A stretch of 64,000 nt of DNA, from positions 62,001 through 126,000 of the forward strand of contig JACCGJ010019688.1 in assembly GCA_013407085.1 (NCBI GenBank), written 5' to 3'. This document shows positions 1-64,000 of the stretch, one piece after another (position 1 is the stretch's first letter; each line of letters opens with the position of its first letter). The position numbers were made by a program, and so were the translations under genes. The notes under the pieces are model-generated. The model searched no databases, had not been told where the DNA came from, and saw nothing but the letters and a program-made list of their open reading frames with translations. The stretch is from Atriophallophorus winterbourni (lineage: Eukaryota > Platyhelminthes > Trematoda > Plagiorchiida > Microphallidae).

Positions 1-209
1 TCTATTCGGAATATATCTTCATAACGCCGGAACCACGTGTCAAAAGTCACATTATTTTCCGGGTCAAAGTGAAATTCCATTATAGACGACATGAGAGATT
101 CGGTAGATGGAGATTTGGGATCATTCGCAGAAGAATTTCCTTCTTTTATCTGGAGTATTCGTTCGAGCAACTGTTGTAAAAGTGACACTTCTGATTCAGC
201 GGACATCAT
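1..209 (-). CDS. Gag N-terminus of a Ty3/Gypsy-type LTR retrotransposon, cut by the left edge
   Basis: Minus-strand reading frame open from two consecutive ATG codons (209-207 and 206-204) to the window edge, about 69 codons with no stop. It starts MMSAESEVSLLQQLLERI and later contains FDPENNVTFDTWFRRYEDIF. Flatworm Gypsy-like Gag proteins typically begin with a Q/L-rich coiled segment and then an FDP..(V)TF..W..RYED block, so the match is in both order and content. Just upstream, on the minus strand, is TGGCGACGGGG, a plausible tRNA primer-binding site. The element would continue to the left of the window, so its intactness cannot be judged. Family is inferred from motif pattern only. Confidence 0.68.
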   Translation of the reverse strand, partial: MMSAESEVSLLQQLLERILQIKEGNSSANDPKSPSTESLMSSIMEFHFDPENNVTFDTWFRRYEDIFRI

Positions 210-215
210 GGAAAA

Positions 216-345
216 CACCCCGTCGCCAGTTGTTATGTCTGTGCTGCACTGTTGTTGTGCACCAGTCCGTTGGGTCAAGAGAGAACGAAATGTTCACTCA
301 AATCTTCTATTTAAATTGTTACGAATGCCCAAAGTGTATCACAAT
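216..345 (-). mobile_element. Putative primer-binding site and LTR 3' end upstream of the gag
   Basis: On the minus strand, TGGCGACGGGG (complement of 218-228) lies a few bases upstream of the gag ATG. It is preceded by sequence ending in ACA, as expected at the end of an LTR. The LTR cannot be followed beyond about 345, where a hammerhead repeat begins, so it is either short or interrupted. Confidence 0.35.
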
Positions 346-775
346 GAGCGAATTGTGTGAAACCCGCGACCGGTTTCGTGCTGTTTGTACTCATCAAGTA
401 AGGACAGTAGGATCAAGCTCTGTGTGTGTGATAGAAATGCATTCAAATGAGCTTTTTTGTTCATGGTAATGGGTTGAACATGTGATTGAACAGGTTGATC
501 GTATCAACCTTACCAAAAATAGCATCCACTGTTGCATATGCATGTGGTTCCTGATCCTATTGTCCCTATCTGATGAGCGCAAACAGCACGAAACCGGTCG
601 TGGTTGTGTGTATGTGATGGAAATGCAAGCAAATGAGCTTTTTTTGTTCATTGTCATGTGTTTAAACCCAGTATACCTGAGCATGGGCTAATGTGATTGA
701 ACAGGTTGGACTTACCAAACTTATCCAACAGTGGCATCCAAACGCAACTTATTTAAAATGTAGTGTATTATTCAG
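345..775. repeat. HHR-1 repeat cluster, mosaic of opposed units
   Basis: The ACCGGTTTC core occurs on the minus strand (361-411) and again on the plus strand (566-603), followed by a second partial plus unit (640-770). Shared blocks are a GGTTGATCGTATCAACC-like palindrome, AACAGTGG/CCACTGTT inverted octamers, and the ends ATGCAAGCAAATGAGC. The minus-strand hammerhead reads TTGATGA, so its C3 is lost. Adjacent opposed units make this stretch strongly self-complementary. Confidence 0.75.
566..603 (+). ncRNA. Hammerhead ribozyme motif, HHR-1 type, core intact
   Basis: CTGATGA (570-576); stem II GCGC-AAACA-GCAC (577-589) with one C/A mismatch; GAAA (590-593); helix III ACCGGT (593-598); predicted cleavage after C599. 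Stem I pairs CTAT (566-569) with GTGG (600-603), two pairs being G-U. All conserved hammerhead core bases are present. Helix III has no loop, so a monomer would fold poorly and a dimer is the likely active form. Activity is inferred, not shown. Confidence 0.7.
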
Positions 776-3334
776 TGAGCAAAATCATATAAGCGGCACA
801 AATTTCAAGGGCGATATCGGCTCTAAACTATTATACCATAAGTTGGAAGACAAGGTGAAAATAACCAGCGAAATTTTAGTTACTCACTCATGAATCTTAT
901 AGATAATCCCCAAGGCATTTACACAATGAACTATTACACCTCGAAGCACATGAATGACACTTGGAAACCTGAATTAAATTGAATTTTAGCTATTTGTTAT
1001 TTCGGGTTATTAAAGGTGAGAAATCACAAATCGCATCAAGTGTAAAAATAAATCGCATAACTTGTCCAGGTTTGTACATAATTTGAAACCCAGTTTGGTC
1101 TGCTTCGTCAATTTGATCATGGTTCTAGTAATGATCAAAATTCAGCACCTACTACAACCAGACTCTACTCAAAAAGGTTAAATTTTGCGAACCCAACACA
1201 TATTCATTTTCAAATGCTTTCACAGGAAATATCGCAGATTAACGATTGATAATGTCAGATGCATATCCAGAAACATACAGTTCCTTTCCATTCTACGAAA
1301 GTGGCACACCTTCGCTATCATTGAAAAATAAGTTTTGAAATTGCATAAAAAACAGATTTTGACCATTCAATATGTATCACGCAGATTAGATCATTCGGAA
1401 GTTTTGAACTACGTTTCACCTACCATGTCAGCTAGTAAGACCTTATGATTGAACCTAATGTTTAATCAGTTCGTTTTCATATTTGTTGACCTTTCAAGTT
1501 CAACAATTTTCCAGCAGCTACTCAGAGTAAATTGTGCATAATAATCCAAATTACATGTGATGGTTTCTGGTTAACCGGCCAAAACTCCACAACGCTTTTT
1601 GGCTAAATAAGCTAAATAACAATAATAGAAATATTGATGATAACTTTTCTATATAATCTCAGATAATTACATGACTTGGGTGAGTAGCGAATATCCTTTC
1701 TGGTTTAATTATCCGTGTCTATGGTAAATTCAAGATGACGCATACTAGCTTGAATCTATGGTAGTGAAACTTAAAGTCTTCACATAAGGTTCTAACAAGA
1801 GTTGGATGCTTGCAATTTATGAAGCATTCGTCTAAGTTTGGAGGACACACACCTCGCCGTCCTATGGTTATAGTTAAGCTTACTGCTTTTTCTACCGTAA
1901 AAATGTCTGAGTTCTGAGTTCTGAGGTTAGAGCGTAAATGCTTGAGGTAAAAATTCGAAAGTGCTGTCTAATGCGGGCCCACAGATCATGCTCTCAATAA
2001 AGCAAAAGCGCCAGCTACATTGGTTGTGTCAGGACTATGAAATAGAAAAGCGTCCTAATTCAAAGATTCACCGTATCATTAATTCATATAGGGAATTTGA
2101 ACTTTTGATACACACTTACTGTGTTACATCAACATTTTGGAAGAGATTTTATATCCCTTTGCATTGCCTCATCCAGTTGCGAAGCGCGAACTCTCAACTG
2201 ATTCTTCGGAGCCGTAGCGTAAATCGTCATCCGCAAGCTGGGGAACAGATGGCACCGCTTTATGTCGCTAAACGGAACTCATCCCTACAGTGTGCAAATC
2301 CCATTAATTAATAGAGTACTGTTTATCGCTGTGAAGGCTGTGAAACAGATTGTTACAATCGAATCTGAATGTCTGTTAATGTGAAACACTATAAAGTGTA
2401 AAGTTTTCATGCACGTGAGAAGTACGCCCATAGTTGACATAGTATGCAGGAAGCCGGCAAATAAATTTGATACACTAAGCACTCTTTGATAGTTCGTTGG
2501 AATTTAAGATATTATGAAAAGCGGTGTTGATCAACAGTAAATTAAAGAGTACTCACGCCAAGTGAATACTGAGAGAAAAATCATTTTTCTTGAATAGTAG
2601 AAAAAAAGATATTATCACAAAACAAGGAAAACTTGAGATTATAATCTTTTCCGTTAGATATTTTATTTTGTTACGATTTTAACGAAATTTTCTAAATAAT
2701 TCCAAGAACAAACTAAAAAATGGGAAACGCTTACAACACTTGTAGTTTACCACAACAAGCGTGACTAACCAAAACACTTCCTTCCGGTTATTTTGCAAAA
2801 GCATCGTCAGCATACAAAAACAAGTTCGACGATGATTCACGATGTGACAATGCTTATGCTTACGAGCAACCCGCAAATTGAACTCGCGTTGTGGAGAGGT
2901 GCTGTCTTTTACCGTGAAATATTTTGACATAAATCTCCATTCCGAGACAAGATCTAACGAAAGTTACTATAAAGTGCACGTGCTTCTAGAACAGCCTAAT
3001 ATTTGGGTACGTTTAGAAACGTCACTTGGTGTTATGCCGTTTTGTTAAGCTAAAATAATTCTTGAGCTAGTTTCTCTTAAGATAATCCTCGCTAAATCTT
3101 TTGCTATTCAGATTCGCCTTCATTAATTTGGCGTTAATATTATTTTGTGTCGCAAAATTATTGGGTTCATTTCATTTAGCATGTAGCATTTTGTTTATAG
3201 ACTTAGGATTCTGATAAAAATTAAACTAGTATTAGAGGAATGTGAGCATTCAGAAACATTTAAATCGTACTCTTACTCTTTTAATATAATAGCTATTCCG
3301 ATTGGTAAACATGTACAGAAAAAGTTGCGCTTTT
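776..3334. other. No gene recognised; contains one copy of a short CEGC-type repeat
   Basis: AT-rich and full of stops in all frames. The only structure I could support is at about 2,318-2,480, described separately. Confidence 0.5.
2318..2480 (+). repeat. Short dispersed repeat, copy 1 (pair with 8,775-8,945)
   Basis: TGTGAAGGCTGT followed by a gapped match through TCGAATCTGAATGT aligns with the copy at 8.8 kb. The reading frame through it gives STVYRCEGCETDCYNRI then a stop. A CxxC pair is visible, but no protein family can be assigned. Confidence 0.4.
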
Positions 3335-3800
3335 GTGCCACTGTTGAATAAGGTATGGCCAATTTGTTCAATCACATGTGTCTTAACACGTAGATAGTGT
3401 CAAACCCATTAACCAAGGACAAAAATGTTCTTTGCGTGCATTTCCATCTCACCCCACGACCGGTTTCGTGCTGTTTGAACTCATCATGTAGGACAGTAGG
3501 ATCATTATCCGCATGCGGTTGAAACAGTGGAGTAATAGTGAAGAAATTGCCCTTGTATGGCACTGTTGGATAAGGTTTTTACGACCAACTTGTTCAGTCG
3601 CATGTGACCAAACACATGTGGATGAAGTTAAACCATTAACGATGAAAAAATCCGTGTTTGCGTGAATTTGTTTATCCTTATCCAACTGCGGCATTCTAGA
3701 GTAATTTTTACTATACTTCCACTGGTTAAAGCGCATGCGCATCTTGATCCTACTGTCCATACTTGATGAGTGCAAGCAGCACGAAATGCATGAAAATACG
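3335..3800. repeat. HHR-1 repeat pair, minus unit followed by plus unit
   Basis: 3,335-3,660 is a nearly full minus-sense unit, including the CCGCATGCGG palindrome, AACAGTGG near 3,522 and the ACCGGTTTC core at 3,460-3,468. 3,675-3,800 is a plus-sense unit. Both hammerheads are decayed: the minus copy reads ATGATGA, and the plus copy reads TTGATGA and has lost helix III (GAAATGCA). Confidence 0.72.
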
Positions 3801-4562
3801 GACAAATGTACAAAACATATTCTACTTGAAATAAATGTCGTTTCACATTCCAGGAAACAATTTTTAGTCTTTGGATTCATTACTGAATATGTAGTTAACC
3901 AGCGATAGCTTGTGATTAACAATTGGCACTAATGAAAGGAAGTTAAAGATTTTTAGACCGATTGGGAATCCATATTCATGAAAGAAAAATCTGCTCTGCT
4001 CTAACTGATTCATCAAAAACGTTCTTAAAATTAATTAAAGTCAAGCGTAAGTTTAAAAAGAGAAATCAACCGCGCGAAACCTCTCTCATGTTTCGGTTAC
4101 GCATATCTCAAACTAACTACGGAGTGGGCTGTGCAAGCCTGACCTATGTGTTTAAAAATTGAAGTAAGCATTTTAAGAAGACAGATCGCCACGCCAATTT
4201 TTTTGTTAAAATGCTGTCAGTAGTCTCCATACAGTTTCGAGTTACCCCTTCGTAAGAACGTGTATCACTTAACTGGCACTCTCCATAATTCTGTAGGTGG
4301 GCAATCATCCAGTTTCATCTAGTCAGTAGAACGTCTCCCAGTGGCACACCCGCGCTCATTATATTATACTTCCAATTGAAATTTAGAATTTCTTATTCTT
4401 CACAAAATTTCTCAGCTAAAAATTCATTAAATAAAGAAATATAAAAAACCACATTCGGGGTCAAATTTCACCAAGAGAATGCGTTTTCATCTTAGTTTGA
4501 AAACATATACGCTAATTATAATATTGTCCACTTAATAATGAATCTCTTTATAAAACCATGAA

Positions 4563-4609
<47 letters not shown>

Positions 4610-5754
4610 TTGAATTATTGAAATCTAAGTTGAATCGACTGAATTAGTTTGCTACCCCACCAATTCCAAGGAAATTCTTTTCAACAACACATAATTGCAA
4701 TCAATATTCAACGCTGCATTATTATTTTTCAAGACTGAATCTAAAATATATGTAAAATAAAGGTTACTAAGGCGTGGTCAAGCGTAAAAAGGGAACAAGT
4801 GCCTGGGTTCCCAGGATTCACATTTGTCGTCGAAATAATTTCACGTTTCCCTTGAATCGGCTTCTATACAAAATCAATATAAACAATATGCATCCATTAA
4901 GCATGCCAAAGCAACATGTCATTGATCAATTCAAGCAGAAATCTGAATGTTTGGTTTCAATTTCTTAAACATGTCAACCACAGATTTGAGGTTCCTTTCG
5001 GGTGTATTTCTGATGTTCCGAAAGACAGAAACATTGTTTAAAATTCAGACCTTTAACAGGAGTGATTAATGGTGTCTGAGTTGAAAAGTCGAATACACTC
5101 GGTGGTTTTTTAAATTCACAAGCAAGTGGGCGTTTGAGATTGTCTTGACTATGAATCGAGGGTTTTGAATTAAATGGGAATTCGGCTTGAAAAACGAGGA
5201 ATACAATGAACTAAATCGTCGTATTCCGTTTCACAAGTGCACTGTTTCAAAAGGGATTTTTGTTGATTACTGGTTTTGTATGGAAAGTATAGAAAACAGT
5301 TTTGCATTCACTCAAGCTAGATGTTTAGCATACTTCATGTGAAATGCGCGATTGATGCTGGTCATTATATACCGTTAACGGAATGGAAGTTCTGTAGACA
5401 AATACTATACAATTGCATAGGTTAAGGTATCAAACGAAATGTTTGCATAATAAACCTACTAAATTTAATATCAAATTTCTCAATCTCGTCTGGGTTACTA
5501 ACATACCCAGCTAAATCAAAACCTGTGTATTTGTTCGAAATAAATTAAACGTGCTTCAGTTCAGCCGATCGCGAATTTACGGTTAGCTGTTGAAACAAGT
5601 TTACGTAAACTTTAGAAGGTGTGGCATGTAATTTAGTTGTTCAGAGACAACGTTTTATTTAGAGTAAATTAGTCAATTATTTTTCACAGATATTAAAAAC
5701 ACTTAGTTTACCCAAAATCTGTATGAGTATACAACTTGTAAGAACCATATTAAC
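3801..5754. other. No gene recognised; contains an (AT)n microsatellite
   Basis: AT-rich non-coding DNA. Apart from the AT run near 4,568-4,604 I see no repeat, RNA gene or convincing reading frame. Confidence 0.5.
4568..4605. repeat. (AT)n microsatellite
   Basis: Uninterrupted alternating A and T for nearly 40 bases. Confidence 0.95.
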
Positions 5755-5890
5755 CAGTGGCTTCTAAGTCTACCACTTTTATACTATTATAAGGCTCACT
5801 GAACCTGATCTTACTGTCTCCATCTGATGACGGCAAACAGCCAGAAACCGGTAGTGATGTGTAAGTGCGGGGATGTGAGGAACACATTAC
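5755..5890 (+). repeat. HHR-2 repeat, plus-sense core
   Basis: Contains the HHR-2 core block (GGCTCACTGAACCTGATC, TTACTGTCTCCATCTGATGA, then GGGGATGTGAGGAAC) with an intact hammerhead at 5,820-5,857. Its right end touches a minus-strand CR1 3' end at about 5,897. Confidence 0.75.
5820..5857 (+). ncRNA. Hammerhead ribozyme motif, HHR-2 type
   Basis: CTGATGA (5,824-5,830); stem II GGC-AAACA-GCC with C5831/A5843 where a G-C pair is usual; GAAA (5,844-5,847); helix III ACCGGT (5,847-5,852); predicted cleavage after A5853 (GTA triplet, an allowed NUH site). Stem I pairs CCAT (5,820-5,823) with GTGA (5,854-5,857), three of four paired. Confidence 0.62.
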
Positions 5891-6180
5891 TTTTGTAATT
5901 CAAGGTTTTCAATGGTCTAAAAAGCAACAAGCTTAACAACAATCATAGGATGGTAAAAATTGAAATTTAAGTGTATAAACAGGATAAGGAAGTAGATTAA
6001 GCATTATATAAGTGTTCTGGAAAAGAATAATTCATTAAAAATTCGTCTAATTTCGTTTTAAATTCATACAAGCTAGTAAAGTGAGCAACGGTTGAAGGTA
6101 AACTGTTTCAAGTAAAACAGACACGGACAGAGTAAAAATACCTTTTACAGTTTAGGCGGGAATGGGGTACGACCAGAATC
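5891..6180 (-). mobile_element. CR1-like LINE, 3' fragment of the reverse transcriptase frame and tail
   Basis: Translating the minus strand gives, across stops, CKRYFYSVRVCFT then NSLPSTVAHFTSLYEFKTKL. This matches the C-terminus of the better-preserved CR1 at 55.7 kb (CRRFFFAVRVCFLWNSLPP...LFKAELD). The block GTAATTCAAGGTTTTCAATG near 5,897 matches the 3' tail of that copy. Only the end of the element survives. Confidence 0.65.
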
Positions 6181-6415
6181 CGTAAGCGCCTAGAACGTTT
6201 GATCAGTAATCACTATGTGATTCTGTGCTTGAACATCGTGGTTGGTTGTACAAACCCTATTAAACAATCGCTTCAAAGTCTAACATTTTGCTACTTTTCC
6301 TCTATTGAAGTACTCACTGAAGGTAATCTTACTGTCTCCACCTGATGAAGGCAGACTACCAGGAACCGGTTGTGGTGTATAAGTTCGGGGATGTGAGCAA
6401 CAAAATACGTTGTAT
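6165..6415 (+). repeat. HHR-2 repeat with flanking arm
   Basis: 6,168-6,265 is the HHR-2 arm (CACTATGTGATTCTG, GAACATCGTGG, GGTTGTACAAACC). 6,300-6,410 is the core. The hammerhead (about 6,338-6,378) keeps CTGATGA but has GGAA where GAAA is required, so it is probably inactive. Confidence 0.65.
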
Positions 6416-6419
6416 AAAT

Positions 6420-9400
6420 TAACGTTTTCCAAAGTTATTCGCATTTTATCAGTGAGAACATCATACTTAAATCATTCTATTTTGTTACTAACCTTTGAAA
6501 CTTCCAATTGTATCTGCGGCTCACTGAATCCATTCATAATAGTATTCTAAAATTTCAATGAGAAGATTGCAGACGATATGTGTAGAGTCTGTTTTGGTAT
6601 TAGCAAAAGCAATGTGAGCACACGCCAAAAAATATGCTTGGAACTCGTATCAAAATGTAGGACGATGATGTTCATACTCTGAAAGTATTGTTTTGATCAA
6701 GTACTAAGGTCAATCGGCATTAATCCTACTACCTTGACGATTAGAACTTAAAACAAGACCTGGCAACTAATTTCGACTGTCAGCTCTAATAATGAAAGTG
6801 TAAGTTCATTATTGGGTGTCCGTCGAACACTCATAAACCATAAAGCGGAGACAGCGTAACAAGACGGACATGAAAAATCCTAGAAACGCTGCTTGATAAT
6901 TCGGATAAATACGTAATTTCAAAATGGATACTTTTCATTAGGTTATCAAAAATCATATTAAACAACCTTCAATTTGAGAGCAATTCAGGGAGACAATCGA
7001 GCAGTGTTACTTCTATTTTAATAACAAACACGTCACTCACCTATCATTGCTGTAACATTATGCGTCCTGTTGTTGTGCTGTGATCGGAAGCTGAATAAGC
7101 GTACATTCGTTTCAAGTGATTTTACTATTCTTTCACACTACCATCAGATCGCAACTGTTTCGGCAATAACTAGTCACTCACAGATTGGGTTGCTCCGTAT
7201 GGCCCGATAGCAGATGTTGATTGATAATATATAAAGAAAAACGCATATCGAGTTCAATTTGTGATGAAAGCGATGATAACTCTTTGATATTCGATTTTGC
7301 GGACATTTGGATTGCATTGGAATGTATAAGAAGTGATACTCTAAAATGTGCGCATATATGTATGAACTTTTCTGAAGGGTCCGGTAGATGGGTGTTAGAG
7401 CGACCATTTGCATTTTTGATCCTAGTTTCTAATAGACCGGAGACTGTCGTTCGCGTAAGTGTTACAAAATAGATCATGCATAGGGTTGGCTTCATATAAG
7501 TGAAATGTATCGCTTTTAACTCGAATTTTTTGAAATTGAGAAATGGTTATAAAACGAACATTTTTTAAGAATTCTTGCTTCGAAATTAAAAATGAACAAC
7601 ATTGTTATCGACATGTGTTGAAATGCTCTCATCCCCTGCGCTTGAACATCACAAAGTATAGCTGGCTATGGACTTTCAAAAATAGAAATTTATTATTGTT
7701 GATCTAATTGTACTTTCTATAAACGATATCTGGTGTACCGAATGAGAAACTTCCTGTTTCTTAGTAGAGAATCTCGCAACGATTCTTCAACGAAATGAAT
7801 GCTATTTTCATTCAAATACTCCAATTAAATCGATAAATTCTGCAATCAGAAAATAGACTAAATTTGCTCGACAACGTCTGCTTCAATACTCTATTTTACA
7901 AATTTCATACAAAATCTGGATCAAGGTCTGAGAGCATCTCATTGATTTCTCGCACGCGACCACGTGATTTTCATGGTAATCCTTTCTGCTCAAGGTCAAA
8001 TCAGCATCAGCATCAACACTCTTCTTGGTCTTCAGCCTTTAATCCGGTTACCATGGTTTGTGATGCAAATAAGCATTCAAACATTTCGTGGTAGGCAAGC
8101 AACTCTTTTCGTAGGCATCTGACACTTATTTGCATAAGTTGGTCAACTACACAGGCACAGCATCAACATCTGTCCAGATTTCTGGTTGTTCGGTACGGAT
8201 TAACGGATTAAGGATGATGAAGTCGGTCATTGCATCCGTCGATTTACCGATAAAGATATTCGACGCGCAATTTGGCCTATTTCTATTTAGTCATGCAATA
8301 AGTTTTATAAAATCATGAAAAGATAAATTAGCCATAAATGATTAAAGTGCTGAAAATTGATTTCCGAAAATATAAACTACTTTTATGAATATTTGGTAAG
8401 TAATACTGAGCATATGCGTTAACAGGGTGATTGCCTAAATTTCGAATAAGCAATGGTTTTACGAACGGTAGAATGAGTCACGATTAATCTTATTGCGATC
8501 GTTGCCACGCGTTGTAACCACGTTAGAACTGAGATTGTGACTGTATTGTAATTTACCGAGCATTGGACTCAAGTTTATACTGGCTAAGGTGATGATTTCA
8601 AAAAGAAAAGACAGTTCAGTATATTGGCCCTACAATTTTGAATAAACTCGCTCTTGATTGCTCACTTTGATTGCACAGTATGAAGGACCATCTTTAATCT
8701 AAGAAAAGCAGACAATGTTCTCGGCTGCTCATCGAAGAACACGCTGACAGCGTGAAAACGCTTTTGGCCAACTGTGTACTGTTACTCAATGTGAAGGCTG
8801 TAAGAAATTGTTTCTCTCGAATCCGAATGTTGCAGTTTCATAAGACGCTGTGGTGCATGGGTTCATCGTCTGGTTGTGATGAAAATTCATAGTCAGCCGA
8901 AGGATGCCTACAACAGCATCAACAACAGATTCAAGATCATTTATTTACTAAGATGCATACCAAATACTACGTGTCCCCGTCACTATAAAGGAAGAAAAGT
9001 AAGGAAAGAAGTTCAATTACAGATGATTACGCAGGATTTATTCCCAGAGTGAGAGTTCATATTTTTATGGGCATGTAGGTAATCATATACTTCGTTATAC
9101 AGGAATTAAACAATAAACTGATAATCAAACTGCTATTCATTTTTACACGACTAAAAACTCCAGTAGTTTGAAGGCGAATTGTTTTGAACATCCAAATCTT
9201 GCTTCCTCAGCTGGCATCAGCAGAATGTAGATTTAACCGTCCATTTTAATAAAAACCAGATTAATGATCGGCGATCTATTGGATACAGCTAAAACATATT
9301 CGATCGTGTTACTTCGATTCACGTTGAAATCACATTGATTTATTGCCGATTATACTCTCTGAATTTGCCCGAATTACGCATGAGCATGATGAGCTCTCGT

Positions 9401-10020
9401 TTAGAGCACCCGTCAGTCACATCACAGCGTGCATAGAACCGAGATTAACTACACTATCGACGGCTTCAAAGAGAAACGAAATCATTCGAAAATCAAAAGA
9501 TTAGCCACAGGGCTTACTTGCATGCGTAGCGTTTGCGTGGTGACCTAATAAATGACAATCAAAAATTTTATATCCAGATTTCATTTATTCATTAAAAATA
9601 CGCGTGACAAATTCAAAAATTTCATATGATGAAAATTCATGTTTAATGGAATAACGTGTATTTATTTTAATCAAATATTTAATGCCACTCTGTGGATATA
9701 CTCACAGAGGAAATCAACTATTAAATTCAAACGCTGGTCTATTTAACAATTCCCTTATGACCGAGACCTTCTACCTAACAACCATTTGCGTGGAAATAAC
9801 ACACGCACCAGAATTTTGTAACCCGGTAATCTTTCTCGAATTCAATTATAAATATTCCAAAACCTCACCAAATAGTAATTGAAGTGGACCCCGAAAAGAA
9901 GTTAAATTAACAAGATCCAAGCGGGCTTGTCGAAAATCTGTCGAGGGCGAAGTGTGGTTCATCGAAATGGCATCCATGCAAATAAAAAGATGTACACAAA
10001 ACAAAGTCCATCGCCGAGAT
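6420..10020. other. No gene recognised
   Basis: About 3.6 kb of AT-rich DNA. A short repeat lies at 8,775-8,945. Several open frames of 60-105 codons around 7.2-7.5 and 7.9-8.3 kb overlap each other on both strands and show no family motif, so I do not call them genes. Confidence 0.45.
8775..8945 (+). repeat. Short dispersed repeat, copy 2 (pair with 2,318-2,480)
   Basis: The frame reads CTVTQCEGCKKLFLSNPNV and then stops. The nucleotide match to copy 1 is clearest in the TGTGAAGGCTGT and TCGAATC(C/T)GAATGT blocks. The CEGCK string resembles zinc-binding motifs but the context is too short to name a family. Confidence 0.4.
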
Positions 10021-10029
10021 GATATTGCA

Positions 10030-10446
10030 TTCCTATGCTTCAGCCAAAGTATATTGAAATGATTAAAGTCAATGCAATACGCTGCTATAAGATTTGTAAT
10101 CAACCTGTTTGGGACCGATCGATTACCTTTGCCATGAAAATAAAATTTGAACGCAATCGGTTCGAGCAATTATTGGGTAATGCCTCTGACGCGAAAGCTT
10201 CGTCAGGTCAAGAGTGATAGTGCGAATAGTGAACGTAATTGAATGACGCTCCCTCCCCCACCTCGACTTCGTCTTACCACTAAACAGCCTATTGTAATCC
10301 AAGGGATCTCAAGTCACGTAGAAAATAACCGGATCAAGTGGCCTATTTACACAGCGCAGCGTGAACTCGGTCAAGGTCAATTGGCCCAGGTTCACATGTG
10401 CACGATTAAACCCGTAGCAAATGTGACTAATGTTAAACTGCATTAA
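10030..10446 (+). mobile_element. CR1-like LINE fragment, internally deleted
   Basis: 10,035-10,210 encodes a basic segment (PKYIEMIKVNAIRCYK ... KIKFERNRFEQLL) like the region between endonuclease and reverse transcriptase in CR1 elements. 10,243-10,440 matches 13,500-13,675 of the next CR1 relic (block GGTTCACATGTGCA.GATTAAAC). Instead of reverse transcriptase it then continues with GCAAATGTGACTAATGTTAAA, which matches the end of that relic near 15,260. The copy therefore joins a 5' piece to a 3' piece. It ends where an HHR-2 repeat begins. Confidence 0.6.
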
Positions 10447-10725
10447 AGGGCTGTGTTGCTCACATCCCCTGAACTTACAGCCCACTACCGGTTTCTGGAT
10501 GTTTGCCGTCATCAGGTGGAGACAGTAAGATTAGAGTCAGTGAGCCTTGAAACAGTGGAGAAGAGTTAAACCAAGTTTTACTTGAATGTCACTGTATCTT
10601 CGGGTTCGTACAACAAACCACGGTGTTCAAACACAGAATTCCATTGTGATTCCTGGTCAATCGTTCTAGGCTCTTATAGATGACCCACGCAAAATTGGCA
10701 TTCAAGTATAACTTTGTTTAGGTAA
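10447..10725 (-). repeat. HHR-2 repeat with arm and terminal inverted piece
   Basis: Core 10,447-10,600, arm 10,610-10,690 (GGGTTCGTACAAC ... ATAGATGACCC), then GGCATTCAAGTATAACTTTG, which is the inverted copy of 10,573-10,592. The arm is in the opposite orientation to the right-hand arm of the 18.5 kb copy. Confidence 0.72.
10482..10519 (-). ncRNA. Hammerhead ribozyme motif, HHR-2 type
   Basis: On the minus strand: CTGATGA (10,515-10,509), GAAA (10,495-10,492), helix III ACCGGT, GTA cleavage triplet. Stem I is fully Watson-Crick (CCAC with GTGG). Stem II has GG-CC pairs with one mismatch (CGGC-AAACA-TCCA). All core bases are kept. Confidence 0.62.
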
Positions 10726-12089
10726 GTAATATTTTTCGAAAAATATATTAATAATTATTATTATCGGAAATTCATTTCATTATTAACACATTTGTACATC
10801 GGCCCATTACTCATTCTCGTGCGTACAAATTCCCACAATTTCCAACATCGTGTGAAGGATCGTGTCGAGACGTGACTTCCGGGGATGTTTTGATGAAAGT
10901 TCTGCTCGTTTTCTGGACGCATATCAAAGAGAACGTTCCTTGACACCGACTTCCGTCTCAAATGTTAACCCCCTCAAGGAGAGTATAATTTTCCAGTTTT
11001 TCAAGCTGATGCCCATGTTTGTTGCAAACAATTTTTATTTGACTGAACTTGTAGTAAAGTGATCACGTTTAGACACAAAACAGACTTGACTAAATTGAAT
11101 GTCGAACTCAAAAAAATAAATCTAAATTTAATAATGCATATCTGCTGTTTATTTCATGGTATGATTCAGAGTGGTTCAATATGTCTCAATTTTGTAGCAG
11201 GATGCGAATAAATGATTTCTCGTGCAGATGAAGTTAGACGGTTTTGTGTGAGCTCATGTGTTATACGAATACACTCAAGAAAAATGGAGCTAAACGATAA
11301 TTATGGTAAACCGGTTAAATACCTCCTTGGTGAGAGAGAAACTCCAATTGTCGCGTTTGAAATTAAGCGAGTATGTCTATTCCACTCTCTTGTCACTCAG
11401 AATGCTTCTATCATGCTTACAATCATCATGTGAATAGTTCTTCTTCGAGTTTGTTTATCTTGTTTTCCCGATGATTTACACAATGAACTGACTGACATAT
11501 CTTGAAACGTGTTTTTGGTTCCAACGGGGAACAAATTCAACGTAAACACAACCATTTTAACCTAGCGAGCCCATTACTAGACTGATCTCCAAACATTTCT
11601 CTCGACTTACCGCAAGCTGTGCAAGAAAGGCACCGTAGAAAAGCAGTTAGACAATTAATAGATGTCAGTTAATGTTGTGCATAGTAACGTTCCACGTTCT
11701 ACAGACAATTGTAAAAATTTGAAAAAAGTTAAAATTCACACAAGACAGCATGTTTATACACACACACAAATGCGGTCGATATATTACGTTCAGGCCGATC
11801 ACATTTCACGACCATCTAGTAGAGAAACACCGCTGGTGATGCTGGAGAGAACAAAACCTACACATAATTTATAAAGAAATTTAGGGAATTCGTCGTGCTG
11901 TAAGCGTATTTCCAACATTTCAGAGTGTGCTACTTAGGGTCACTGTGGTATAAGTAGATTTTAATGAAAGTATTGAGAAATGTTTGCTTATACGCTTGAT
12001 CCTTTTTGTTCGGTTTCTTTCCTTCTATGTGATGCACTATGTTAGCTCATGTCGCGAACGATGTTTCATAAAATGATGATTGAAAATAA
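10726..12089. other. No gene recognised
   Basis: A patch at 10,860-10,970 is open on both strands and richer in G+C than its surroundings, but no motif decides a frame. The rest is AT-rich with no repeat I can support. Confidence 0.4.
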
Positions 12090-12480
12090 TCTTGTAGTGC
12101 TCACATCATCTGTTATAACACGCCACAACCAGTAGCGTGCATTTGGTCATCATGATCTGCAGACAGTAATCTTAGAATTAGTGAACCATGGAACAGTGTG
12201 AAAGTAATAAAAAACGTTATACTCGGGAACCAACAATAACAGGATTGACATAGCCTATCAACACACTAGATCTAAGTACACCGATCAAACAAAGGGACTA
12301 ACCAGTTTTGGGAACGTCAACCGCACTCGAACGAGCGATTTGTAGGTTTTTGTTATGACCAGAGTAAGATTACGTTCAGTGAGCCACAAAACAGTGCAGA
12401 CATTTTCATAACTGGCAAAATTTGCAAATCAGAGCACAGTCCACATTTTGATGGCCACTCCACACTGTGAATCTAAGCGT
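12090..12480 (-). repeat. Two decayed HHR-2 copies
   Basis: 12,095-12,230 follows the HHR-2 core (GCTCACATC ... CAGACAGTAATCTTAGA ... GGAACAGTG) and 12,355-12,470 holds a second remnant (AGTAAGATTACGTTCAGTGA). Hammerhead core bases are lost in both. Confidence 0.5.
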
Positions 12481-12696
12481 TATTAAATAAATATTGTTTA
12501 TTAGAGACGAAATATCTTGCTCTGGACTGATCATTCACCAAATAATGTACTACAGATATACTTATTACAAGCTTGGCTCACACACAATAGTGAACATATT
12601 TAGTACGTTTTGAGTTGACCTTGTACATATCCTCATGTTTTTTTAGAATATTGCTGCTCACACCATTCTCATACAATCCTCAAAATCCCGAATTAT

Positions 12697-12815
12697 TACT
12701 AGTTCGCGATTGTCATCGTCTGACTTTTCTGCGCTTCTTGATCTTGTGTTGAACCGGAGGCTGATTTTCTACATATTGTTCGAAATACTGTTGATTAGCA
12801 CTCATCGCTTACCCT
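12697..12815 (-). repeat. Repeat family C, copy 1 (gag-like start)
   Basis: Minus strand reads AGCGATGAGTGCTAATCA, then a segment translating as STQDQEAQKSQTMTIAN in one frame. Matching copies lie at 30.75 and 62.4 kb. A start MSAN(Q/H) with a Q-rich follow-up is reminiscent of LTR-element Gag, but this is not certain. Confidence 0.45.
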
Positions 12816-13394
12816 CCGCACCTCAACACTTTATATTGAACAAGAAAAATAACGAAATTATGCATCACAACCGTTTAACCACGATCACATATCATCAACA
12901 ATAAAAAGAGCAATCTTCAACAAAATCTTATCAATATTCAACAAAATATCCATATAGATATATGCGCTCACATTACCATTAATTAAAAAAACATTACCTA
13001 ATGATCGTCAGATATTTGTATGCTGTGGAGATTTTGTCCGGCTCTTATTTGCTGGATCATTAATTTGAAGAATTAAAGCCTATGAAATTGAGATAACCCT
13101 ATGAAAATCAACGTAGTTCCAGCTTGTGTGCTTCATCTTCGAATGTACTTCGACAGAGCTTATCGAAATTGCTGTTGTTGATCTTTGATTGCTCGAATGA
13201 GTTAATGTCCATGAGAGTCGCAGCAAATTTTCATTTTCTTTCATGCATGGTAATAGATGCCACAGTGATGTATTCTAACAAATGTATCCAATCAATGATG
13301 TTTTGGTTCAAATACGATATCAGAAGCATACCATGGTCTAAAAACTTTGATCGTGTCAGTTGCATGCTTTGCAATTAGAAGAGAAGCTGAGCAT
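12816..13394. other. No gene recognised
   Basis: AT-rich, no supported feature. Confidence 0.5.
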
Positions 13395-15295
13395 TGGCAT
13401 GAAAATGAAATTTCATGCAATTGGTCAACGTTTGGTAATGTTTTGCCTCTGATCTAGAAACTTCACCAGACCAAGGGTAATAGTCAGACCAGTGAACTTA
13501 ATAAGCCAACACTTCATCCATCACCTCTAATTGGTCTTACTACTTAACAGCCTATTGAAATCTTAAGGATTTCAATTTACGTTGACAAAGACCGAACCAA
13601 TTGGCCTATTCCCCCAGTACAGCGTTAATTTGGTCAAGAGCAATTGACACTGGTTCACATGTGCAAGATTAAACGTTTGCGTAAGCATTTACGCTGGCTT
13701 AGCGTTAATAAATTCCCGGGGGAAGACGAAATAACTCCAGCTATTCCGAAGTCAGGTGAGCTGGAGCTTTGCGACCTACTGTATGATTTATTTAAACACA
13801 CTAAATATGGGAATCGTACCAGCTGACTGTAAAACTGGAGTTATTATACCAATCTACATAGGTGGCAGTCGTTGGAATCCGGCCAAGCATATCCCTGTGA
13901 CGATCATTTCAGTGATTTCTAAATAATTGAAATGTTTGGTGTGTGAAATTCTTTTCAGGCAGCTTGAGAGCAATGCTGTATTTTCTTAGACACAACATGT
14001 ATTTCGAAAACAAAAATTCATGCTTGTATAACTTGCTTACAACTTCAAACAATTGGACTCAAGCACTAGACGAGTGGAGTTTATCTATCTGAACGCAAAG
14101 CGAACGTCAGAATAGATGACGAAATTCCCCGTAATATTGAAGCTGCAAGCGGTGTCCCAAATGTTCAGTGCTCACTCCAATACTGTTCTCAATATTTATA
14201 AATAATCAATCGAAGCCGGTACGCTGTAAAATAGGTCTTTTCGCCGACGATGTAAAAAATTGAAAGGTCAGCTCTGTTGAGAATTACCTAGTTCTACAAG
14301 CAGACTTAAATAAGCTGCACCAGTGGCAATTCAAAACAAATTTTCCTTCAACTTCCGCAAGCGCAAAATGTTGCAGGTTGGGAAACACTTCCAATTCTCA
14401 TACATATTTGGCATTCACGCGCTTGAGTGGAGAAATATCTCAGAGTGATCACGGTTTCTGTGTGTGTGGAAATCCGAAAAACAGCCTGAGGTGCGAGACC
14501 TTCTATAAACGTGCATGCGGGATACTCGGCCTACTCAGACGAATTTTCGGACGTTTCCCACTGCTCTCATTGTCGAAGATACACACATCCATTTGTGGAC
14601 TATACAGTACAAGCTTGAACACCATAGATGGAAAAAGACTTCTCGCTCTTCGAAGCTATTTACCATGAGGCAACTAAAATGGTGACTGGATTGCACAATT
14701 TACCGTTTCAGCAGAGACTGGCCAGACTTGTATGGTATACCCTGGAGCGCAGGCGCATCCGAGCTGACCTAATCCTGACATACCAAATGATCCACATATG
14801 GTGTCACCAACTCAGACAACAATTAGTTCAGATCTCCGGTCACAACTTGACTATTCAACTCCCACATTCCCGAATAAACTGTCGCCGCAACTTTTACACA
14901 GGCCATGTATACTTTTTGCTGAACAGCTTAGCGACAGAAATTGTTTTCTCATCAAACATAATGATCTTCAAACAAATGTTACGATTTTATGTTGAATAAT
15001 ATTGTGCTGGTCCCAGTTTACTGAATTCCATTAGTGATTTCTTCTTAGACACATATCTTTGGAAAAACAAATTACCCAAACAAATAATTCAGGTCGAAAT
15101 TTCATCTCTCGATGCCACAATTGGAATTACTTTTTCTCCTACTTTGAAGCACATGGACGCACGCATTATAGTAACGATTTGGTTACCTTCCGTAAATATA
15201 TCAGTATGGTATTGTACAGCTATTTGCTTTTTCACCATAAATCGTGAATTTTGAATCGTGGCAAATGTGACTAAAGTTAAATGGTATTGAAAACA
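13395..15295 (+). mobile_element. CR1-like LINE relic, reverse transcriptase full of stops and shifts
   Basis: In order on the plus strand: LRWLSVNKFPGEDEITPAI (13.69 kb), CKTGVIIPIYIGGSR (13.83 kb), LFADDVK (about 14,239-14,257, catalytic FADD kept), CRRNFYTGHVYF and LNSLATE near 14.9 kb. Each matches, in order, the CR1 reverse transcriptase at 55.7-57.4 kb (KSPGADKITPFIL, CGIITPIYKGGNR, LFADDIKVW, CRRFFFAVRVCFLWNSLPP). The frame changes many times, so it is an old dead copy. The 3' end is taken as GCAAATGTGACTAAAGTTAAATGG near 15,260. Confidence 0.8.
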
Positions 15296-16727
15296 TAATA
15301 AAATATTCACAACTCTAAATTAAAATTCTATTTATCAGTTGCAGTGGTGAGAGCCATGGCGTGGAGATCTCGCCCTGTCTACCTTTTTAAGCACGTTTCG
15401 TGATTTCCAAGTTGACTTTACGTGCCGTGCGGCCGCATTGTTTTGAGGCCCAGGTTATCAGGATATACTGTTCTTATGCTTACAAGTAAGTGGATATATT
15501 ATACCTTGTTGGAATCCACTCGAAGTCAGCTTTCTGGATATACCACTCTGGCAACTTTATTCGATAATACGAGCGAATTCAGATTTCTCGTGTTTTTTCC
15601 ATATTACATCTACGAGTGCAACACAATTAACACTCTTCAAATGCTCAAAGGGAATAACGTCATCGAAAAGATGTTATTCTTCGCCATCGAGTGGTTATAT
15701 TTCTAACATCGTGCGATCGACTACTGTTATGATGTGTTGCCCCGTCTCCCAATTGTTACGACGGATGCTGATGTTGTAGTTGAGACAGTCGTTGCGTTAT
15801 ATCAAACGATGCGTTGTTCTTTATCCGACAGTCAGGAAAATAGAATAATGCCGGAATGAAACTTGGAGCAGATGCCCAATGTCCAAGTGCCCATTGAGTG
15901 CATTTGGCCGTGGACTTAGTTGTTATTTATATGAAAACAAACAAAGTGAACGTGTGAAGGTACAGATTAGTCCCTGGGAAAGTGGGTTGTTGAGCAGATG
16001 AGAAAATTAAAAAAAACAAGTGACACGTAGATGATGGCAAAGTGAGACCGATGGAAGTTCGCTGTCATGGGTGAGTCGGACGATTTGAATTTAGTGAGAA
16101 AATGAAAGTTGATGATTTGAATGTATCGAAGAAAATGGAATTTTGATGCCGAGGTAGACCTGACTCACCCAAAAACATACTGAAGTGTATTGCAGGATTC
16201 AATTCTGATTTGCTCTAATTCGTGATCACCGCGTTTAGGTCGCTCTCACGATATTCATCATCGATCGCTCGACAGAACCACTGCTTGGGCGCTCGCCACC
16301 AAACAGCGCTGCTCGCAACCCTGACCGGATGACAAAGCGCAGCGTGCTGCATGCGTACGATTTGTAAGCCCTAATGCGAGGTCTGTCAAGTATTACGCTT
16401 GTTTGTTAAACGTGCATGCAAAATGCGGAAAAACGCTGACCTCGGATTTGGTAGCAATCATTAATAGAGATATTTATCTCGGTGTTTGTTACTTTTGCCA
16501 GGTTTGCAAGGCCAAACTAACAGTGACATCCTCGGAAACGAAAACTCCTAAGAATGAAATTTAGGCGCGTCTAAATGGACTTGAATCCAGTTTACAAAAA
16601 CTGAAAGCAAAAGTCAAACTAGGTATTTTTGTCGTCCAGAATAGCGAAAAACTCACTTAGACCGCGTTTGGAAACCGCAAATGCTCTCGAGATTTATTGC
16701 TCTAAACTGTTCATGCCAAATGTTTGA
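15296..16727. other. No gene recognised; G+C-richer patch at 16,230-16,400
   Basis: Nothing identifiable. The patch around 16.3 kb (GCGCTCGCCACCAAACAGCG) stands out in composition but both strands lack a convincing frame. The 94-codon frame at 15,422-15,706 shows no family motif. Confidence 0.4.
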
Positions 16728-18290
16728 GTGGAACTTTGTGAGTATTCAGGCGACTCAGGAATCGAAACATTGGGAGAAAGTTTGATAAATCCACAGATTG
16801 TAGCAAGTCAATTGCTCAAATTAATTGTAATAAAATTTCATGGTGCGGATGGCATCACACAGGAAGTGCTCACGTTCAGCTTTGTGAACCGCTTTCCAGC
16901 CTATTTAACTATTCGATGCTTAAGTGGGTGGTACCAAAAGATTGGAAGTCCGGCATGATTATACCTATCTGCCCGTCACACTATTACATGTTATTGATAA
17001 GGTCATGGAAAGTTTAGTCTAAGAAAGTATGGTTGCACACTTTGAATCGCGTAATTTGTCTACGCCAGCACAGCATGTATTTAGATCTCATCGCTCTTGT
17101 CTAACGAATCTTCTCATAGCGTTAAACGACTGCACGAAGGAGTTTGATAGAATTTCTCGCATTCAAGTATGTTACTTAGACATTTCAAAAGCTTTTGACA
17201 GAGACAATCACCATTTGGTTCTTCAAAAACTGATACGTTTAGGAATATGTAATCCAATCCTCTCCTGTCAGATCGCCGCGCCCGAGTTAGTGTAACCGGA
17301 GTGCTATCCTTAAATTTAGAAACCACCAGCGGATTCCCACAAGGATACGTGCTAGGACCGCTTTTCTTACTATTATACATATACGATTTACTCTCCATTC
17401 AAATCATTCAAAATGGTCCTTTTCATGGATGATATGAAAATTTGGACGCCAATCAGTTCTGCAGATGACTGTAAGAAACTACAAAGCGATTTGAACAATG
17501 TATCCAATTGGGCGGCCATGAATTATATGACATTCAAAATACGGAAAAGTAAGTGGCAAAAATGTTTCTTGGACATATAGATTTGGAACTGAAAACTTGA
17601 CATGAAGCTCGTTGGAAAAAGATCTTGGATTATGGATACGAGGAAACCTGAGGAGCACGGTATACTGTCAGAATATATATCGACAGGTCAGTAGATTGCC
17701 AGGTATCTTTCGAAGAATATTTAGTAGATTTTTTGCGGTAACGTTACCAAGGATAATGAACGTCTACCTTCGCCATACGATGGAGTATGCATAGAGGTTT
17801 TGAGTCTTTGGCTAAGAAAACATATTGCTCTATTTGATTAAATCTATCACAAAGCAGCAAAGTTAAGGATGGGTCTTCTCAATATTCCGTATACCGAAAG
17901 ATTGCGGCGCCTGGGTCGAGTTGAGTTTACCCAAAGCATTATACCGCACTATATTATTCTGATATTTAGAATTGTGTCTACCGAAGGACATCCACTAAGA
18001 CACTTACAGGATGGGTGCGATGAGAAAGTGACACGCGGACATACCTTATCCCTCTACTTCCCAATTTTGTGCATTGATTGTCACAGTCATTTTTTCTTTG
18101 GAATTCCCTTCCCAAAATTGTGGTGGACTCGTCTTGCCTGGCGACGTTGAAAGCGACTTATACATGCAAAATGCCTTACGTTTGAACTACTCGATTCCTT
18201 TTATACTCTTTTATACTTTTTCACATTTTCATTCATACCGTAAACCTGTGGTGTTGTAAAGTATTAACTTTTTAACCATAAATCCTTGAA
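16728..18290 (+). mobile_element. CR1-like LINE relic with mutated active site
   Basis: Blocks in order: LLKLIVIKFHGADGITQEVL (16.82 kb), YLDISKAFDRDNHHLVLQKL (17.17 kb), TTSGFPQGYVLGPLF (17.33 kb), LFMDDMKIWTPI (17.42 kb), LGLWIRGNLRSTVYC and IFRRIFSRF (17.63-17.74 kb), LPRIMNVYLRHTMEYA (17.79 kb). They match the 55.7 kb CR1 throughout. The catalytic FADD has become FMDD, and stops and shifts break the frame. The tail GTAAAGTATTAACTTTTTAACCA near 18,256 matches the 3' end of the 55.6 kb copy. Confidence 0.82.
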
Positions 18291-18445
18291 TCCGCTGCCT
18301 CTGCAAGCAGGCGTTCCAAATAAGGCTTAATGCAATGCCGAAGTAGCTCTATGTTTCCAAGGTCCACAATGTGGTATAGGTCCAGCACATGTTCAAGTAA
18401 AGGTGATTCTTTTATTAGAGACGTATATGCTATGTTCATAGTTAA

Positions 18446-18805
18446 TTAATATCGTTTTAACTGTTGCATAGGGTTCGTAGAACCAACCAAGATGTTGAAA
18501 CACAGAATCACATAGTGATTCCTGGTCAAGCACTCAATGCGCTTATGGATGACCAAAGTAATGTGTTGTTCACATCCACCGAACTTACACTCCACTACCG
18601 GTTTCTGGATGTTTGCCATCATCCGGTGGGGACAATAAGATTAGGTTCAATGAGCCTTGAAACGGTGGATAAGTGGTAAACAAAGGTATACGTGAATGCC
18701 ATTGTTGCATAGGGTCATCCATAAGCGCCTCAAACGCTTGACCTGGAATTACTTTGTGATTCTGTTTTTCAACATCGTGGTTCGTTGTACGAAAGATATA
18801 AATGA
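18446..18805 (-). repeat. HHR-2 repeat with 80-bp-class terminal inverted repeats
   Basis: Left arm 18,471-18,554 (GGGTTCGTAGAACC ... CTTATGGATGACC) and right arm 18,712-18,794 are inverted copies of each other along their whole length with scattered mismatches. The core lies between them. The hammerhead (18,594-18,631) reads CGGATGA, so U4 is lost. Neighbouring inner inverted blocks are ACGGTGG/CCATTGT. Confidence 0.75.
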
Positions 18806-20564
18806 ATTAACCATTTCAGAAAAATAGACAACCCGTGTCAATCGCAACATAAAGCTCAATTGATCACAATTTGATTTGTATTCATCAACTGGAACTTGAA
18901 TGTATAGATACATACAAGAATTCATCCAGTTGAACCTGTAAGTTCCATTTTAGGACATTCCATTATAACCATGAAGTTAATTATCTTTGATTGATTTTGT
19001 ACTGGTGATGTGCTTTACGTCAAGTCCAACTGTCTTAAATAAAACATTACATCTGTCAAAACAGATGATATAAGAGCATTGAATTAGCTTTACTGAATAT
19101 TGTCAAAAAATTTCGCTCTGGAAAATCTTCACGAGATTGAACCATACAAATATAGAAAACAGATTACTTAAATTGTCTTTTTGTCTGAATATTTTGTTTG
19201 CTCGGAGTTGATTATCTGTCATTTTTATCAAATGTTGCTGGAGGTAAACCAACTATATAAGCCTTGTATCCTAAGCACCATGATGCTCGGGTCGACTTTG
19301 CTAGTTCTACTTCAACATCCGGTCAACAGCGTTGGAATAAGTGCAGTATAACAAAACCTTGAAATTAAACGTTCAGTTGAATTCATTCTTTAAACGTGTG
19401 CAGTTGGTGAATGTTAACCAAGTGTACCCATATTTGTAAGTACCTACCCAATTATACATTCAGAAAGCACAATATGTGCTAGATAAACGTCATCTAGAAC
19501 TAGGTGTGCAATCTCGTTCTGTGGAAGCATGATGTGTTAACCCAAGTCTAAAAACATTTAAATGTGTCGTAATTTTAGAAGATGCCATAAATTTTGCTTC
19601 AATGTCGCATGCAAAGTGAATATTTTTGCGTAGATTTGTGCCGGTTGGTTTCAATAATTAAAACAAACGGAACGCGTAGTTGACATTTTATAAAATATTT
19701 GATAACGACTGACAAATCCATCACAGCAATGCGAAAAATATAGCTCTAGGCAATGACATAAAAAAGTTCTACAAAAGGCTCAATTTGAAAACGGATACTT
19801 TCCGGCACAACGGCGGATGAGATGAAAGATCTTGCAGAAAAGCTTTGTTAGCTTCCATTTACACACAATCAGTCTAATCGAAGTACATCTTGAACGCAGG
19901 AGCTTTTGAAGATATTGCAATAAAATACCGTGTTCTGTAGAATTACGCATCAGGATGCGTTGTCAGGTGTACCGTAAGTAGACCGCCATTCTTATTCCCT
20001 GTAGCGTCTTACGCCACGTGCGATGTGCTCAGACACACCTCGAGAGACATTAATTTATTGAAATGATTAGAAAGTAATACTCAATACACGGGTAACAAAC
20101 ATTCTGATCTAGCTAGTCATCACTGTGTCATACTATGAAGTGGCTAGATTGGTGGATGATCGTGCCCATTTTAGTTCTATGTTTTATATATTAGAATGTG
20201 AGAGAGAGAGAGTCTTATCTGCATTTTAATTCTAATTAGCCTAAGCTCTTAATGACGAATTGCTCCATCAGAGACCGTCAGATATCGAGATTACTGAACG
20301 CACAATAAGCTGCTTCTTCCAGCGTTTGTATCACATCTGTTTATTTACGATTCAAGTTAGGTGAAATTTATGTAGTAAATGGAGATACTTATGGGTTTCT
20401 AAAAGTTCCCGTATTTGATGGGACACGAGGTAGATAAACTTTTTATCTATCGGGGCGAAATCGGCTCACATTTAAGCAATGTGATACTTAAATATCTCTA
20501 GCTACATCACAACCTGCTTCCCACTCAAGCGCACAAGACGCATAAAACGACCAATGTATGTTGG
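18806..20564. other. No gene recognised
   Basis: AT-rich. A short GA run at 20,199-20,211 is the only low-complexity feature. Confidence 0.5.
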
Positions 20565-20700
20565 TACACATACATCTTGCATTTATACTCCACAACCGGT
20601 TTTGGGTTGATTGCCTTCAGCGAGTGAAAACAGTAAAAATTTGTATCAATAGCTTTTAAACAGTGGAAAAGAGTGAAACAACGTTATACTATGCAGCCAC
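20565..20700 (-). repeat. Decayed HHR-2 core
   Basis: ACTCCACAACCGGTTTTGGGT ... AAACAGTGGAAAAGAGTG ... ACGTTATACT follows the HHR-2 block order. The ribozyme core is destroyed. Confidence 0.5.
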
Positions 20701-21734
20701 TATTAAATACCTCAGGACAACCCCTGTAATATATAGAGGAGAGATTATCGTACATCCATGCGATTTAACCTTCGGTGATCTAGCTAATAAGGGCTAACAT
20801 AAACAATTCCATTTTTATGTAAAATGTCTCGATATTTAGGTGACTGGACAGGTTGGCTTGGACATCATGTACATCTGGCTACAAGCTGAATCCTATGAAA
20901 ATTACCATATCCGGCTGTTGAACTGTATCTGAAACGAAATGCCATCATATAACATTGACATTGTGTAAAACTAGAGATGCATTTTCTGGACACCAATGAA
21001 AACACACCGAAAACAGAAAAAATTTTGGGAATTTGTTCTGCGCATGTTTTCCCAATAATGTTGGATTGCATAACCATGAATAATCCAATCTAATGAGCCA
21101 GTACCTTGTGGCTCCCTAGATTTGATTATCACGGGTACGCCAGCAGATTTGCTGTGTCGCTAACAATAGTTGACACCCCCGTCTTAAAAATGCATGTGAG
21201 ATCCTAGCTGTAATGTGAAAACTTGTATTATTATAAAAATATTACGGAGTACTTTGTGTTTATTCCTTGCTACTCCATGCACAATCAAATTCTACTGAAT
21301 TACACATCTGATTCAATCACTCTATGTCGTCCAACGCAGTGACTTAATGCACAGCCGATAGCTAAGTACATCGATCAATTTAGCTGGAATGAAAAAATAT
21401 CTACCTAGTATTAGTCAGTCACAAATAAATTGGCCCTCTAGCCGATACTCACCCTAATTCACATGACAGGGATTTAACCTTGGTCCTCAAATTTCGTTGG
21501 ACAAAATGACCTCCAATTAGAAAGCAGATGGTGTGTCGCGTGACTGACTTGAAACCAATCAAGCGGAGTGCGCAAGGCGTTTGTGCGGGCGGGCCTAGAA
21601 TCGCAGCTGTTCGGCTAGCCGAAAGGCATGTCAATGTGTTTCGGCTACATGTGCGCCCTTTGTGTATAATTCTGACGAGTCATGGAAGTATAGCCCACAC
21701 GAATAGCCCAGTTTTCTATTGGAATTATTTTAAT
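20701..21734. other. Upstream region of the Kirrel-like gene; no element identified with confidence
   Basis: 21,450-21,720 is richer in G+C than its surroundings and may include promoter and 5' UTR. A short upstream ATG (21,682) runs into a stop at once. No TATA box or other promoter element can be supported. Confidence 0.3.
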
Positions 21735-21786
21735 ATGAATGAAAACGTTTGTGTCAAACTGAAGCTTTTGTTGTGTATTAGTTCAG
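21735..21786 (+). CDS. Kirrel-like exon 1: start codon and signal peptide
   Basis: ATG at 21,735, coding MNENVCVKLKLLLCISS, then GT donor in GTTCAG/GTAAGT (phase 1). Joined to exon 2 it gives a basic start and a hydrophobic core (LLLCISS-AFLS) with a likely cleavage after MHTNA. Exon 2 itself has no suitable ATG and no hydrophobic leader, so a signal exon must lie upstream. This one has the right phase, a consensus donor and a leader that fits. The 19.4 kb distance means RNA evidence is needed. Confidence 0.5.
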
Positions 21787-23975
21787 GTAAGTTTCTTATT
21801 AGTTTCTCTGGTAGTATTTAGCTATTTTTCTTCGTAATTCCTACTTATTTGCAGTTTGATTTTAAAATAGTCTTCATTTACGAAGCGTATGCCTGAACAA
21901 GATTGTTACAATTTGAACACAATCAGCAATGATTAGATGCTGTGAAGAAATTATTGGCGTCTTTCAGTTACTGGTGTTTAAGTTAGCAAAACAAGGAATA
22001 TCTATCTTAGATCGTTGGGTGTCCACGAGGAAACTATCAATCGATTGTTGTAATCCGGGCTAAACGTATAAGGCAGCTTGATTATCCATGTAGCAAATGC
22101 TTCGTAAGGTTTAATAAATTTTACACGCTATACTGAGATTATTCTGGCGACTTATTTATTTAACGCATCGGGAGCTGCAAATTTTATCACTTTTCAACCC
22201 GAGAATGATTTATATAATCATTTGTTCCATTTAAAGTAATTGCATTTTGATTGTGGTGTTGCTTATCAATGTTGACAGCAACAGTTTTGCATTGCATGGC
22301 ATTCCAAAATAAACAAAACATCCTGTGTTATGGGATCATACATTTCGTTACCGGTATTATTACGACTTAAGGACTCTCTAAATGGTAGTATTGAACTCAA
22401 ATATTCACTCGAAAGAAGCAGACCAATGTCCGAATCGTTAATGAGACATGTTCTTTTTTCTAACACCTTTCCCCAGTTTTGAATCAAGCAACTTCGAAAA
22501 TGTTTTCATCAGAATTATTTCAAAAAGCAATGAGCTACTAATGAGATAGTTGTTATCGCTGTTTTAATTTGCAATGTTGGGTAATCAATCTCTTACGTCC
22601 CACATAATTGCATTCAATATTTTCAACGTTAGATTTACCATCTACCATTTAGTTTCATTTAGATCATTAAATAAATTTTGTTGTATAAATTATATTTGAG
22701 ATGACAAAAGCATCAGATTCTAGTTTCTAGCATCCGGTCCAATATTTCTTAAACAACAGTACAAAACCACTACCGAGTCGTTGACACTGAAGCTTTCACT
22801 TCCGACTGCAGTTCTGGGCCATAAACCGAATATATTGCGCGATGTTAGATGCGAAAATCCTTTGTTCGAACGTTAATAATTTTTATCGGTATATTTGACA
22901 TTTGTGAAATTGCATCAATCAAATGTTCAAAAAAGCATGAATCAGCTAATTTCAAGCATTAGTTTATTTCAATTAAGTAAGACTGGTGCTTTATAAACAA
23001 TGGCTGATTGAAGTTTGCTTGTCGCCATCACATAGTATTTCGTTCCTCTTCAACTAATGGCTTTTTAAGCGAATAGCAATCCACGTGAAAGGAATTGGTG
23101 GGGGCTGTTCAACTGAATTGCTAACGGGCTTTTAGGCGAGATTAGTGTTCTGATGGTTTCTTGATCAATTAAAAGAGAAATGAAGTGAAAAACAAATCCC
23201 TATACCGGGATAGTTAGCGTCCAACAGCTGCGATTTCAGTGTTTGAGATACAGAGTTCCTTCATCACGGTTTTATTTGTCTAACCCAATGAAACAACGTT
23301 CTTGAAATGCGAATATTTCGAGCGAACTCCAGTGAACCATCTTTCATCTCAAATAACCAGTAGTGGTGTTACTAATAATTTGCATCGGTGTTGATTCGCA
23401 CTAGTCTCCACTCTCTCCCAAAATAAGCATTTCGTCAAATTTGAAAACGAGTGGAGAGATAGCGGCCACCTTTCGTAAAATGAATAAAAGGAACAAGAGA
23501 ATTTAGCCGCGAAGCCACCCTTAGATAAGGTTCGCACAGCAAATCACGGTTTCAAAAAAATAATCAAAACGGGTGAATTATTAATTCACATGTTCTACTT
23601 ACGCTCACCGTCTCCGCAATTACAGGGATGCGAGCAACAAAAAAAGTAATAGTACTCGTCATCAATGGCAATTGAAATCTTAAAAACGTTTTACAATTTT
23701 GAAAGTTTTGCATAATTCCTTATGGATCGCAAGGATATTAGGATTCATATTTAAAAACGCGATTGCTTAACAACACTACAGAATAGTGTTATGAATTAAA
23801 CTGCGTAAAATTAGTGCGTGGACTTCGAATGCAGTGTCTCACTTTCTCATCGCAATATGGAAACAAGTGTCTTAGTGGTTTTTCTTCTGTAAACACAGTT
23901 TTATAGATACAATAAATCTTACGGCGTATCCTTTCCTAGGTTGACTAACAGAGACCAACACGCATTAATCTTTTT
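21787..23975. other. Intron 1, first part: nothing recognised
   Basis: AT-rich intronic DNA with no coding motif or repeat that I can support. Confidence 0.45.
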
Positions 23976-23979
23976 CTGT

Positions 23980-24430
23980 ACTAAACATTATGGAGACCCG
24001 TCATTAACTTTGCAGTTTCTGTAGTGAATGTTATCGAAGAGAGCAGTATTTTTCCACTTACAAGGAACCCTGATATCTACCGCAGACTTAAACATTAAGC
24101 GAACGTAGACGTCCATCTTCGTTGATAGGTTACTGGCGATATTGTTCCAAATATTCTTCGAAAGCAAACATTCTTCGAAAATGCCTAACAACCTGCTGAC
24201 CTATCTATACACGTTCTACAATGAACTGCACTATATAGCTTTCCAGTAATCCATACTCCAACGTCTATTTCCATGGAGTTTAATGTCAAGCTACTAGTTC
24301 CCATTCGATATTCCAACGGGACATTTTTCAGGTTGGAGCATCTAGCTTCTGCGTGTGTTAAAGTGCACCCGTGTCTAAATTCTTTTGAATTTTCTTTCAA
24401 TCTGCACCAGAAGTGAGCCACATCCAAATT
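23980..24430 (-). mobile_element. CR1-like LINE relic in intron 1, antisense to the gene
   Basis: Minus-strand fragments SMEIDVGVWITGKLYSAVHC and FRRIFGTISPVTYQRRWTST align with the CR1 C-terminal segment EKYLGVWISSNLKSSRHC ... LRRIFGRFSKQILPRIINTY of the 55.7 kb copy. Stops and shifts are frequent. Confidence 0.68.
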
Positions 24431-26299
24431 TTTATATCACCAGCAATAACTAAGATTTCTTAGTCAACGTGGACCAAATAATAATATGATTAGATAGCAT
24501 AACCGTCACGGACCGAGAATTCCTATCATAATTTTCAGGTTAAAATATGTTTGTTGCTTTTTTAAATTCTCTTTAAAATTTCAAAACATGAATTAGCCTG
24601 GGTCATCGTTCCTGTCTCTGATGAGAATTAAACCATCACTCACCAAAATTCTTTGAACGAACAACACTGATGGATTGCAAGAAGTACCGTGTAATCGCCC
24701 TGGAGCTTATGCGATAAGCCTTTTGAACTGATGCGCTCTGGTGAATTTCATCTCTGAACGAAGCGACTCAACTCACGAGGACATAAAATGACTAACTTTC
24801 ACTGCCCATATTCAACGCTATTAAATTTGCATCACCCAATATTATCAAGTTCAATGAATAGAGGGATAGGAGTATCTGTCGAAAGATACGCAATAAATCA
24901 CATTTATCACAATCAGAACAATATTTCGATTCAGAAATTTCATCTAGTCGTATACAGGAGTTATCATCGCATGCGTTCCCGTCATTAACGCTCATGCTGT
25001 GCAAGTTCGAGATCGTCAAATGTCGTCAACGAACGTTTCTCCATAAAAGCTTTGCCATTTCACTAGTGCACTCCTCTCTCACAGTAGACTTTTAACGTTG
25101 ACTTGATAGTTTGAAGTAGGTTCTTGTTTTATGGCCAATTTGCATTCCCATGATACAAACGCATACACAATGCGCTTTGGAAAACGAGAAGATGGAGAAG
25201 GAGGGAAAAATCGACACAGAATTGACATTTACGATTTTCGCACGAATGCGCTTCTCCAGTCAGCGTGCTTGTCGGTTCGCTAGCCTCCAGCGACAGACGA
25301 TGATTGCAACTGCGTCGAAATTTTGAAAATGTTGTCTGGATGCAATTAGTTACATACGGATCAATTGTTTCACTTCGGCATTCCAATTTGTATGTGAGCG
25401 AGCGAGAGAGAGAAGTACGAATCGTCTTGAAAGCGAGAGAGAGGAGTGGTTGCGCGAAACTCCACTTATAATTTATTAGTATCTAAAATAACTAGTAATT
25501 ATTTCTTCGTAACTGTTGATTTGGCCGACGAGTATGACCAAATTACGAATCCACATGTAAATGTTCCATTGTGATTAAACGATTAAAGTCGGCACTTGTG
25601 TCACAACGTATTTTGAAAAAAAATTATATGCAATCAAACGCTAAGAAAATTAATTGTTTTCCAATCAATCGTGCAAATCGTTTGCCGTTTGGTTGCATAT
25701 CAGCCATGCTCTCCCCACATAAACGTTGATACAGATAGCTCCTGTATCGGATTCTGCGAGGTCATGAAGCCCAGTGTGCAGAGAATCATTGTCAACATCA
25801 AGTGGAGATAGTGTGCAAGCCTTCATATCACGCTGTATTCTTTAGAAATGTTTTGGTATAAACCACGACACGATTAATGTGAGCAAACCTCGTGCCCAAA
25901 AACCTTGTTTATATGTCGAATCCGTGTTTAAAAGTTGAACGCATATTTGTTAATGAATACAGCCATGACTGACCAGTAATTCTGACACTGAAATTTTACC
26001 ACCAGTTACAATGTTCCTTCTTGTGGATTCAAAATTATATGGTTCCCTCGAGATTGGTAGAACGACATGGTCATATTCAGTTGTAAACTTAAATTTATAT
26101 GTATTAAATCCAGCGGCCTTTAAGTGGGATGATCGAAGAAAGGGTATCATTAAATTACCCGTTTGAAGTAAGATGTTTTACTATACTGTCATTTCATTGT
26201 GTTGCGAACATCCAAATTTTTCTTCACACAATTCATCCTTATTCTTCAATTCATGCACTTACATGTAACTAACGCTTTGTATTCGCCGTTATCATGGAA
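24431..26299. other. Intron 1 continued: no gene
   Basis: Contains GA-rich runs at 25,396-25,443. The 85-codon minus frame at 25,129-25,386 has several cysteines but no recognisable family. Confidence 0.4.
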
Positions 26300-26565
26300 C
26301 ATAGTAATATTGGTTTCAATGAGCCAATAAAGAGTAGAAACGTTATAACTACACTTATACATCGAAGTTACTGTTCAGCGGTTCACGTACAGCTAACCAC
26401 TTTCTAAATACAGCACTCATGGTGTTTACAAATAACAAATGTATTGTGTTCTCACATACCTAAGACTTACAAACTACTACAACCGATTCTAGTGTTTGTT
26501 TCTCATCAAGTGTATACAGCATTAATGTTTGTGCTCTGTCAATCGTTTGCCAAAACATAGATTCA
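26300..26565 (-). repeat. Decayed HHR-2 remnants
   Basis: 26,310-26,365 keeps TTTCAATGAGCC and AACGTTATAACTAC blocks. 26,440-26,560 keeps the core order with TTGATGA and GAAT in place of CTGATGA and GAAA. Confidence 0.4.
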
Positions 26566-28242
26566 CAATTCATGATTACCAAGTTGAATACAAATTATCG
26601 CAACGATTTGAAAGCCCAGCTTCAAATCAACCGATATTTTGTGTGATATATTTATAGTCCAAATCCCATACATTTGGATGCACCTTGTTTTACTTTGACC
26701 AGTCCCACACATTACAAAGTTTTATCACATGGTGCAACACGATTTCTGAATACGGAATGGGAAAGTAATAATTTCTAGGGCTTTACAAATCGAAATGACC
26801 CTCAGATTTATTTTCTTAAACAAGTATGTAATCATATGAGATTCAGAATGTGCATATTATTTGATTTTAAAACTCGAACGCCGAGATTTTTATAGATTTA
26901 CGCAGGTTATTCGAAATACTAAAGGAAACAACCATAATGGGCTTAACATATCGAAACTTATTGTATCACAGCGCACAGTGTGGGTGAACAAACTTTTGAA
27001 CATTGCAATTTGGGCCACAAGTTTAGACCAGAGTGCTGGTGCATCGTATTTATGTGGGAGAATTCTGCATAATTTCGTCCTATATCGGTCATTTCACATA
27101 CTCCAGCATGTTTAACAGACGGTGCATTTCATTCCAGCCAGCTAACTTTGCGCACAAGCGCTACATTATGCACATGGTCGACCTTGACCACGAAACCAGC
27201 CACCATCTGCGTAGACACACCAAGCCTAAATCGGATTCATATTGTTTAAGAATTCCCTAAGTGGCCTTAACATGGCTAGCTTGCTGAACGTCGAGTAGTC
27301 AACTCGCTGGAGAGGCATCATTGTAATCGCATGAGCGAAAAAAAATTTTTTTTATAAATTTCACCAGGCGAATTCATTCTGATTCAACTACATAGCGATT
27401 TGTTAACAGATTTACCAACAACGTAATTTTTGTTGTGAATTTTGAATAATATAAGTAGAGTTTATGATTGTGATTTGTAAACGATACAGATCATTTAGCT
27501 AGAGTAATGCTATATGAATACATGGCTTTATGATTATAATATGAATAATGCGTAGCTACAACATAATGCAAGTAAAACCACGTATTATAATAAATGATTT
27601 ACAAATGATTGGCTTGTTATACCAAGGAAATGAACTAGTACTTATTCTCGTTCGCAATTAATTCAAACACTCACATTGGTCGATAAATTAATTAACAGAA
27701 GAGTTTATATATGTATACATATTTGTATATCACATGTTCATATAATTGATATTCACTAAATATGCTACTTAAATTTCGGTTGGCGTCATCGTAGTAACAA
27801 ATTGATATGGAATTTGAACATCGCACGAATGTTAATGTGCTTTTATTAATAGTATAAATTTTCGCGTAGTTCTGATAGAACAAGTTATTTTCTCTGGTTG
27901 AAGTCTACTGTTGCTTTGAATCACAGATGCGTTCTGTTTTCACTCTGCACATATGGATAAATTTTATCACTTCACTTAGCAGCATTTATGTGGCATCTAT
28001 TAATTTTCCATTCGATAAGTGATTTCCATGTGTATTCTGTCGTAAAAACATGTGTCCAATGTTCTTTCGCTTGTTTGTCAAACATGGACATCAAGAAACA
28101 TTGATAGTTTATTTAATAACAATCGTTATTCAACTACGTTCAAATTAGGCAGCTTCATTAAGACAAGGGTTTTCCATGCGAAGCGACCACCTACGACTAC
28201 TTGAGCACTGAATTATAATTCTTTACTATGCTAATTTCCATT

Positions 28243-28276
<34 letters not shown>

Positions 28277-29523
28277 AATTCCAGTCACTGTAAATCATTA
28301 CTAAAATTTTAATTACATTTCGCAATACATTTCACCTTATAGATCTCATGAGGAACATTTAATCTTAACTTATGAGAATTGCAATTCAGAGGGTGTTACT
28401 AATCACAAAATCTCACTAGTTAAAGCATCGTTTCAGAGATTTTTGTATGGTTTCTATAATAATTGATGAAGCTAAGTTTGATTGAGTTATTGAGTCACTA
28501 AGCGAAGTTATCTAATTGCTACAATTTTGTTCTAACAGACGAATGATTTTCTGCATAAAGTAACCAAATCGCGGTCATTTTAATCCAGCACGTCTTCACC
28601 TGAACGTTTAAAAATTATTTGGCAGAAAAAACACTTACTCTGTAATTGTTTTTCAAATGCATAACATTTAGCACATTTTACTCATTTATTACTATTACGT
28701 TTTCATCAAGTTGTTTTTAAGTAAAATGTCGTTTTCTAATTTGTGATAATTCGATAGATTATGTAGAATCAACTTAACGGGTTTTAATTTCATCAGAAAG
28801 ATAGCCATAAATATTACTTTTTTCCTATTCCTAATGCCTCATTCTAACTTATACACAGCATAACACTTTATCCATCGACAGCCAAATAATCTAAGTAAAA
28901 AAGCAGGAAATTTTTCTCGACATTTTTCACGAATAAATGTTAACGATCTCGCACCGAAAGTAATAAAATTTGCAGCGAAACCTAGCACGGAATTTTAAAT
29001 GCTTATCGTTCTCATTCTCCGGAGCAATTTTCTTACATTTTTCAACACACGGAGCAAATCCGCCTCGAAAAATTTTCCACATTTGCGATCGAAGATCAAT
29101 CATCCGGGCAGCCGTGTTAGTGTTTTGAACTCGCGCAAACAGGAAGCAATCGGGGCATCAAAAATTCATTTATTGCACTAATATGAGAAGTTCTTTCGGA
29201 AAAATGACTCGATTAGAGGAACAATAGACAACATAATGGGTAATTTTGGTCGGTCTCACATAAACTACATTAACGCGATAAGTTCGCGGATATAAAATAG
29301 CTATTATTATGTCTAGTTTATTATGCATTGCGATGGGGTCAAAATAATCCACCTTTTTAAAGGAATCAAAGTGTTTGGTTACGATATTGATAAAGCATCG
29401 AAATGTTTTACTGTTTATACATTAATCGAATTGTAGTTTAAGATTTTAGACCTATTTGACTTTTGAGTCTAAAATAAGTAGTATTTATCTATTCATAAAA
29501 TTTGGGAGATGGAAGTATATTTA
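26566..29523. other. Intron 1 continued: (AT)n microsatellite, no gene
   Basis: An AT run lies at 28,244-28,274. Open frames here are short and without motifs. Confidence 0.5.
28244..28274. repeat. (AT)n microsatellite
   Basis: About 30 bases of alternating A and T. Confidence 0.92.
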
Positions 29524-29632
29524 TTCAACCGCATGCGGATCCTGATCCTACTGTCCCTATCTGATGAGTGCAAACAGCACGAAACCGGTCGTGGTGTGTG
29601 TGTGATGGAGATGCATGCAAATGAGCTGTAAT
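29524..29632 (+). repeat. HHR-1 half-unit, plus sense, within intron 1
   Basis: Starts TTCAACCGCATGCGGATCC and ends ATGCATGCAAATGAGCT, so it holds the ribozyme half of the unit. It lies in the same sense as the host gene. Confidence 0.8.
29557..29594 (+). ncRNA. Hammerhead ribozyme motif, HHR-1 type, best preserved
   Basis: CTGATGA (29,561-29,567); perfect stem II GTGC-AAACA-GCAC; GAAA (29,581-29,584); helix III ACCGGT; predicted cleavage after C29590. Stem I pairs CTAT (29,557-29,560) with GTGG (29,591-29,594) using two G-U pairs. All conserved hammerhead bases are present. Because helix III is a loopless palindrome, efficient cleavage probably needs two molecules or a tandem transcript. 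It sits on the sense strand of intron 1. Confidence 0.75.
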
Positions 29633-30738
29633 ATTTATTTATATTTATTGTAATAAGTAGATTAGAATGCACTTTTCGTTTTCTTGAAAGTTTTATCCCA
29701 AAGATCAGATTATCATTGTACTGATTAAAACTGTATGTTGTTGTGTTCGATATACATGATTGTCAATATCATTATCATGAAACAGTACAAAACTACTGAG
29801 CAACTTGAAGCTGATAAAGCAGAAAATCAACGGACAACGAAAACAGACAAAAATAAGATATATAATTAACCATTATAAAAACTTTGGTATTTTCAATGCT
29901 CGTGGTTATTTCTTTTGGATATTTTTCAACTCGATACAACCAATTGTCGCACAAATTCCAATATATTCGTCGCTACCGAGTTCGATTAGCAGACCTTTCT
30001 CGTATTCACCGGTCATGCAGATCTACTGAACACTACACAGATAAACCAATATTTCTGATTGAGTCTAGTGCTGCGGTGAGGTTTTAATCCTAATGCACTA
30101 AGTCATCAACTAACCACTCAGCTCTCTATTGCAGCGCGCATTAAGAGCGATAAGGCAATATTCTTAAATCGTTTCCTAACCTCCGCGAACGTGCTGCCAT
30201 TAGCGTGTCTTCCATTTCGTATTACTTTAACCCGAATTTTGCGCTGACTGACACTTGTTATAAACACGCGAGCGAGTACCAAATTAATCAGTGTCTGATT
30301 AATTTGCTTACGCAACTACAGCGAAGCTTAGCACTCACGACTGCATTGTACACTCGATCGTTATGGGGGAACGAGTTACAGTGTATTCGCCGTAAATAGC
30401 AATGGTGTGCAACCGTAACTCACGCCTTTTGAACACACTGTGGAATTTCAGAGTGTATAGGATTACATCAGGCCAAATCGCATTTCCTGTCGGAACGTCT
30501 GTGACATTTTCTGCGCAGGCTTCAAGGGCACCCGGTCCAACATCAACCACGTCACCCCACTCCGCGTTTAGCATCCATTTGTCTATTGCATCCACGATCA
30601 CCCAAAGAAAACCAATTCCTCAAAGCGTTTATTATACACACGCGACGAAGAATAAAACACACCCATAAGCAAATCTGATGGCCACAAAACTGTCCTCAAC
30701 ATGTTTGTACCGCTTGCCACGTTGATCGGATGTGTCAA
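29633..30738. other. Intron 1 continued: unassigned G+C-richer island at 30,410-30,660
   Basis: The island carries an 88-codon frame on each strand; the minus one includes VVDVGPGALEACAENVTDVP. Codon choice looks less random than in neighbouring AT-rich DNA, but I recognise no family, and no splice sites clearly frame it. Confidence 0.3.
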
Positions 30739-30739
30739 T

Positions 30740-30990
30740 TAATCTCGTGCTGACCGCTTCATTTTGTTAGGCTCTTTTGACCGACCATGACGAATCGCGT
30801 ATCAGTCAATAGGGTTATATTACCTCGCATGCTTATATTTTCGAAAATGAGTCGTTCGAACTGTTCTGATGAAATACTTACTGCTTCAAATTTATTGCGC
30901 TTTGCGATTGTTATCGTCGGTCTTGTCTGCGCTTCCTGCTCTTCTGTCGCCAATGCATTTCGTGCCCCATCCGCCTCCTCCTAACCGCAA
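30740..30990 (-). repeat. Repeat family C, copy 2
   Basis: Minus strand reads ATEEQEAQTRPTITIAKRN and, later, TRFVMVGQKS, matching TTQEQEALKRLRATIAN and MQFVIVGQTS of the 62.4 kb copy in different frames. The nucleotide block TTGACCGAC.ATGACGAAT is shared. Confidence 0.5.
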
Positions 30991-33900
30991 GCAGAAATTC
31001 AACGGCCAAAATTAACGCACTATTGGACTATATATAAATCGAGAATGGGGACAGTGCTATGTTGCTTTAGATTTTCTACATCGGCTTACAAGAAAGTTTA
31101 CTCCATACTGATTGGCTCTCGCCATTTCACAATCAAGTTTGAAGTAGGATAGAAGTCATTATTTCGAGAGCTAATGAAATGATACTTGAATCCCTTTTGT
31201 TAGAATGAAGATAATTTGTTATTCGGTTCTAGTGCAATCCGCTACCGGGATTTTAGTGAACAACCTTTAAACCTGATATATGAGACACCAGTCGCACTAC
31301 TTTAATTATGGCGGTGACCTGGTAACTTGTTGCTTATGCGATTCCGTAGTTTGAGTTAGATCTCCGAATTGATAAAATCTTTACGAGGAAAGATCCAACA
31401 GAAAACAACCAGAGTTTATCTAATATTTTCTAAAGAAGTTACAGTAAACCATTATTTAGCTCTTCGGATATTTTCATGACCATTTTACTTCAATCCAGTG
31501 CTGTTTGAAGCTGTTGAGAGATATTGAGAAGATGCGAACTCGAATTTGCAGAGAATTCCCTCGGAATATTTATTGACCATGATCGACTGATTTTTAATTT
31601 TCTACACATTAAGCCAAATTATATCGAGAGCTTATCATGATCAGATTATAAATAAGGGTGACAATCTTACACATAACTCTGCCAAGCATAGCCAATAGCG
31701 ATCAAAGTCAACTTGAAAGGATTTTTTGATTTATTGAAATTATGCTATTCTCATACTACCCCTGTAATTCCCAAACAGAGGCGGCAGTTGAATAGGATAA
31801 AGGCCAATATTGTAAGTTGAGCCTAGTCCTCAAACATTCTGACAATAAAAGTTTAGGCGATAAGACAGACCTATAAACGAGTTAGATTGAGAATTTGGTG
31901 ATTCCAACAAACAGAAAACCACAATTATTATAAATATGCATGTGAACGATGTATGTTGCTCGATGTTCCTGTATATTTATAGCCATGTATGCGAGTATGA
32001 ATAATGTGCAATTCTGGCAAGGTTTCCAAGTAGCGGATTTGATAAATGAAATGTGTTCACCATTCAGCGTCTCGATTCATCTAGTTATGGTGCCAGTTAA
32101 CTCTAAATAAATGGAAAAGGAATATTCCTATGCAGTACCAGCAAACGCTAATACAATAATAAATCCTGATTACTTCAGATAGACAGTTTTCATTGCTGAA
32201 ATCTATAAATTCTAATAGGAAATCGTAACCAATATGCGGCTTCCATACTTTTGTATTTGAAAGCTTTGTTGGCCTTCTTTTTTCTGGAAATCGTTCAATT
32301 TCTCCACACTAATAAACATGTAGCACCATCTTCCTGATTAAAATTTTTAATTACACAAGCTTTTATACTTTGTGTAAATTTCCAATTCACACAGTGACTC
32401 ACATTGCCATAGGGGTTTATTTCCTGAATCAATTTAACAGGTGCGTACGTGAATCGCTCAGTGAAATTCTATTAATGTCTAGCGAATATAGACCACTCGG
32501 TTCTAAATGTAATCGGAGGATCGGGACCAATTATGCATCCCATGAGAATCAACGAGTGTCGGTAGTCATCATTCCCATTCGCCATGGGGCGCTGATAGTG
32601 ATACACATCTTGCGAAGCGGTGTTTTGATGGAGACTCTTTGATACTTTGAATTCGGACGGGGATGAATGAAGCGATTGGAATGTAGCGAGTGATCGATAT
32701 GTTCGGGATCTAAGAGCCCGTTCAGAAAAAAACAATTATCGGGAGTATGTATTGTGCCGCGTGATAAATAGTGTTTCAATATGCGCTGACTTACAGCTAA
32801 TTGTAAGCATGATTAAGTAATTGTGCTAAATAGACCATAGCAATCCATTTCGCGAAAGCATAAATAAAATTCCGATAAGTTTAATTAGAAGGGAGACAGT
32901 GAAGATATAGTGAATGTGATTAAATCTAACAGAAACATATATGGTAGATTTTTATTGAATTTTCACTTGACATTCTACATCAGATCTTAGTACCAATGTG
33001 CAGAATTCCTTTCGCATCTAAATTCAGCGAATAAGTTTTTATAACCTGATATATTGCTGCCTGCAATATCAACTTCACATCATCAGAATATAGAAAAGAA
33101 GAAAATGACTTTCTTCGTGTATACAAATCTTTAGCAATTAAATCAATTTCGCCACAAAAATAAGAAAGATAGCGAAGAATTCTCGACATAGCAATTTGCC
33201 GGTTGAATAAGGCGTGAATGAATTCGCCACGCATTTGATTTCAAGACAAAAGTGTTTCTTAATTATTGGTTTGTTCCATACCAATTCTCTGGAATCGTCC
33301 GATTTTTCTATTGTGCCATTCGATGTCGCTCCCACACTGTTTCATGGTAGCATGCAATAGAACAATAAGGTTCCGGGAAAGGCTAGGAATGATTGACATG
33401 CTAACCCACCGAACACGGGTCGATGTAGGATTCCCATTGTGACTGAATCGCCGCAATTAGCATTCGGATATATAACAAGATTCGCGGACAAATTTGAATG
33501 TTTGTGGACAATCGCGATTGACTGGCTATTGGTTACAGGAAGTAGATGCATCAAAATATTATGATGAAATACCAGTAACTGAAATAGATTAGCAAATGAC
33601 CAGAAACAAATGGAGGTAAAATGTTGAAAATATCTGTGAGAACAGCTGAACGGAATTTGCACCGTAAACGAGATGGCAACATGCAACGTTTTAATGACCA
33701 ACATTATTTGACGAACGCACACTTCAAACGCTGACCACGTTAGACCAGTAGTTGTCGACCTATTAGTGATAGACTGATTACACACATAAAATTTATCATC
33801 ACAAATGTATTGCCAATAACCTGAAACGCAACCGAGTGACTTCACATTGAACAAATTGTAGATAAACACAAACATTCATGACCAAGTCTGGTTGATGGTG

Positions 33901-35325
33901 TGAACCTTTGATTGGAACCCCTGAAATTTTGTCTAGATTGAAGTCGCAGTTGTTCGAACTGATGTTAGAATTGAAAAGTTTTCAAACCAAATTTTTGTAG
34001 CATCCATTTTCACGAGAATTGTATTGGATTATTATGGCACTTTTTAGAGCTTTAATTTCGATTCCAATGCAAAAATATTTTCTCCCGACAACTAATGGAT
34101 TGTTTTCAAAAGCAGTACTTGCTTTACTTTTATCATTTTCCTAACGTTCTTGCTAGAGTAATCGCTTCCTTGTTTGTATTCTGTAACTTCGCGCTGCTAT
34201 TTCGAATTTTGTACAGCCCAGTATTTCCCAGAGAACTTAAAGATATCCTGTAAGTTTGATACTGACAGCACGATTTAAACACATAAATCACAAAACCTGC
34301 TCTAACCAAGTGATCTTAAACTGCATTTTTATGGCAATAAACTTGTTTTTGATATAATGAAAAGCTTAAGCAAACTAGTAGCTCAATCTTATTCTGCGAC
34401 ATGCGACCGAGTTTGCGTTCGCTTAAATTCTGTGTCCTTTAAGGTACTGTGGGTTGGTAGTGAGTTGGTTTTTAGACATTAATTTACACCTATGTCAGGC
34501 TAAGCTGGATGAACTACCGTTTTTCAATCATATGATATTCTAACGAAAATAGTCTTGGGCAGTTTCATTCTTATGTGTAAAACCTTCCCAACACAAAATA
34601 CAGTATAAATTGTAAACGTTTTACCTCAATTTGGTTTAAATTTCATTTTTACCATTTCATTTTCCTTTGAACTTGATAATAAATCTGTGTTACATGAAAC
34701 AACAAAACAAGTTTTAGTGTAACATGATTGAGTGTGCAAATACAAATATTTCAAATTAAACACATCCGTTTATATCGGACTGTTGCTGTGTAAATTCTGT
34801 ATATTCATTCAGCGATCCAAGAAACATGCACTGTTTTTTACCAGAGCGAACTTACGCTAGCTCTATTTCTTATGAGGACATTGTTGACATATCCTAAATA
34901 AATTTGCACCTCTTGCGATCAGCTCTTAAATATTATCCTCAATGATAATTCCCATCCGCTGCATTAGGATCTCCTTAAGAGACAATCGTCCTCAAAGACT
35001 CATTCAAACCACATCATACTGCCTTTTAGAACGTCTACAAATCGGAGGTCATTTGTCCGATTTACTTCTCGGGAACTTTGACAACGGGAAGTGCTAATTG
35101 AACAATTATGGTCTAATTAATCTCTTTGATATCATATGAACATTTTATTTCTATTCTATTCTTTCTATTTTTCTTTTATACGTAACTTGTACAGTATTCG
35201 ATGTGATTTTAACACTGATCTGAAGCTGAAATTTCGAAAATTATCGAATGAAGATTTGTCCTTCCTTCCTTCAATAGTGAACCTTAACTTTGGGACACAT
35301 TTCTCTCTGCGATAGTTTATAATTC
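30991..35325. other. Intron 1 continued: no gene recognised
   Basis: A 177-codon minus frame at 33,342-33,875 is long for this composition but shows no motif and no splice context; I treat it as chance. The rest is featureless to me. Confidence 0.4.
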
Positions 35326-36832
35326 AATTTAATAGCTGATGGAAAGGAAGAAGGCGAGACATTCGTAGCCTAATTGCACGAGCTGTTCCCAAAGGTTTGG
35401 AAGGATGAGAGGGTACCTGCCTCTTGGCGTGAATCGCTGATAATACCAGTCCATAATAAAGGAGTACGGAACGAATGTTGCAACTATCGCGGAATTTCGG
35501 TTATTCAAGTGGTAGCTAAGATATTGGTCGCCATCCTTCTTTGCAGAATTACCCCGATTCGAGTGGTCAGTTTTCGCGACGAGCAAGCTGGCTTTCAGCC
35601 ATGGTGCGGATGTGTTGACCAGATCTTCGTTCTGCGTCAGTTGCTTGAACACCGACATCTGTATCAGTGACCAATCCTTTGTGGCGTTTATGGATATCAG
35701 AGCCGCCTTTAACTCGGTTGAGAGATTCGCCCTGTGGACCTGCTTACTTCGTAATGGAATCCCATCGAATTACGTCGCTGTCCTAAAGGACTTATACGCT
35801 CACTCCATAGGGAGGGTGAGGGCGTACGATCGCTTTTCAATGCCATTCAACAATACTACGGGTATAAGACAAGGCTGTCCAACCTCCCCGTTCTTGTTCA
35901 ACTTTACCATCGAGGACATCCTCCGGAGTACTCTTAGTGGTTTCTCCACGGGTGGCGTTAAGCTCCTTCCAGGTGGGCGGGTCATGGACTTGGATTATGC
36001 TGATGATATTGCCTTACTGAGCGAAGAACCAACATTTATCCAACAGACCTGGAATGTGATGGCAATGGAAACACCTTAGTATGTGCTATTATTTTTCCCA
36101 CGCAAGTGTAAAGTGCTCCTTCATGACTGGTCAGGTGAACTGCCAAATTTGGTTCTAAATGATCTTGTTCTCAATCATGTTGATCAGTTCAACTACCCAG
36201 GAACTTTGCTAGATGCTGGGGGTTAGACAGAGCAGGAAATCACGTCCAGAATTGCTAAGGCCAAACTGGCATTCACTAAACTTAGGTGCCTCTGGAAGAG
36301 ACGTGATTTGAGCTTGAGTTTGAAAGGAAGGAGGGGCAGTATTGCTTTACAGGAGTGAACGTTGGACAGTTCGCGCAGAAGACGTTAAGAGGCTGGGGTT
36401 CTTCGACCAATGTTGTTTGCGAAAAGTTTTGCACGTTCGGTGGCAACACCACATTTGCATCTCTGAGGTCAGGCGTCTTAGGAAGCAACGGCACTAGCCT
36501 TAAGAAAGCCATTAACCGACGTCATCTCCGCTGGTTGCGGCACGTCCTGCACATAAAACCCAAAAGGTTACCACGCCAAGCGCTCTATTCGTCAGCTAGT
36601 ACAGACTGAAAAAATGTGGCTGGTGGTCAGCCGCTAACTTGGATGAGTGGTTTAGCCAAGTTTGGACGAGCGCGCTTGTCTAGATAGAGTGCAAGAGAAG
36701 GTGAGAGTGTTTGGCTCGACACATTGAAAACGATGGCAATGAACCGACATCAATGGAAAGAGTGCATCATCTCTATTCTTCCCAAACATTTTGTAATCGG
36801 TCATAAACTATAATAAAAAAATTAAAAAAAAA
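35326..36832 (+). mobile_element. RTE-like LINE relic with poly(A)-like tail, 5' truncated
   Basis: Reverse transcriptase pieces: VPASWRESLIIPVHNKGVRN, CCNYRGISVIQVVAKIL, EQAGFQPWCGCVDQIFVLRQ, then after a frameshift near 35,650 FMDIRAAFNSVERFALW, TGIRQGCPTSPFLFNF and DLDYADDIALLSE (catalytic YADD kept). Further frames give ITSRIAKAKLAFTKLRCLWK and LRWLRHVLHIKPKRLPRQAL, the C-terminal signature common in flatworm RTE-class copies. Stops occur at 36,078 and 36,225. It ends in an A-rich tail (36,806-36,832). Confidence 0.83.
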
Positions 36833-38939
36833 CGATGTGTGTAAATGATCAAAATATTCACTTTTCTTCTTTCACTGTCCCCACATTCGTGTGTTATACT
36901 TTTCATTGTTTCTGTTGAACGGCACCATATACAACAACATAAAGCAAGACAGGTGCCACTGAATTGTGAAATTTTGTGTGTGTGACCATATTGCTCAAAT
37001 TGTTTCTCGAAACATGTTTATTATATCACGCCTTATTGTGGTGTCGGTGTTTTGTGTGAGTTGTATGTTGGACTGTTTTTTTGCAAGTGCTTGGTCTAGT
37101 TTTGTTTGATAGTTTAAACCGTTGTGACATGAACCAACCTTTTCTAAGCCACAGAATCGAGACACGCACGCATGACTGGACAATCCATTCAACTCACAGT
37201 TTACATTCAAAGAATTCTAACCGGGAAACAGTAATTTCTTGAAACCAGTGCAGCTTTACATTTTTTCAATAATCCTTTATGAGATAATTCCGAACAGCAA
37301 ATAAACATGACTGCTTACTAACAAATTCTTTAGCAACTTTATTTGCTCTGGCTAGTCAATCAAAGGAGAGAAATATTCAAGTCACCGAGATATTAGTAAA
37401 AGCTTACTTGAAATTTTTTTAGTTAACCATTTTCTATTTGTTTGCGCTCAAAGTGAAAATGCATTGTATTTTTGAGACTTAAGTGAACAAAATTAAAATT
37501 GCATACAAAAATTATTTTGTTATTCGATATCGACAGATTACCTTGCTGTCAAATAGAAATTTTTTCAACAGCATTAAATGTGGCAAAAAACTCAGTGCAA
37601 TAAAGATAAAAGCTTTACATATATTACTATTAATATTATTGTCAGTATTGATAACAGATGTGCGCCGTATTGCAACAAGACTGCAGCTACAATATTTTGC
37701 CATGTTGAAGATGATTATAAGTTCGGATACTGATCAGCTACATTTGTCTGATTGCTCATAGTTTTCGACTTTTAATGGAATGCTTCCAAGAACTTAATTC
37801 AAATACACGGATATGATACCTGCTCTAATTAGTTCTTTGTTATTTTCCTTAATTTTGTGGTAAAATTCATTTCGCTGCTGAAAATGCGTGTGCAAGAATT
37901 CCACTATTTTCGTCTTCTTAGAAGAAGAAGAAGAAGAAAAGAAGAAGAAAAATGGCTTCTTCAAAATCCTTCGAACTATGAACCAGCAGTAACATAAATT
38001 TATCGCGATTCTGAACTGGAATTCACCACCTTATTAGCTAATGCCATGAGCCTATAATTCGGATGTGTTAAAATGTATTTCAAAGTCCTCATTGTTTTAA
38101 ACCAGCTTACTCATTCAAAATTCGTACGTATCTGATTCATATGAACGAAAAGACCATCACGCCTGACTACTAAACGGTTTGAAAGACAAATTGTGATAGC
38201 TAAAAATAATTCGTTCTAGTTTCACTTTCTGTTTTGCTTGGTTTCATTACTGATTCTCGAAGTTAGGTCTTCCATGAGGATATTTTACCCACACTCTATA
38301 TTCATTCATCGCGATTTTAGACTCGAGGTCACTGCACATGAACAGTACGAATTTCTTTAACAAATCTAGATTTGTTCAACCATTTTTATCGGATTTCAAC
38401 TCAGCTGGCAAGTACTGATCCAGACAAAAGATACCACAGTACAGATGTGAAGGAAAGTTTGACACCACGCGCCTGTTCTTCGGCTATAACTGTCAATTTC
38501 CAAGCTATGTTAAACCGGATGAATGTTCACAGTGATTTGACAGTTACCACTGTTGCGTTTCACCGTCAGCAGCAGAGTATTTTATTGGGATTATGTACAA
38601 GTTGGACTAAACGGGAAGATTTGTTGAAGATATTCTATAGCTGGTAGCATAGTTCCGTGCCGAAAATAAGGCGGTTTTTTAAAAACAATTAGGTTCACTC
38701 ATGATGGCACATATTGGTATTCTTTTCATTTAAATCGAATCATAAATCGTTTCCGTGATCAGATTTAGAGTATTCATATTCCTTTTCTCAAAATTATTTC
38801 ATTTGAAACCGATATAGCCTTATCAAAATTATTTGAAAACAATAAACTTGAAAGCCAAGTAGTTTAGTATTTCATTCTAGAGTCACATGAAAAAGTGTTT
38901 TGCTTTGACATTTGAGATTCATATAAAATTTCACAGCAT
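36833..38939. other. Intron 1 continued: GAA-rich run, no gene
   Basis: 37,918-37,953 is an imperfect (GAA)n run bounded by CTTCTT on both sides. No coding motif seen. Confidence 0.5.
37918..37953. repeat. Imperfect (GAA)n microsatellite
   Basis: Repeated GAA/GAAAA units. Confidence 0.85.
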
Positions 38940-39470
38940 TAACGCTCATTTGCATGCATTTCCATCTAACACAACCTCCGACCGGTTTCATGCTGTTTGC
39001 ACTCATCGGGTAGGGATCAGGATCCGCATTTGCTTGAAACAGTGAAAGAATGGAAAACTAGTTGCACCTGTATGCCACTGTTTCAAGTGCAAACGGATCC
39101 TGATCTTACTGTCCTTACCTGATGAGTGCAACCAGCACGAAACCGGTCAGGGTGTGTAATGGAAATGCACGAAAATGAGCATTTTTGTTCATGTAAACAC
39201 TATTTGCATGAACCAAAATATTCATTTGCATGCATTTCCATGACACACACCCCACGACCGGTTTCGTGCTGTTTAACCCATTAGGCATGTGTTTGGACAC
39301 ATGTGATTGAACAGGTTGGTCGTACCATCCCTATCTAACAGGGGCATACAAGCGCTACTTGTTTACTATTTACGTGTGTTTGGGCACATGTGATTGAACA
39401 GGTTGGTGGTACTAACATTATCAAACAGTAGCATACAAGTGCAAATTTTCACATTATTTACATTCGACGA
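38940..39470. repeat. HHR-1 cluster forming a long hairpin, intron 1
   Basis: 38,944-39,044 (minus sense) and 39,076-39,180 (plus sense) are inverted copies separated by about 30 bases, so the stretch can fold into a hairpin with arms near 100 bp. 39,215-39,285 is a third, truncated minus core; 39,286-39,450 holds two partial plus units with CACATGTGATTGAACAGGTT. The minus hammerhead at 38,977 is mutated (CCGATGA). Confidence 0.8.
39115..39152 (+). ncRNA. Hammerhead ribozyme motif, HHR-1 type, stem I weakened
   Basis: CTGATGA (39,119-39,125), stem II GTGC-AACCA-GCAC, GAAA (39,139-39,142) and ACCGGTC are kept. The bases after the cleavage site are AGGG instead of GTGG, so the first stem I pairs are lost. 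Probably impaired. Confidence 0.55.
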
Positions 39471-40004
39471 TATTTACGAGTCATTGCCGCAATTTCTCGC
39501 ATTTATTAACCAGAAAAGTGTGTGGGCCAGGAAATACAGTTTTACCAATATAACATGTTCAAAAACAACACGCAGACCACGCAGATTGTGGACACTTATT
39601 AAATGATATTGAGTATTCATTAGCCAATTTCAATAAGATTTTAGCACGCCAAATATAAAGACTCCAAAGAATCTTTCATGAGTTTATGGAAAACCATTAC
39701 GCGTTCGTAGAGTGATTAAGATGCGACACAATGCGATTTCATAGTCGTGCATCGGGAAGGCTCAACGCAAAATTAGATGCACATTTATTGAGGAATGAAT
39801 TATTCACAAAGCTTTGCACATTTGAGACGCGAACCCAGCTGCATTTGTGGCCTCCCTGGCCATGGTGCTCCAACTGCACACCTCTATTTTGCGAGGTTAC
39901 ACTTTCCTTCATCTCCATCATCATGCACAACGTTACACCGTTTTATATATTTTCAGGAATTTATGATGCTTCAAGAATACTTCAGGAACAAAAATAAGCT
40001 AAAA

Positions 40005-40279
40005 AAGCTCATTTGCACGCATTTCCGTCGTACACACACCACGATCGGTTTCGTGCTGTTTGCACTCATCAGGTAGGGACAGTAGGATCAGGATCGGCAC
40101 GCCCAGTAAAACAGTGGAATAATGGTAAACAAGTTGCGCATATATGCCACAGTTTGATGAGATTGGTACGACCAACCTGTTCAATCACATGAGCCCACAC
40201 TCATGTACACTGGGTTTGAACCCATGACCATGAACAAAAATAACTCATTTGCTTTCATTTAGATCACACCCTCCCACGA
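40005..40279 (-). repeat. HHR-1 full unit in partial tandem, intron 1
   Basis: One complete minus-sense unit plus the beginning of the next: CCACGA recurs at 40,039 and 40,274, a spacing of 235 bp. Inside the unit are palindromes CCGCATGCGG-type, AACAGTGG/CCACAGTT, GGTTGGTACGACCAACC (written across two arms), CACTCATG and TGGGTTTGAACCCA. Similarity on the outer side stops within 2 bases of the predicted ribozyme cleavage position. Confidence 0.8.
40039..40076 (-). ncRNA. Hammerhead ribozyme motif, HHR-1 type, core intact
   Basis: On the minus strand: CTGATGA (40,072-40,066), perfect stem II GTGC-AAACA-GCAC, GAAA (40,052-40,049), helix III ACCGAT with one mismatch, cleavage after C (40,043). 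Stem I pairs CTAC with GTGG. It is antisense to the host gene. Confidence 0.7.
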
Positions 40280-41171
40280 ATGAACTAAGTTAATAATGAA
40301 GGCCATTGCTAATCCGATTGTAACAGCTAACCTTCGAAAGACCGATCCACCGAATAGTTCTAAATCAATCTAAATCAATGAAAGTTACCTGTTTAAGAAT
40401 GCCCCCTGACACAACAATTACCCACCACAACTAGTTTCTGCCTGCTCCGGTTTTCCTGGCATTGTTGTCAAGAGAGCACTTCACGAAAATAACTGGCACT
40501 TGCCTTTGTAGTAAAAAACATTTGGAATATTCATACACTGAATATTATTCCATAACTGACATTTCAACGAACGCGAAAAGGTTTTCCTTCTTTCGTTTCA
40601 TTCGCTGCGGGTAATAAAGTGCTTCGTATTTCAAGTATATCCACTCGAAGTAGATTTTATGCATTTCAATATGTTGCCTGTTCGTAGTTTCGATAAATCA
40701 GCCAACTACCTTTGTTTATTCAGCTAACTAAACTGCTTTTACAACAAAGCTGTCTGATTCATTGGCTTCATGTTTTGTCATTAATGTTTGCCGAATCGAT
40801 CAGTTTTTTTCAGTTTTTTTGCCCTGTATGTTTTTTAATTGCGCGATCTATGACAAGCGTAGAAACAGCAGAACTCACTCTCGTAATCAACAATGAACGC
40901 AACACAAAAAATAACGGTTCACAAAATGCATTGTTTTATCCCGGGCTTGTTTCATACTTCGCCTTTGAGTCATCATTCTGACTTTCCTAAAGCAATAAAA
41001 CTTAAGATGGAGTGCGATTTTAAATATACTTATTCAATACAAGGTTCTTCATGTTTGTTTTTGTGAAGGAACCATCAACTTTTTTTGACCAAGTGAATTT
41101 TCAAAATTAATTGTGTGAGGTTTTCAATCACTTTACTCACTGAAAATTGGCAAGACATGCTTTACTTCCAG
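40280..41171. other. End of intron 1
   Basis: An 89-codon frame at 40,712-40,981 is hydrophobic at its start but its donor and phase do not fit exon 2, so I do not use it. The branch and pyrimidine tract before 41,172 are ordinary. Confidence 0.45.
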
Positions 41172-41450
41172 CGTTCCTGTCGATGCACACTAATGCAAGT
41201 CAAACTGTCTCCGATCCAAGTGGAATCATTCAGTTGCATCCGGAGAGCCAATCGGTGACCCTGAACAGCACCGTGCGATTGCAATGCCGAGTTCGTTTAC
41301 TGCGTGATTCAGTGACTGGGGCCGGGGCTCAGGTCTATTGGTCCAAAAATGAATTTGGAATCGGTGGCAGTCGAGAAGACATACAAGAATATGGGAAGAA
41401 CTCCAGGTATCCCTACTCGCGGTACGATCTGCCATATAACTTGAATGAAG
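41172..41450 (+). CDS. Kirrel-like exon 2: most of Ig1
   Basis: Acceptor TGCTTTACTTCCAG before 41,172, donor AATGAAG/GTGAGT; phase 1 at both ends. Contains the first Ig1 cysteine (VRLQC), core Trp (QVYWSKNEFGIGG) and the segment RYPYSRYDLP. Asn-x-Ser/Thr sites at NAS and NST. The pattern W.K..FG.G....E matches the CD-strand region of Kirrel/Rst Ig1. Confidence 0.85.
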
Positions 41451-43884
41451 GTGAGTAGTTACAGTGATAAAAGGGTATAATTGTGTGTTTAAACTTTCGA
41501 TTCGTGAACGGTTGATCTTTTAAAAACCAGAATTCAATCCCAAGAGTTATTTATTTTGTTCTGCACGGAGAATATCAAATGTCTCTTCATTGCCAACACT
41601 AATATTCCTAGTTATAAATTATTATCATTAGTTCCATTATTATTAATGGTATTAGTGTTATTGTTGTTATCAATATGAGTTGTGCCAACATCTACGATAC
41701 TTTTGGAAGTACACCAATTTAGATAGAATTTTATGAAATTTTTAACTCATTACGAGCATCACCCCGTAACACTAAAGCGCACGTCAGATATAATTAAGCA
41801 TTGAACAATAAAATAATTTTGTTGCAATCTAAATACAAAATAAATGTTTACCAATGGAAATAATTTGGTATTTTTGCTAAACCTACTGTGTACCCACTGG
41901 TTTAAGTCGATCACAATTATCTTTCGAATCATTCCTTCTTTTCGGAGACATTGAACTTTCCCTGTATTGATGTCATGTGTTTTCTGTGTTGTTCGTTTTC
42001 AATTGAAGTCTAATTGAGGTACTAATATATCAATATTATGATATTTACTATTAATACTCAAAAGAAACACACCAGTGAGACCAATTATCGAAGCGTAATT
42101 TCATTAGTTCAGGCATTTCTAGCGGGATTATACCCAATGTACTTGACCATACACAAAACACATGCATTTACCATTCTTTTCAGGTGAATACGATCTACAG
42201 ATAACCAACGTGGAGTTATCCGACGAGGGCTCTTATGTTTGTCAAGTAAATTTCATGAAGAAACAATACCTGAGTCAAACGGCCGTATTGACCGTCCAAG
42301 GTTAGCTAACTTACATCAGATGTCAATATATCTATGCTGGTGTATAAAACTAGATAATACGTGGATTATTAATTACATGATTTTTTTAAATTCCACATTC
42401 CGTTGTATCACCCGCTTTTTATTGGTGTAGTCCTTAGCATATTCTGTCCGGCTAACAACTGTAGGTTTGCAGGCGCCTTTTGCTGTGAAACAGCTTCAAT
42501 GATTGAAAAAGTTCTCCCGATTTTCAACGGAGCAAAGAATTTCCTAATCTGAAATAAATTTACTCAATTATTATAAAATTCCCGAGTGTTTGTTTTGAGT
42601 AAATTTTAAAATTTGGCGCCATCAACTCTTCGTTTCCGTCGAGCGTTGATTCTCACAAAGCAACTTTTATGGGTCAGCTTTCTCCACATCCGCCGTGATG
42701 CCGGCTGAAAAGCTGAATTCTTCATCCGTCTTTTTGTATGTGACTACTTTGTATGTGACTTCCCAATTTGGTAACCACTTTATGGTGCTGTTTGTCTTTG
42801 GTTGGTGTTAATTATATATTTTCGTGCTGCTGTATAAGAACAGAAGCTAGATCCATGCTTGCACGGAAGATCGGCTTTAGTTATGATTAGTAAAGTTAGG
42901 AGTACAATTGATGCTTATCATTTGTTAAACAATGATCCCTACTCAATATTCTATAATAAATGCCACACTAATGAACTAATCAGAACGCGAATTCACATGG
43001 AGTCATTTCTGGTTTAAGTTCTACCTTTCCACTAATCTCATGAATGATCTACGGATGAAGAATTCTCAGGCATTTATTACAAGGTTTTAATGGTGATCCG
43101 AGATCGATAAACGGTAAAAAACAGTAATTCATCAAAAATCAAATATCTTGCAATGAGGAACCATTTTTGGGGTGCACCTATCTTCATTGTTATTTTATGG
43201 TTTACGCGAAACGCAATCGTGCATTATCGTACTACGAATTTTAGGTTCTACGTTTTTGTTAAACTTGATGCCTGGATCGGTTTTCATGTAGTTGAACCAG
43301 TTTTTGAAAATGTTCTTCGAATAGAGAGGTATTTAGAACTTTTGGACAAAGTAGACGAAATTTGTCTTACTTTTTTCAAAAGCTAATATTCAGCATACTG
43401 TGCCCAAGTCTCGCCGATCTTATTAATCTGGCTTGATGTGAAATGCATTTTTTGTACAGGAATTCTGATATTTTTATGAATGAAACTCAAACACCGTAAA
43501 ACTAAAATAACTCAGATACTCTGCCGAACACTAAGCCGACTGTCGGATAGAATATTTGCTAAGTTGTCACATTTCAATGCAATAGGTAAAAGGTTTGATC
43601 CATTTCGGATCGAGGAGTTGATATACAGATGATAAGCCTGAATACCTTTCTTGTCAACAACAAGTTTGTCATACTTTCCGAAATTCAAAGGTTTCATGGA
43701 TCAAATCAGGACACTAATGGACTACCTGCAGCTAAAATTAGTTCTCAATTAATTACGCATAATCGGTGGCTGATTTAAGCAGCTGGCGTTGATAACTAGT
43801 GAAAGCTTTATTAACCAATTAGAAAACATTTGCGAGATATCTTGTAACTGAATGGATCCCGATAATGATATTGGACGTGTAAAA
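41451..43884. other. Intron 2 and first part of intron 3: nothing recognised
   Basis: Apart from exon 3 (42,184-42,300), AT-rich with no repeat I can name. Confidence 0.45.
42184..42300 (+). CDS. Kirrel-like exon 3: end of Ig1
   Basis: Acceptor CTTTTCAG before 42,184, donor CCAAG/GTTAGC (phase 1). Codes GEYDLQITNVELSDEGSYVC followed by a G strand ending TAVLTVQ. The D.G.Y.C motif gives the second Ig1 cysteine. Continues into the VPSEAP linker of exon 4. Confidence 0.88.
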
Positions 43885-44215
43885 AGATCATAGATGTGTA
43901 GCTCACATCCCCGCACATACACACCATTACCGGTTTCTGGCTGTTTGTCGTCATCAGATGGAGACAGTAAGATTAGATTCAGTAAGCCATGAAAAAGTGG
44001 ATAAGTGGTAAACAAAGTTTCACTTGAATGTCACTGTTACATAGGGTTCGTACAACGAATCACGATGTTCAAACACAGAATCACATAGTGATCCTCGAGT
44101 GCTTGCCCAATAATCACTATGTTATTCTGTGTTTAAAACACCGTGGTTTGTTGTACGAACCCAATGTAACTGTGGCATTCAATTATAACTTTGTTCATAG
44201 ATTAGCATTTACACT
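43885..44215 (-). repeat. HHR-2 repeat with long hairpin, intron 3
   Basis: Core 43,893-44,010 followed by an inverted repeat: 44,011-44,092 and 44,113-44,195, arms of about 82 bp with a 20-base spacer. Arm landmarks are AACAAAGTTTCACTTGAATG, GGGTTCGTACAACGAA and ACACAGAATCACATAGTGAT and their inverted counterparts. Confidence 0.82.
43924..43961 (-). ncRNA. Hammerhead ribozyme motif, HHR-2 type, compensated stem I
   Basis: Minus strand: CTGATGA (43,957-43,951), GAAA (43,937-43,934), helix III ACCGGT, GTA cleavage triplet. Stem I is CCAT with ATGG, fully Watson-Crick; the usual GTGG has changed to ATGG exactly opposite the T, so pairing is improved. Stem II (CGAC-AAACA-GCCA) has two mismatches. 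Confidence 0.6.
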
Positions 44216-44383
44216 TCAATAAATTCGCTGAGATGATAATAAGAAAATATTCTTAAGTCACAATGAAGTCATGGTTTGTAGTCGGCAAAAATTCCATTTG
44301 TGCTTAATTTTGCGCTCGATATTGACAAATGGATAGCGCTTATTTGTTTCAATTAATTTCACATTTTTCTTCAATGTTTTCAG

Positions 44384-44663
44384 TACCGTCCGAGGCACCC
44401 AAACTGATTCAAGTTATGAATGAGGGAAAGGGTCGGGAGCTTGAGATCGGAACCACATCACCTGCCGTCGTAGATGACGGAAGCATCTTGGTTCTCAAAT
44501 GTGTTGCCCGACATGGAAAACCAGGGGCTATTTTGACTTGGTCCATTGATGGAGTACCTGTTCAAGCGGAAACCGACCCCGTATTAAAAATCAGCGTGTT
44601 CCGTGCTGGATTTACCGGGAATTTAACATCCAGTATATCACCATCTAACACTTTGCCGCGTCT
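44384..44663 (+). CDS. Kirrel-like exon 4: first part of Ig2
   Basis: Acceptor TTTTCAG before 44,384, donor GCGTCT/GTGAGT (phase 2). Begins with linker VPSEAPKLIQV, then VLKCVARHGKPGAILTWSID with the first Ig2 cysteine and core Trp. An N-glycosylation site NLTS lies near the end. Confidence 0.85.
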
Positions 44664-47566
44664 GTGAGTATTGCTCAAGTGATTTTTCGGTACAATTATT
44701 GTGATTTTGTTCAAAAATATATCGAATGTGATGACTGGTATCGATTTCCAATTTAAGCCAATACCGCTTAGTAGAAATGTTTTGAAATTAACACGTAGGT
44801 CAAATGAACAATGTTACACAACCCGTGGAATTGGTTACTAAAACGTTTTTCCCGGAACGAACATCAAACGACTGAACAAAGAAATCGAAGATGCTTAGGT
44901 GAGAAGGTTGAAATAATTCTACCTGAAATAATGCTATGAAATTGGTAAATTTTAAAGGGTTCTCATCGCCTACACTCGTATCCACTAACCTTATTATGTG
45001 ATTAAAAATTCTTGATATAATGTGATAGGATTTAATCGCAAAAATGTTGTACTGATTGCGAAATCAACACATCGTGGCACTGGAAGTCATTTGGAAAGTT
45101 ATAACTTTTGATCGATAAATGAACAATATTAGTACGTGATCAAAATATAATTTTCACAACCATTACAGCATGCTTTCCTGGGTACTTAAACAAATTAATA
45201 CCATTTACAAGGAGAGCTTCAGTGGAAAGTTGTGGCACTTGGTCCTTTTACTGGGCACAAAATCGGGGATGACTACATTGCCATCTAATGAATTTTTAGT
45301 CAGCCTCCCATTGCTTACCTTCGGTTACATTTTCGCCAACAAGCATGCAGCATTGTCTTCTGGTATTGCTGCTTACAAGCCAAATTAAATTTATTTATGT
45401 TACTTGCGTTGTTTAAATGCTTCCTCCAAGATCGTAGTCATGTGAGCTTCAAGTAAAATATGATATTTGCATGCATTTCAATCCGCACTACCCACGACCG
45501 GTTTCTCGGTAGTTGGTGCTGATCAGGTAGGGACAGCATGGTCAGGATCTACAGGCCGTAAAGCAATGGAGAAATGTTCAACATCTCAAACGTAAAATAA
45601 AGCTGACACAAAACTGTTCGTTTACTGGCGACTCATAAAAAATGGAATATTTCGTTGTAACACACGCGTTTGCATATGCATTGTGATTGAGCTGGTTGGT
45701 TGTGACAATCTTATCCAATAAGTCTTTCAAATTTCAAGCTTTTGTTTATCTGAAGGTCGTTATCATCAACGAAGGAACGATTTTCTCTTATCGGCCTGTT
45801 GAAACACTAATAAACGAAACCGGTTCACATGAAATAATAAATAAACAAATTCGGTTTCATGTCCACCATACTTGGCCGTGTACTTAGGACGCACTTAAAT
45901 GGTGAGGTGCTTAACATATTATGTATTAATAGTATGAACAATGATGTACATTCGTCAGTTAATCCCGTATCGTGCTAACATTTATAAAGTCAAGCAGCTC
46001 TTTTCTTAACAGCGAAGTGGCACAACTCTCTGAACAAAATATTTCGTAGTTGCTATCGTAATGATCTTCTGGGCCTAGGCTAAACCCAAATCAAATAATA
46101 GCAAAACCCGTGGGATAGTTTCGAGTACATTTTAATCTTGTGGAGATATAGCAATCAGCAACGTACTCTAGTCAAAACTAATTCAACTCAGTAGTGTACT
46201 TCCAGTTCATTCGTTCGTTTACACTGCGGAATATTTGAAAGGCCATTGGTACAGTCAAAGTTGGTGACAACGACGACCATGGAACAGAAAACAGTGTTTA
46301 TCTACTAACAAAATGCTTTGTATTTTATTTGAGATAATTGAGTGACGTAGTGCTCAAACATTATCCGAATATATTGGTGTAATTTAGTTTTAGAACATGA
46401 ACCCATGCATTTATCGTAGGAAGTGTCAAGCTTGATCAGATTTTCGATTCATTGCACTGTAGTGTCACGAAGCATATGCTATGTAAACGCTCGTGAGTTT
46501 TACTTATTCCAATTCCAAACATTATTTGATAGCTGAAAGTTTCTTCTAAGTTTTCTGTTTGCAAAAGACTACGTTTCTCAATATAATGACCAAGTGATCC
46601 TACAGTTTCCAACAAGGAAATTTAATCCAAGGGAACATTGCTGCCTACTTATTAGTTGAAATGTCATTTTCCAACTCACATCAGGCGCAATTCTGATTAT
46701 TTTACTTTATTCCAAATTTACGCCGCCCAGCGACGTTTTGATAGTAAGCAATAAAGTGCATTATTTGCAAGCGTTTGTTAATGAACTCGCATAAGTATCT
46801 GGCTAAACCCCAAAACCAAATCGATTTCCAAATCGTTGAATGACAAGCTCCATCGGGGACCACTCAAACCAATCACTCCAAGCGAGTTCCCAATTCATTC
46901 GGATTCAACCGAAATTAGATGTGATTAGCAGCTGTCCCCCACACACAATGACGTCTCAATCAATTCTCTCTGGGAATTAATATATGCAATCTATCCGAAA
47001 TTGTGATCGACTTGTTCAGGTCGGAAGAAGTAAAAATTCACATCATCCCCATAAACACAGGGATAGTTAGATTGAAAACAACAAGTGTTCTGCCATTACA
47101 ACTTCTTGTTACAAAATAAATCAACATTCCGATGTAACTTTGTATTCATCAGTTTCTTTATCCAACGCTCCAGGAAGAACATGATAACTCATAAACTTGT
47201 TTGATGGAAGCGCTTGAATACACAGCGGGGCTCAAGCGAACTGTTTTCTTATACGTCAAACGTAGTCACAAATTTATCGCACGTAAACTTAATATTTACA
47301 ATATATTCCGATGGTCCTCATTTGCCTTGAATCGAAAAAGTTTCAAAAATTACCCCTGAAATGTATGCGAGTCGATGCGTGTAATCAATGACCACGATGA
47401 TTCAGCGCTAACAATATAAAGCATGCTGACAATCTGGTGAGTCGTTTCCTTATTAATCATACCCCAGAGCAAACAGAGCAGTGATGTGTAAGACAAAAAC
47501 TGAAATTCGTGTATCTTTATCGGTTCGCACGCATCCGCGACTACGTTTGTACCATTTCCATTGCAG
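44664..47566. other. Intron 4: one HHR-1 remnant, otherwise nothing recognised
   Basis: The remnant lies at 45,465-45,735. The remaining sequence is AT-rich. Confidence 0.45.
45465..45735. repeat. Decayed HHR-1, minus unit then plus piece, intron 4
   Basis: 45,470-45,600 is a minus-sense unit (CCACGACCGGTTTC, CAGGTAGGGACAG). Its hammerhead reads CTGATCA and stem II is lost. 45,661-45,725 is a plus piece (GTGATTGAGCTGGTTGGTTG). Confidence 0.6.
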
Positions 47567-47700
47567 CAAAGATAGCACAAGCCAGATTACCGCTCGCCTC
47601 AACAAACTACACCATGGCAAGCTGGTGGAATGTCATGCAACCAATCCGGGCTACGGGCAACACTCACTCAGACCGGCATACACGAAACTGGAGGTGCACT
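47567..47700 (+). CDS. Kirrel-like exon 5: end of Ig2
   Basis: Acceptor CATTTCCATTGCAG, donor GTGCACT/GTGAGT (phase 1). Codes SQITARLNKLHHGKLVECHA then TNPGYGQHS and KLEVH. It supplies the second Ig2 cysteine in a G..(V)EC.A.NP pattern usual for this family. Confidence 0.85.
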
Positions 47701-49272
47701 GTGAGTGAGATTATTGATAAAATCGATTTTTTCAAAAAAGACCGCTTCCAGTTTCACTTGAGTATTTTTGTTTCTGCGAGGTTTTGATGATTGGAGGACG
47801 CCTCTCCTAGATGAATTCAACGAACATGAAATCTATGATTTATGAATTCCATTTGTCTGGCTTCTCATTCAAAAATTCTTTGATTTGTTAAAAATTAACG
47901 TGGCGCAAAAATTTCGCAGTACGCGTAAATGTTTGCATGTCATAATCAGTTCGTAACCACTGCAAAACTGTCACTTGAACCCTTTTCCGCGGTTGCGTCG
48001 AACGTTGAAATCCTCTTCTACGTTGGTGGTGGTGACATTTAGATTTTTGGTCTCACGTTGTCGCCAGTCAACAACGGCGTCCTACGTGATATTAGTCGAA
48101 GCTGTTGCTTGGTCTTCACTAGCTGGAAATGTTTCGGTTCTAGATGTACGGTTAATCGTGACGACAGCAAAGAAAAAATCAAACGAAATCGCAGTTATCT
48201 TGATGTGTGCGAACTCACTCTTGTAACAAGATTATGAACATTATTAAGTAACCACTTTCCATTATTGTTATCTCACAACGATATGCACTACTCGGTTATT
48301 CCATGTTGGATGCACGGCGTTGATGTTATACTCGTTTAACAGTGAAATAGGCTCTTCGCATCCGCAGTTTTGAAATGACGCGTTACTCTAAGCGTCAAAG
48401 GAAAACACTCAAGAGCGAGTTTTTCTTAGGGCTAATTTCTAGAGCTTTTATCAGTTTTACGAACCCGAAGGTCACCTTCCTGATTTTCGGCTCCTCATAA
48501 AATAATCATTTGTAATATGACGCGGTATACTTAAATCTGTTCTCTAGGCCATCTTCAGAGACCACTTGTGCATTTTTAAGTAACGAGAAAATGAAATATC
48601 CCGCATAGGAATAGCCTTAGTGTTACCAACATTTCCAACACCCCTTTGCCCGACTCAATTCAACTTGATCAGGGCACGTTTTATTTTATTTATCCTTATA
48701 CCATATTCGTGTGTGATCAACGAATGGCTGTCTTTTTCCGAACACTCCACCATCCACAACACCCGGAGTTGATTAATTGCAAAGCGAGATCGTGCCATGT
48801 TCACAATACATGATACGACCTTCGTGACCTTCAATTCATGAAGGTTCATCCCTTGAGTTTGATCGAACAATGGCATTCGTTGAAAGTTTTAGTCACAACG
48901 GTTGTTGTTGTTGTTGTTGGTGGTGGTGGTATTTTATATCACACAGCCTGCAATGGGAAGAGGGATGTTAACTCGTTGCGCGGGAATGAAATGTGTCAAG
49001 CTTTTATTTTCATAATTTCATTTTCATAATTTTCGTATTTTTTATCATCTGTTGAATTTTGGATTATAGCAATAATCTAATATTATACTTAAATCCACTT
49101 TGTCCGAAGTTTGACTGTGACAATCTGAATAATAGTGGCTTTCAAGTATAACTTTTCTTCTTCTTCTTTCAATTCGTTACCTTTCTCACGGAATTTGTGA
49201 AAATAGTGTAAAATTTGGACATTTTTCGCACCCTCACCCTTTTATTTCACACGTAAATGCCATTATTCTCAG
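47701..49272. other. Intron 5: (GTT)n(GGT)n microsatellite
   Basis: 48,898-48,931 is a GTT run turning into GGT. A TGGCGACAACG string near 48,073 (minus) resembles the primer-binding site seen at 218-228, but no LTR or gag can be confirmed. Confidence 0.45.
48898..48931. repeat. (GTT)n(GGT)n microsatellite
   Basis: Perfect triplet run of about 30 bases. Confidence 0.92.
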
Positions 49273-49390
49273 ATGCTCCGGTTGTGAGTATACAAGTTCG
49301 CCCCCAGCGAAGGGACAACGAATTCATGGAACATGATATCATCACCGTGGAGTGTTCTGCCCACGGACGACCGGATACGTTCATTTGGGA
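49273..49390 (+). CDS. Kirrel-like exon 6: first part of Ig3
   Basis: Acceptor ATTATTCTCAG, donor TTTGGGA/GTAAGT (phase 2). Codes YAPVVSIQVRP, then DIITVECSAHGRPDTFIW with the first Ig3 cysteine and Trp. Confidence 0.85.
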
Positions 49391-49819
49391 GTAAGTCGTG
49401 AGCAGAAGTGTATTTCATCCTGTCCACCTCTTGCCTAACTTCAACCGACTAAAAAGTTGAATCTAGAATTCAGAAATTTCATGCTCTCTAGATTCGCCTG
49501 CAAATAACGGCTGAGATTATGGACCGCTAAATCGTTTTGCGTAAGTTGGCACATATCGAACTAAACAAAAGCCAAAACCGATATTGGAAATCGATAAACG
49601 TTTAGCATGCTTTGCCAACTTATTGATTTTGTGAGAAAGTTGCCTTCAAATATTTCAGCACACTTGGGAATGCAAATTGCGAAGTCACAATCACCAGAAT
49701 GATAGTTTATGCGGTGGCAATGAACGATGAAAGAGTTATCGATTTTTGTGTATTTGAAGGTCATGTCCGATTGCGATTAGTCATCCGCGCAATTACTGAG
49801 ACCTTCTCTATTCAGTCAT

Positions 49820-50266
49820 GTGACAGATGAGTGTCCGGCCAAATGAGTTATTATGGTCACATTTAAATTCATGCTATGATAAACAGAGATACCATTGGCC
49901 ATATATGACTAATTGGGACGGTAACGGTAAAAGAATCGTAGCGTGGAAGTTCATAGTCTAGAGTCACGTCCAATTCTGTCTATCTAAGGTGGGTCGAACG
50001 CCTTAAACGAGACAAAAGCAAGAAGTAAACTGAGTGGTCAAAAATCAAACATTGACCGGAAAAGTGATGATTGAAGGCCAGCTGCAATACACTGACGGAT
50101 GACCCGACATGTCTGAATAATTAACCAGATGTCGGCAGATAATCTGAAGCAGATGTGATCGTGATGCGGTTTTACAAACGGGTCTTACATAAATATTCAG
50201 TTTGTGTGATTCAACATAACGTAATAAACATTTTGTTCGAAAACCCGTTGACTTATCACACACTGC
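49820..50266 (+). mobile_element. Possible Gypsy-type LTR followed by a primer-binding site
   Basis: Starts near TGTGACAGATGAGTG, holds AATAAA at about 50,222, and ends CACACACTGCA, followed by TGGCGATGAGG. The last string closely resembles the TGGCGACGGGG upstream of the gag at the left edge. No internal coding region follows. The ends are guesses. Confidence 0.3.
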
Positions 50267-50984
50267 ACTGGCGATGAGGCCAATGTCACTGCTGATTCTT
50301 GATCTAGGCACTGGCTCCATCGGTCATTATGTCCTGTTAATAAAGATCAATTGAAAAGTGTCGCGTTTAATTGATCGCAACGGGATGCAGATCATAACAT
50401 TCATTAATGCAGTGTTTTGCACGTGTTGTCCGCATATACACACTTTTACCGTATTCCCTTCGAGGAACCTTTCGTTGTCTGTGGCATACCCAATTTCAAC
50501 ATTTTTGCATAACTTTCCCAGCTGGTGAAATCAAATTTACCCACTTATACATTTCTGAAATTTCCGCATAGATAAAAATATTTTTCGCTTAACTTTGCGT
50601 TAAGTTTGCCATATCCTCTCACAATTTGTTTCAAAACCTCTGGATAATATTGCTCCAGGGTCATGTAGTTTCACGTGGCAAATTTTTAGTTGGTTCCTCG
50701 AATTGTGAATGTGTGAATGCGGACCGATTAAATATCGAACAAGAGATTGAAGCAATTAATGCCTATTGACGAAAACCTCTAAAGATGGTCTCCATCTGAC
50801 ATCAGTGTACATTAGCTTTGAGATTAAAACAGCCGTAGCGACTCCAAGACCCTTGAAATCGTTACAAATGTGTTCCAGCATTTGGTTCATCTCATTTTCA
50901 CCGCGTTAGCTTACTAAAATAAACAATTCTGCGCGAAGCAACCTAATTGATAGTGCAATGATTGTTCAGGGTTGAAATATTATC

Positions 50985-51185
50985 CCGCTAGATCGAACCG
51001 GCTGGTTGTACCAAACTTACCCTACAGGGACTTGAATGTTATAGGTTTGTTTCCGATTTCTTCATGGTTCCAAGGAATACTGCTCCTCGTCGCACTAGCC
51101 TTTCCTGGTGAAAACAAACATCACGAAATCTATGGTGGGGTGTTTGATGAAAAATCGTGCACATATGAAATTTTTGTTGAGTTTA
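50985..51185 (+). repeat. Decayed HHR-1, plus sense, intron 6
   Basis: Follows the unit order (CCGGCTGGTTGTACCAAAC ... TTCCTGGTGAAAACAAACA ... CACGAAATCTATGGTGGGG). The core reads CTGGTGA and helix III is gone. Confidence 0.5.
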
Positions 51186-51900
51186 ACACCATTCACGTGC
51201 GACGGTACAGGTTGGCGATGCGAGCCTTATGCTACAGTGGATTTAGAATTCAAGCGTTGTTAACCTTTTTCGACGATTTCAGCTTGCTTGTAGTGTCTTT
51301 ATTTGATGCGTACCAACGATACAATCCAAATGTGTGTTCAGTGGGGCAATAAATAGTGCAAAAAGCACTACGATTTTTGATTAGATTCATTTCAATGCAT
51401 CACTCCCGAAAAAGCTTGCTCAAAACTTGAATCAGAGCATTTAATCTCTGAGCAAGGACAATTTTCAGGGATCCTGCCCAAATTATTTTTGATTGATTGG
51501 AGGTATCTGCACCGAAAAGCAACATAATTACACGATATACAAATGTAAACCAATTTCCGAAATGTTCATTTGCCTTTTTTATACAACGTTTCATTCACCG
51601 GAACACGATGCTTAGTTTTAATCGCTTATTCAATGTGCATTGGGTGGGTCCACTCTGGTTGTCAGTGCACCGTTCACATGTCAACTAAGCCGGCCAGATA
51701 ATCGAACGCGGCTTGCCAACTCTCACAGATGTATCTAAATGTCGGCCAAGATCATCGCTCGCTGTCCATGAATGATCGCGATTCTTTTTGCAAAACATTG
51801 ACATGCATTGAGTGAGAATTTTTGTTGTTATTGTCCTGTTGTCTTAATGTAACCATTTCTCATGTTCCCGCAACAATTTCTACTCTCCGATATCTTTCAG

Positions 51901-52046
51901 ATGGTTCGTCAACGGCAGACAAATTGAACATATCGCGGATCCATGGTATCGACTACGTTTGACGCGAGAACTGCACAACGCCGTGTTCCGTTGCATCGCC
52001 ATGTCGGACAAGAAAGGCCACGCAGAAACCACAATTAAAGTCAGAT
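51901..52046 (+). CDS. Kirrel-like exon 7: end of Ig3
   Basis: Acceptor TATCTTTCAG, donor GTCAGAT/GTAAGT (phase 1). Codes EWFVNGRQIEH, then NAVFRCIAMSDKKGHAE with the second Ig3 cysteine. The Trp-x2-aspect FIWEW crosses the exon 6/7 junction. Confidence 0.85.
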
Positions 52047-54296
52047 GTAAGTCACACATCTGCCGATCGATTAAGATTTAACCTTCACTTTTGCAAATAA
52101 TAATCACGCAATAAATCTGGCTTGATCTAGCCTCTTAACCGGTAAAAAATTAAATGGGTGGTCAGTTCTCTATCGGGATGGTTCATAATATATGTCACAA
52201 TTAATTTTGTGTTCTAAATGCACGAGACGATTCCATAAGTGAATATTTTTGCCCGAGGATAAGATTGGAGTATTACACGGAATTTGTGGAAAAGCCCGTT
52301 TACTGAGGCAAAAATAAACAGTCCACACGGCAAGTCTGTGCAAAAATATTTATTTACCATCTACTTGAAAATGTTGACGTGGTATTCCTGAGGGTTTTCA
52401 CAAGATTGTACTGCATGTAGTAAATACACGCGATGAAATAGATTTGAAGAATCGTTCGTTACAGAACCTTTTACTAGAAGCAAGTAACACAGAGTAATAA
52501 GTTGAATAAACGGTCTTCAATATTTTTCGGAATTTAGTTTGACAAAATAACAGAATATTATAAATACTTCACAGTGTTTTAATTGTCCAAGAGTGTAACA
52601 AAATGAGAGAATTTTAGATAGAAATTGATGCAGCTATATATGCAAACACTGAGCAAAGTGACAGCGGAAACAAATCGAAAAATGGCCGATCCCGATATCA
52701 TTCTTCCGGTAGAATATGCACATCGTGGCCCCAAATTTTTCTCACCCATTTTTGGATACTATACTTTTAAAGATTACTGATCAGAACAGCTGACTAGAGA
52801 AAATCTCATTCGCCGTTGCATTAATTTTGTTCCAACAACGGTTACATTAATCAATCATTTTCATACCAGCATGACTGATGGACAAGCAATGTTCGAAAGC
52901 CCAAAACCCAGTGTGGTTTGTTGCTGCGGTTGGATGTCCCTGGAATTATCATCAAATTCTCGGAAAGATATGTTCTTTTGACGATGACATAGAATATTTT
53001 TGTTCCTAGCAATTATCTGCCTCGGTCAACATAGGCGGACAGGATTTTGTTCAGATGGATGGTAGATTTGATGAACAAGCAAAAGCTTTTTGGGCAAATT
53101 TAACCAATTTTGTCGGTGTCGCCTTACTATTTTTTCTAAACAAAACATGAGGACTGTTGGGAGGAGACCCAGACTTTCGAACATGTCATTCTTACAGTAG
53201 TGAATATAAGGAGGAGAAATAATTAACTAGCAATTTGATCACCGTGCGTCTTGTTTACTTCTTTGAGCGTCATGCAAAACTGTTGGCTTGTTTCCTGGAA
53301 TGAGATAATGATGACTGAATGTTGAAGGAATTCACACATTGGAGATGTTGCTATTTGCTTTTTTCCACACGTATAAGTCATCGACAGCAGCGGAAGTTAA
53401 TCTGCATCCGCGTCAGTTGACTCTGATTTCAAGAGATATTTTCGCCATCTGGTTTCAGTCAAACCCGTTGTAACGGCCCAACTGAAATGCATTTCGTTCA
53501 ATCGTTGACATTTTACTGCCTCTGTTTCGATTTCCCAGCTGGTTCTAATTTGAACTTGCCCCGAGTAGTTTTTCCGTAACCATAATACTTGTGGTTTAGC
53601 GCTTTCTGCCGTTGTGTTGTACCGGAGTAGGACTCGAAAGTCGTCGGATAAGCTCTTGTTTGGTTATCCTCGCTAGTTCACTTCGCGCCTTCGACACTCA
53701 TCATTCCTTCAGTCAAGTCTTATTGGGTGTGCAAGATTACTGGTTCGTTTCCATTTGCATTTATTCCATTCACGTTCAACAAAGGGAATGAGTCGATGGG
53801 GTTCTTGCTTGATCACGGTACCGGTGTAGCAACATTGGATCACTAGTTCTCGATGCGTGAGTAAACAATTTAATACACGTGTGGAGTCCCCTTGGCCTTG
53901 CCCCACTACCCTGGTACAGAAAAGCGCGCTAATCCTCACTAAGAATTTCTCAAAGAGAATAAGCGTTTGGCATCAACGCTCGCTAGTTAAAATATAATTG
54001 TTAGAATACTCCAATATCTGGGTTGTAAACTGAGATTTCGATTTGAACAAATTATCCCCTACTTTATTAGGCAATTTTAATTGGGAATCCATTGGAAGAT
54101 ATTAATCAGGAATAAGAAAAGTCTTGGTAAAAAGATAAAAAAACAATTTATATCCACAGTAAGCGTAGTCCTACGTTGAACACCTTGATTTTTTGGGCTC
54201 GTATGAAATTCATTCCAAAATGTATTGAGCGTTTAGTGTAAATCACAGCTAAAGGATTTCCACTGACCGGAAAATGTTTTTGTCTCTCGTGAACAG
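52047..54296. other. Intron 7: nothing recognised
   Basis: 53.4-53.95 kb is slightly richer in G+C and carries a 76-codon minus frame without motif. Confidence 0.4.
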
Positions 54297-54554
54297 TTGG
54301 CCCGCAATTCGTTGAAGCCTCCCCATTGTTATTTACCGCATCTCCGGGAGAGAGTGTATCGATGGATTGCCCAGTCCGAGGAAATCCAGAACCCAGAATC
54401 GATTGGCGTCGGGAAGATGGACAAGAAGTGTTGCATCGGGGAGTCACATTTCGGAGGGACAAGCTGAGGGAGGAAGATTTCGGGACCTATACGTGCACTG
54501 CCATCACAGATGACTTCCCGCCCGTTTCGAAACAAATGTTTATTGCTAAACGAA
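54297..54554 (+). CDS. Kirrel-like exon 8: complete Ig4
   Basis: Acceptor CTCGTGAACAG, donor AAACGAA/GTGAGA; phase 1 at both ends, so Ig4 is a single symmetrical exon. Codes FGPQFVEASP, ESVSMDCPVRGNPEPRIDW, LREEDFGTYTCTAITDD. The pattern CxxxGNPxPxxxW and EDxGxYxC is a textbook I-set domain and close to Kirrel Ig4. Confidence 0.88.
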
Positions 54555-55275
54555 GTGAGATGTTTTCCGCAACTTTGATTAATTTTATACATATGATTTT
54601 CATGTGGTTTATAAGTAATTAGACAATCGGAGACATTTTAACATGGATAAGGTCTACTTGATTTTATCAGTTAATTTAGACTAAAATACATCTACCTGGT
54701 TATGGCTTTACCTAAATTCCACGACGCCACAATTTCGGTTTTGGAAGAGGAAATTATCCCCCGCTCATCATCTTGACAGCCTATGAATGTGTAGGTATAT
54801 GCTTAACTGCTGACTAGTAATTCTGCGTCGATCCTTTCATATTGGCACGCTATTACGTGATCCAACGCGATACATTAATGCGTAGATTTCATGCGTTCAA
54901 CATACACACGCCTGAAAAGGACAGACACCATCCGATTCTATACCGTTTTGAGTTAATCTTTATTGTCATAGAAACGTAATTTAACAGTTATCCGGATCGT
55001 ACTGCCTTTATCTGATCAGTACAAGCCGCAAGAAACCTTGTGTGGGATGTGTGTGTATATCGATAAACTTTTATTAGCATGGTAGAGCATTGACTATCTC
55101 AATTAAATTCAAAAGCTGCAAAATATAGTCTTTGTCAGCGAATCATTAGATTCAAGCTACTAATTAAAACTTATATTTCGGGACAACTTATTTGGAAATG
55201 GTCAACACTGTTCCAACAAATTTTCAAGTGTTTATGTGTAACACATTCCGGCTTTCCGTCCCTCACTCGATGCAG
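54555..55275. other. Intron 8: decayed HHR-1 fragment
   Basis: 54,985-55,075 (plus sense) keeps GTACTGCCTTTATCTGAT and AAGAAACC. The core is damaged (CTGATCA). Confidence 0.45.
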
Positions 55276-55423
55276 GACCACCCGTGATCCAACCCAATCC
55301 CATCGTACACGCGCATGTAGGTCGATCTGCGCGACTTCGGTGCACCGTGAACTCGGTCCCCCTGCCCCCAAACGATCAGAAACACTGGTACTTCAACGGA
55401 CGCCCGGTCCGAGCGGATTCGCA
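55276..55423 (+). CDS. Kirrel-like exon 9: first part of Ig5
   Basis: Acceptor CTCGATGCAG, donor TTCGCA/GTAAGT (phase 2). Codes RPPVIQPNPIVH, ARLRCTVNSVPLPPN, HWYFNGRPV. The PPxI linker and the C.....PP....W spacing resemble Kirrel Ig5. Confidence 0.85.
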
Positions 55424-55547
55424 GTAAGTGATGCGTTATCGATGAGTGAAACGTATTTCTGTGGCCACAAGCCAACACTAAGCGGTGGGCCTAGATTCAA
55501 GGCAAACCATGATGTTTCGTGATTTAAAAAGCAGCACGGTCAACAAA

Positions 55548-57440
55548 AAACATAGGTTCAAAGTAATTCAAAGTTTTAATGGTCCAAAAAGTAAATACTT
55601 TACAGTAACCACAGATTAAAAATATAGGGAAGGCATAAAAATAACACAACTGTTTTATCAATATGGAAAGTCAGCAAGTGTATTCAGGTGTGAGGTTGGG
55701 TTTAGTCAACATATACTTGTCAAGTTCAGCCTTGAACAAGTTCAGGGTTGATGGCCGAATGATATGTGGGGGCAGGGAGTTCCATAGAAAACAGACTCTG
55801 ACAGCAAAGAAAAACCTTCGACAATTTGGTTTGGAGTGTGGAATAATTAACTTGTATCCATGCGATCTGCTACCACGTGCTTCTTGCCGATGAAACAGGT
55901 GTTCAAGTGGGTGATCCACTGTATGCAGAATGTTGAAAAGCAGGATCAAGTCACCCATGAGACGACGGTACGAAAAGTCAAAGAGGTTTAGTGTTGCAAT
56001 CCGCTCCTCGTATGGCCTGTTGTATAGCCCGGTCACCAGTTTTGTAGCGCGGTGGTATACCCGTTGCAGCAAGTTCATGTCCTTATGTAACCATGGGGAC
56101 CATTCTTGAACAGCATACTCCATTGTTGCTCTGATATAGGTGTTAATTATACGTGGGAGTATCTGCTTTGAGAAACGACCAAAGATCCTTCTGAGCAATG
56201 CTAAGATTTGGCAGGACTTTTTGTATACATCAGAACAGTGCCTCGAAGACTTCAGGTTACTGCTAATCCACACGCCCAGGTATTTCTCTTCAGTGACCCA
56301 TGAAAGTTGCTGAGATCCCAGAGAGTATATCAATTCGAATGATTTACCGACGTTGAACATTTTACATTTTTGATGTTGAATGGTAAGCAGTTCCGCAAGG
56401 ACCAATTATGAAGTGCTTCGAGATCTTTTTGGAGAATTTCGCAATCTTCTATGGTGCGTATGCTAGTCCAGACTTTGATGTCATCCGCAAATAAAATGAT
56501 TTTTCTACGTACGATTTCAGGTATATCATTCGCGTACACGAGGAAGAGTATTGGCCCCAAGACTGAGCCTTGAGGTACGCCACTTGTAACTTCTACTGGG
56601 CTGGATAGTGCCCCATCAAGTCTAACCCTTATAACTCTACCAGTCAAGTAATCCTTTATCCAGGCCAATAGTCTGCCGCATACCCCGAGCTGCTCCAATT
56701 TTTGTATCAGTATGCTGTGGTTAACACGATCAAAAGCTTTAGACATGTCCAAGTAACAAGCATGGATAGGGCATCCATCGTCCACGGCTCGAGTCCAATT
56801 ATCAAGAGTTATGAGAAGATTGGTGAGACAGGAGTGTCTTGTCCTGAATCCGTGCTGTGCGATGGAAAGAAGCTTATTTTGTTCCAAGTGTTTGATATGT
56901 TCGTCGGCCACAAGTCGTTCGAGAACTTTAGAGACCACTGGCAACAACGTGACTGGTCTGTAGTGAGACGCATCAGATCGGTTCCCTCCTTTGTATATCG
57001 GAGTGATTATTCCACATTTCCAGTCATTAGCAACCGTGCTACAACTCAAGGACAGGTTGAAAAGGTCAGAGAGTGGTGAGAATAGAGCATGGGCGCATTG
57101 CTTTAGGATGAATGGTGTTATTTTATCAGCACCTGGGGATTTTTTTGTATTTAACCCGCGTAGCTTTACCAGGACACTCTCGGGTTTCACAACGATTTCG
57201 TGTATTGTATTCTGCGACCTGAATGCAGGTATATCGTAGGATACGCGCTCGTTAGGGTAGAACACTCTTGAGTAAAATTGAGCGAGTTCGTTAGCGGCTT
57301 CGAGAGCTGTGGATGTAGATCCAGTTGTTATAAGTAAAGCAGAAACACCTGGCTTAACCCTGGCCTTTCTGTTCACGATCTGGAAGAGGAGCTTCGGATT
57401 TCGTTCAATTTTATCCATCAGATTCATTTGATGATTAAAA
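55548..57440 (-). mobile_element. CR1-like LINE in intron 9, antisense, nearly intact reverse transcriptase
   Basis: Two long frames on the minus strand. 57,427-56,330 (365 codons) has LRGLNTKKSPGADKITPFIL, YLDMSKAFDRVNHSILIQKL, VTSGVPQGSVLGPILFLVY and the catalytic LFADDIKVW. 56,405-55,671 (244 codons) has YLGVWISSNLKSSRHC, LLRRIFGRF and VRVCFLWNSLPPHI. Frames overlap in LPFNI/KCKMFNV, so a single-base indel near the T-run at 56,365-56,371 separates them. The 5' part (endonuclease, ORF1) is missing. The 3' UTR ends in a short direct repeat (TTCAAAG twice, 55,557-55,573), a usual CR1 ending. This is the youngest-looking LINE in the window. Confidence 0.88.
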
Positions 57441-57559
57441 ATGTGATTAGAACAGTAAACGAAAGCTGACAGATTACATTACGCAGGGTAAAAATGACTA
57501 TGTAAGAGAATCTGTCGATAAAAACTCGCGCGATTTAGTTCTATTAATAGTTTAATGCA

Positions 57560-57660
57560 AGCAATGATAGAAGGAAAACTTCCAAGTAAAACAGACATGG
57601 ACAAAATAAAAATACCTCATACTGTTTAGCTGGGAATGGAGCACCACAAGAGTATATATT
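57560..57660 (-). mobile_element. CR1 3' fragment next to the intron 9 CR1
   Basis: Minus strand translates as HSQLNSMRYFYFVHVCFTWK, matching the C-terminal CR1 block CRRFFFAVRVCFLWN. It belongs to the subfamily seen at 5.9-6.2 kb, not to the larger copy beside it. Confidence 0.55.
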
Positions 57661-59025
57661 CGTTAATCCAAGAGCTCGGAGTGTCCCTTCATTTGAAAAG
57701 TGCTTATATTTAATCGTTTGGGCTACGGAACGTTTTTAAGGAGGTATAAGTTCTCCTCTGACCATTTGCTAACCATTCTGGATGCGGCAGTTTAACTGTG
57801 CAAATCACAATAGTCCGATTTGCTTTTTATTTCGCGCTAGGCTGATTCGAAATCTAAAATTCTGTGTGTAAAGTTTGAAATGCTGTTCAAGTAAGTATTG
57901 TACCCAGTTTAGTTTATAAAGTCACACTTATGTTTAGCCTTATGATCCCTCGGTATTCATTATTGCAGTAGATCAGCTTGCACTTAACGCACTGAATTTG
58001 AGTAAAATTCTCTGTGGGTGTTCACATTTTCATTCAGAAACGATTTTGCAGAAAGTGTTGTCATTTTAATGTCACTGCAGAAGGTGGAATTTAATTTTGC
58101 GACGAACCACCAGCAGCATTTTAACATGATTTCTATCCAACAGGTTGTTTATTCTGATAAAAGTGCATGAAAATAAATAAAAATCTCCGTGGATTGTTCT
58201 CAGTTCAACTAAAGCGTGCGATCAATTGCAATCTCAGCCATTGCGTTTCTTGGCAAACATAAACATGTTATATTAAGGCTTCTTTTATTAAAGAGAAGAA
58301 ATAGGGGAAATGTACTTCTCTTGGTTTTATAATATTGTTCTAATAATCGTATAATCCGGCGAAAATTAATTTCTCTTTACCATGTGGTGATATTTTCGAC
58401 ACAGAAATTCCACCACCATTAGATTTCAAGCTATATCGCAAGCTGGAATAGAATATCAGTAATTCTATATGAATAATCCGAAAGTATTACAAAATTTCAT
58501 TACAAAATATAGAATGATTTATAGATAGATAGAGAGATTGAGATATAGGTAGATAGATAAATATATAGATAGATAGATGATGTTTTTGTCGAAGTTAACT
58601 GTTCAGGCTATGAATTTTGGCTGAAACTTATCAATGGTGCATAGCCTCTATTTTTATTCTTGTATTTTCTCTAGCGATTATATTGTTTATATTAGGGTTT
58701 TCATAATTTCCAACAGATTTGCAGAGAACAATTTTAATCATGCTTACTCATTCATTCATATGATTATTCACTCGTCGCAACAAATGGTCATCCTCGGGTA
58801 CTCAGTTCCACACAAATTGTACCAAACCTATATACAACGCAGATTATACAGAGAGAAAAATCATGCGCTAAGCTTTGATGCCATCACTGTGAGACATTTA
58901 CTATCTAATTGATTAAGCCAGTTCTCTTAGTCATGTATCAACCATAATACGTTATAAATTGTTGAGTTGAGGAAAACTGATCATTCTCAAATCGTGTCCT
59001 ATCCTCCAAATTTATCCCCGAACAG
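57661..59025. other. End of intron 9: AGAT microsatellite
   Basis: 58,521-58,578 is an imperfect AGAT/ATAG run. Nothing else recognised. Confidence 0.5.
58521..58578. repeat. Imperfect (AGAT)n microsatellite
   Basis: Repeated ATAGATAGATAG units with substitutions. Confidence 0.85.
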
Positions 59026-59174
59026 ACACAGCTTCGAACGGGAAGAATTTCTTGGTGGCGTGGTTCTCGTTTTGCATGTTGCCCACGTGATGGTAACCGA
59101 TTTCGGAAAATACAATTGTACCGTCCGGAACGGTTACGGATCAGACTGGACAATAATCGAACTGGTTAGACAAG
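59026..59174 (+). CDS. Kirrel-like exon 10: end of Ig5
   Basis: Acceptor TTATCCCCGAACAG chosen because it keeps the phase-2 frame; donor GACAAG/GTAAGC (phase 1). Codes SFEREEFLGGVVLVLHVAHV, DFGKYNCTVRNGYGSDW and IIEL. The YNCTVxNxxGxxxxxIxL string is very like the end of Kirrel Ig5 and includes an N-glycosylation site. The acceptor is the weakest of the set. Confidence 0.8.
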
Positions 59175-59581
59175 GTAAGCTTCGAACGAGTCAGCATTTT
59201 TGGTTTCGCTCAATTCACACCACACCATTCTGATGGTCAGCGATGTCATGTTCTTAACCGCTTGTAAGTATTCATGTTTTTTTTAAAAAATACGAAGTTT
59301 TCATATTTGAGATATTTTCAACAGGATTTGATGGATACGTACGGACCAAGTATATCGTCTATTGAGCACTGAAAGTTTTTTGCAGACTTCCAGTTTATTC
59401 CTTCGAATTGCTGCGCCCAAAACGAAAAAGTCGTAATACTTTTTAAGGACGAGATAGTTTTGTGGATTATGGTTGATAGCTACTCAAAAATTCTAACAAC
59501 CTCAACAGCATGACCAGTGAAATAATTGGTCTCATTAATAATATGTACGTTTACGAGATAACTGATTACAAACTTCTATGA

Positions 59582-59745
59582 ATTAAGTTGGTCGTACCAA
59601 CCTTAGCCATCGCTGGCATACAAGCGCATCTTGTTTACCGTTTTTATGCAGTTTCAACCGCATGAGAATCACGATCATTCTGTCCCTACCAGATGAGTGC
59701 AAACAACACGAAACCGATTGTTGGGTGTGTATGATAATTCTTCTC
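59582..59745 (+). repeat. Decayed HHR-1, plus sense, intron 10
   Basis: GTTGGTCGTACCAACCTTA, GGCATACAAGCGCATCTTG, then CCCTACCAGATGAGTGC, AAACAACACGAAACCGATTG. The core has one lethal change (CAGATGA, U4 lost). Confidence 0.68.
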
Positions 59746-60314
59746 ACGATAATGACTAGTTTACGACGTCAAGCCCCTGATTTAGTTTTATATCATATCC
59801 TCATTAGACCACTCTTGAACGAAGTGAGATATATCTAATCGGTCCAATTCAGTTTTTATTTTTCTGAAAATTTCTTATAAAAATTCAAACTACACGTCAT
59901 CCTGCAACAGAAAAACCTGACCGGAAAATGGATTTAAATCGTTTGCTACTATATGGATCATGCCAAGTAAAGAGTTTGTACCGCCACAGGGGTTTATTCG
60001 AAATGAATTTGTTTGGATTTAACAAATACAACCCCCAAGTCTCGAGTGATCAAGTGATTTGTTTCCTACTTTAATTGCATAGATTACTGCGCACGTTAAG
60101 GCAGTTGGCCTCGAATTGAGAACGACGTGTTGGCGTTGACGTTATAAAGTTAACATTGCAAAAATGATGAGGAATATTTACGCCTTTTCGACAAAATACT
60201 TAGAGCTCATGCAGATAATTCTTTCAAAAACTAAGCTAGAGAGAATATGCGCCAGGGATTTATAAAACATGCATAATACATTTCGTAAAATGATATATTT
60301 CTATTACACAAGTT

Positions 60315-60455
60315 GTTCTTGTAAGCCACTGATGGATAAAGTTAGCACGACCAACCTATTCAATCACATCAGCCCATACACATCTAGATGGAGTTAAACC
60401 GATGTTCACGAACAAACTCCGTATTTGTATGAATTTCCATCATGCACATTTTAAC
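60315..60455 (-). repeat. Partial HHR-1 unit, minus sense, intron 10
   Basis: Keeps GCACGACCAACCTATTCAAT, CACATC..CCCATACACAT and ATGAATTTCCATCATGCAC. The ribozyme half is absent. Confidence 0.6.
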
Positions 60456-60670
60456 TTCAAAAGAACATGTAATCACTTGATTCCACCAACTAATTAGCAA
60501 TACCAGTATTTTGCCATAACGACGTCTTCTATCACTTAATATTCGTTAATGCAACCAGAATAGGTGTTACGTGTTCGGTTGAATCCTTTTCCTTTCAACT
60601 GCCGATAAACATCATCTCTCTAATTATGGGAATGCTCGCGCTCGCTTTAATTGCTTACATTTGATTTCAG

Positions 60671-60790
60671 AGGATATCCCCCTACAGTTTATCGTTGGTG
60701 CAGCTGTCGCGATCGGCACGCTGGTCATTACTGGACTGATTTTCTTATGCTTTTGTCGCCAGCGATTTTGCACGGGCAAGTACGCCAAAG
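60671..60790 (+). CDS. Kirrel-like exon 11: transmembrane helix
   Basis: Acceptor TTGATTTCAG; starts EDIPLQ and then a 23-residue hydrophobic helix FIVGAAVAIGTLVITGLIF plus LCFC, followed by basic RQRFCTGKYAK. The donor is AAAG/GCAAGT: a GC donor, with phase 1 that joins in frame to exon 12. If the intron is not removed, the frame adds GKLVGNVILFPD and stops at 60,826-60,828, giving a form with almost no cytoplasmic tail. Confidence 0.8.
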
Positions 60791-60831
60791 GCAAGTTGGT
60801 TGGCAACGTGATTCTGTTTCCTGACTAATGC

Positions 60832-60884
60832 GTGCCCCATTAATGGAACATGATTTTCACACAGGTCATGATTAATGGGGTGCA
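60832..60884. repeat. Perfect-stem hairpin just after the GC donor
   Basis: CCCCATTAAT (60,835-60,844) pairs with ATTAATGGGG (60,871-60,880), and inside it CATGA pairs with TCATG. It starts about 45 bases downstream of the exon 11 donor. Confidence 0.8.
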
Positions 60885-61152
60885 TCTCAAATGGGAGATA
60901 ATTAAGATGAAAGCGGATTTTTAAATCACTGATCCAACAATAAAAATGTTTTCAAAACAAATACGAGATGCCGGAGAACACTATTTTCTATTCTCTTTTT
61001 TCGTCTGCCATATGTGAAATAGAGCATCCATATTTGACCTGCTTGGAGTGCCTACAATTTCATATTTTGAGTGGCTTATCATAACCGGAATGTAATCGAA
61101 ATTCTACACTAAAAGCTTAAGCGTTGAAAATTTAACAAATAACGTTATCATC
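60885..61152. other. Intron 11, left part: nothing recognised
   Basis: AT-rich. Confidence 0.5.
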
Positions 61153-61914
61153 TGTCCGTTCGCCATCACTTCCGGTGGTTGGTGAAATTCATATTTTGCA
61201 TTCTTGTCCATTGAGTTTTCATTGGTCCACGCGACCAGCCATAAACGCAGCTGCACTAGAACGCTATTCAAAAGAGCAACAACACATTGCAGCACACGGG
61301 AACTAAGACTACAAGAAGAAGAATAACTGTTTAAAGTGTTCCAGAAGAACCGATACCCAAGAAACTTTGTACTACGCAACAAGTTCAACCGTACCCAAAA
61401 AAGAAACGATGATGAAAACACAGTTAGACGCGCTCTACCGTGTGTGTAGAATATATCAGAAATAGCAGCTCGGGTCCTCCGGCCATTTAGAATAGAAGTT
61501 GCGCTCAAACCGCGTCAACATTATGCAGTCACTTAAACAATATGAAAGACAAAATTTCAAAAGAAGAACAATCGAAAATTGTCTACAAGATTACGTGCAG
61601 ATATTGCGAGAAAATCTATATCGGACAAACCGGGCGCAAGCTAAACACAAGACTTCATGAACATCGGTTAGCCGTAATAAAACACGACTCAAGGTCATAG
61701 ATTTCAATACATGTTGATCAATTCGGATACTAATTCGATTGGGACAACTCGAAGATTTTAGCCAAAGAAAACCGACGAAGCGTGGTACTCAACAACGACA
61801 TTAATTAACCAGCACCTCCAATTGGCTACAACCAATGGACCAATGAAAACTTGATAGACAAGAATGCAACGTATGAATTCCACCGACCACCGATAGTCAT
61901 GGCGAACGAACAGA
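61153..61914 (+). mobile_element. Penelope-like element fragment with GIY-YIG nuclease, flanked by an inverted repeat
   Basis: Plus strand, from 61,236: HKRSCTRTLFKRATTHCSTR, EEE, LFKVFQKNRYPRNFVLRN, then ISEIAARVLRPFRIEVALKP, and from about 61,575 a GIY-YIG domain: KIVYKITCRYCEKIYIGQTG followed by RKLNTRLHEHRLAV. This is the standard order at the end of PLE proteins (RT thumb, linker, CxxC and YIGQTGR nuclease). Frames shift and stop several times. 61,153-61,232 and 61,834-61,914 are inverted copies of one sequence that reads (Q)WTNEN..DKNA.YEFH.PP and VMAN in its sense frame. PLEs often carry inverted or direct pseudo-LTRs. Confidence 0.78.
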
Positions 61915-62389
61915 CGGACCTTATAAAAACTAATGAATACCAATTATAAGTCACTTCGAAAGACGTTTAGCTAATGATGTCATCTAGCTTGATGACAAAC
62001 CGTCAAATAACAACTACACAAGCTCGGCGAACACCATATGAATAACATCCTCATCCTGAGCTAGGTATATTATCCTCTAACGTTATCATCATTGGCGCAG
62101 CAGCGGTTTATTGTAGCGAGTTGGTATATAGAGAGACAGGCCCGGAATCATTGCGTCATGGGATTTCAGGTCAACACGGCAGGTGGCACACATCTGTTCA
62201 CTTATCACATTTCGGTCCAAAATTAAACACGTCCCATCCGAGTTCAGCGCTAGGCGCGTTTATCCACTAATCCCACAACACAAGAGAAGCCGATTACGCT
62301 AAAGACATATATCAAAACACAAGCTCATCTTATATAAGCAAGCAAACAATCACAGCGGTGATCATCAACGTGTCTGTCCCGGTTGTCAC
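61915..62389. other. Intron 11, probable PLE-flanking sequence
   Basis: Moderate G+C, no frame. It may be the untranslated part of the PLE or of repeat family C next to it. Confidence 0.3.
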
Positions 62390-62640
62390 TTCGATTTGAT
62401 TTGCCAGTCGATTTCGTGCCAACTGGAACATGTCAAGCCCTCGCCACGCAGGGCTCGTTTGACCGACAATGACGAATTGCATATCGTTCGATTGCGGCTG
62501 GCGTTGTCCACATTCCCGAAATATGACGAGTTCGCAATTGTCGCCCTCAATCTTTTCAACGCTTCTTGTTCTTGTGTTGTGCCGTAGGGCAGGGTTCTGC
62601 GTATCATTCTAAAGCTCATGATTAGCGCTCATCGCTATGC
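62390..62640 (-). repeat. Repeat family C, copy 3, intron 11
   Basis: Minus strand AGCGATGAGCGCTAATCA, then a frame reading GTTQEQEALKRLRATIANSS; another frame gives NDMQFVIVGQTSPAWRGL. It shares its start block with 12.7 kb and its middle with 30.75 kb. Probably the 5' coding part of a retroelement, type uncertain. Confidence 0.5.
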
Positions 62641-63548
62641 ACTACGAATTATTAACACATAATTTTCTAAAAATGTTAGCCATTCGTTTAAGAATATTCA
62701 GTCATATTTTACATGTTCCATACACGGCCCCTTTGAGGAGGGATAGCTGGCTACTGAACACGCAGGTTGATGGTATTGTTCAAAACAGATTATTCAACCT
62801 GGGGAAAATCAGGCGTTTCTTTCGGCGAAAATCATGCCAGCACCATGAAACCACCTCCAAGCGACTGAATGCTCTTATTGTCGTGAAATTTATGGGATAT
62901 ATGAATAATCCCTATCAAACTTCATAGTCATATGAGAATGTTAAATGTGTGACAATCAGGCGCCTCAGATGTAAATCTGTGAAAATTGTCAACCGGAAAA
63001 GACAAAAACCATATTTATATCATGTAATCAATCGATTCCCTATTAGTAGGTCACTTAGTTTTAGAATAACGCAGTTGCTGCTAACAAGTTAAAGAATATC
63101 CACAACTATGCATTACAATTATCATTATTTAAACAGCCTACTCACATAGTTTTAAGTAGTTATTTAAAATTGATTGAATTTATTGTTAAAGTGCTAGTTG
63201 TCTAAACTACCAGCAATATCACCGCGAATTTGCCATCATACCGGTTATATATGGGAAAACGAAATCATAAGCTTCTAAATGAAATTGGGCTGCCACTTAT
63301 AATTTACCACGCAAGTAACCGATTGTACTTGCACGCTTGTATTTCACAAATGCGCTTGGAGATAAATATAATTTATGTGGTGGGGTACCTAACTGAATGT
63401 TCAATTTTATGTTTGATTCGACGTTTCTAGGTGGAGAATCGTATTAGGATATGAACTTAAACGGTGTTCGTAATGTCGCCATTCTTCGTTCATGCATAGA
63501 AAAATAAAAATAGTGACGTTTACCCTGTTTATAATTTCAATTCAATAG
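62641..63548. other. End of intron 11: nothing recognised
   Basis: A 96-codon frame at 62,637-62,927 shows no motif. Confidence 0.45.
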
Positions 63549-63760
63549 GCATCCGCATTCAGGCACATAATACACGTGAACCCGCTGGAAAAATGGGAGA
63601 CTCCTTGCACACCAACTCTTTCAATAAGGAAGATTTTGCTTATGGTGGACCGGTCTGTTCTGACACTGCTCCCCGCTTGAGGTCCACAAATTCGTGGTTC
63701 ACGAATCCATCACAAACGCCTGTCACCTACTTGAGATGTGGATCTGACCTTGATGACCAG
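63549..63760 (+). CDS. Kirrel-like exon 12: cytoplasmic tail
   Basis: Acceptor TTTCAATTCAATAG; codes GIRIQAHNTREPAGKMGDSL, then NKEDFAYGGPV and DTAPRLRSTNSWF, ending GSDLDDQ at donor GACCAG/GTAATT (phase 0). The sequence is polar with no domain, as expected for a signalling tail. Without splicing the frame stays open for 37 more codons to a TAA-type end at 63,874, ending NNVYC, which would be an alternative C-terminus with no clear PDZ ligand. Confidence 0.65.
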
Positions 63761-63982
63761 GTAATTATTTATACGAAATCCTTATTTCCGTCATCCGAAA
63801 AAAAATCCAAGAATGTCGAATATTCAACATCAATGGCCTCATCAATCGAGTATCAAAACAATGTTTACTGTTGACGAGATATCCGTATTTATTACTGGAA
63901 TATCATAATATTTCTTTTGCTTCACATCCTTTCATTTAATTTGATTGAAATAATTTCCATTTGAATTGTGAGCATTTCACAG

Positions 63983-64000
63983 GGCTTGAGTAGCTTAAAA
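63983..64000 (+). CDS. Possible Kirrel-like exon 13, start only
   Basis: GAGCATTTCACAG acceptor ends at 63,982; the next codons (GLSSLK) are in phase 0 with the exon 12 donor. The implied intron is only 222 bp. Only 18 bases are visible. Confidence 0.35.

Follow-up and report, generated by a model that had tools for sequence, protein, structure and literature searches.

Hammerhead repeats in the 64-kb window

The stretch of 64 kb analysed here (the window) contains dispersed repeats with the core of a type I hammerhead ribozyme, which fall into two related families, HHR-1 and HHR-2, together with remnants of a Penelope-like element (PLE, Table 1). Seven exact matches to the core string CTGATGA..GAAAC were found versus 0.38 expected, a number that none of 100 shuffles reached. 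These are exactly the seven copies that a first-pass annotation of the same DNA had described as core-intact. Judged by sequence, the repeats have the makings of type I hammerheads, with CUGANGA, GAAA and UH in this order, three putative helices and an open stem I.

Using a family covariance model (R1) trained on 15 copies from the window, we obtained matches at 22 places with E<=1, 20 of them with E<=5e-7; 15 of the 22 are the model's own training copies. R1 recovered all places that had been listed before except that at 60.3 kb, while the one at 26.4 kb was marginal (E 0.09). The 60.3 kb repeat proved to be no ribozyme copy, as its core is absent and all that it retains is the stretch lying downstream of the ribozyme plus the next part upstream. 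Two further copies came to light (3,725-3,828(+) and 39,213-39,312(-)), and many copies in the window are inverted relative to a neighbouring copy, which the earlier list had not recorded.

Covariance-model searching, the check that the first-pass annotation had proposed, thus gave significant matches with the family-specific model, but none with Rfam at the gathering score. The best window scores for RF00163 (Hammerhead_1) were 25.2, 23.8 and 22.5 bits (cut-off 34); below the cut-off, this family matched at four places and RF02275 (HH9) at one (18.8 bits versus 52). The RF00163 E values of 0.091-0.68 are scaled to all 4,227 families; divided by 4,227, they become ~2e-5 to 2e-4 for a single family named in advance. 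The cleavage-site triplets assigned earlier hold for most listed copies: GTC in six of eight for HHR-1 (the others have ATC and ATT), and GTA in four of five for HHR-2 (the other has GTT).

Table 1. Repeat copies, target duplications and PLE pieces in the window.
Feature	Position	Strand	Evidence
HHR-1, inverted arm of 0.36-0.76 kb composite	329..435	-	R1 E 5.6e-9; unit 154-205 adjoining forward 206 onward
HHR-1, intact core, stem II C.A mismatch	532..645	+	R1 E 1.5e-25; exact core
HHR-1	3419..3524	-	R1 E 1.7e-22
HHR-1, inverted arm of 3.3-3.8 kb composite	3725..3828	+	R1 E 3.6e-10
HHR-2, intact core	5786..5895	+	R1 E 1.3e-28; exact core
HHR-2	6304..6413	+	R1 E 3.8e-24
HHR-2, intact core	10443..10553	-	R1 E 6.1e-30; exact core
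HHR-2, decayed	12084..12194	-	R1 E 5e-7
HHR-2	18553..18663	-	R1 E 2.7e-28
HHR-2, core decayed, ACCGGT retained	20551..20661	-	R1 E 2.6e-18
HHR-2, marginal	26435..26544	-	R1 E 0.091
Candidate 9-bp target duplication, AT-rich	29517..29525 (left); 29631-29639 (right); extra copy 29641-29649	.	
HHR-1, top R1 score of the window	29523..29633	+	R1 E 1.5e-31; RF00163 23.8 bits
HHR-1, inverted arm	38937..39039	-	R1 E 5.6e-20
HHR-1, intact core	39081..39187	+	R1 E 4.4e-23; exact core
HHR-1, decayed, inverted	39213..39312	-	R1 E 3.4e-8
HHR-1, intact core	40000..40110	-	R1 E 3e-28; RF00163 25.2 bits
HHR-2, intact core, part of head-to-head composite 43894-44195	43886..43995	-	R1 E 3.3e-27
8-bp target duplication abutting 44.1 kb composite	43888..43895; second copy 44195-44202	.	
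Inverted arm of 44.1 kb composite; outer end in loop region (site B)	44097..44195	+	
Candidate 8-bp target duplication	45453..45460; second copy 45592-45599	.	
HHR-1	45454..45564	-	R1 E 9.6e-20
HHR-1-like, decayed	51067..51177	+	R1 E 4.1e-9
HHR-1-like, decayed	54979..55076	+	R1 E 3.2e-13
HHR-1	59652..59762	+	R1 E 4.2e-21
HHR-1 repeat fragment without ribozyme core	60305..60416	-	R1: no match
Inverted piece of L074-type PLE 3' segment, upstream of PLE remnant	61151..61229	-	
PLE endonuclease piece (GIY-YIG)	61491..61697	+	PF01541 E 3.2e-4, 21.4 bits (cut-off 22.6)
PLE remnant, 3' part	61821..62046	+	85.8% identity to L074 PLE 3' segment (L049)

Genome-wide abundance and tandem arrays

Across the 537 Mb host genome, exact cores numbered 4,094 for HHR-1 and 2,643 for HHR-2, versus 0 for the controls. 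One HHR-1 tandem array comprised 21 exact cores and hence 20 intervals, of which 14 were of single (230-235 bp) and five of double length (465-468 bp), with one of 956 bp; mean identity among the 14 single-length units was 94.9%. The HHR-1 unit of 233 bp forms long tandem arrays, a hallmark of animal retrozymes, and shorter tandems occur as well. For HHR-2, a spacing of 241 bp was found in two pairs. As in retrozymes, the tandem units are noncoding and within 170-400 nt, GC is low (0.32-0.42 per 2 kb in the window) and target site duplications (TSDs) exceed 4 bp. An open reading frame for reverse transcriptase (RT) and GIY-YIG endonuclease, as in PLEs, is absent from the 233-241 bp units.

Fold and covariation

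Compensatory differences between the families were found in outer stem I (GCATGC/GCATGC versus GCTCAC/GTGAGC, three double changes) and once in stem II (U-A versus G-C). Together with the core counts in window and genome, they support the earlier claim that the hammerhead repeats are multi-copy and form two diverged subfamilies. Common descent of the two, also proposed before, is backed by these pairs and by outer sequence common to both families, namely the AACAGTGG..CCACTGTT parts and the GTAC-centred palindrome. Helix cells were paired in 73.4% of cases, compared to 22-50% when the alignment was slid, and none of 500 shuffles scored as high as the observed covariation (0.255).

Other results were less favourable. 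Two of five covariation measures were no higher than in shuffles, and RNAalifold predicted zero pairs from all 15 copies (10 from seven chosen copies). In tandem models, the hammerhead was not the predicted minimum free energy fold in any of seven cases. Modelled circular monomers of five single copies were 59-69% paired, with a predicted stability not beyond that of shuffles (z -0.38 to -1.49). A C.A mismatch at the stem II base characterises HHR-2 as a family, and many copies carry core or stem defects. The predicted ribozyme architecture combines a very long stem I with a minimal palindromic helix III (ACCGGU).

Insertion ends, inverted pairs and target duplications

In addition to the window, we analysed a genome sample of 40 loci, chosen via the ribozyme core. 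The 3' ends of copies prefer two sites: site A, about 62-76 nt past the first core base, and site B, the loop of the AACAGTGG..CCACTGTT stem-loop. In the genome sample 45 of 66 3' ends, but only one of 40 5' ends, lay at A or B. Against this preference, the remaining 21 3' ends lay at neither, 14 of these at unit 33-41. Within the window, 3' ends were clustered (P 0.0008-0.009) and 5' ends were not (P 0.68-0.88). The 5' ends of the genome sample were nevertheless uneven, with 19 of 40 at unit 184-210, partly because the loci had been chosen by their core; perhaps this excess also marks a stop at the stem-loop.

Across the 40 genome loci, every one of the 13 adjacent inverted junctions (12 distinct) was head-to-head, and an inverted arm was present in 13 of 53 clusters. 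A single tail-to-tail junction, at 39.2 kb of the window, runs against this rule. Flank matches of at least 8 bp were observed in 17 of 51 clusters (16 of 50 distinct), whereas 300 re-pairings gave a mean of 0.49 and a maximum of 4; in the genome sample the length of the duplication varies from 9 to 15 bp. One shared TSD surrounds each of seven distinct head-to-head composites, so that inverted segments and TSD occur together as in PLEs, and in six of these seven one outer end is A and the other B. Such pairs inside one TSD are expected from reverse transcription primed on both target strands. Among all 13 head-to-head composites, seven (L025 included) have A and B outer ends and none has an A/A or B/B pair; the six with other ends count against the pattern. 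At the three TSD-defined ends in the window, we found no poly(A) or simple-repeat tail.

Penelope-like elements in the same genome

The genome contains 5,786 PLE candidates, of which 150 were scored, with open frames of up to 924 aa; some are 2,531 bp apart. The GIY-YIG piece in the window has 150 scored relatives genome-wide. A hammerhead of their own was present in 24 of 30 PLE loci; it has a palindromic minimal helix III and is located at an ATG. A decayed version lies inside the PLE remnant of the window (61,971-61,999 and onward). PLE copies fall into two 3' classes: of 25 informative segments, 13 cease to resemble the others 74-79 nt past the core start, which is the position of site A, and 12 continue to 103-124. 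Similarity between the repeat unit and the PLE region of one locus (L074) was insignificant (score 33, shuffle maximum 40) and thus lends no support to recognition of the unit by that PLE, a point against the reading favoured below.

In vitro, a PLE cuts and extends both target strands, and RT begins internally at an AC-rich stem-loop (PMC11167929). In the same system HHR cleavage was dispensable for insertion (PMC11167929), which also counts against that reading. Penelope of Adineta vaga is described with head-to-head inverted pLTRs, an optional 31-bp tail and TSDs of 8-10 bp (PMC3846280).

Discussion

We consider it likely that the repeats are retrozymes mobilised by PLE machinery. The first-pass annotation had left the class undecided between schistosome repeats, PLEs and metazoan retrozymes; the ORF-less tandem 233-bp units point to the retrozyme kind, and the insertion scars point to the PLE kind. 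The scars suggest that the repeats owe their genomic copies to an enzyme encoded by a different mobile element. More specifically, two preferred 3' ends and single-TSD head-to-head A/B pairs point to cleavage and extension of both strands by this enzyme, the behaviour of one PLE in vitro (PMC11167929).

In the proposed mechanism, a geneless unit of ~233-241 bp would be transcribed as a multimer with a type I hammerhead in each unit. Given the minimal palindromic helix III and the very long stem I, cleavage would probably proceed best in a tandem hammerhead pair. The template for a reverse transcriptase/endonuclease supplied by PLEs of the same genome may then be either the multimer left uncut or the cleaved monomer, possibly in circular form. 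The cuts in the two target strands would be offset by about 8-15 bp, and on each strand reverse transcription may begin at internal site A or B. Extension of a single strand would leave a 5'-truncated copy, often halted near the stem-loop; extension of both would yield two cDNAs joined head-to-head within a single target duplication. With one RT start site per cut strand, a single insertion could thus be a head-to-head pair in one TSD. We lean, if narrowly, towards the wider view that animal retrozymes are parasites of PLEs, whose protein uses the two internal RT start sites, one per cut strand. If this is true, the genome holds thousands of natural records of two-strand PLE insertion.

Alternatively, retrozymes or SMalpha-type SINE-like elements could have been moved by a LINE, the inverted copies being twin-priming products of target-primed reverse transcription. 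The window does contain RT remnants of LINE type (RVT_1 at 56.3-57.5 kb and 35.5-36.1 kb). LINE-type insertion would also fit the head-to-head orientation, the preferred 3' ends and the 9-15 bp TSDs, and in two window composites inverted and forward blocks are contiguous in unit coordinates (205|206 and 88|88). Twin priming, however, fixes just one outer end, where RT starts, and leaves the opposite end arbitrary, whereas six of the seven TSD-flanked composites have preferred 3' ends on both sides, one A and one B. The tail-less ends in the window also argue against a LINE, as does the finding that the RT sequence at 35.5-36.1 kb and at 55.7-57.5 kb has no match elsewhere within the window. 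We regard this explanation as unlikely.

Even less probable is that the repeats are solo PLE pseudo-LTRs left by heavily truncated autonomous copies. PLE pLTRs do contain minimal HHRs, and those of Adineta are about 180-220 bp, contain palindromes and lie head-to-head with TSDs (PMC3846280). In the repeats a short frame begins at the ATG in CTGATGA, as it does close to where the PLE ORF starts, and one class of PLE copies terminates at the distance of site A from the core. Consecutive ORF-less units, in an array of >20 monomers and in shorter tandems, argue against solo pLTRs, as does the insignificant similarity to the PLE region at L074, the one locus compared. A foldback or MITE-like DNA transposon with a chance HHR in its terminal inverted repeats would explain inverted composites with TSDs; this reading is disfavoured, and highly improbable, given that the arms vary in length and in their inner borders, and given the few clusters with inverted arms, the variable TSD length and the long head-to-tail arrays. 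Satellite-like DNA whose resemblance to a hammerhead is decayed and non-functional would agree with the failed Rfam cut-off and the many core and stem defects, but seems scarcely credible next to compensatory changes in stems I and II, dispersed copies with TSDs and exact cores in the thousands.

As source of the enzyme that spreads animal retrozymes, the paper that defined them names LINEs or PLEs, with PLEs a strong candidate (PMC7229834). The joint scar pattern found here makes the choice between them open to experiment with a single protein and a single RNA, and an answer would help to explain how self-cutting RNA repeats spread in animals. New here are the two preferred 3' ends and the single-TSD head-to-head A/B pairs.

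Comparison with known systems

RF00163 and RF02275 have the core order and spacing of HHR-1 and HHR-2, with sub-threshold scores. Taking the Rfam ribozyme consensus as a guide, the SMalpha and W-elements of Schistosoma mansoni probably differ from both families in their stem II and helix III sequences. They too are flatworm repeats with type I HHRs, and cleavage has been shown for some; the sections of PMC8490949 that cover them describe them as SINE-like and do not mention head-to-head composites.

Platyhelminths are among the phyla named as having retrozyme repeats (PMC7229834, Cervera and de la Pena 2020). Metazoan retrozymes likewise have type I HHRs in GC-poor units of 170-400 nt, which occur in tandem from dimers up to long multimers and have TSDs >4 bp (PMC7229834). 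The amphibian HHR_Amex1 also has a helix III of one pair, with a palindromic tetraloop as its cap (PMC7229834); HHR-1 and HHR-2 add a two-family case of a hammerhead keeping a palindromic minimal helix III. Single-TSD head-to-head composites and two preferred 3' ends set HHR-1 and HHR-2 apart from the retrozymes as portrayed in the pertinent parts of PMC7229834, where neither is mentioned.

Unlike PLEs, the HHR-1 and HHR-2 units have no ORF and measure 233-241 bp rather than about 2.5 kb. Yet PAc of Anolis (PMC11167929) and Penelope of Adineta vaga (PMC3846280) share with them terminal segments that are inverted head-to-head, TSDs close to 10 bp, an optional second 3' end (tail) and an RT start inside an AC-rich stem-loop.

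Hammerhead repeats in the window and the genome

The seven exact hammerhead cores reported in a first-pass annotation, the division of the repeats into two families (HHR-1 and HHR-2) and the outer parts that both share are all present in the window sequence. With just 0.38 exact cores expected in the window, chance is excluded. Genome-wide (537,331,230 bases in 15,840 contigs), the HHR-1 26-mer core occurs 1,956 + 2,138 times and the HHR-2 core 1,307 + 1,336 times, versus 0 occurrences of reversed control patterns in the same search. The exact core patterns occur 0 times in viral contigs and 0 times in GTDB contigs. At 60.3 kb, which the annotation had also listed as a hammerhead copy, a repeat fragment is found that lacks the ribozyme.

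Covariance models, which the annotation had proposed as a check, gave a divided answer. No window match of Rfam models reached gathering score: RF00163 remained below its cut-off of 34 at 40,034 (25.2 bits), 29,555 (23.8), 3,452 (22.5) and 38,974 (17.2), and RF02275 scored 18.8 bits at 39,107 against a cut-off of 52. A family-specific model, built from 15 copies and comprising 111 positions with 25 pairs, however, found 22 window matches with E≤1, including 20 with E≤5e-7; its own training copies make up 15 of the 22. Cut or decayed copies at 0.4, 3.7, 12.1, 26.4, 39.2 and 51.1 kb are not part of the 15-copy alignment. MicroRNA models matched at 39,152-39,248 (E down to 1e-6) and were rejected, as they lie under their cut-offs and the stretch is the inverted repeat itself, a tail-to-tail inverted pair forming a long hairpin.

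Internal evidence, the helix changes between the two families, is better evidence for a hammerhead than the sub-threshold Rfam matches. Each strand of stem I runs for about 30 nt; the outer part of the stem reads GCATGC/GCATGC in HHR-1 versus GCTCAC/GTGAGC in HHR-2, with three pairs altered on both sides, and the second pair of stem II is U-A in HHR-1 versus G-C in HHR-2. The named structure had 73.4% of 364 cells paired versus 22-50% in slid versions, a test in which it is somewhat favoured because it was drawn from one aligned sequence. Its covariation score of 0.255 (slid versions ≤0.136) was reached in 0 of 500 shuffles. The counts of double-change pairs (258/500) and of further pair types (157/500) were not above shuffles, and RNAalifold predicted zero pairs on all 15 rows and 10 pairs on 7 rows picked as best. 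Helix III, A-(CCGG)-U, consists of a single pair and a palindromic tetraloop, with ACCGGT kept in 12 of the 15 aligned copies. The C.A mismatch at the base of HHR-2 stem II is common to 2,643 exact copies and is thus a family trait rather than single-copy decay. Judged from sequence, the repeats carry a hammerhead that is a putative self-cleaving ribozyme.

The hammerhead was not the MFE structure of two folded HHR-1 copies, nor of any of nine single copies folded by script; the single-copy fold of the HHR-2 copy H2_5824 comes near it. When copies were modelled in tandem, a domain-swapped double hammerhead was predicted to beat two single ones in 7/7 copies, by 14.7 kcal/mol for the HHR-1 copy H1_29561 and 15.7 kcal/mol for H2_5824, and was the MFE in 0/7. 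Modelled circular RNAs of five single copies were no more stable than shuffles. According to the accessible text of PMC7229834, amphibian hammerheads cleave best as dimers, and one axolotl retrozyme family has a helix III of one pair and a palindromic tetraloop, as do the window repeats.

Element class

In the genomic array L009, 21 exact cores delimit 20 intervals, 14 of them of 230-235 bp, 5 of 465-468 bp and one of 956 bp. The 14 single-length intervals yielded a majority unit of 233 bp (mean identity 94.9%), and the unit holds no long ORF. For HHR-2, two pairs at 241 bp spacing were found among the 100 matches listed. One palindromic pol III B-box candidate was spotted by eye in HHR-1. The repeats are real and of a known kind, retrozymes: metazoan non-LTR retrozymes are described in the accessible text of PMC7229834 as tandem repeats of 150-450 bp with type I HHR, low GC and larger target duplications (TSDs), and the repeats fit this description in tandem unit size, hammerhead type, GC and TSDs.

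Preferred 3' ends

We mapped the unit in 40 genome loci. L009-L018 were picked as the first 100 listed matches crowded together there; L019-L048 follow listing order (contigs C2 to C104, a single listed match each), L024 and L025 being the same element. Two sites account for 45 of the 66 3' ends mapped: site A (unit 60-78) has 33 and site B (unit 175-187) has 12, against about 9 expected for the two ranges together from their size; the ranges were fixed post hoc, once the ends had been seen. With ranges chosen within the simulation, 3' ends in the window were clustered (P 0.0008-0.009) and 5' ends were not (P 0.68-0.88), both for raw BLAST ends of HHR-1 only. Site B is an AC-rich loop flanked by AACAGTGG and CCACTGTT. 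Among the 21 3' ends outside both sites, 14 lie at unit 33-41, just past the cleavage site; they may reflect a third start site or a diverged subfamily, or result from how the GT-rich stretch aligns.

None of the 40 5' ends lies at A and one lies at B. Their spread is uneven: 19/40 fall within unit 184-210, which covers the stem-loop's 3' arm and the beginning of outer stem I, so that many copies consist of the long hammerhead hairpin alone; the core-based choice of loci favours such ends, and an enzyme stop at the stem-loop would equally produce them.

Head-to-head composites

Opposite-strand junctions within clusters of the 40 loci were head-to-head in 13/13 cases (8 from L019-L048), counted at gaps up to 60 bp and totalling 12 with L024/L025 counted once; the window has seven head-to-head and one tail-to-tail. 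The outer ends were A+B in 7 of the 13, A+other in 2, B+unit 34-41 in 3 and 34+34 in 1, with no A/A or B/B pair among them. Of 53 clusters, 2 were dropped (edges or N) and 51 tested for flank matches: 17 (16 of 50 distinct) have an exact common string of ≥8 bp (actually 9-15 bp), versus a mean of 0.49 and a maximum of 4 in 300 re-pairings of flanks. In the window, 3 of 13 tested inserts share ≥8 bp (two 8 bp, one 9 bp; each p ≤0.033).

A single TSD surrounds seven distinct head-to-head composites (L011, 14 bp; L016, 13; L017, 9; L022, 9; L024, 11; L026, 13; L038, 15), six of which have one A and one B end. The window composite at 44.1 kb has the same form and an exact 8-bp TSD. Since a single TSD marks a single insertion event, the inversion was made during insertion. 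The distinctive feature is a head-to-head retrozyme pair made in a single event and bounded by two preferred 3' ends. No description of such pairs, and no occurrence of the HHR-1 or HHR-2 core strings, was found in the literature searched, which was mostly outside subscription journals; a search by fluke genus gave nothing relevant among the matches listed. One paper in that literature, PMC7229834, mentions retrozymes, Penelope elements and target priming together.

Other features of the window

The repeats may sit in introns of an adhesion gene. No relatives of the LINE reverse transcriptase were confirmed in viral contigs. The DUF7083 piece is perhaps the gag end of an LTR retroelement.

Features of the window other than HHR-1 and HHR-2 copies
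Feature	Position	Strand	Evidence
DUF7083-matching piece	3-293	-	domain match
Repeated stretches, lengths similar pairwise	10129-10411 and 13394-13674; 17558-18034 and 23836-24328		one match each
LINE-type reverse transcriptase remnant	35516-36076	+	RVT_1
Possible exon-like stretches	41144-41455, 44326-44664, 58958-59230	+	weak/no Pfam match
Ig-domain exon-like stretch	54293-54619	+	best PDB matches Roundabout, DSCAM
LINE-type reverse transcriptase remnant, split over two frames	55674-57478	-	RVT_1 in 56333-57478
Decayed Penelope-like element (PLE) remnant	61151-62046		GIY-YIG piece (PF01541 E 3.2e-4, slightly short of cut-off); 3' segment with decayed hammerhead

Penelope-like elements and a proposed mode of insertion

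In the PLE remnant of the window, part of the 3' segment is repeated upstream in inverted orientation. The genome holds 5,786 PLE candidates, with 150 scored relatives and open frames as long as 924 aa, some of them at a spacing of 2,531 bp. In 24 of the 30 PLE loci examined, the endonuclease match is followed some 300 nt downstream by a hammerhead whose helix III is reduced to ACGT. Other-family hammerheads, with a different stem II and palindromic helix III (ACTCGAGT or ACCGGT), lie near PLEs in two loci (L067 1926 and 80 (-), L077 2198 (-)).

We compared 26 PLE segments over 260 nt from core start, one of which ends with its contig. Thirteen (11 distinct, flank-sharing pairs merged) diverge from the others at 74-79 nt, and in 12 similarity continues to 103-124 nt after core start; the 3' ends of PLE copies therefore likewise fall into two classes, separated by about 30-40 nt. 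Ends of the first class lie as far from the core as site A of the repeats, and some second-class segments may continue into the next unit. A single shared end for most PLE copies was rejected as an artefact caused by the flank of the query itself. The unit and the PLE region compared with it show no significant sequence similarity.

As the repeats act like PLEs described in Anolis and Adineta, PLE-mediated, two-strand target-primed insertion is our best reading of how they would be mobilised. A PLE of Anolis cleaves the two strands of its target and extends each of them, with the start inside an AC-rich stem-loop; two RT start sites flank the 'tail' of this PLE (PMC11167929). Adineta Penelope copies, in the accessible text of PMC3846280, are often head-to-head, with 8-10 bp TSDs and an optional 31-bp tail on one arm.
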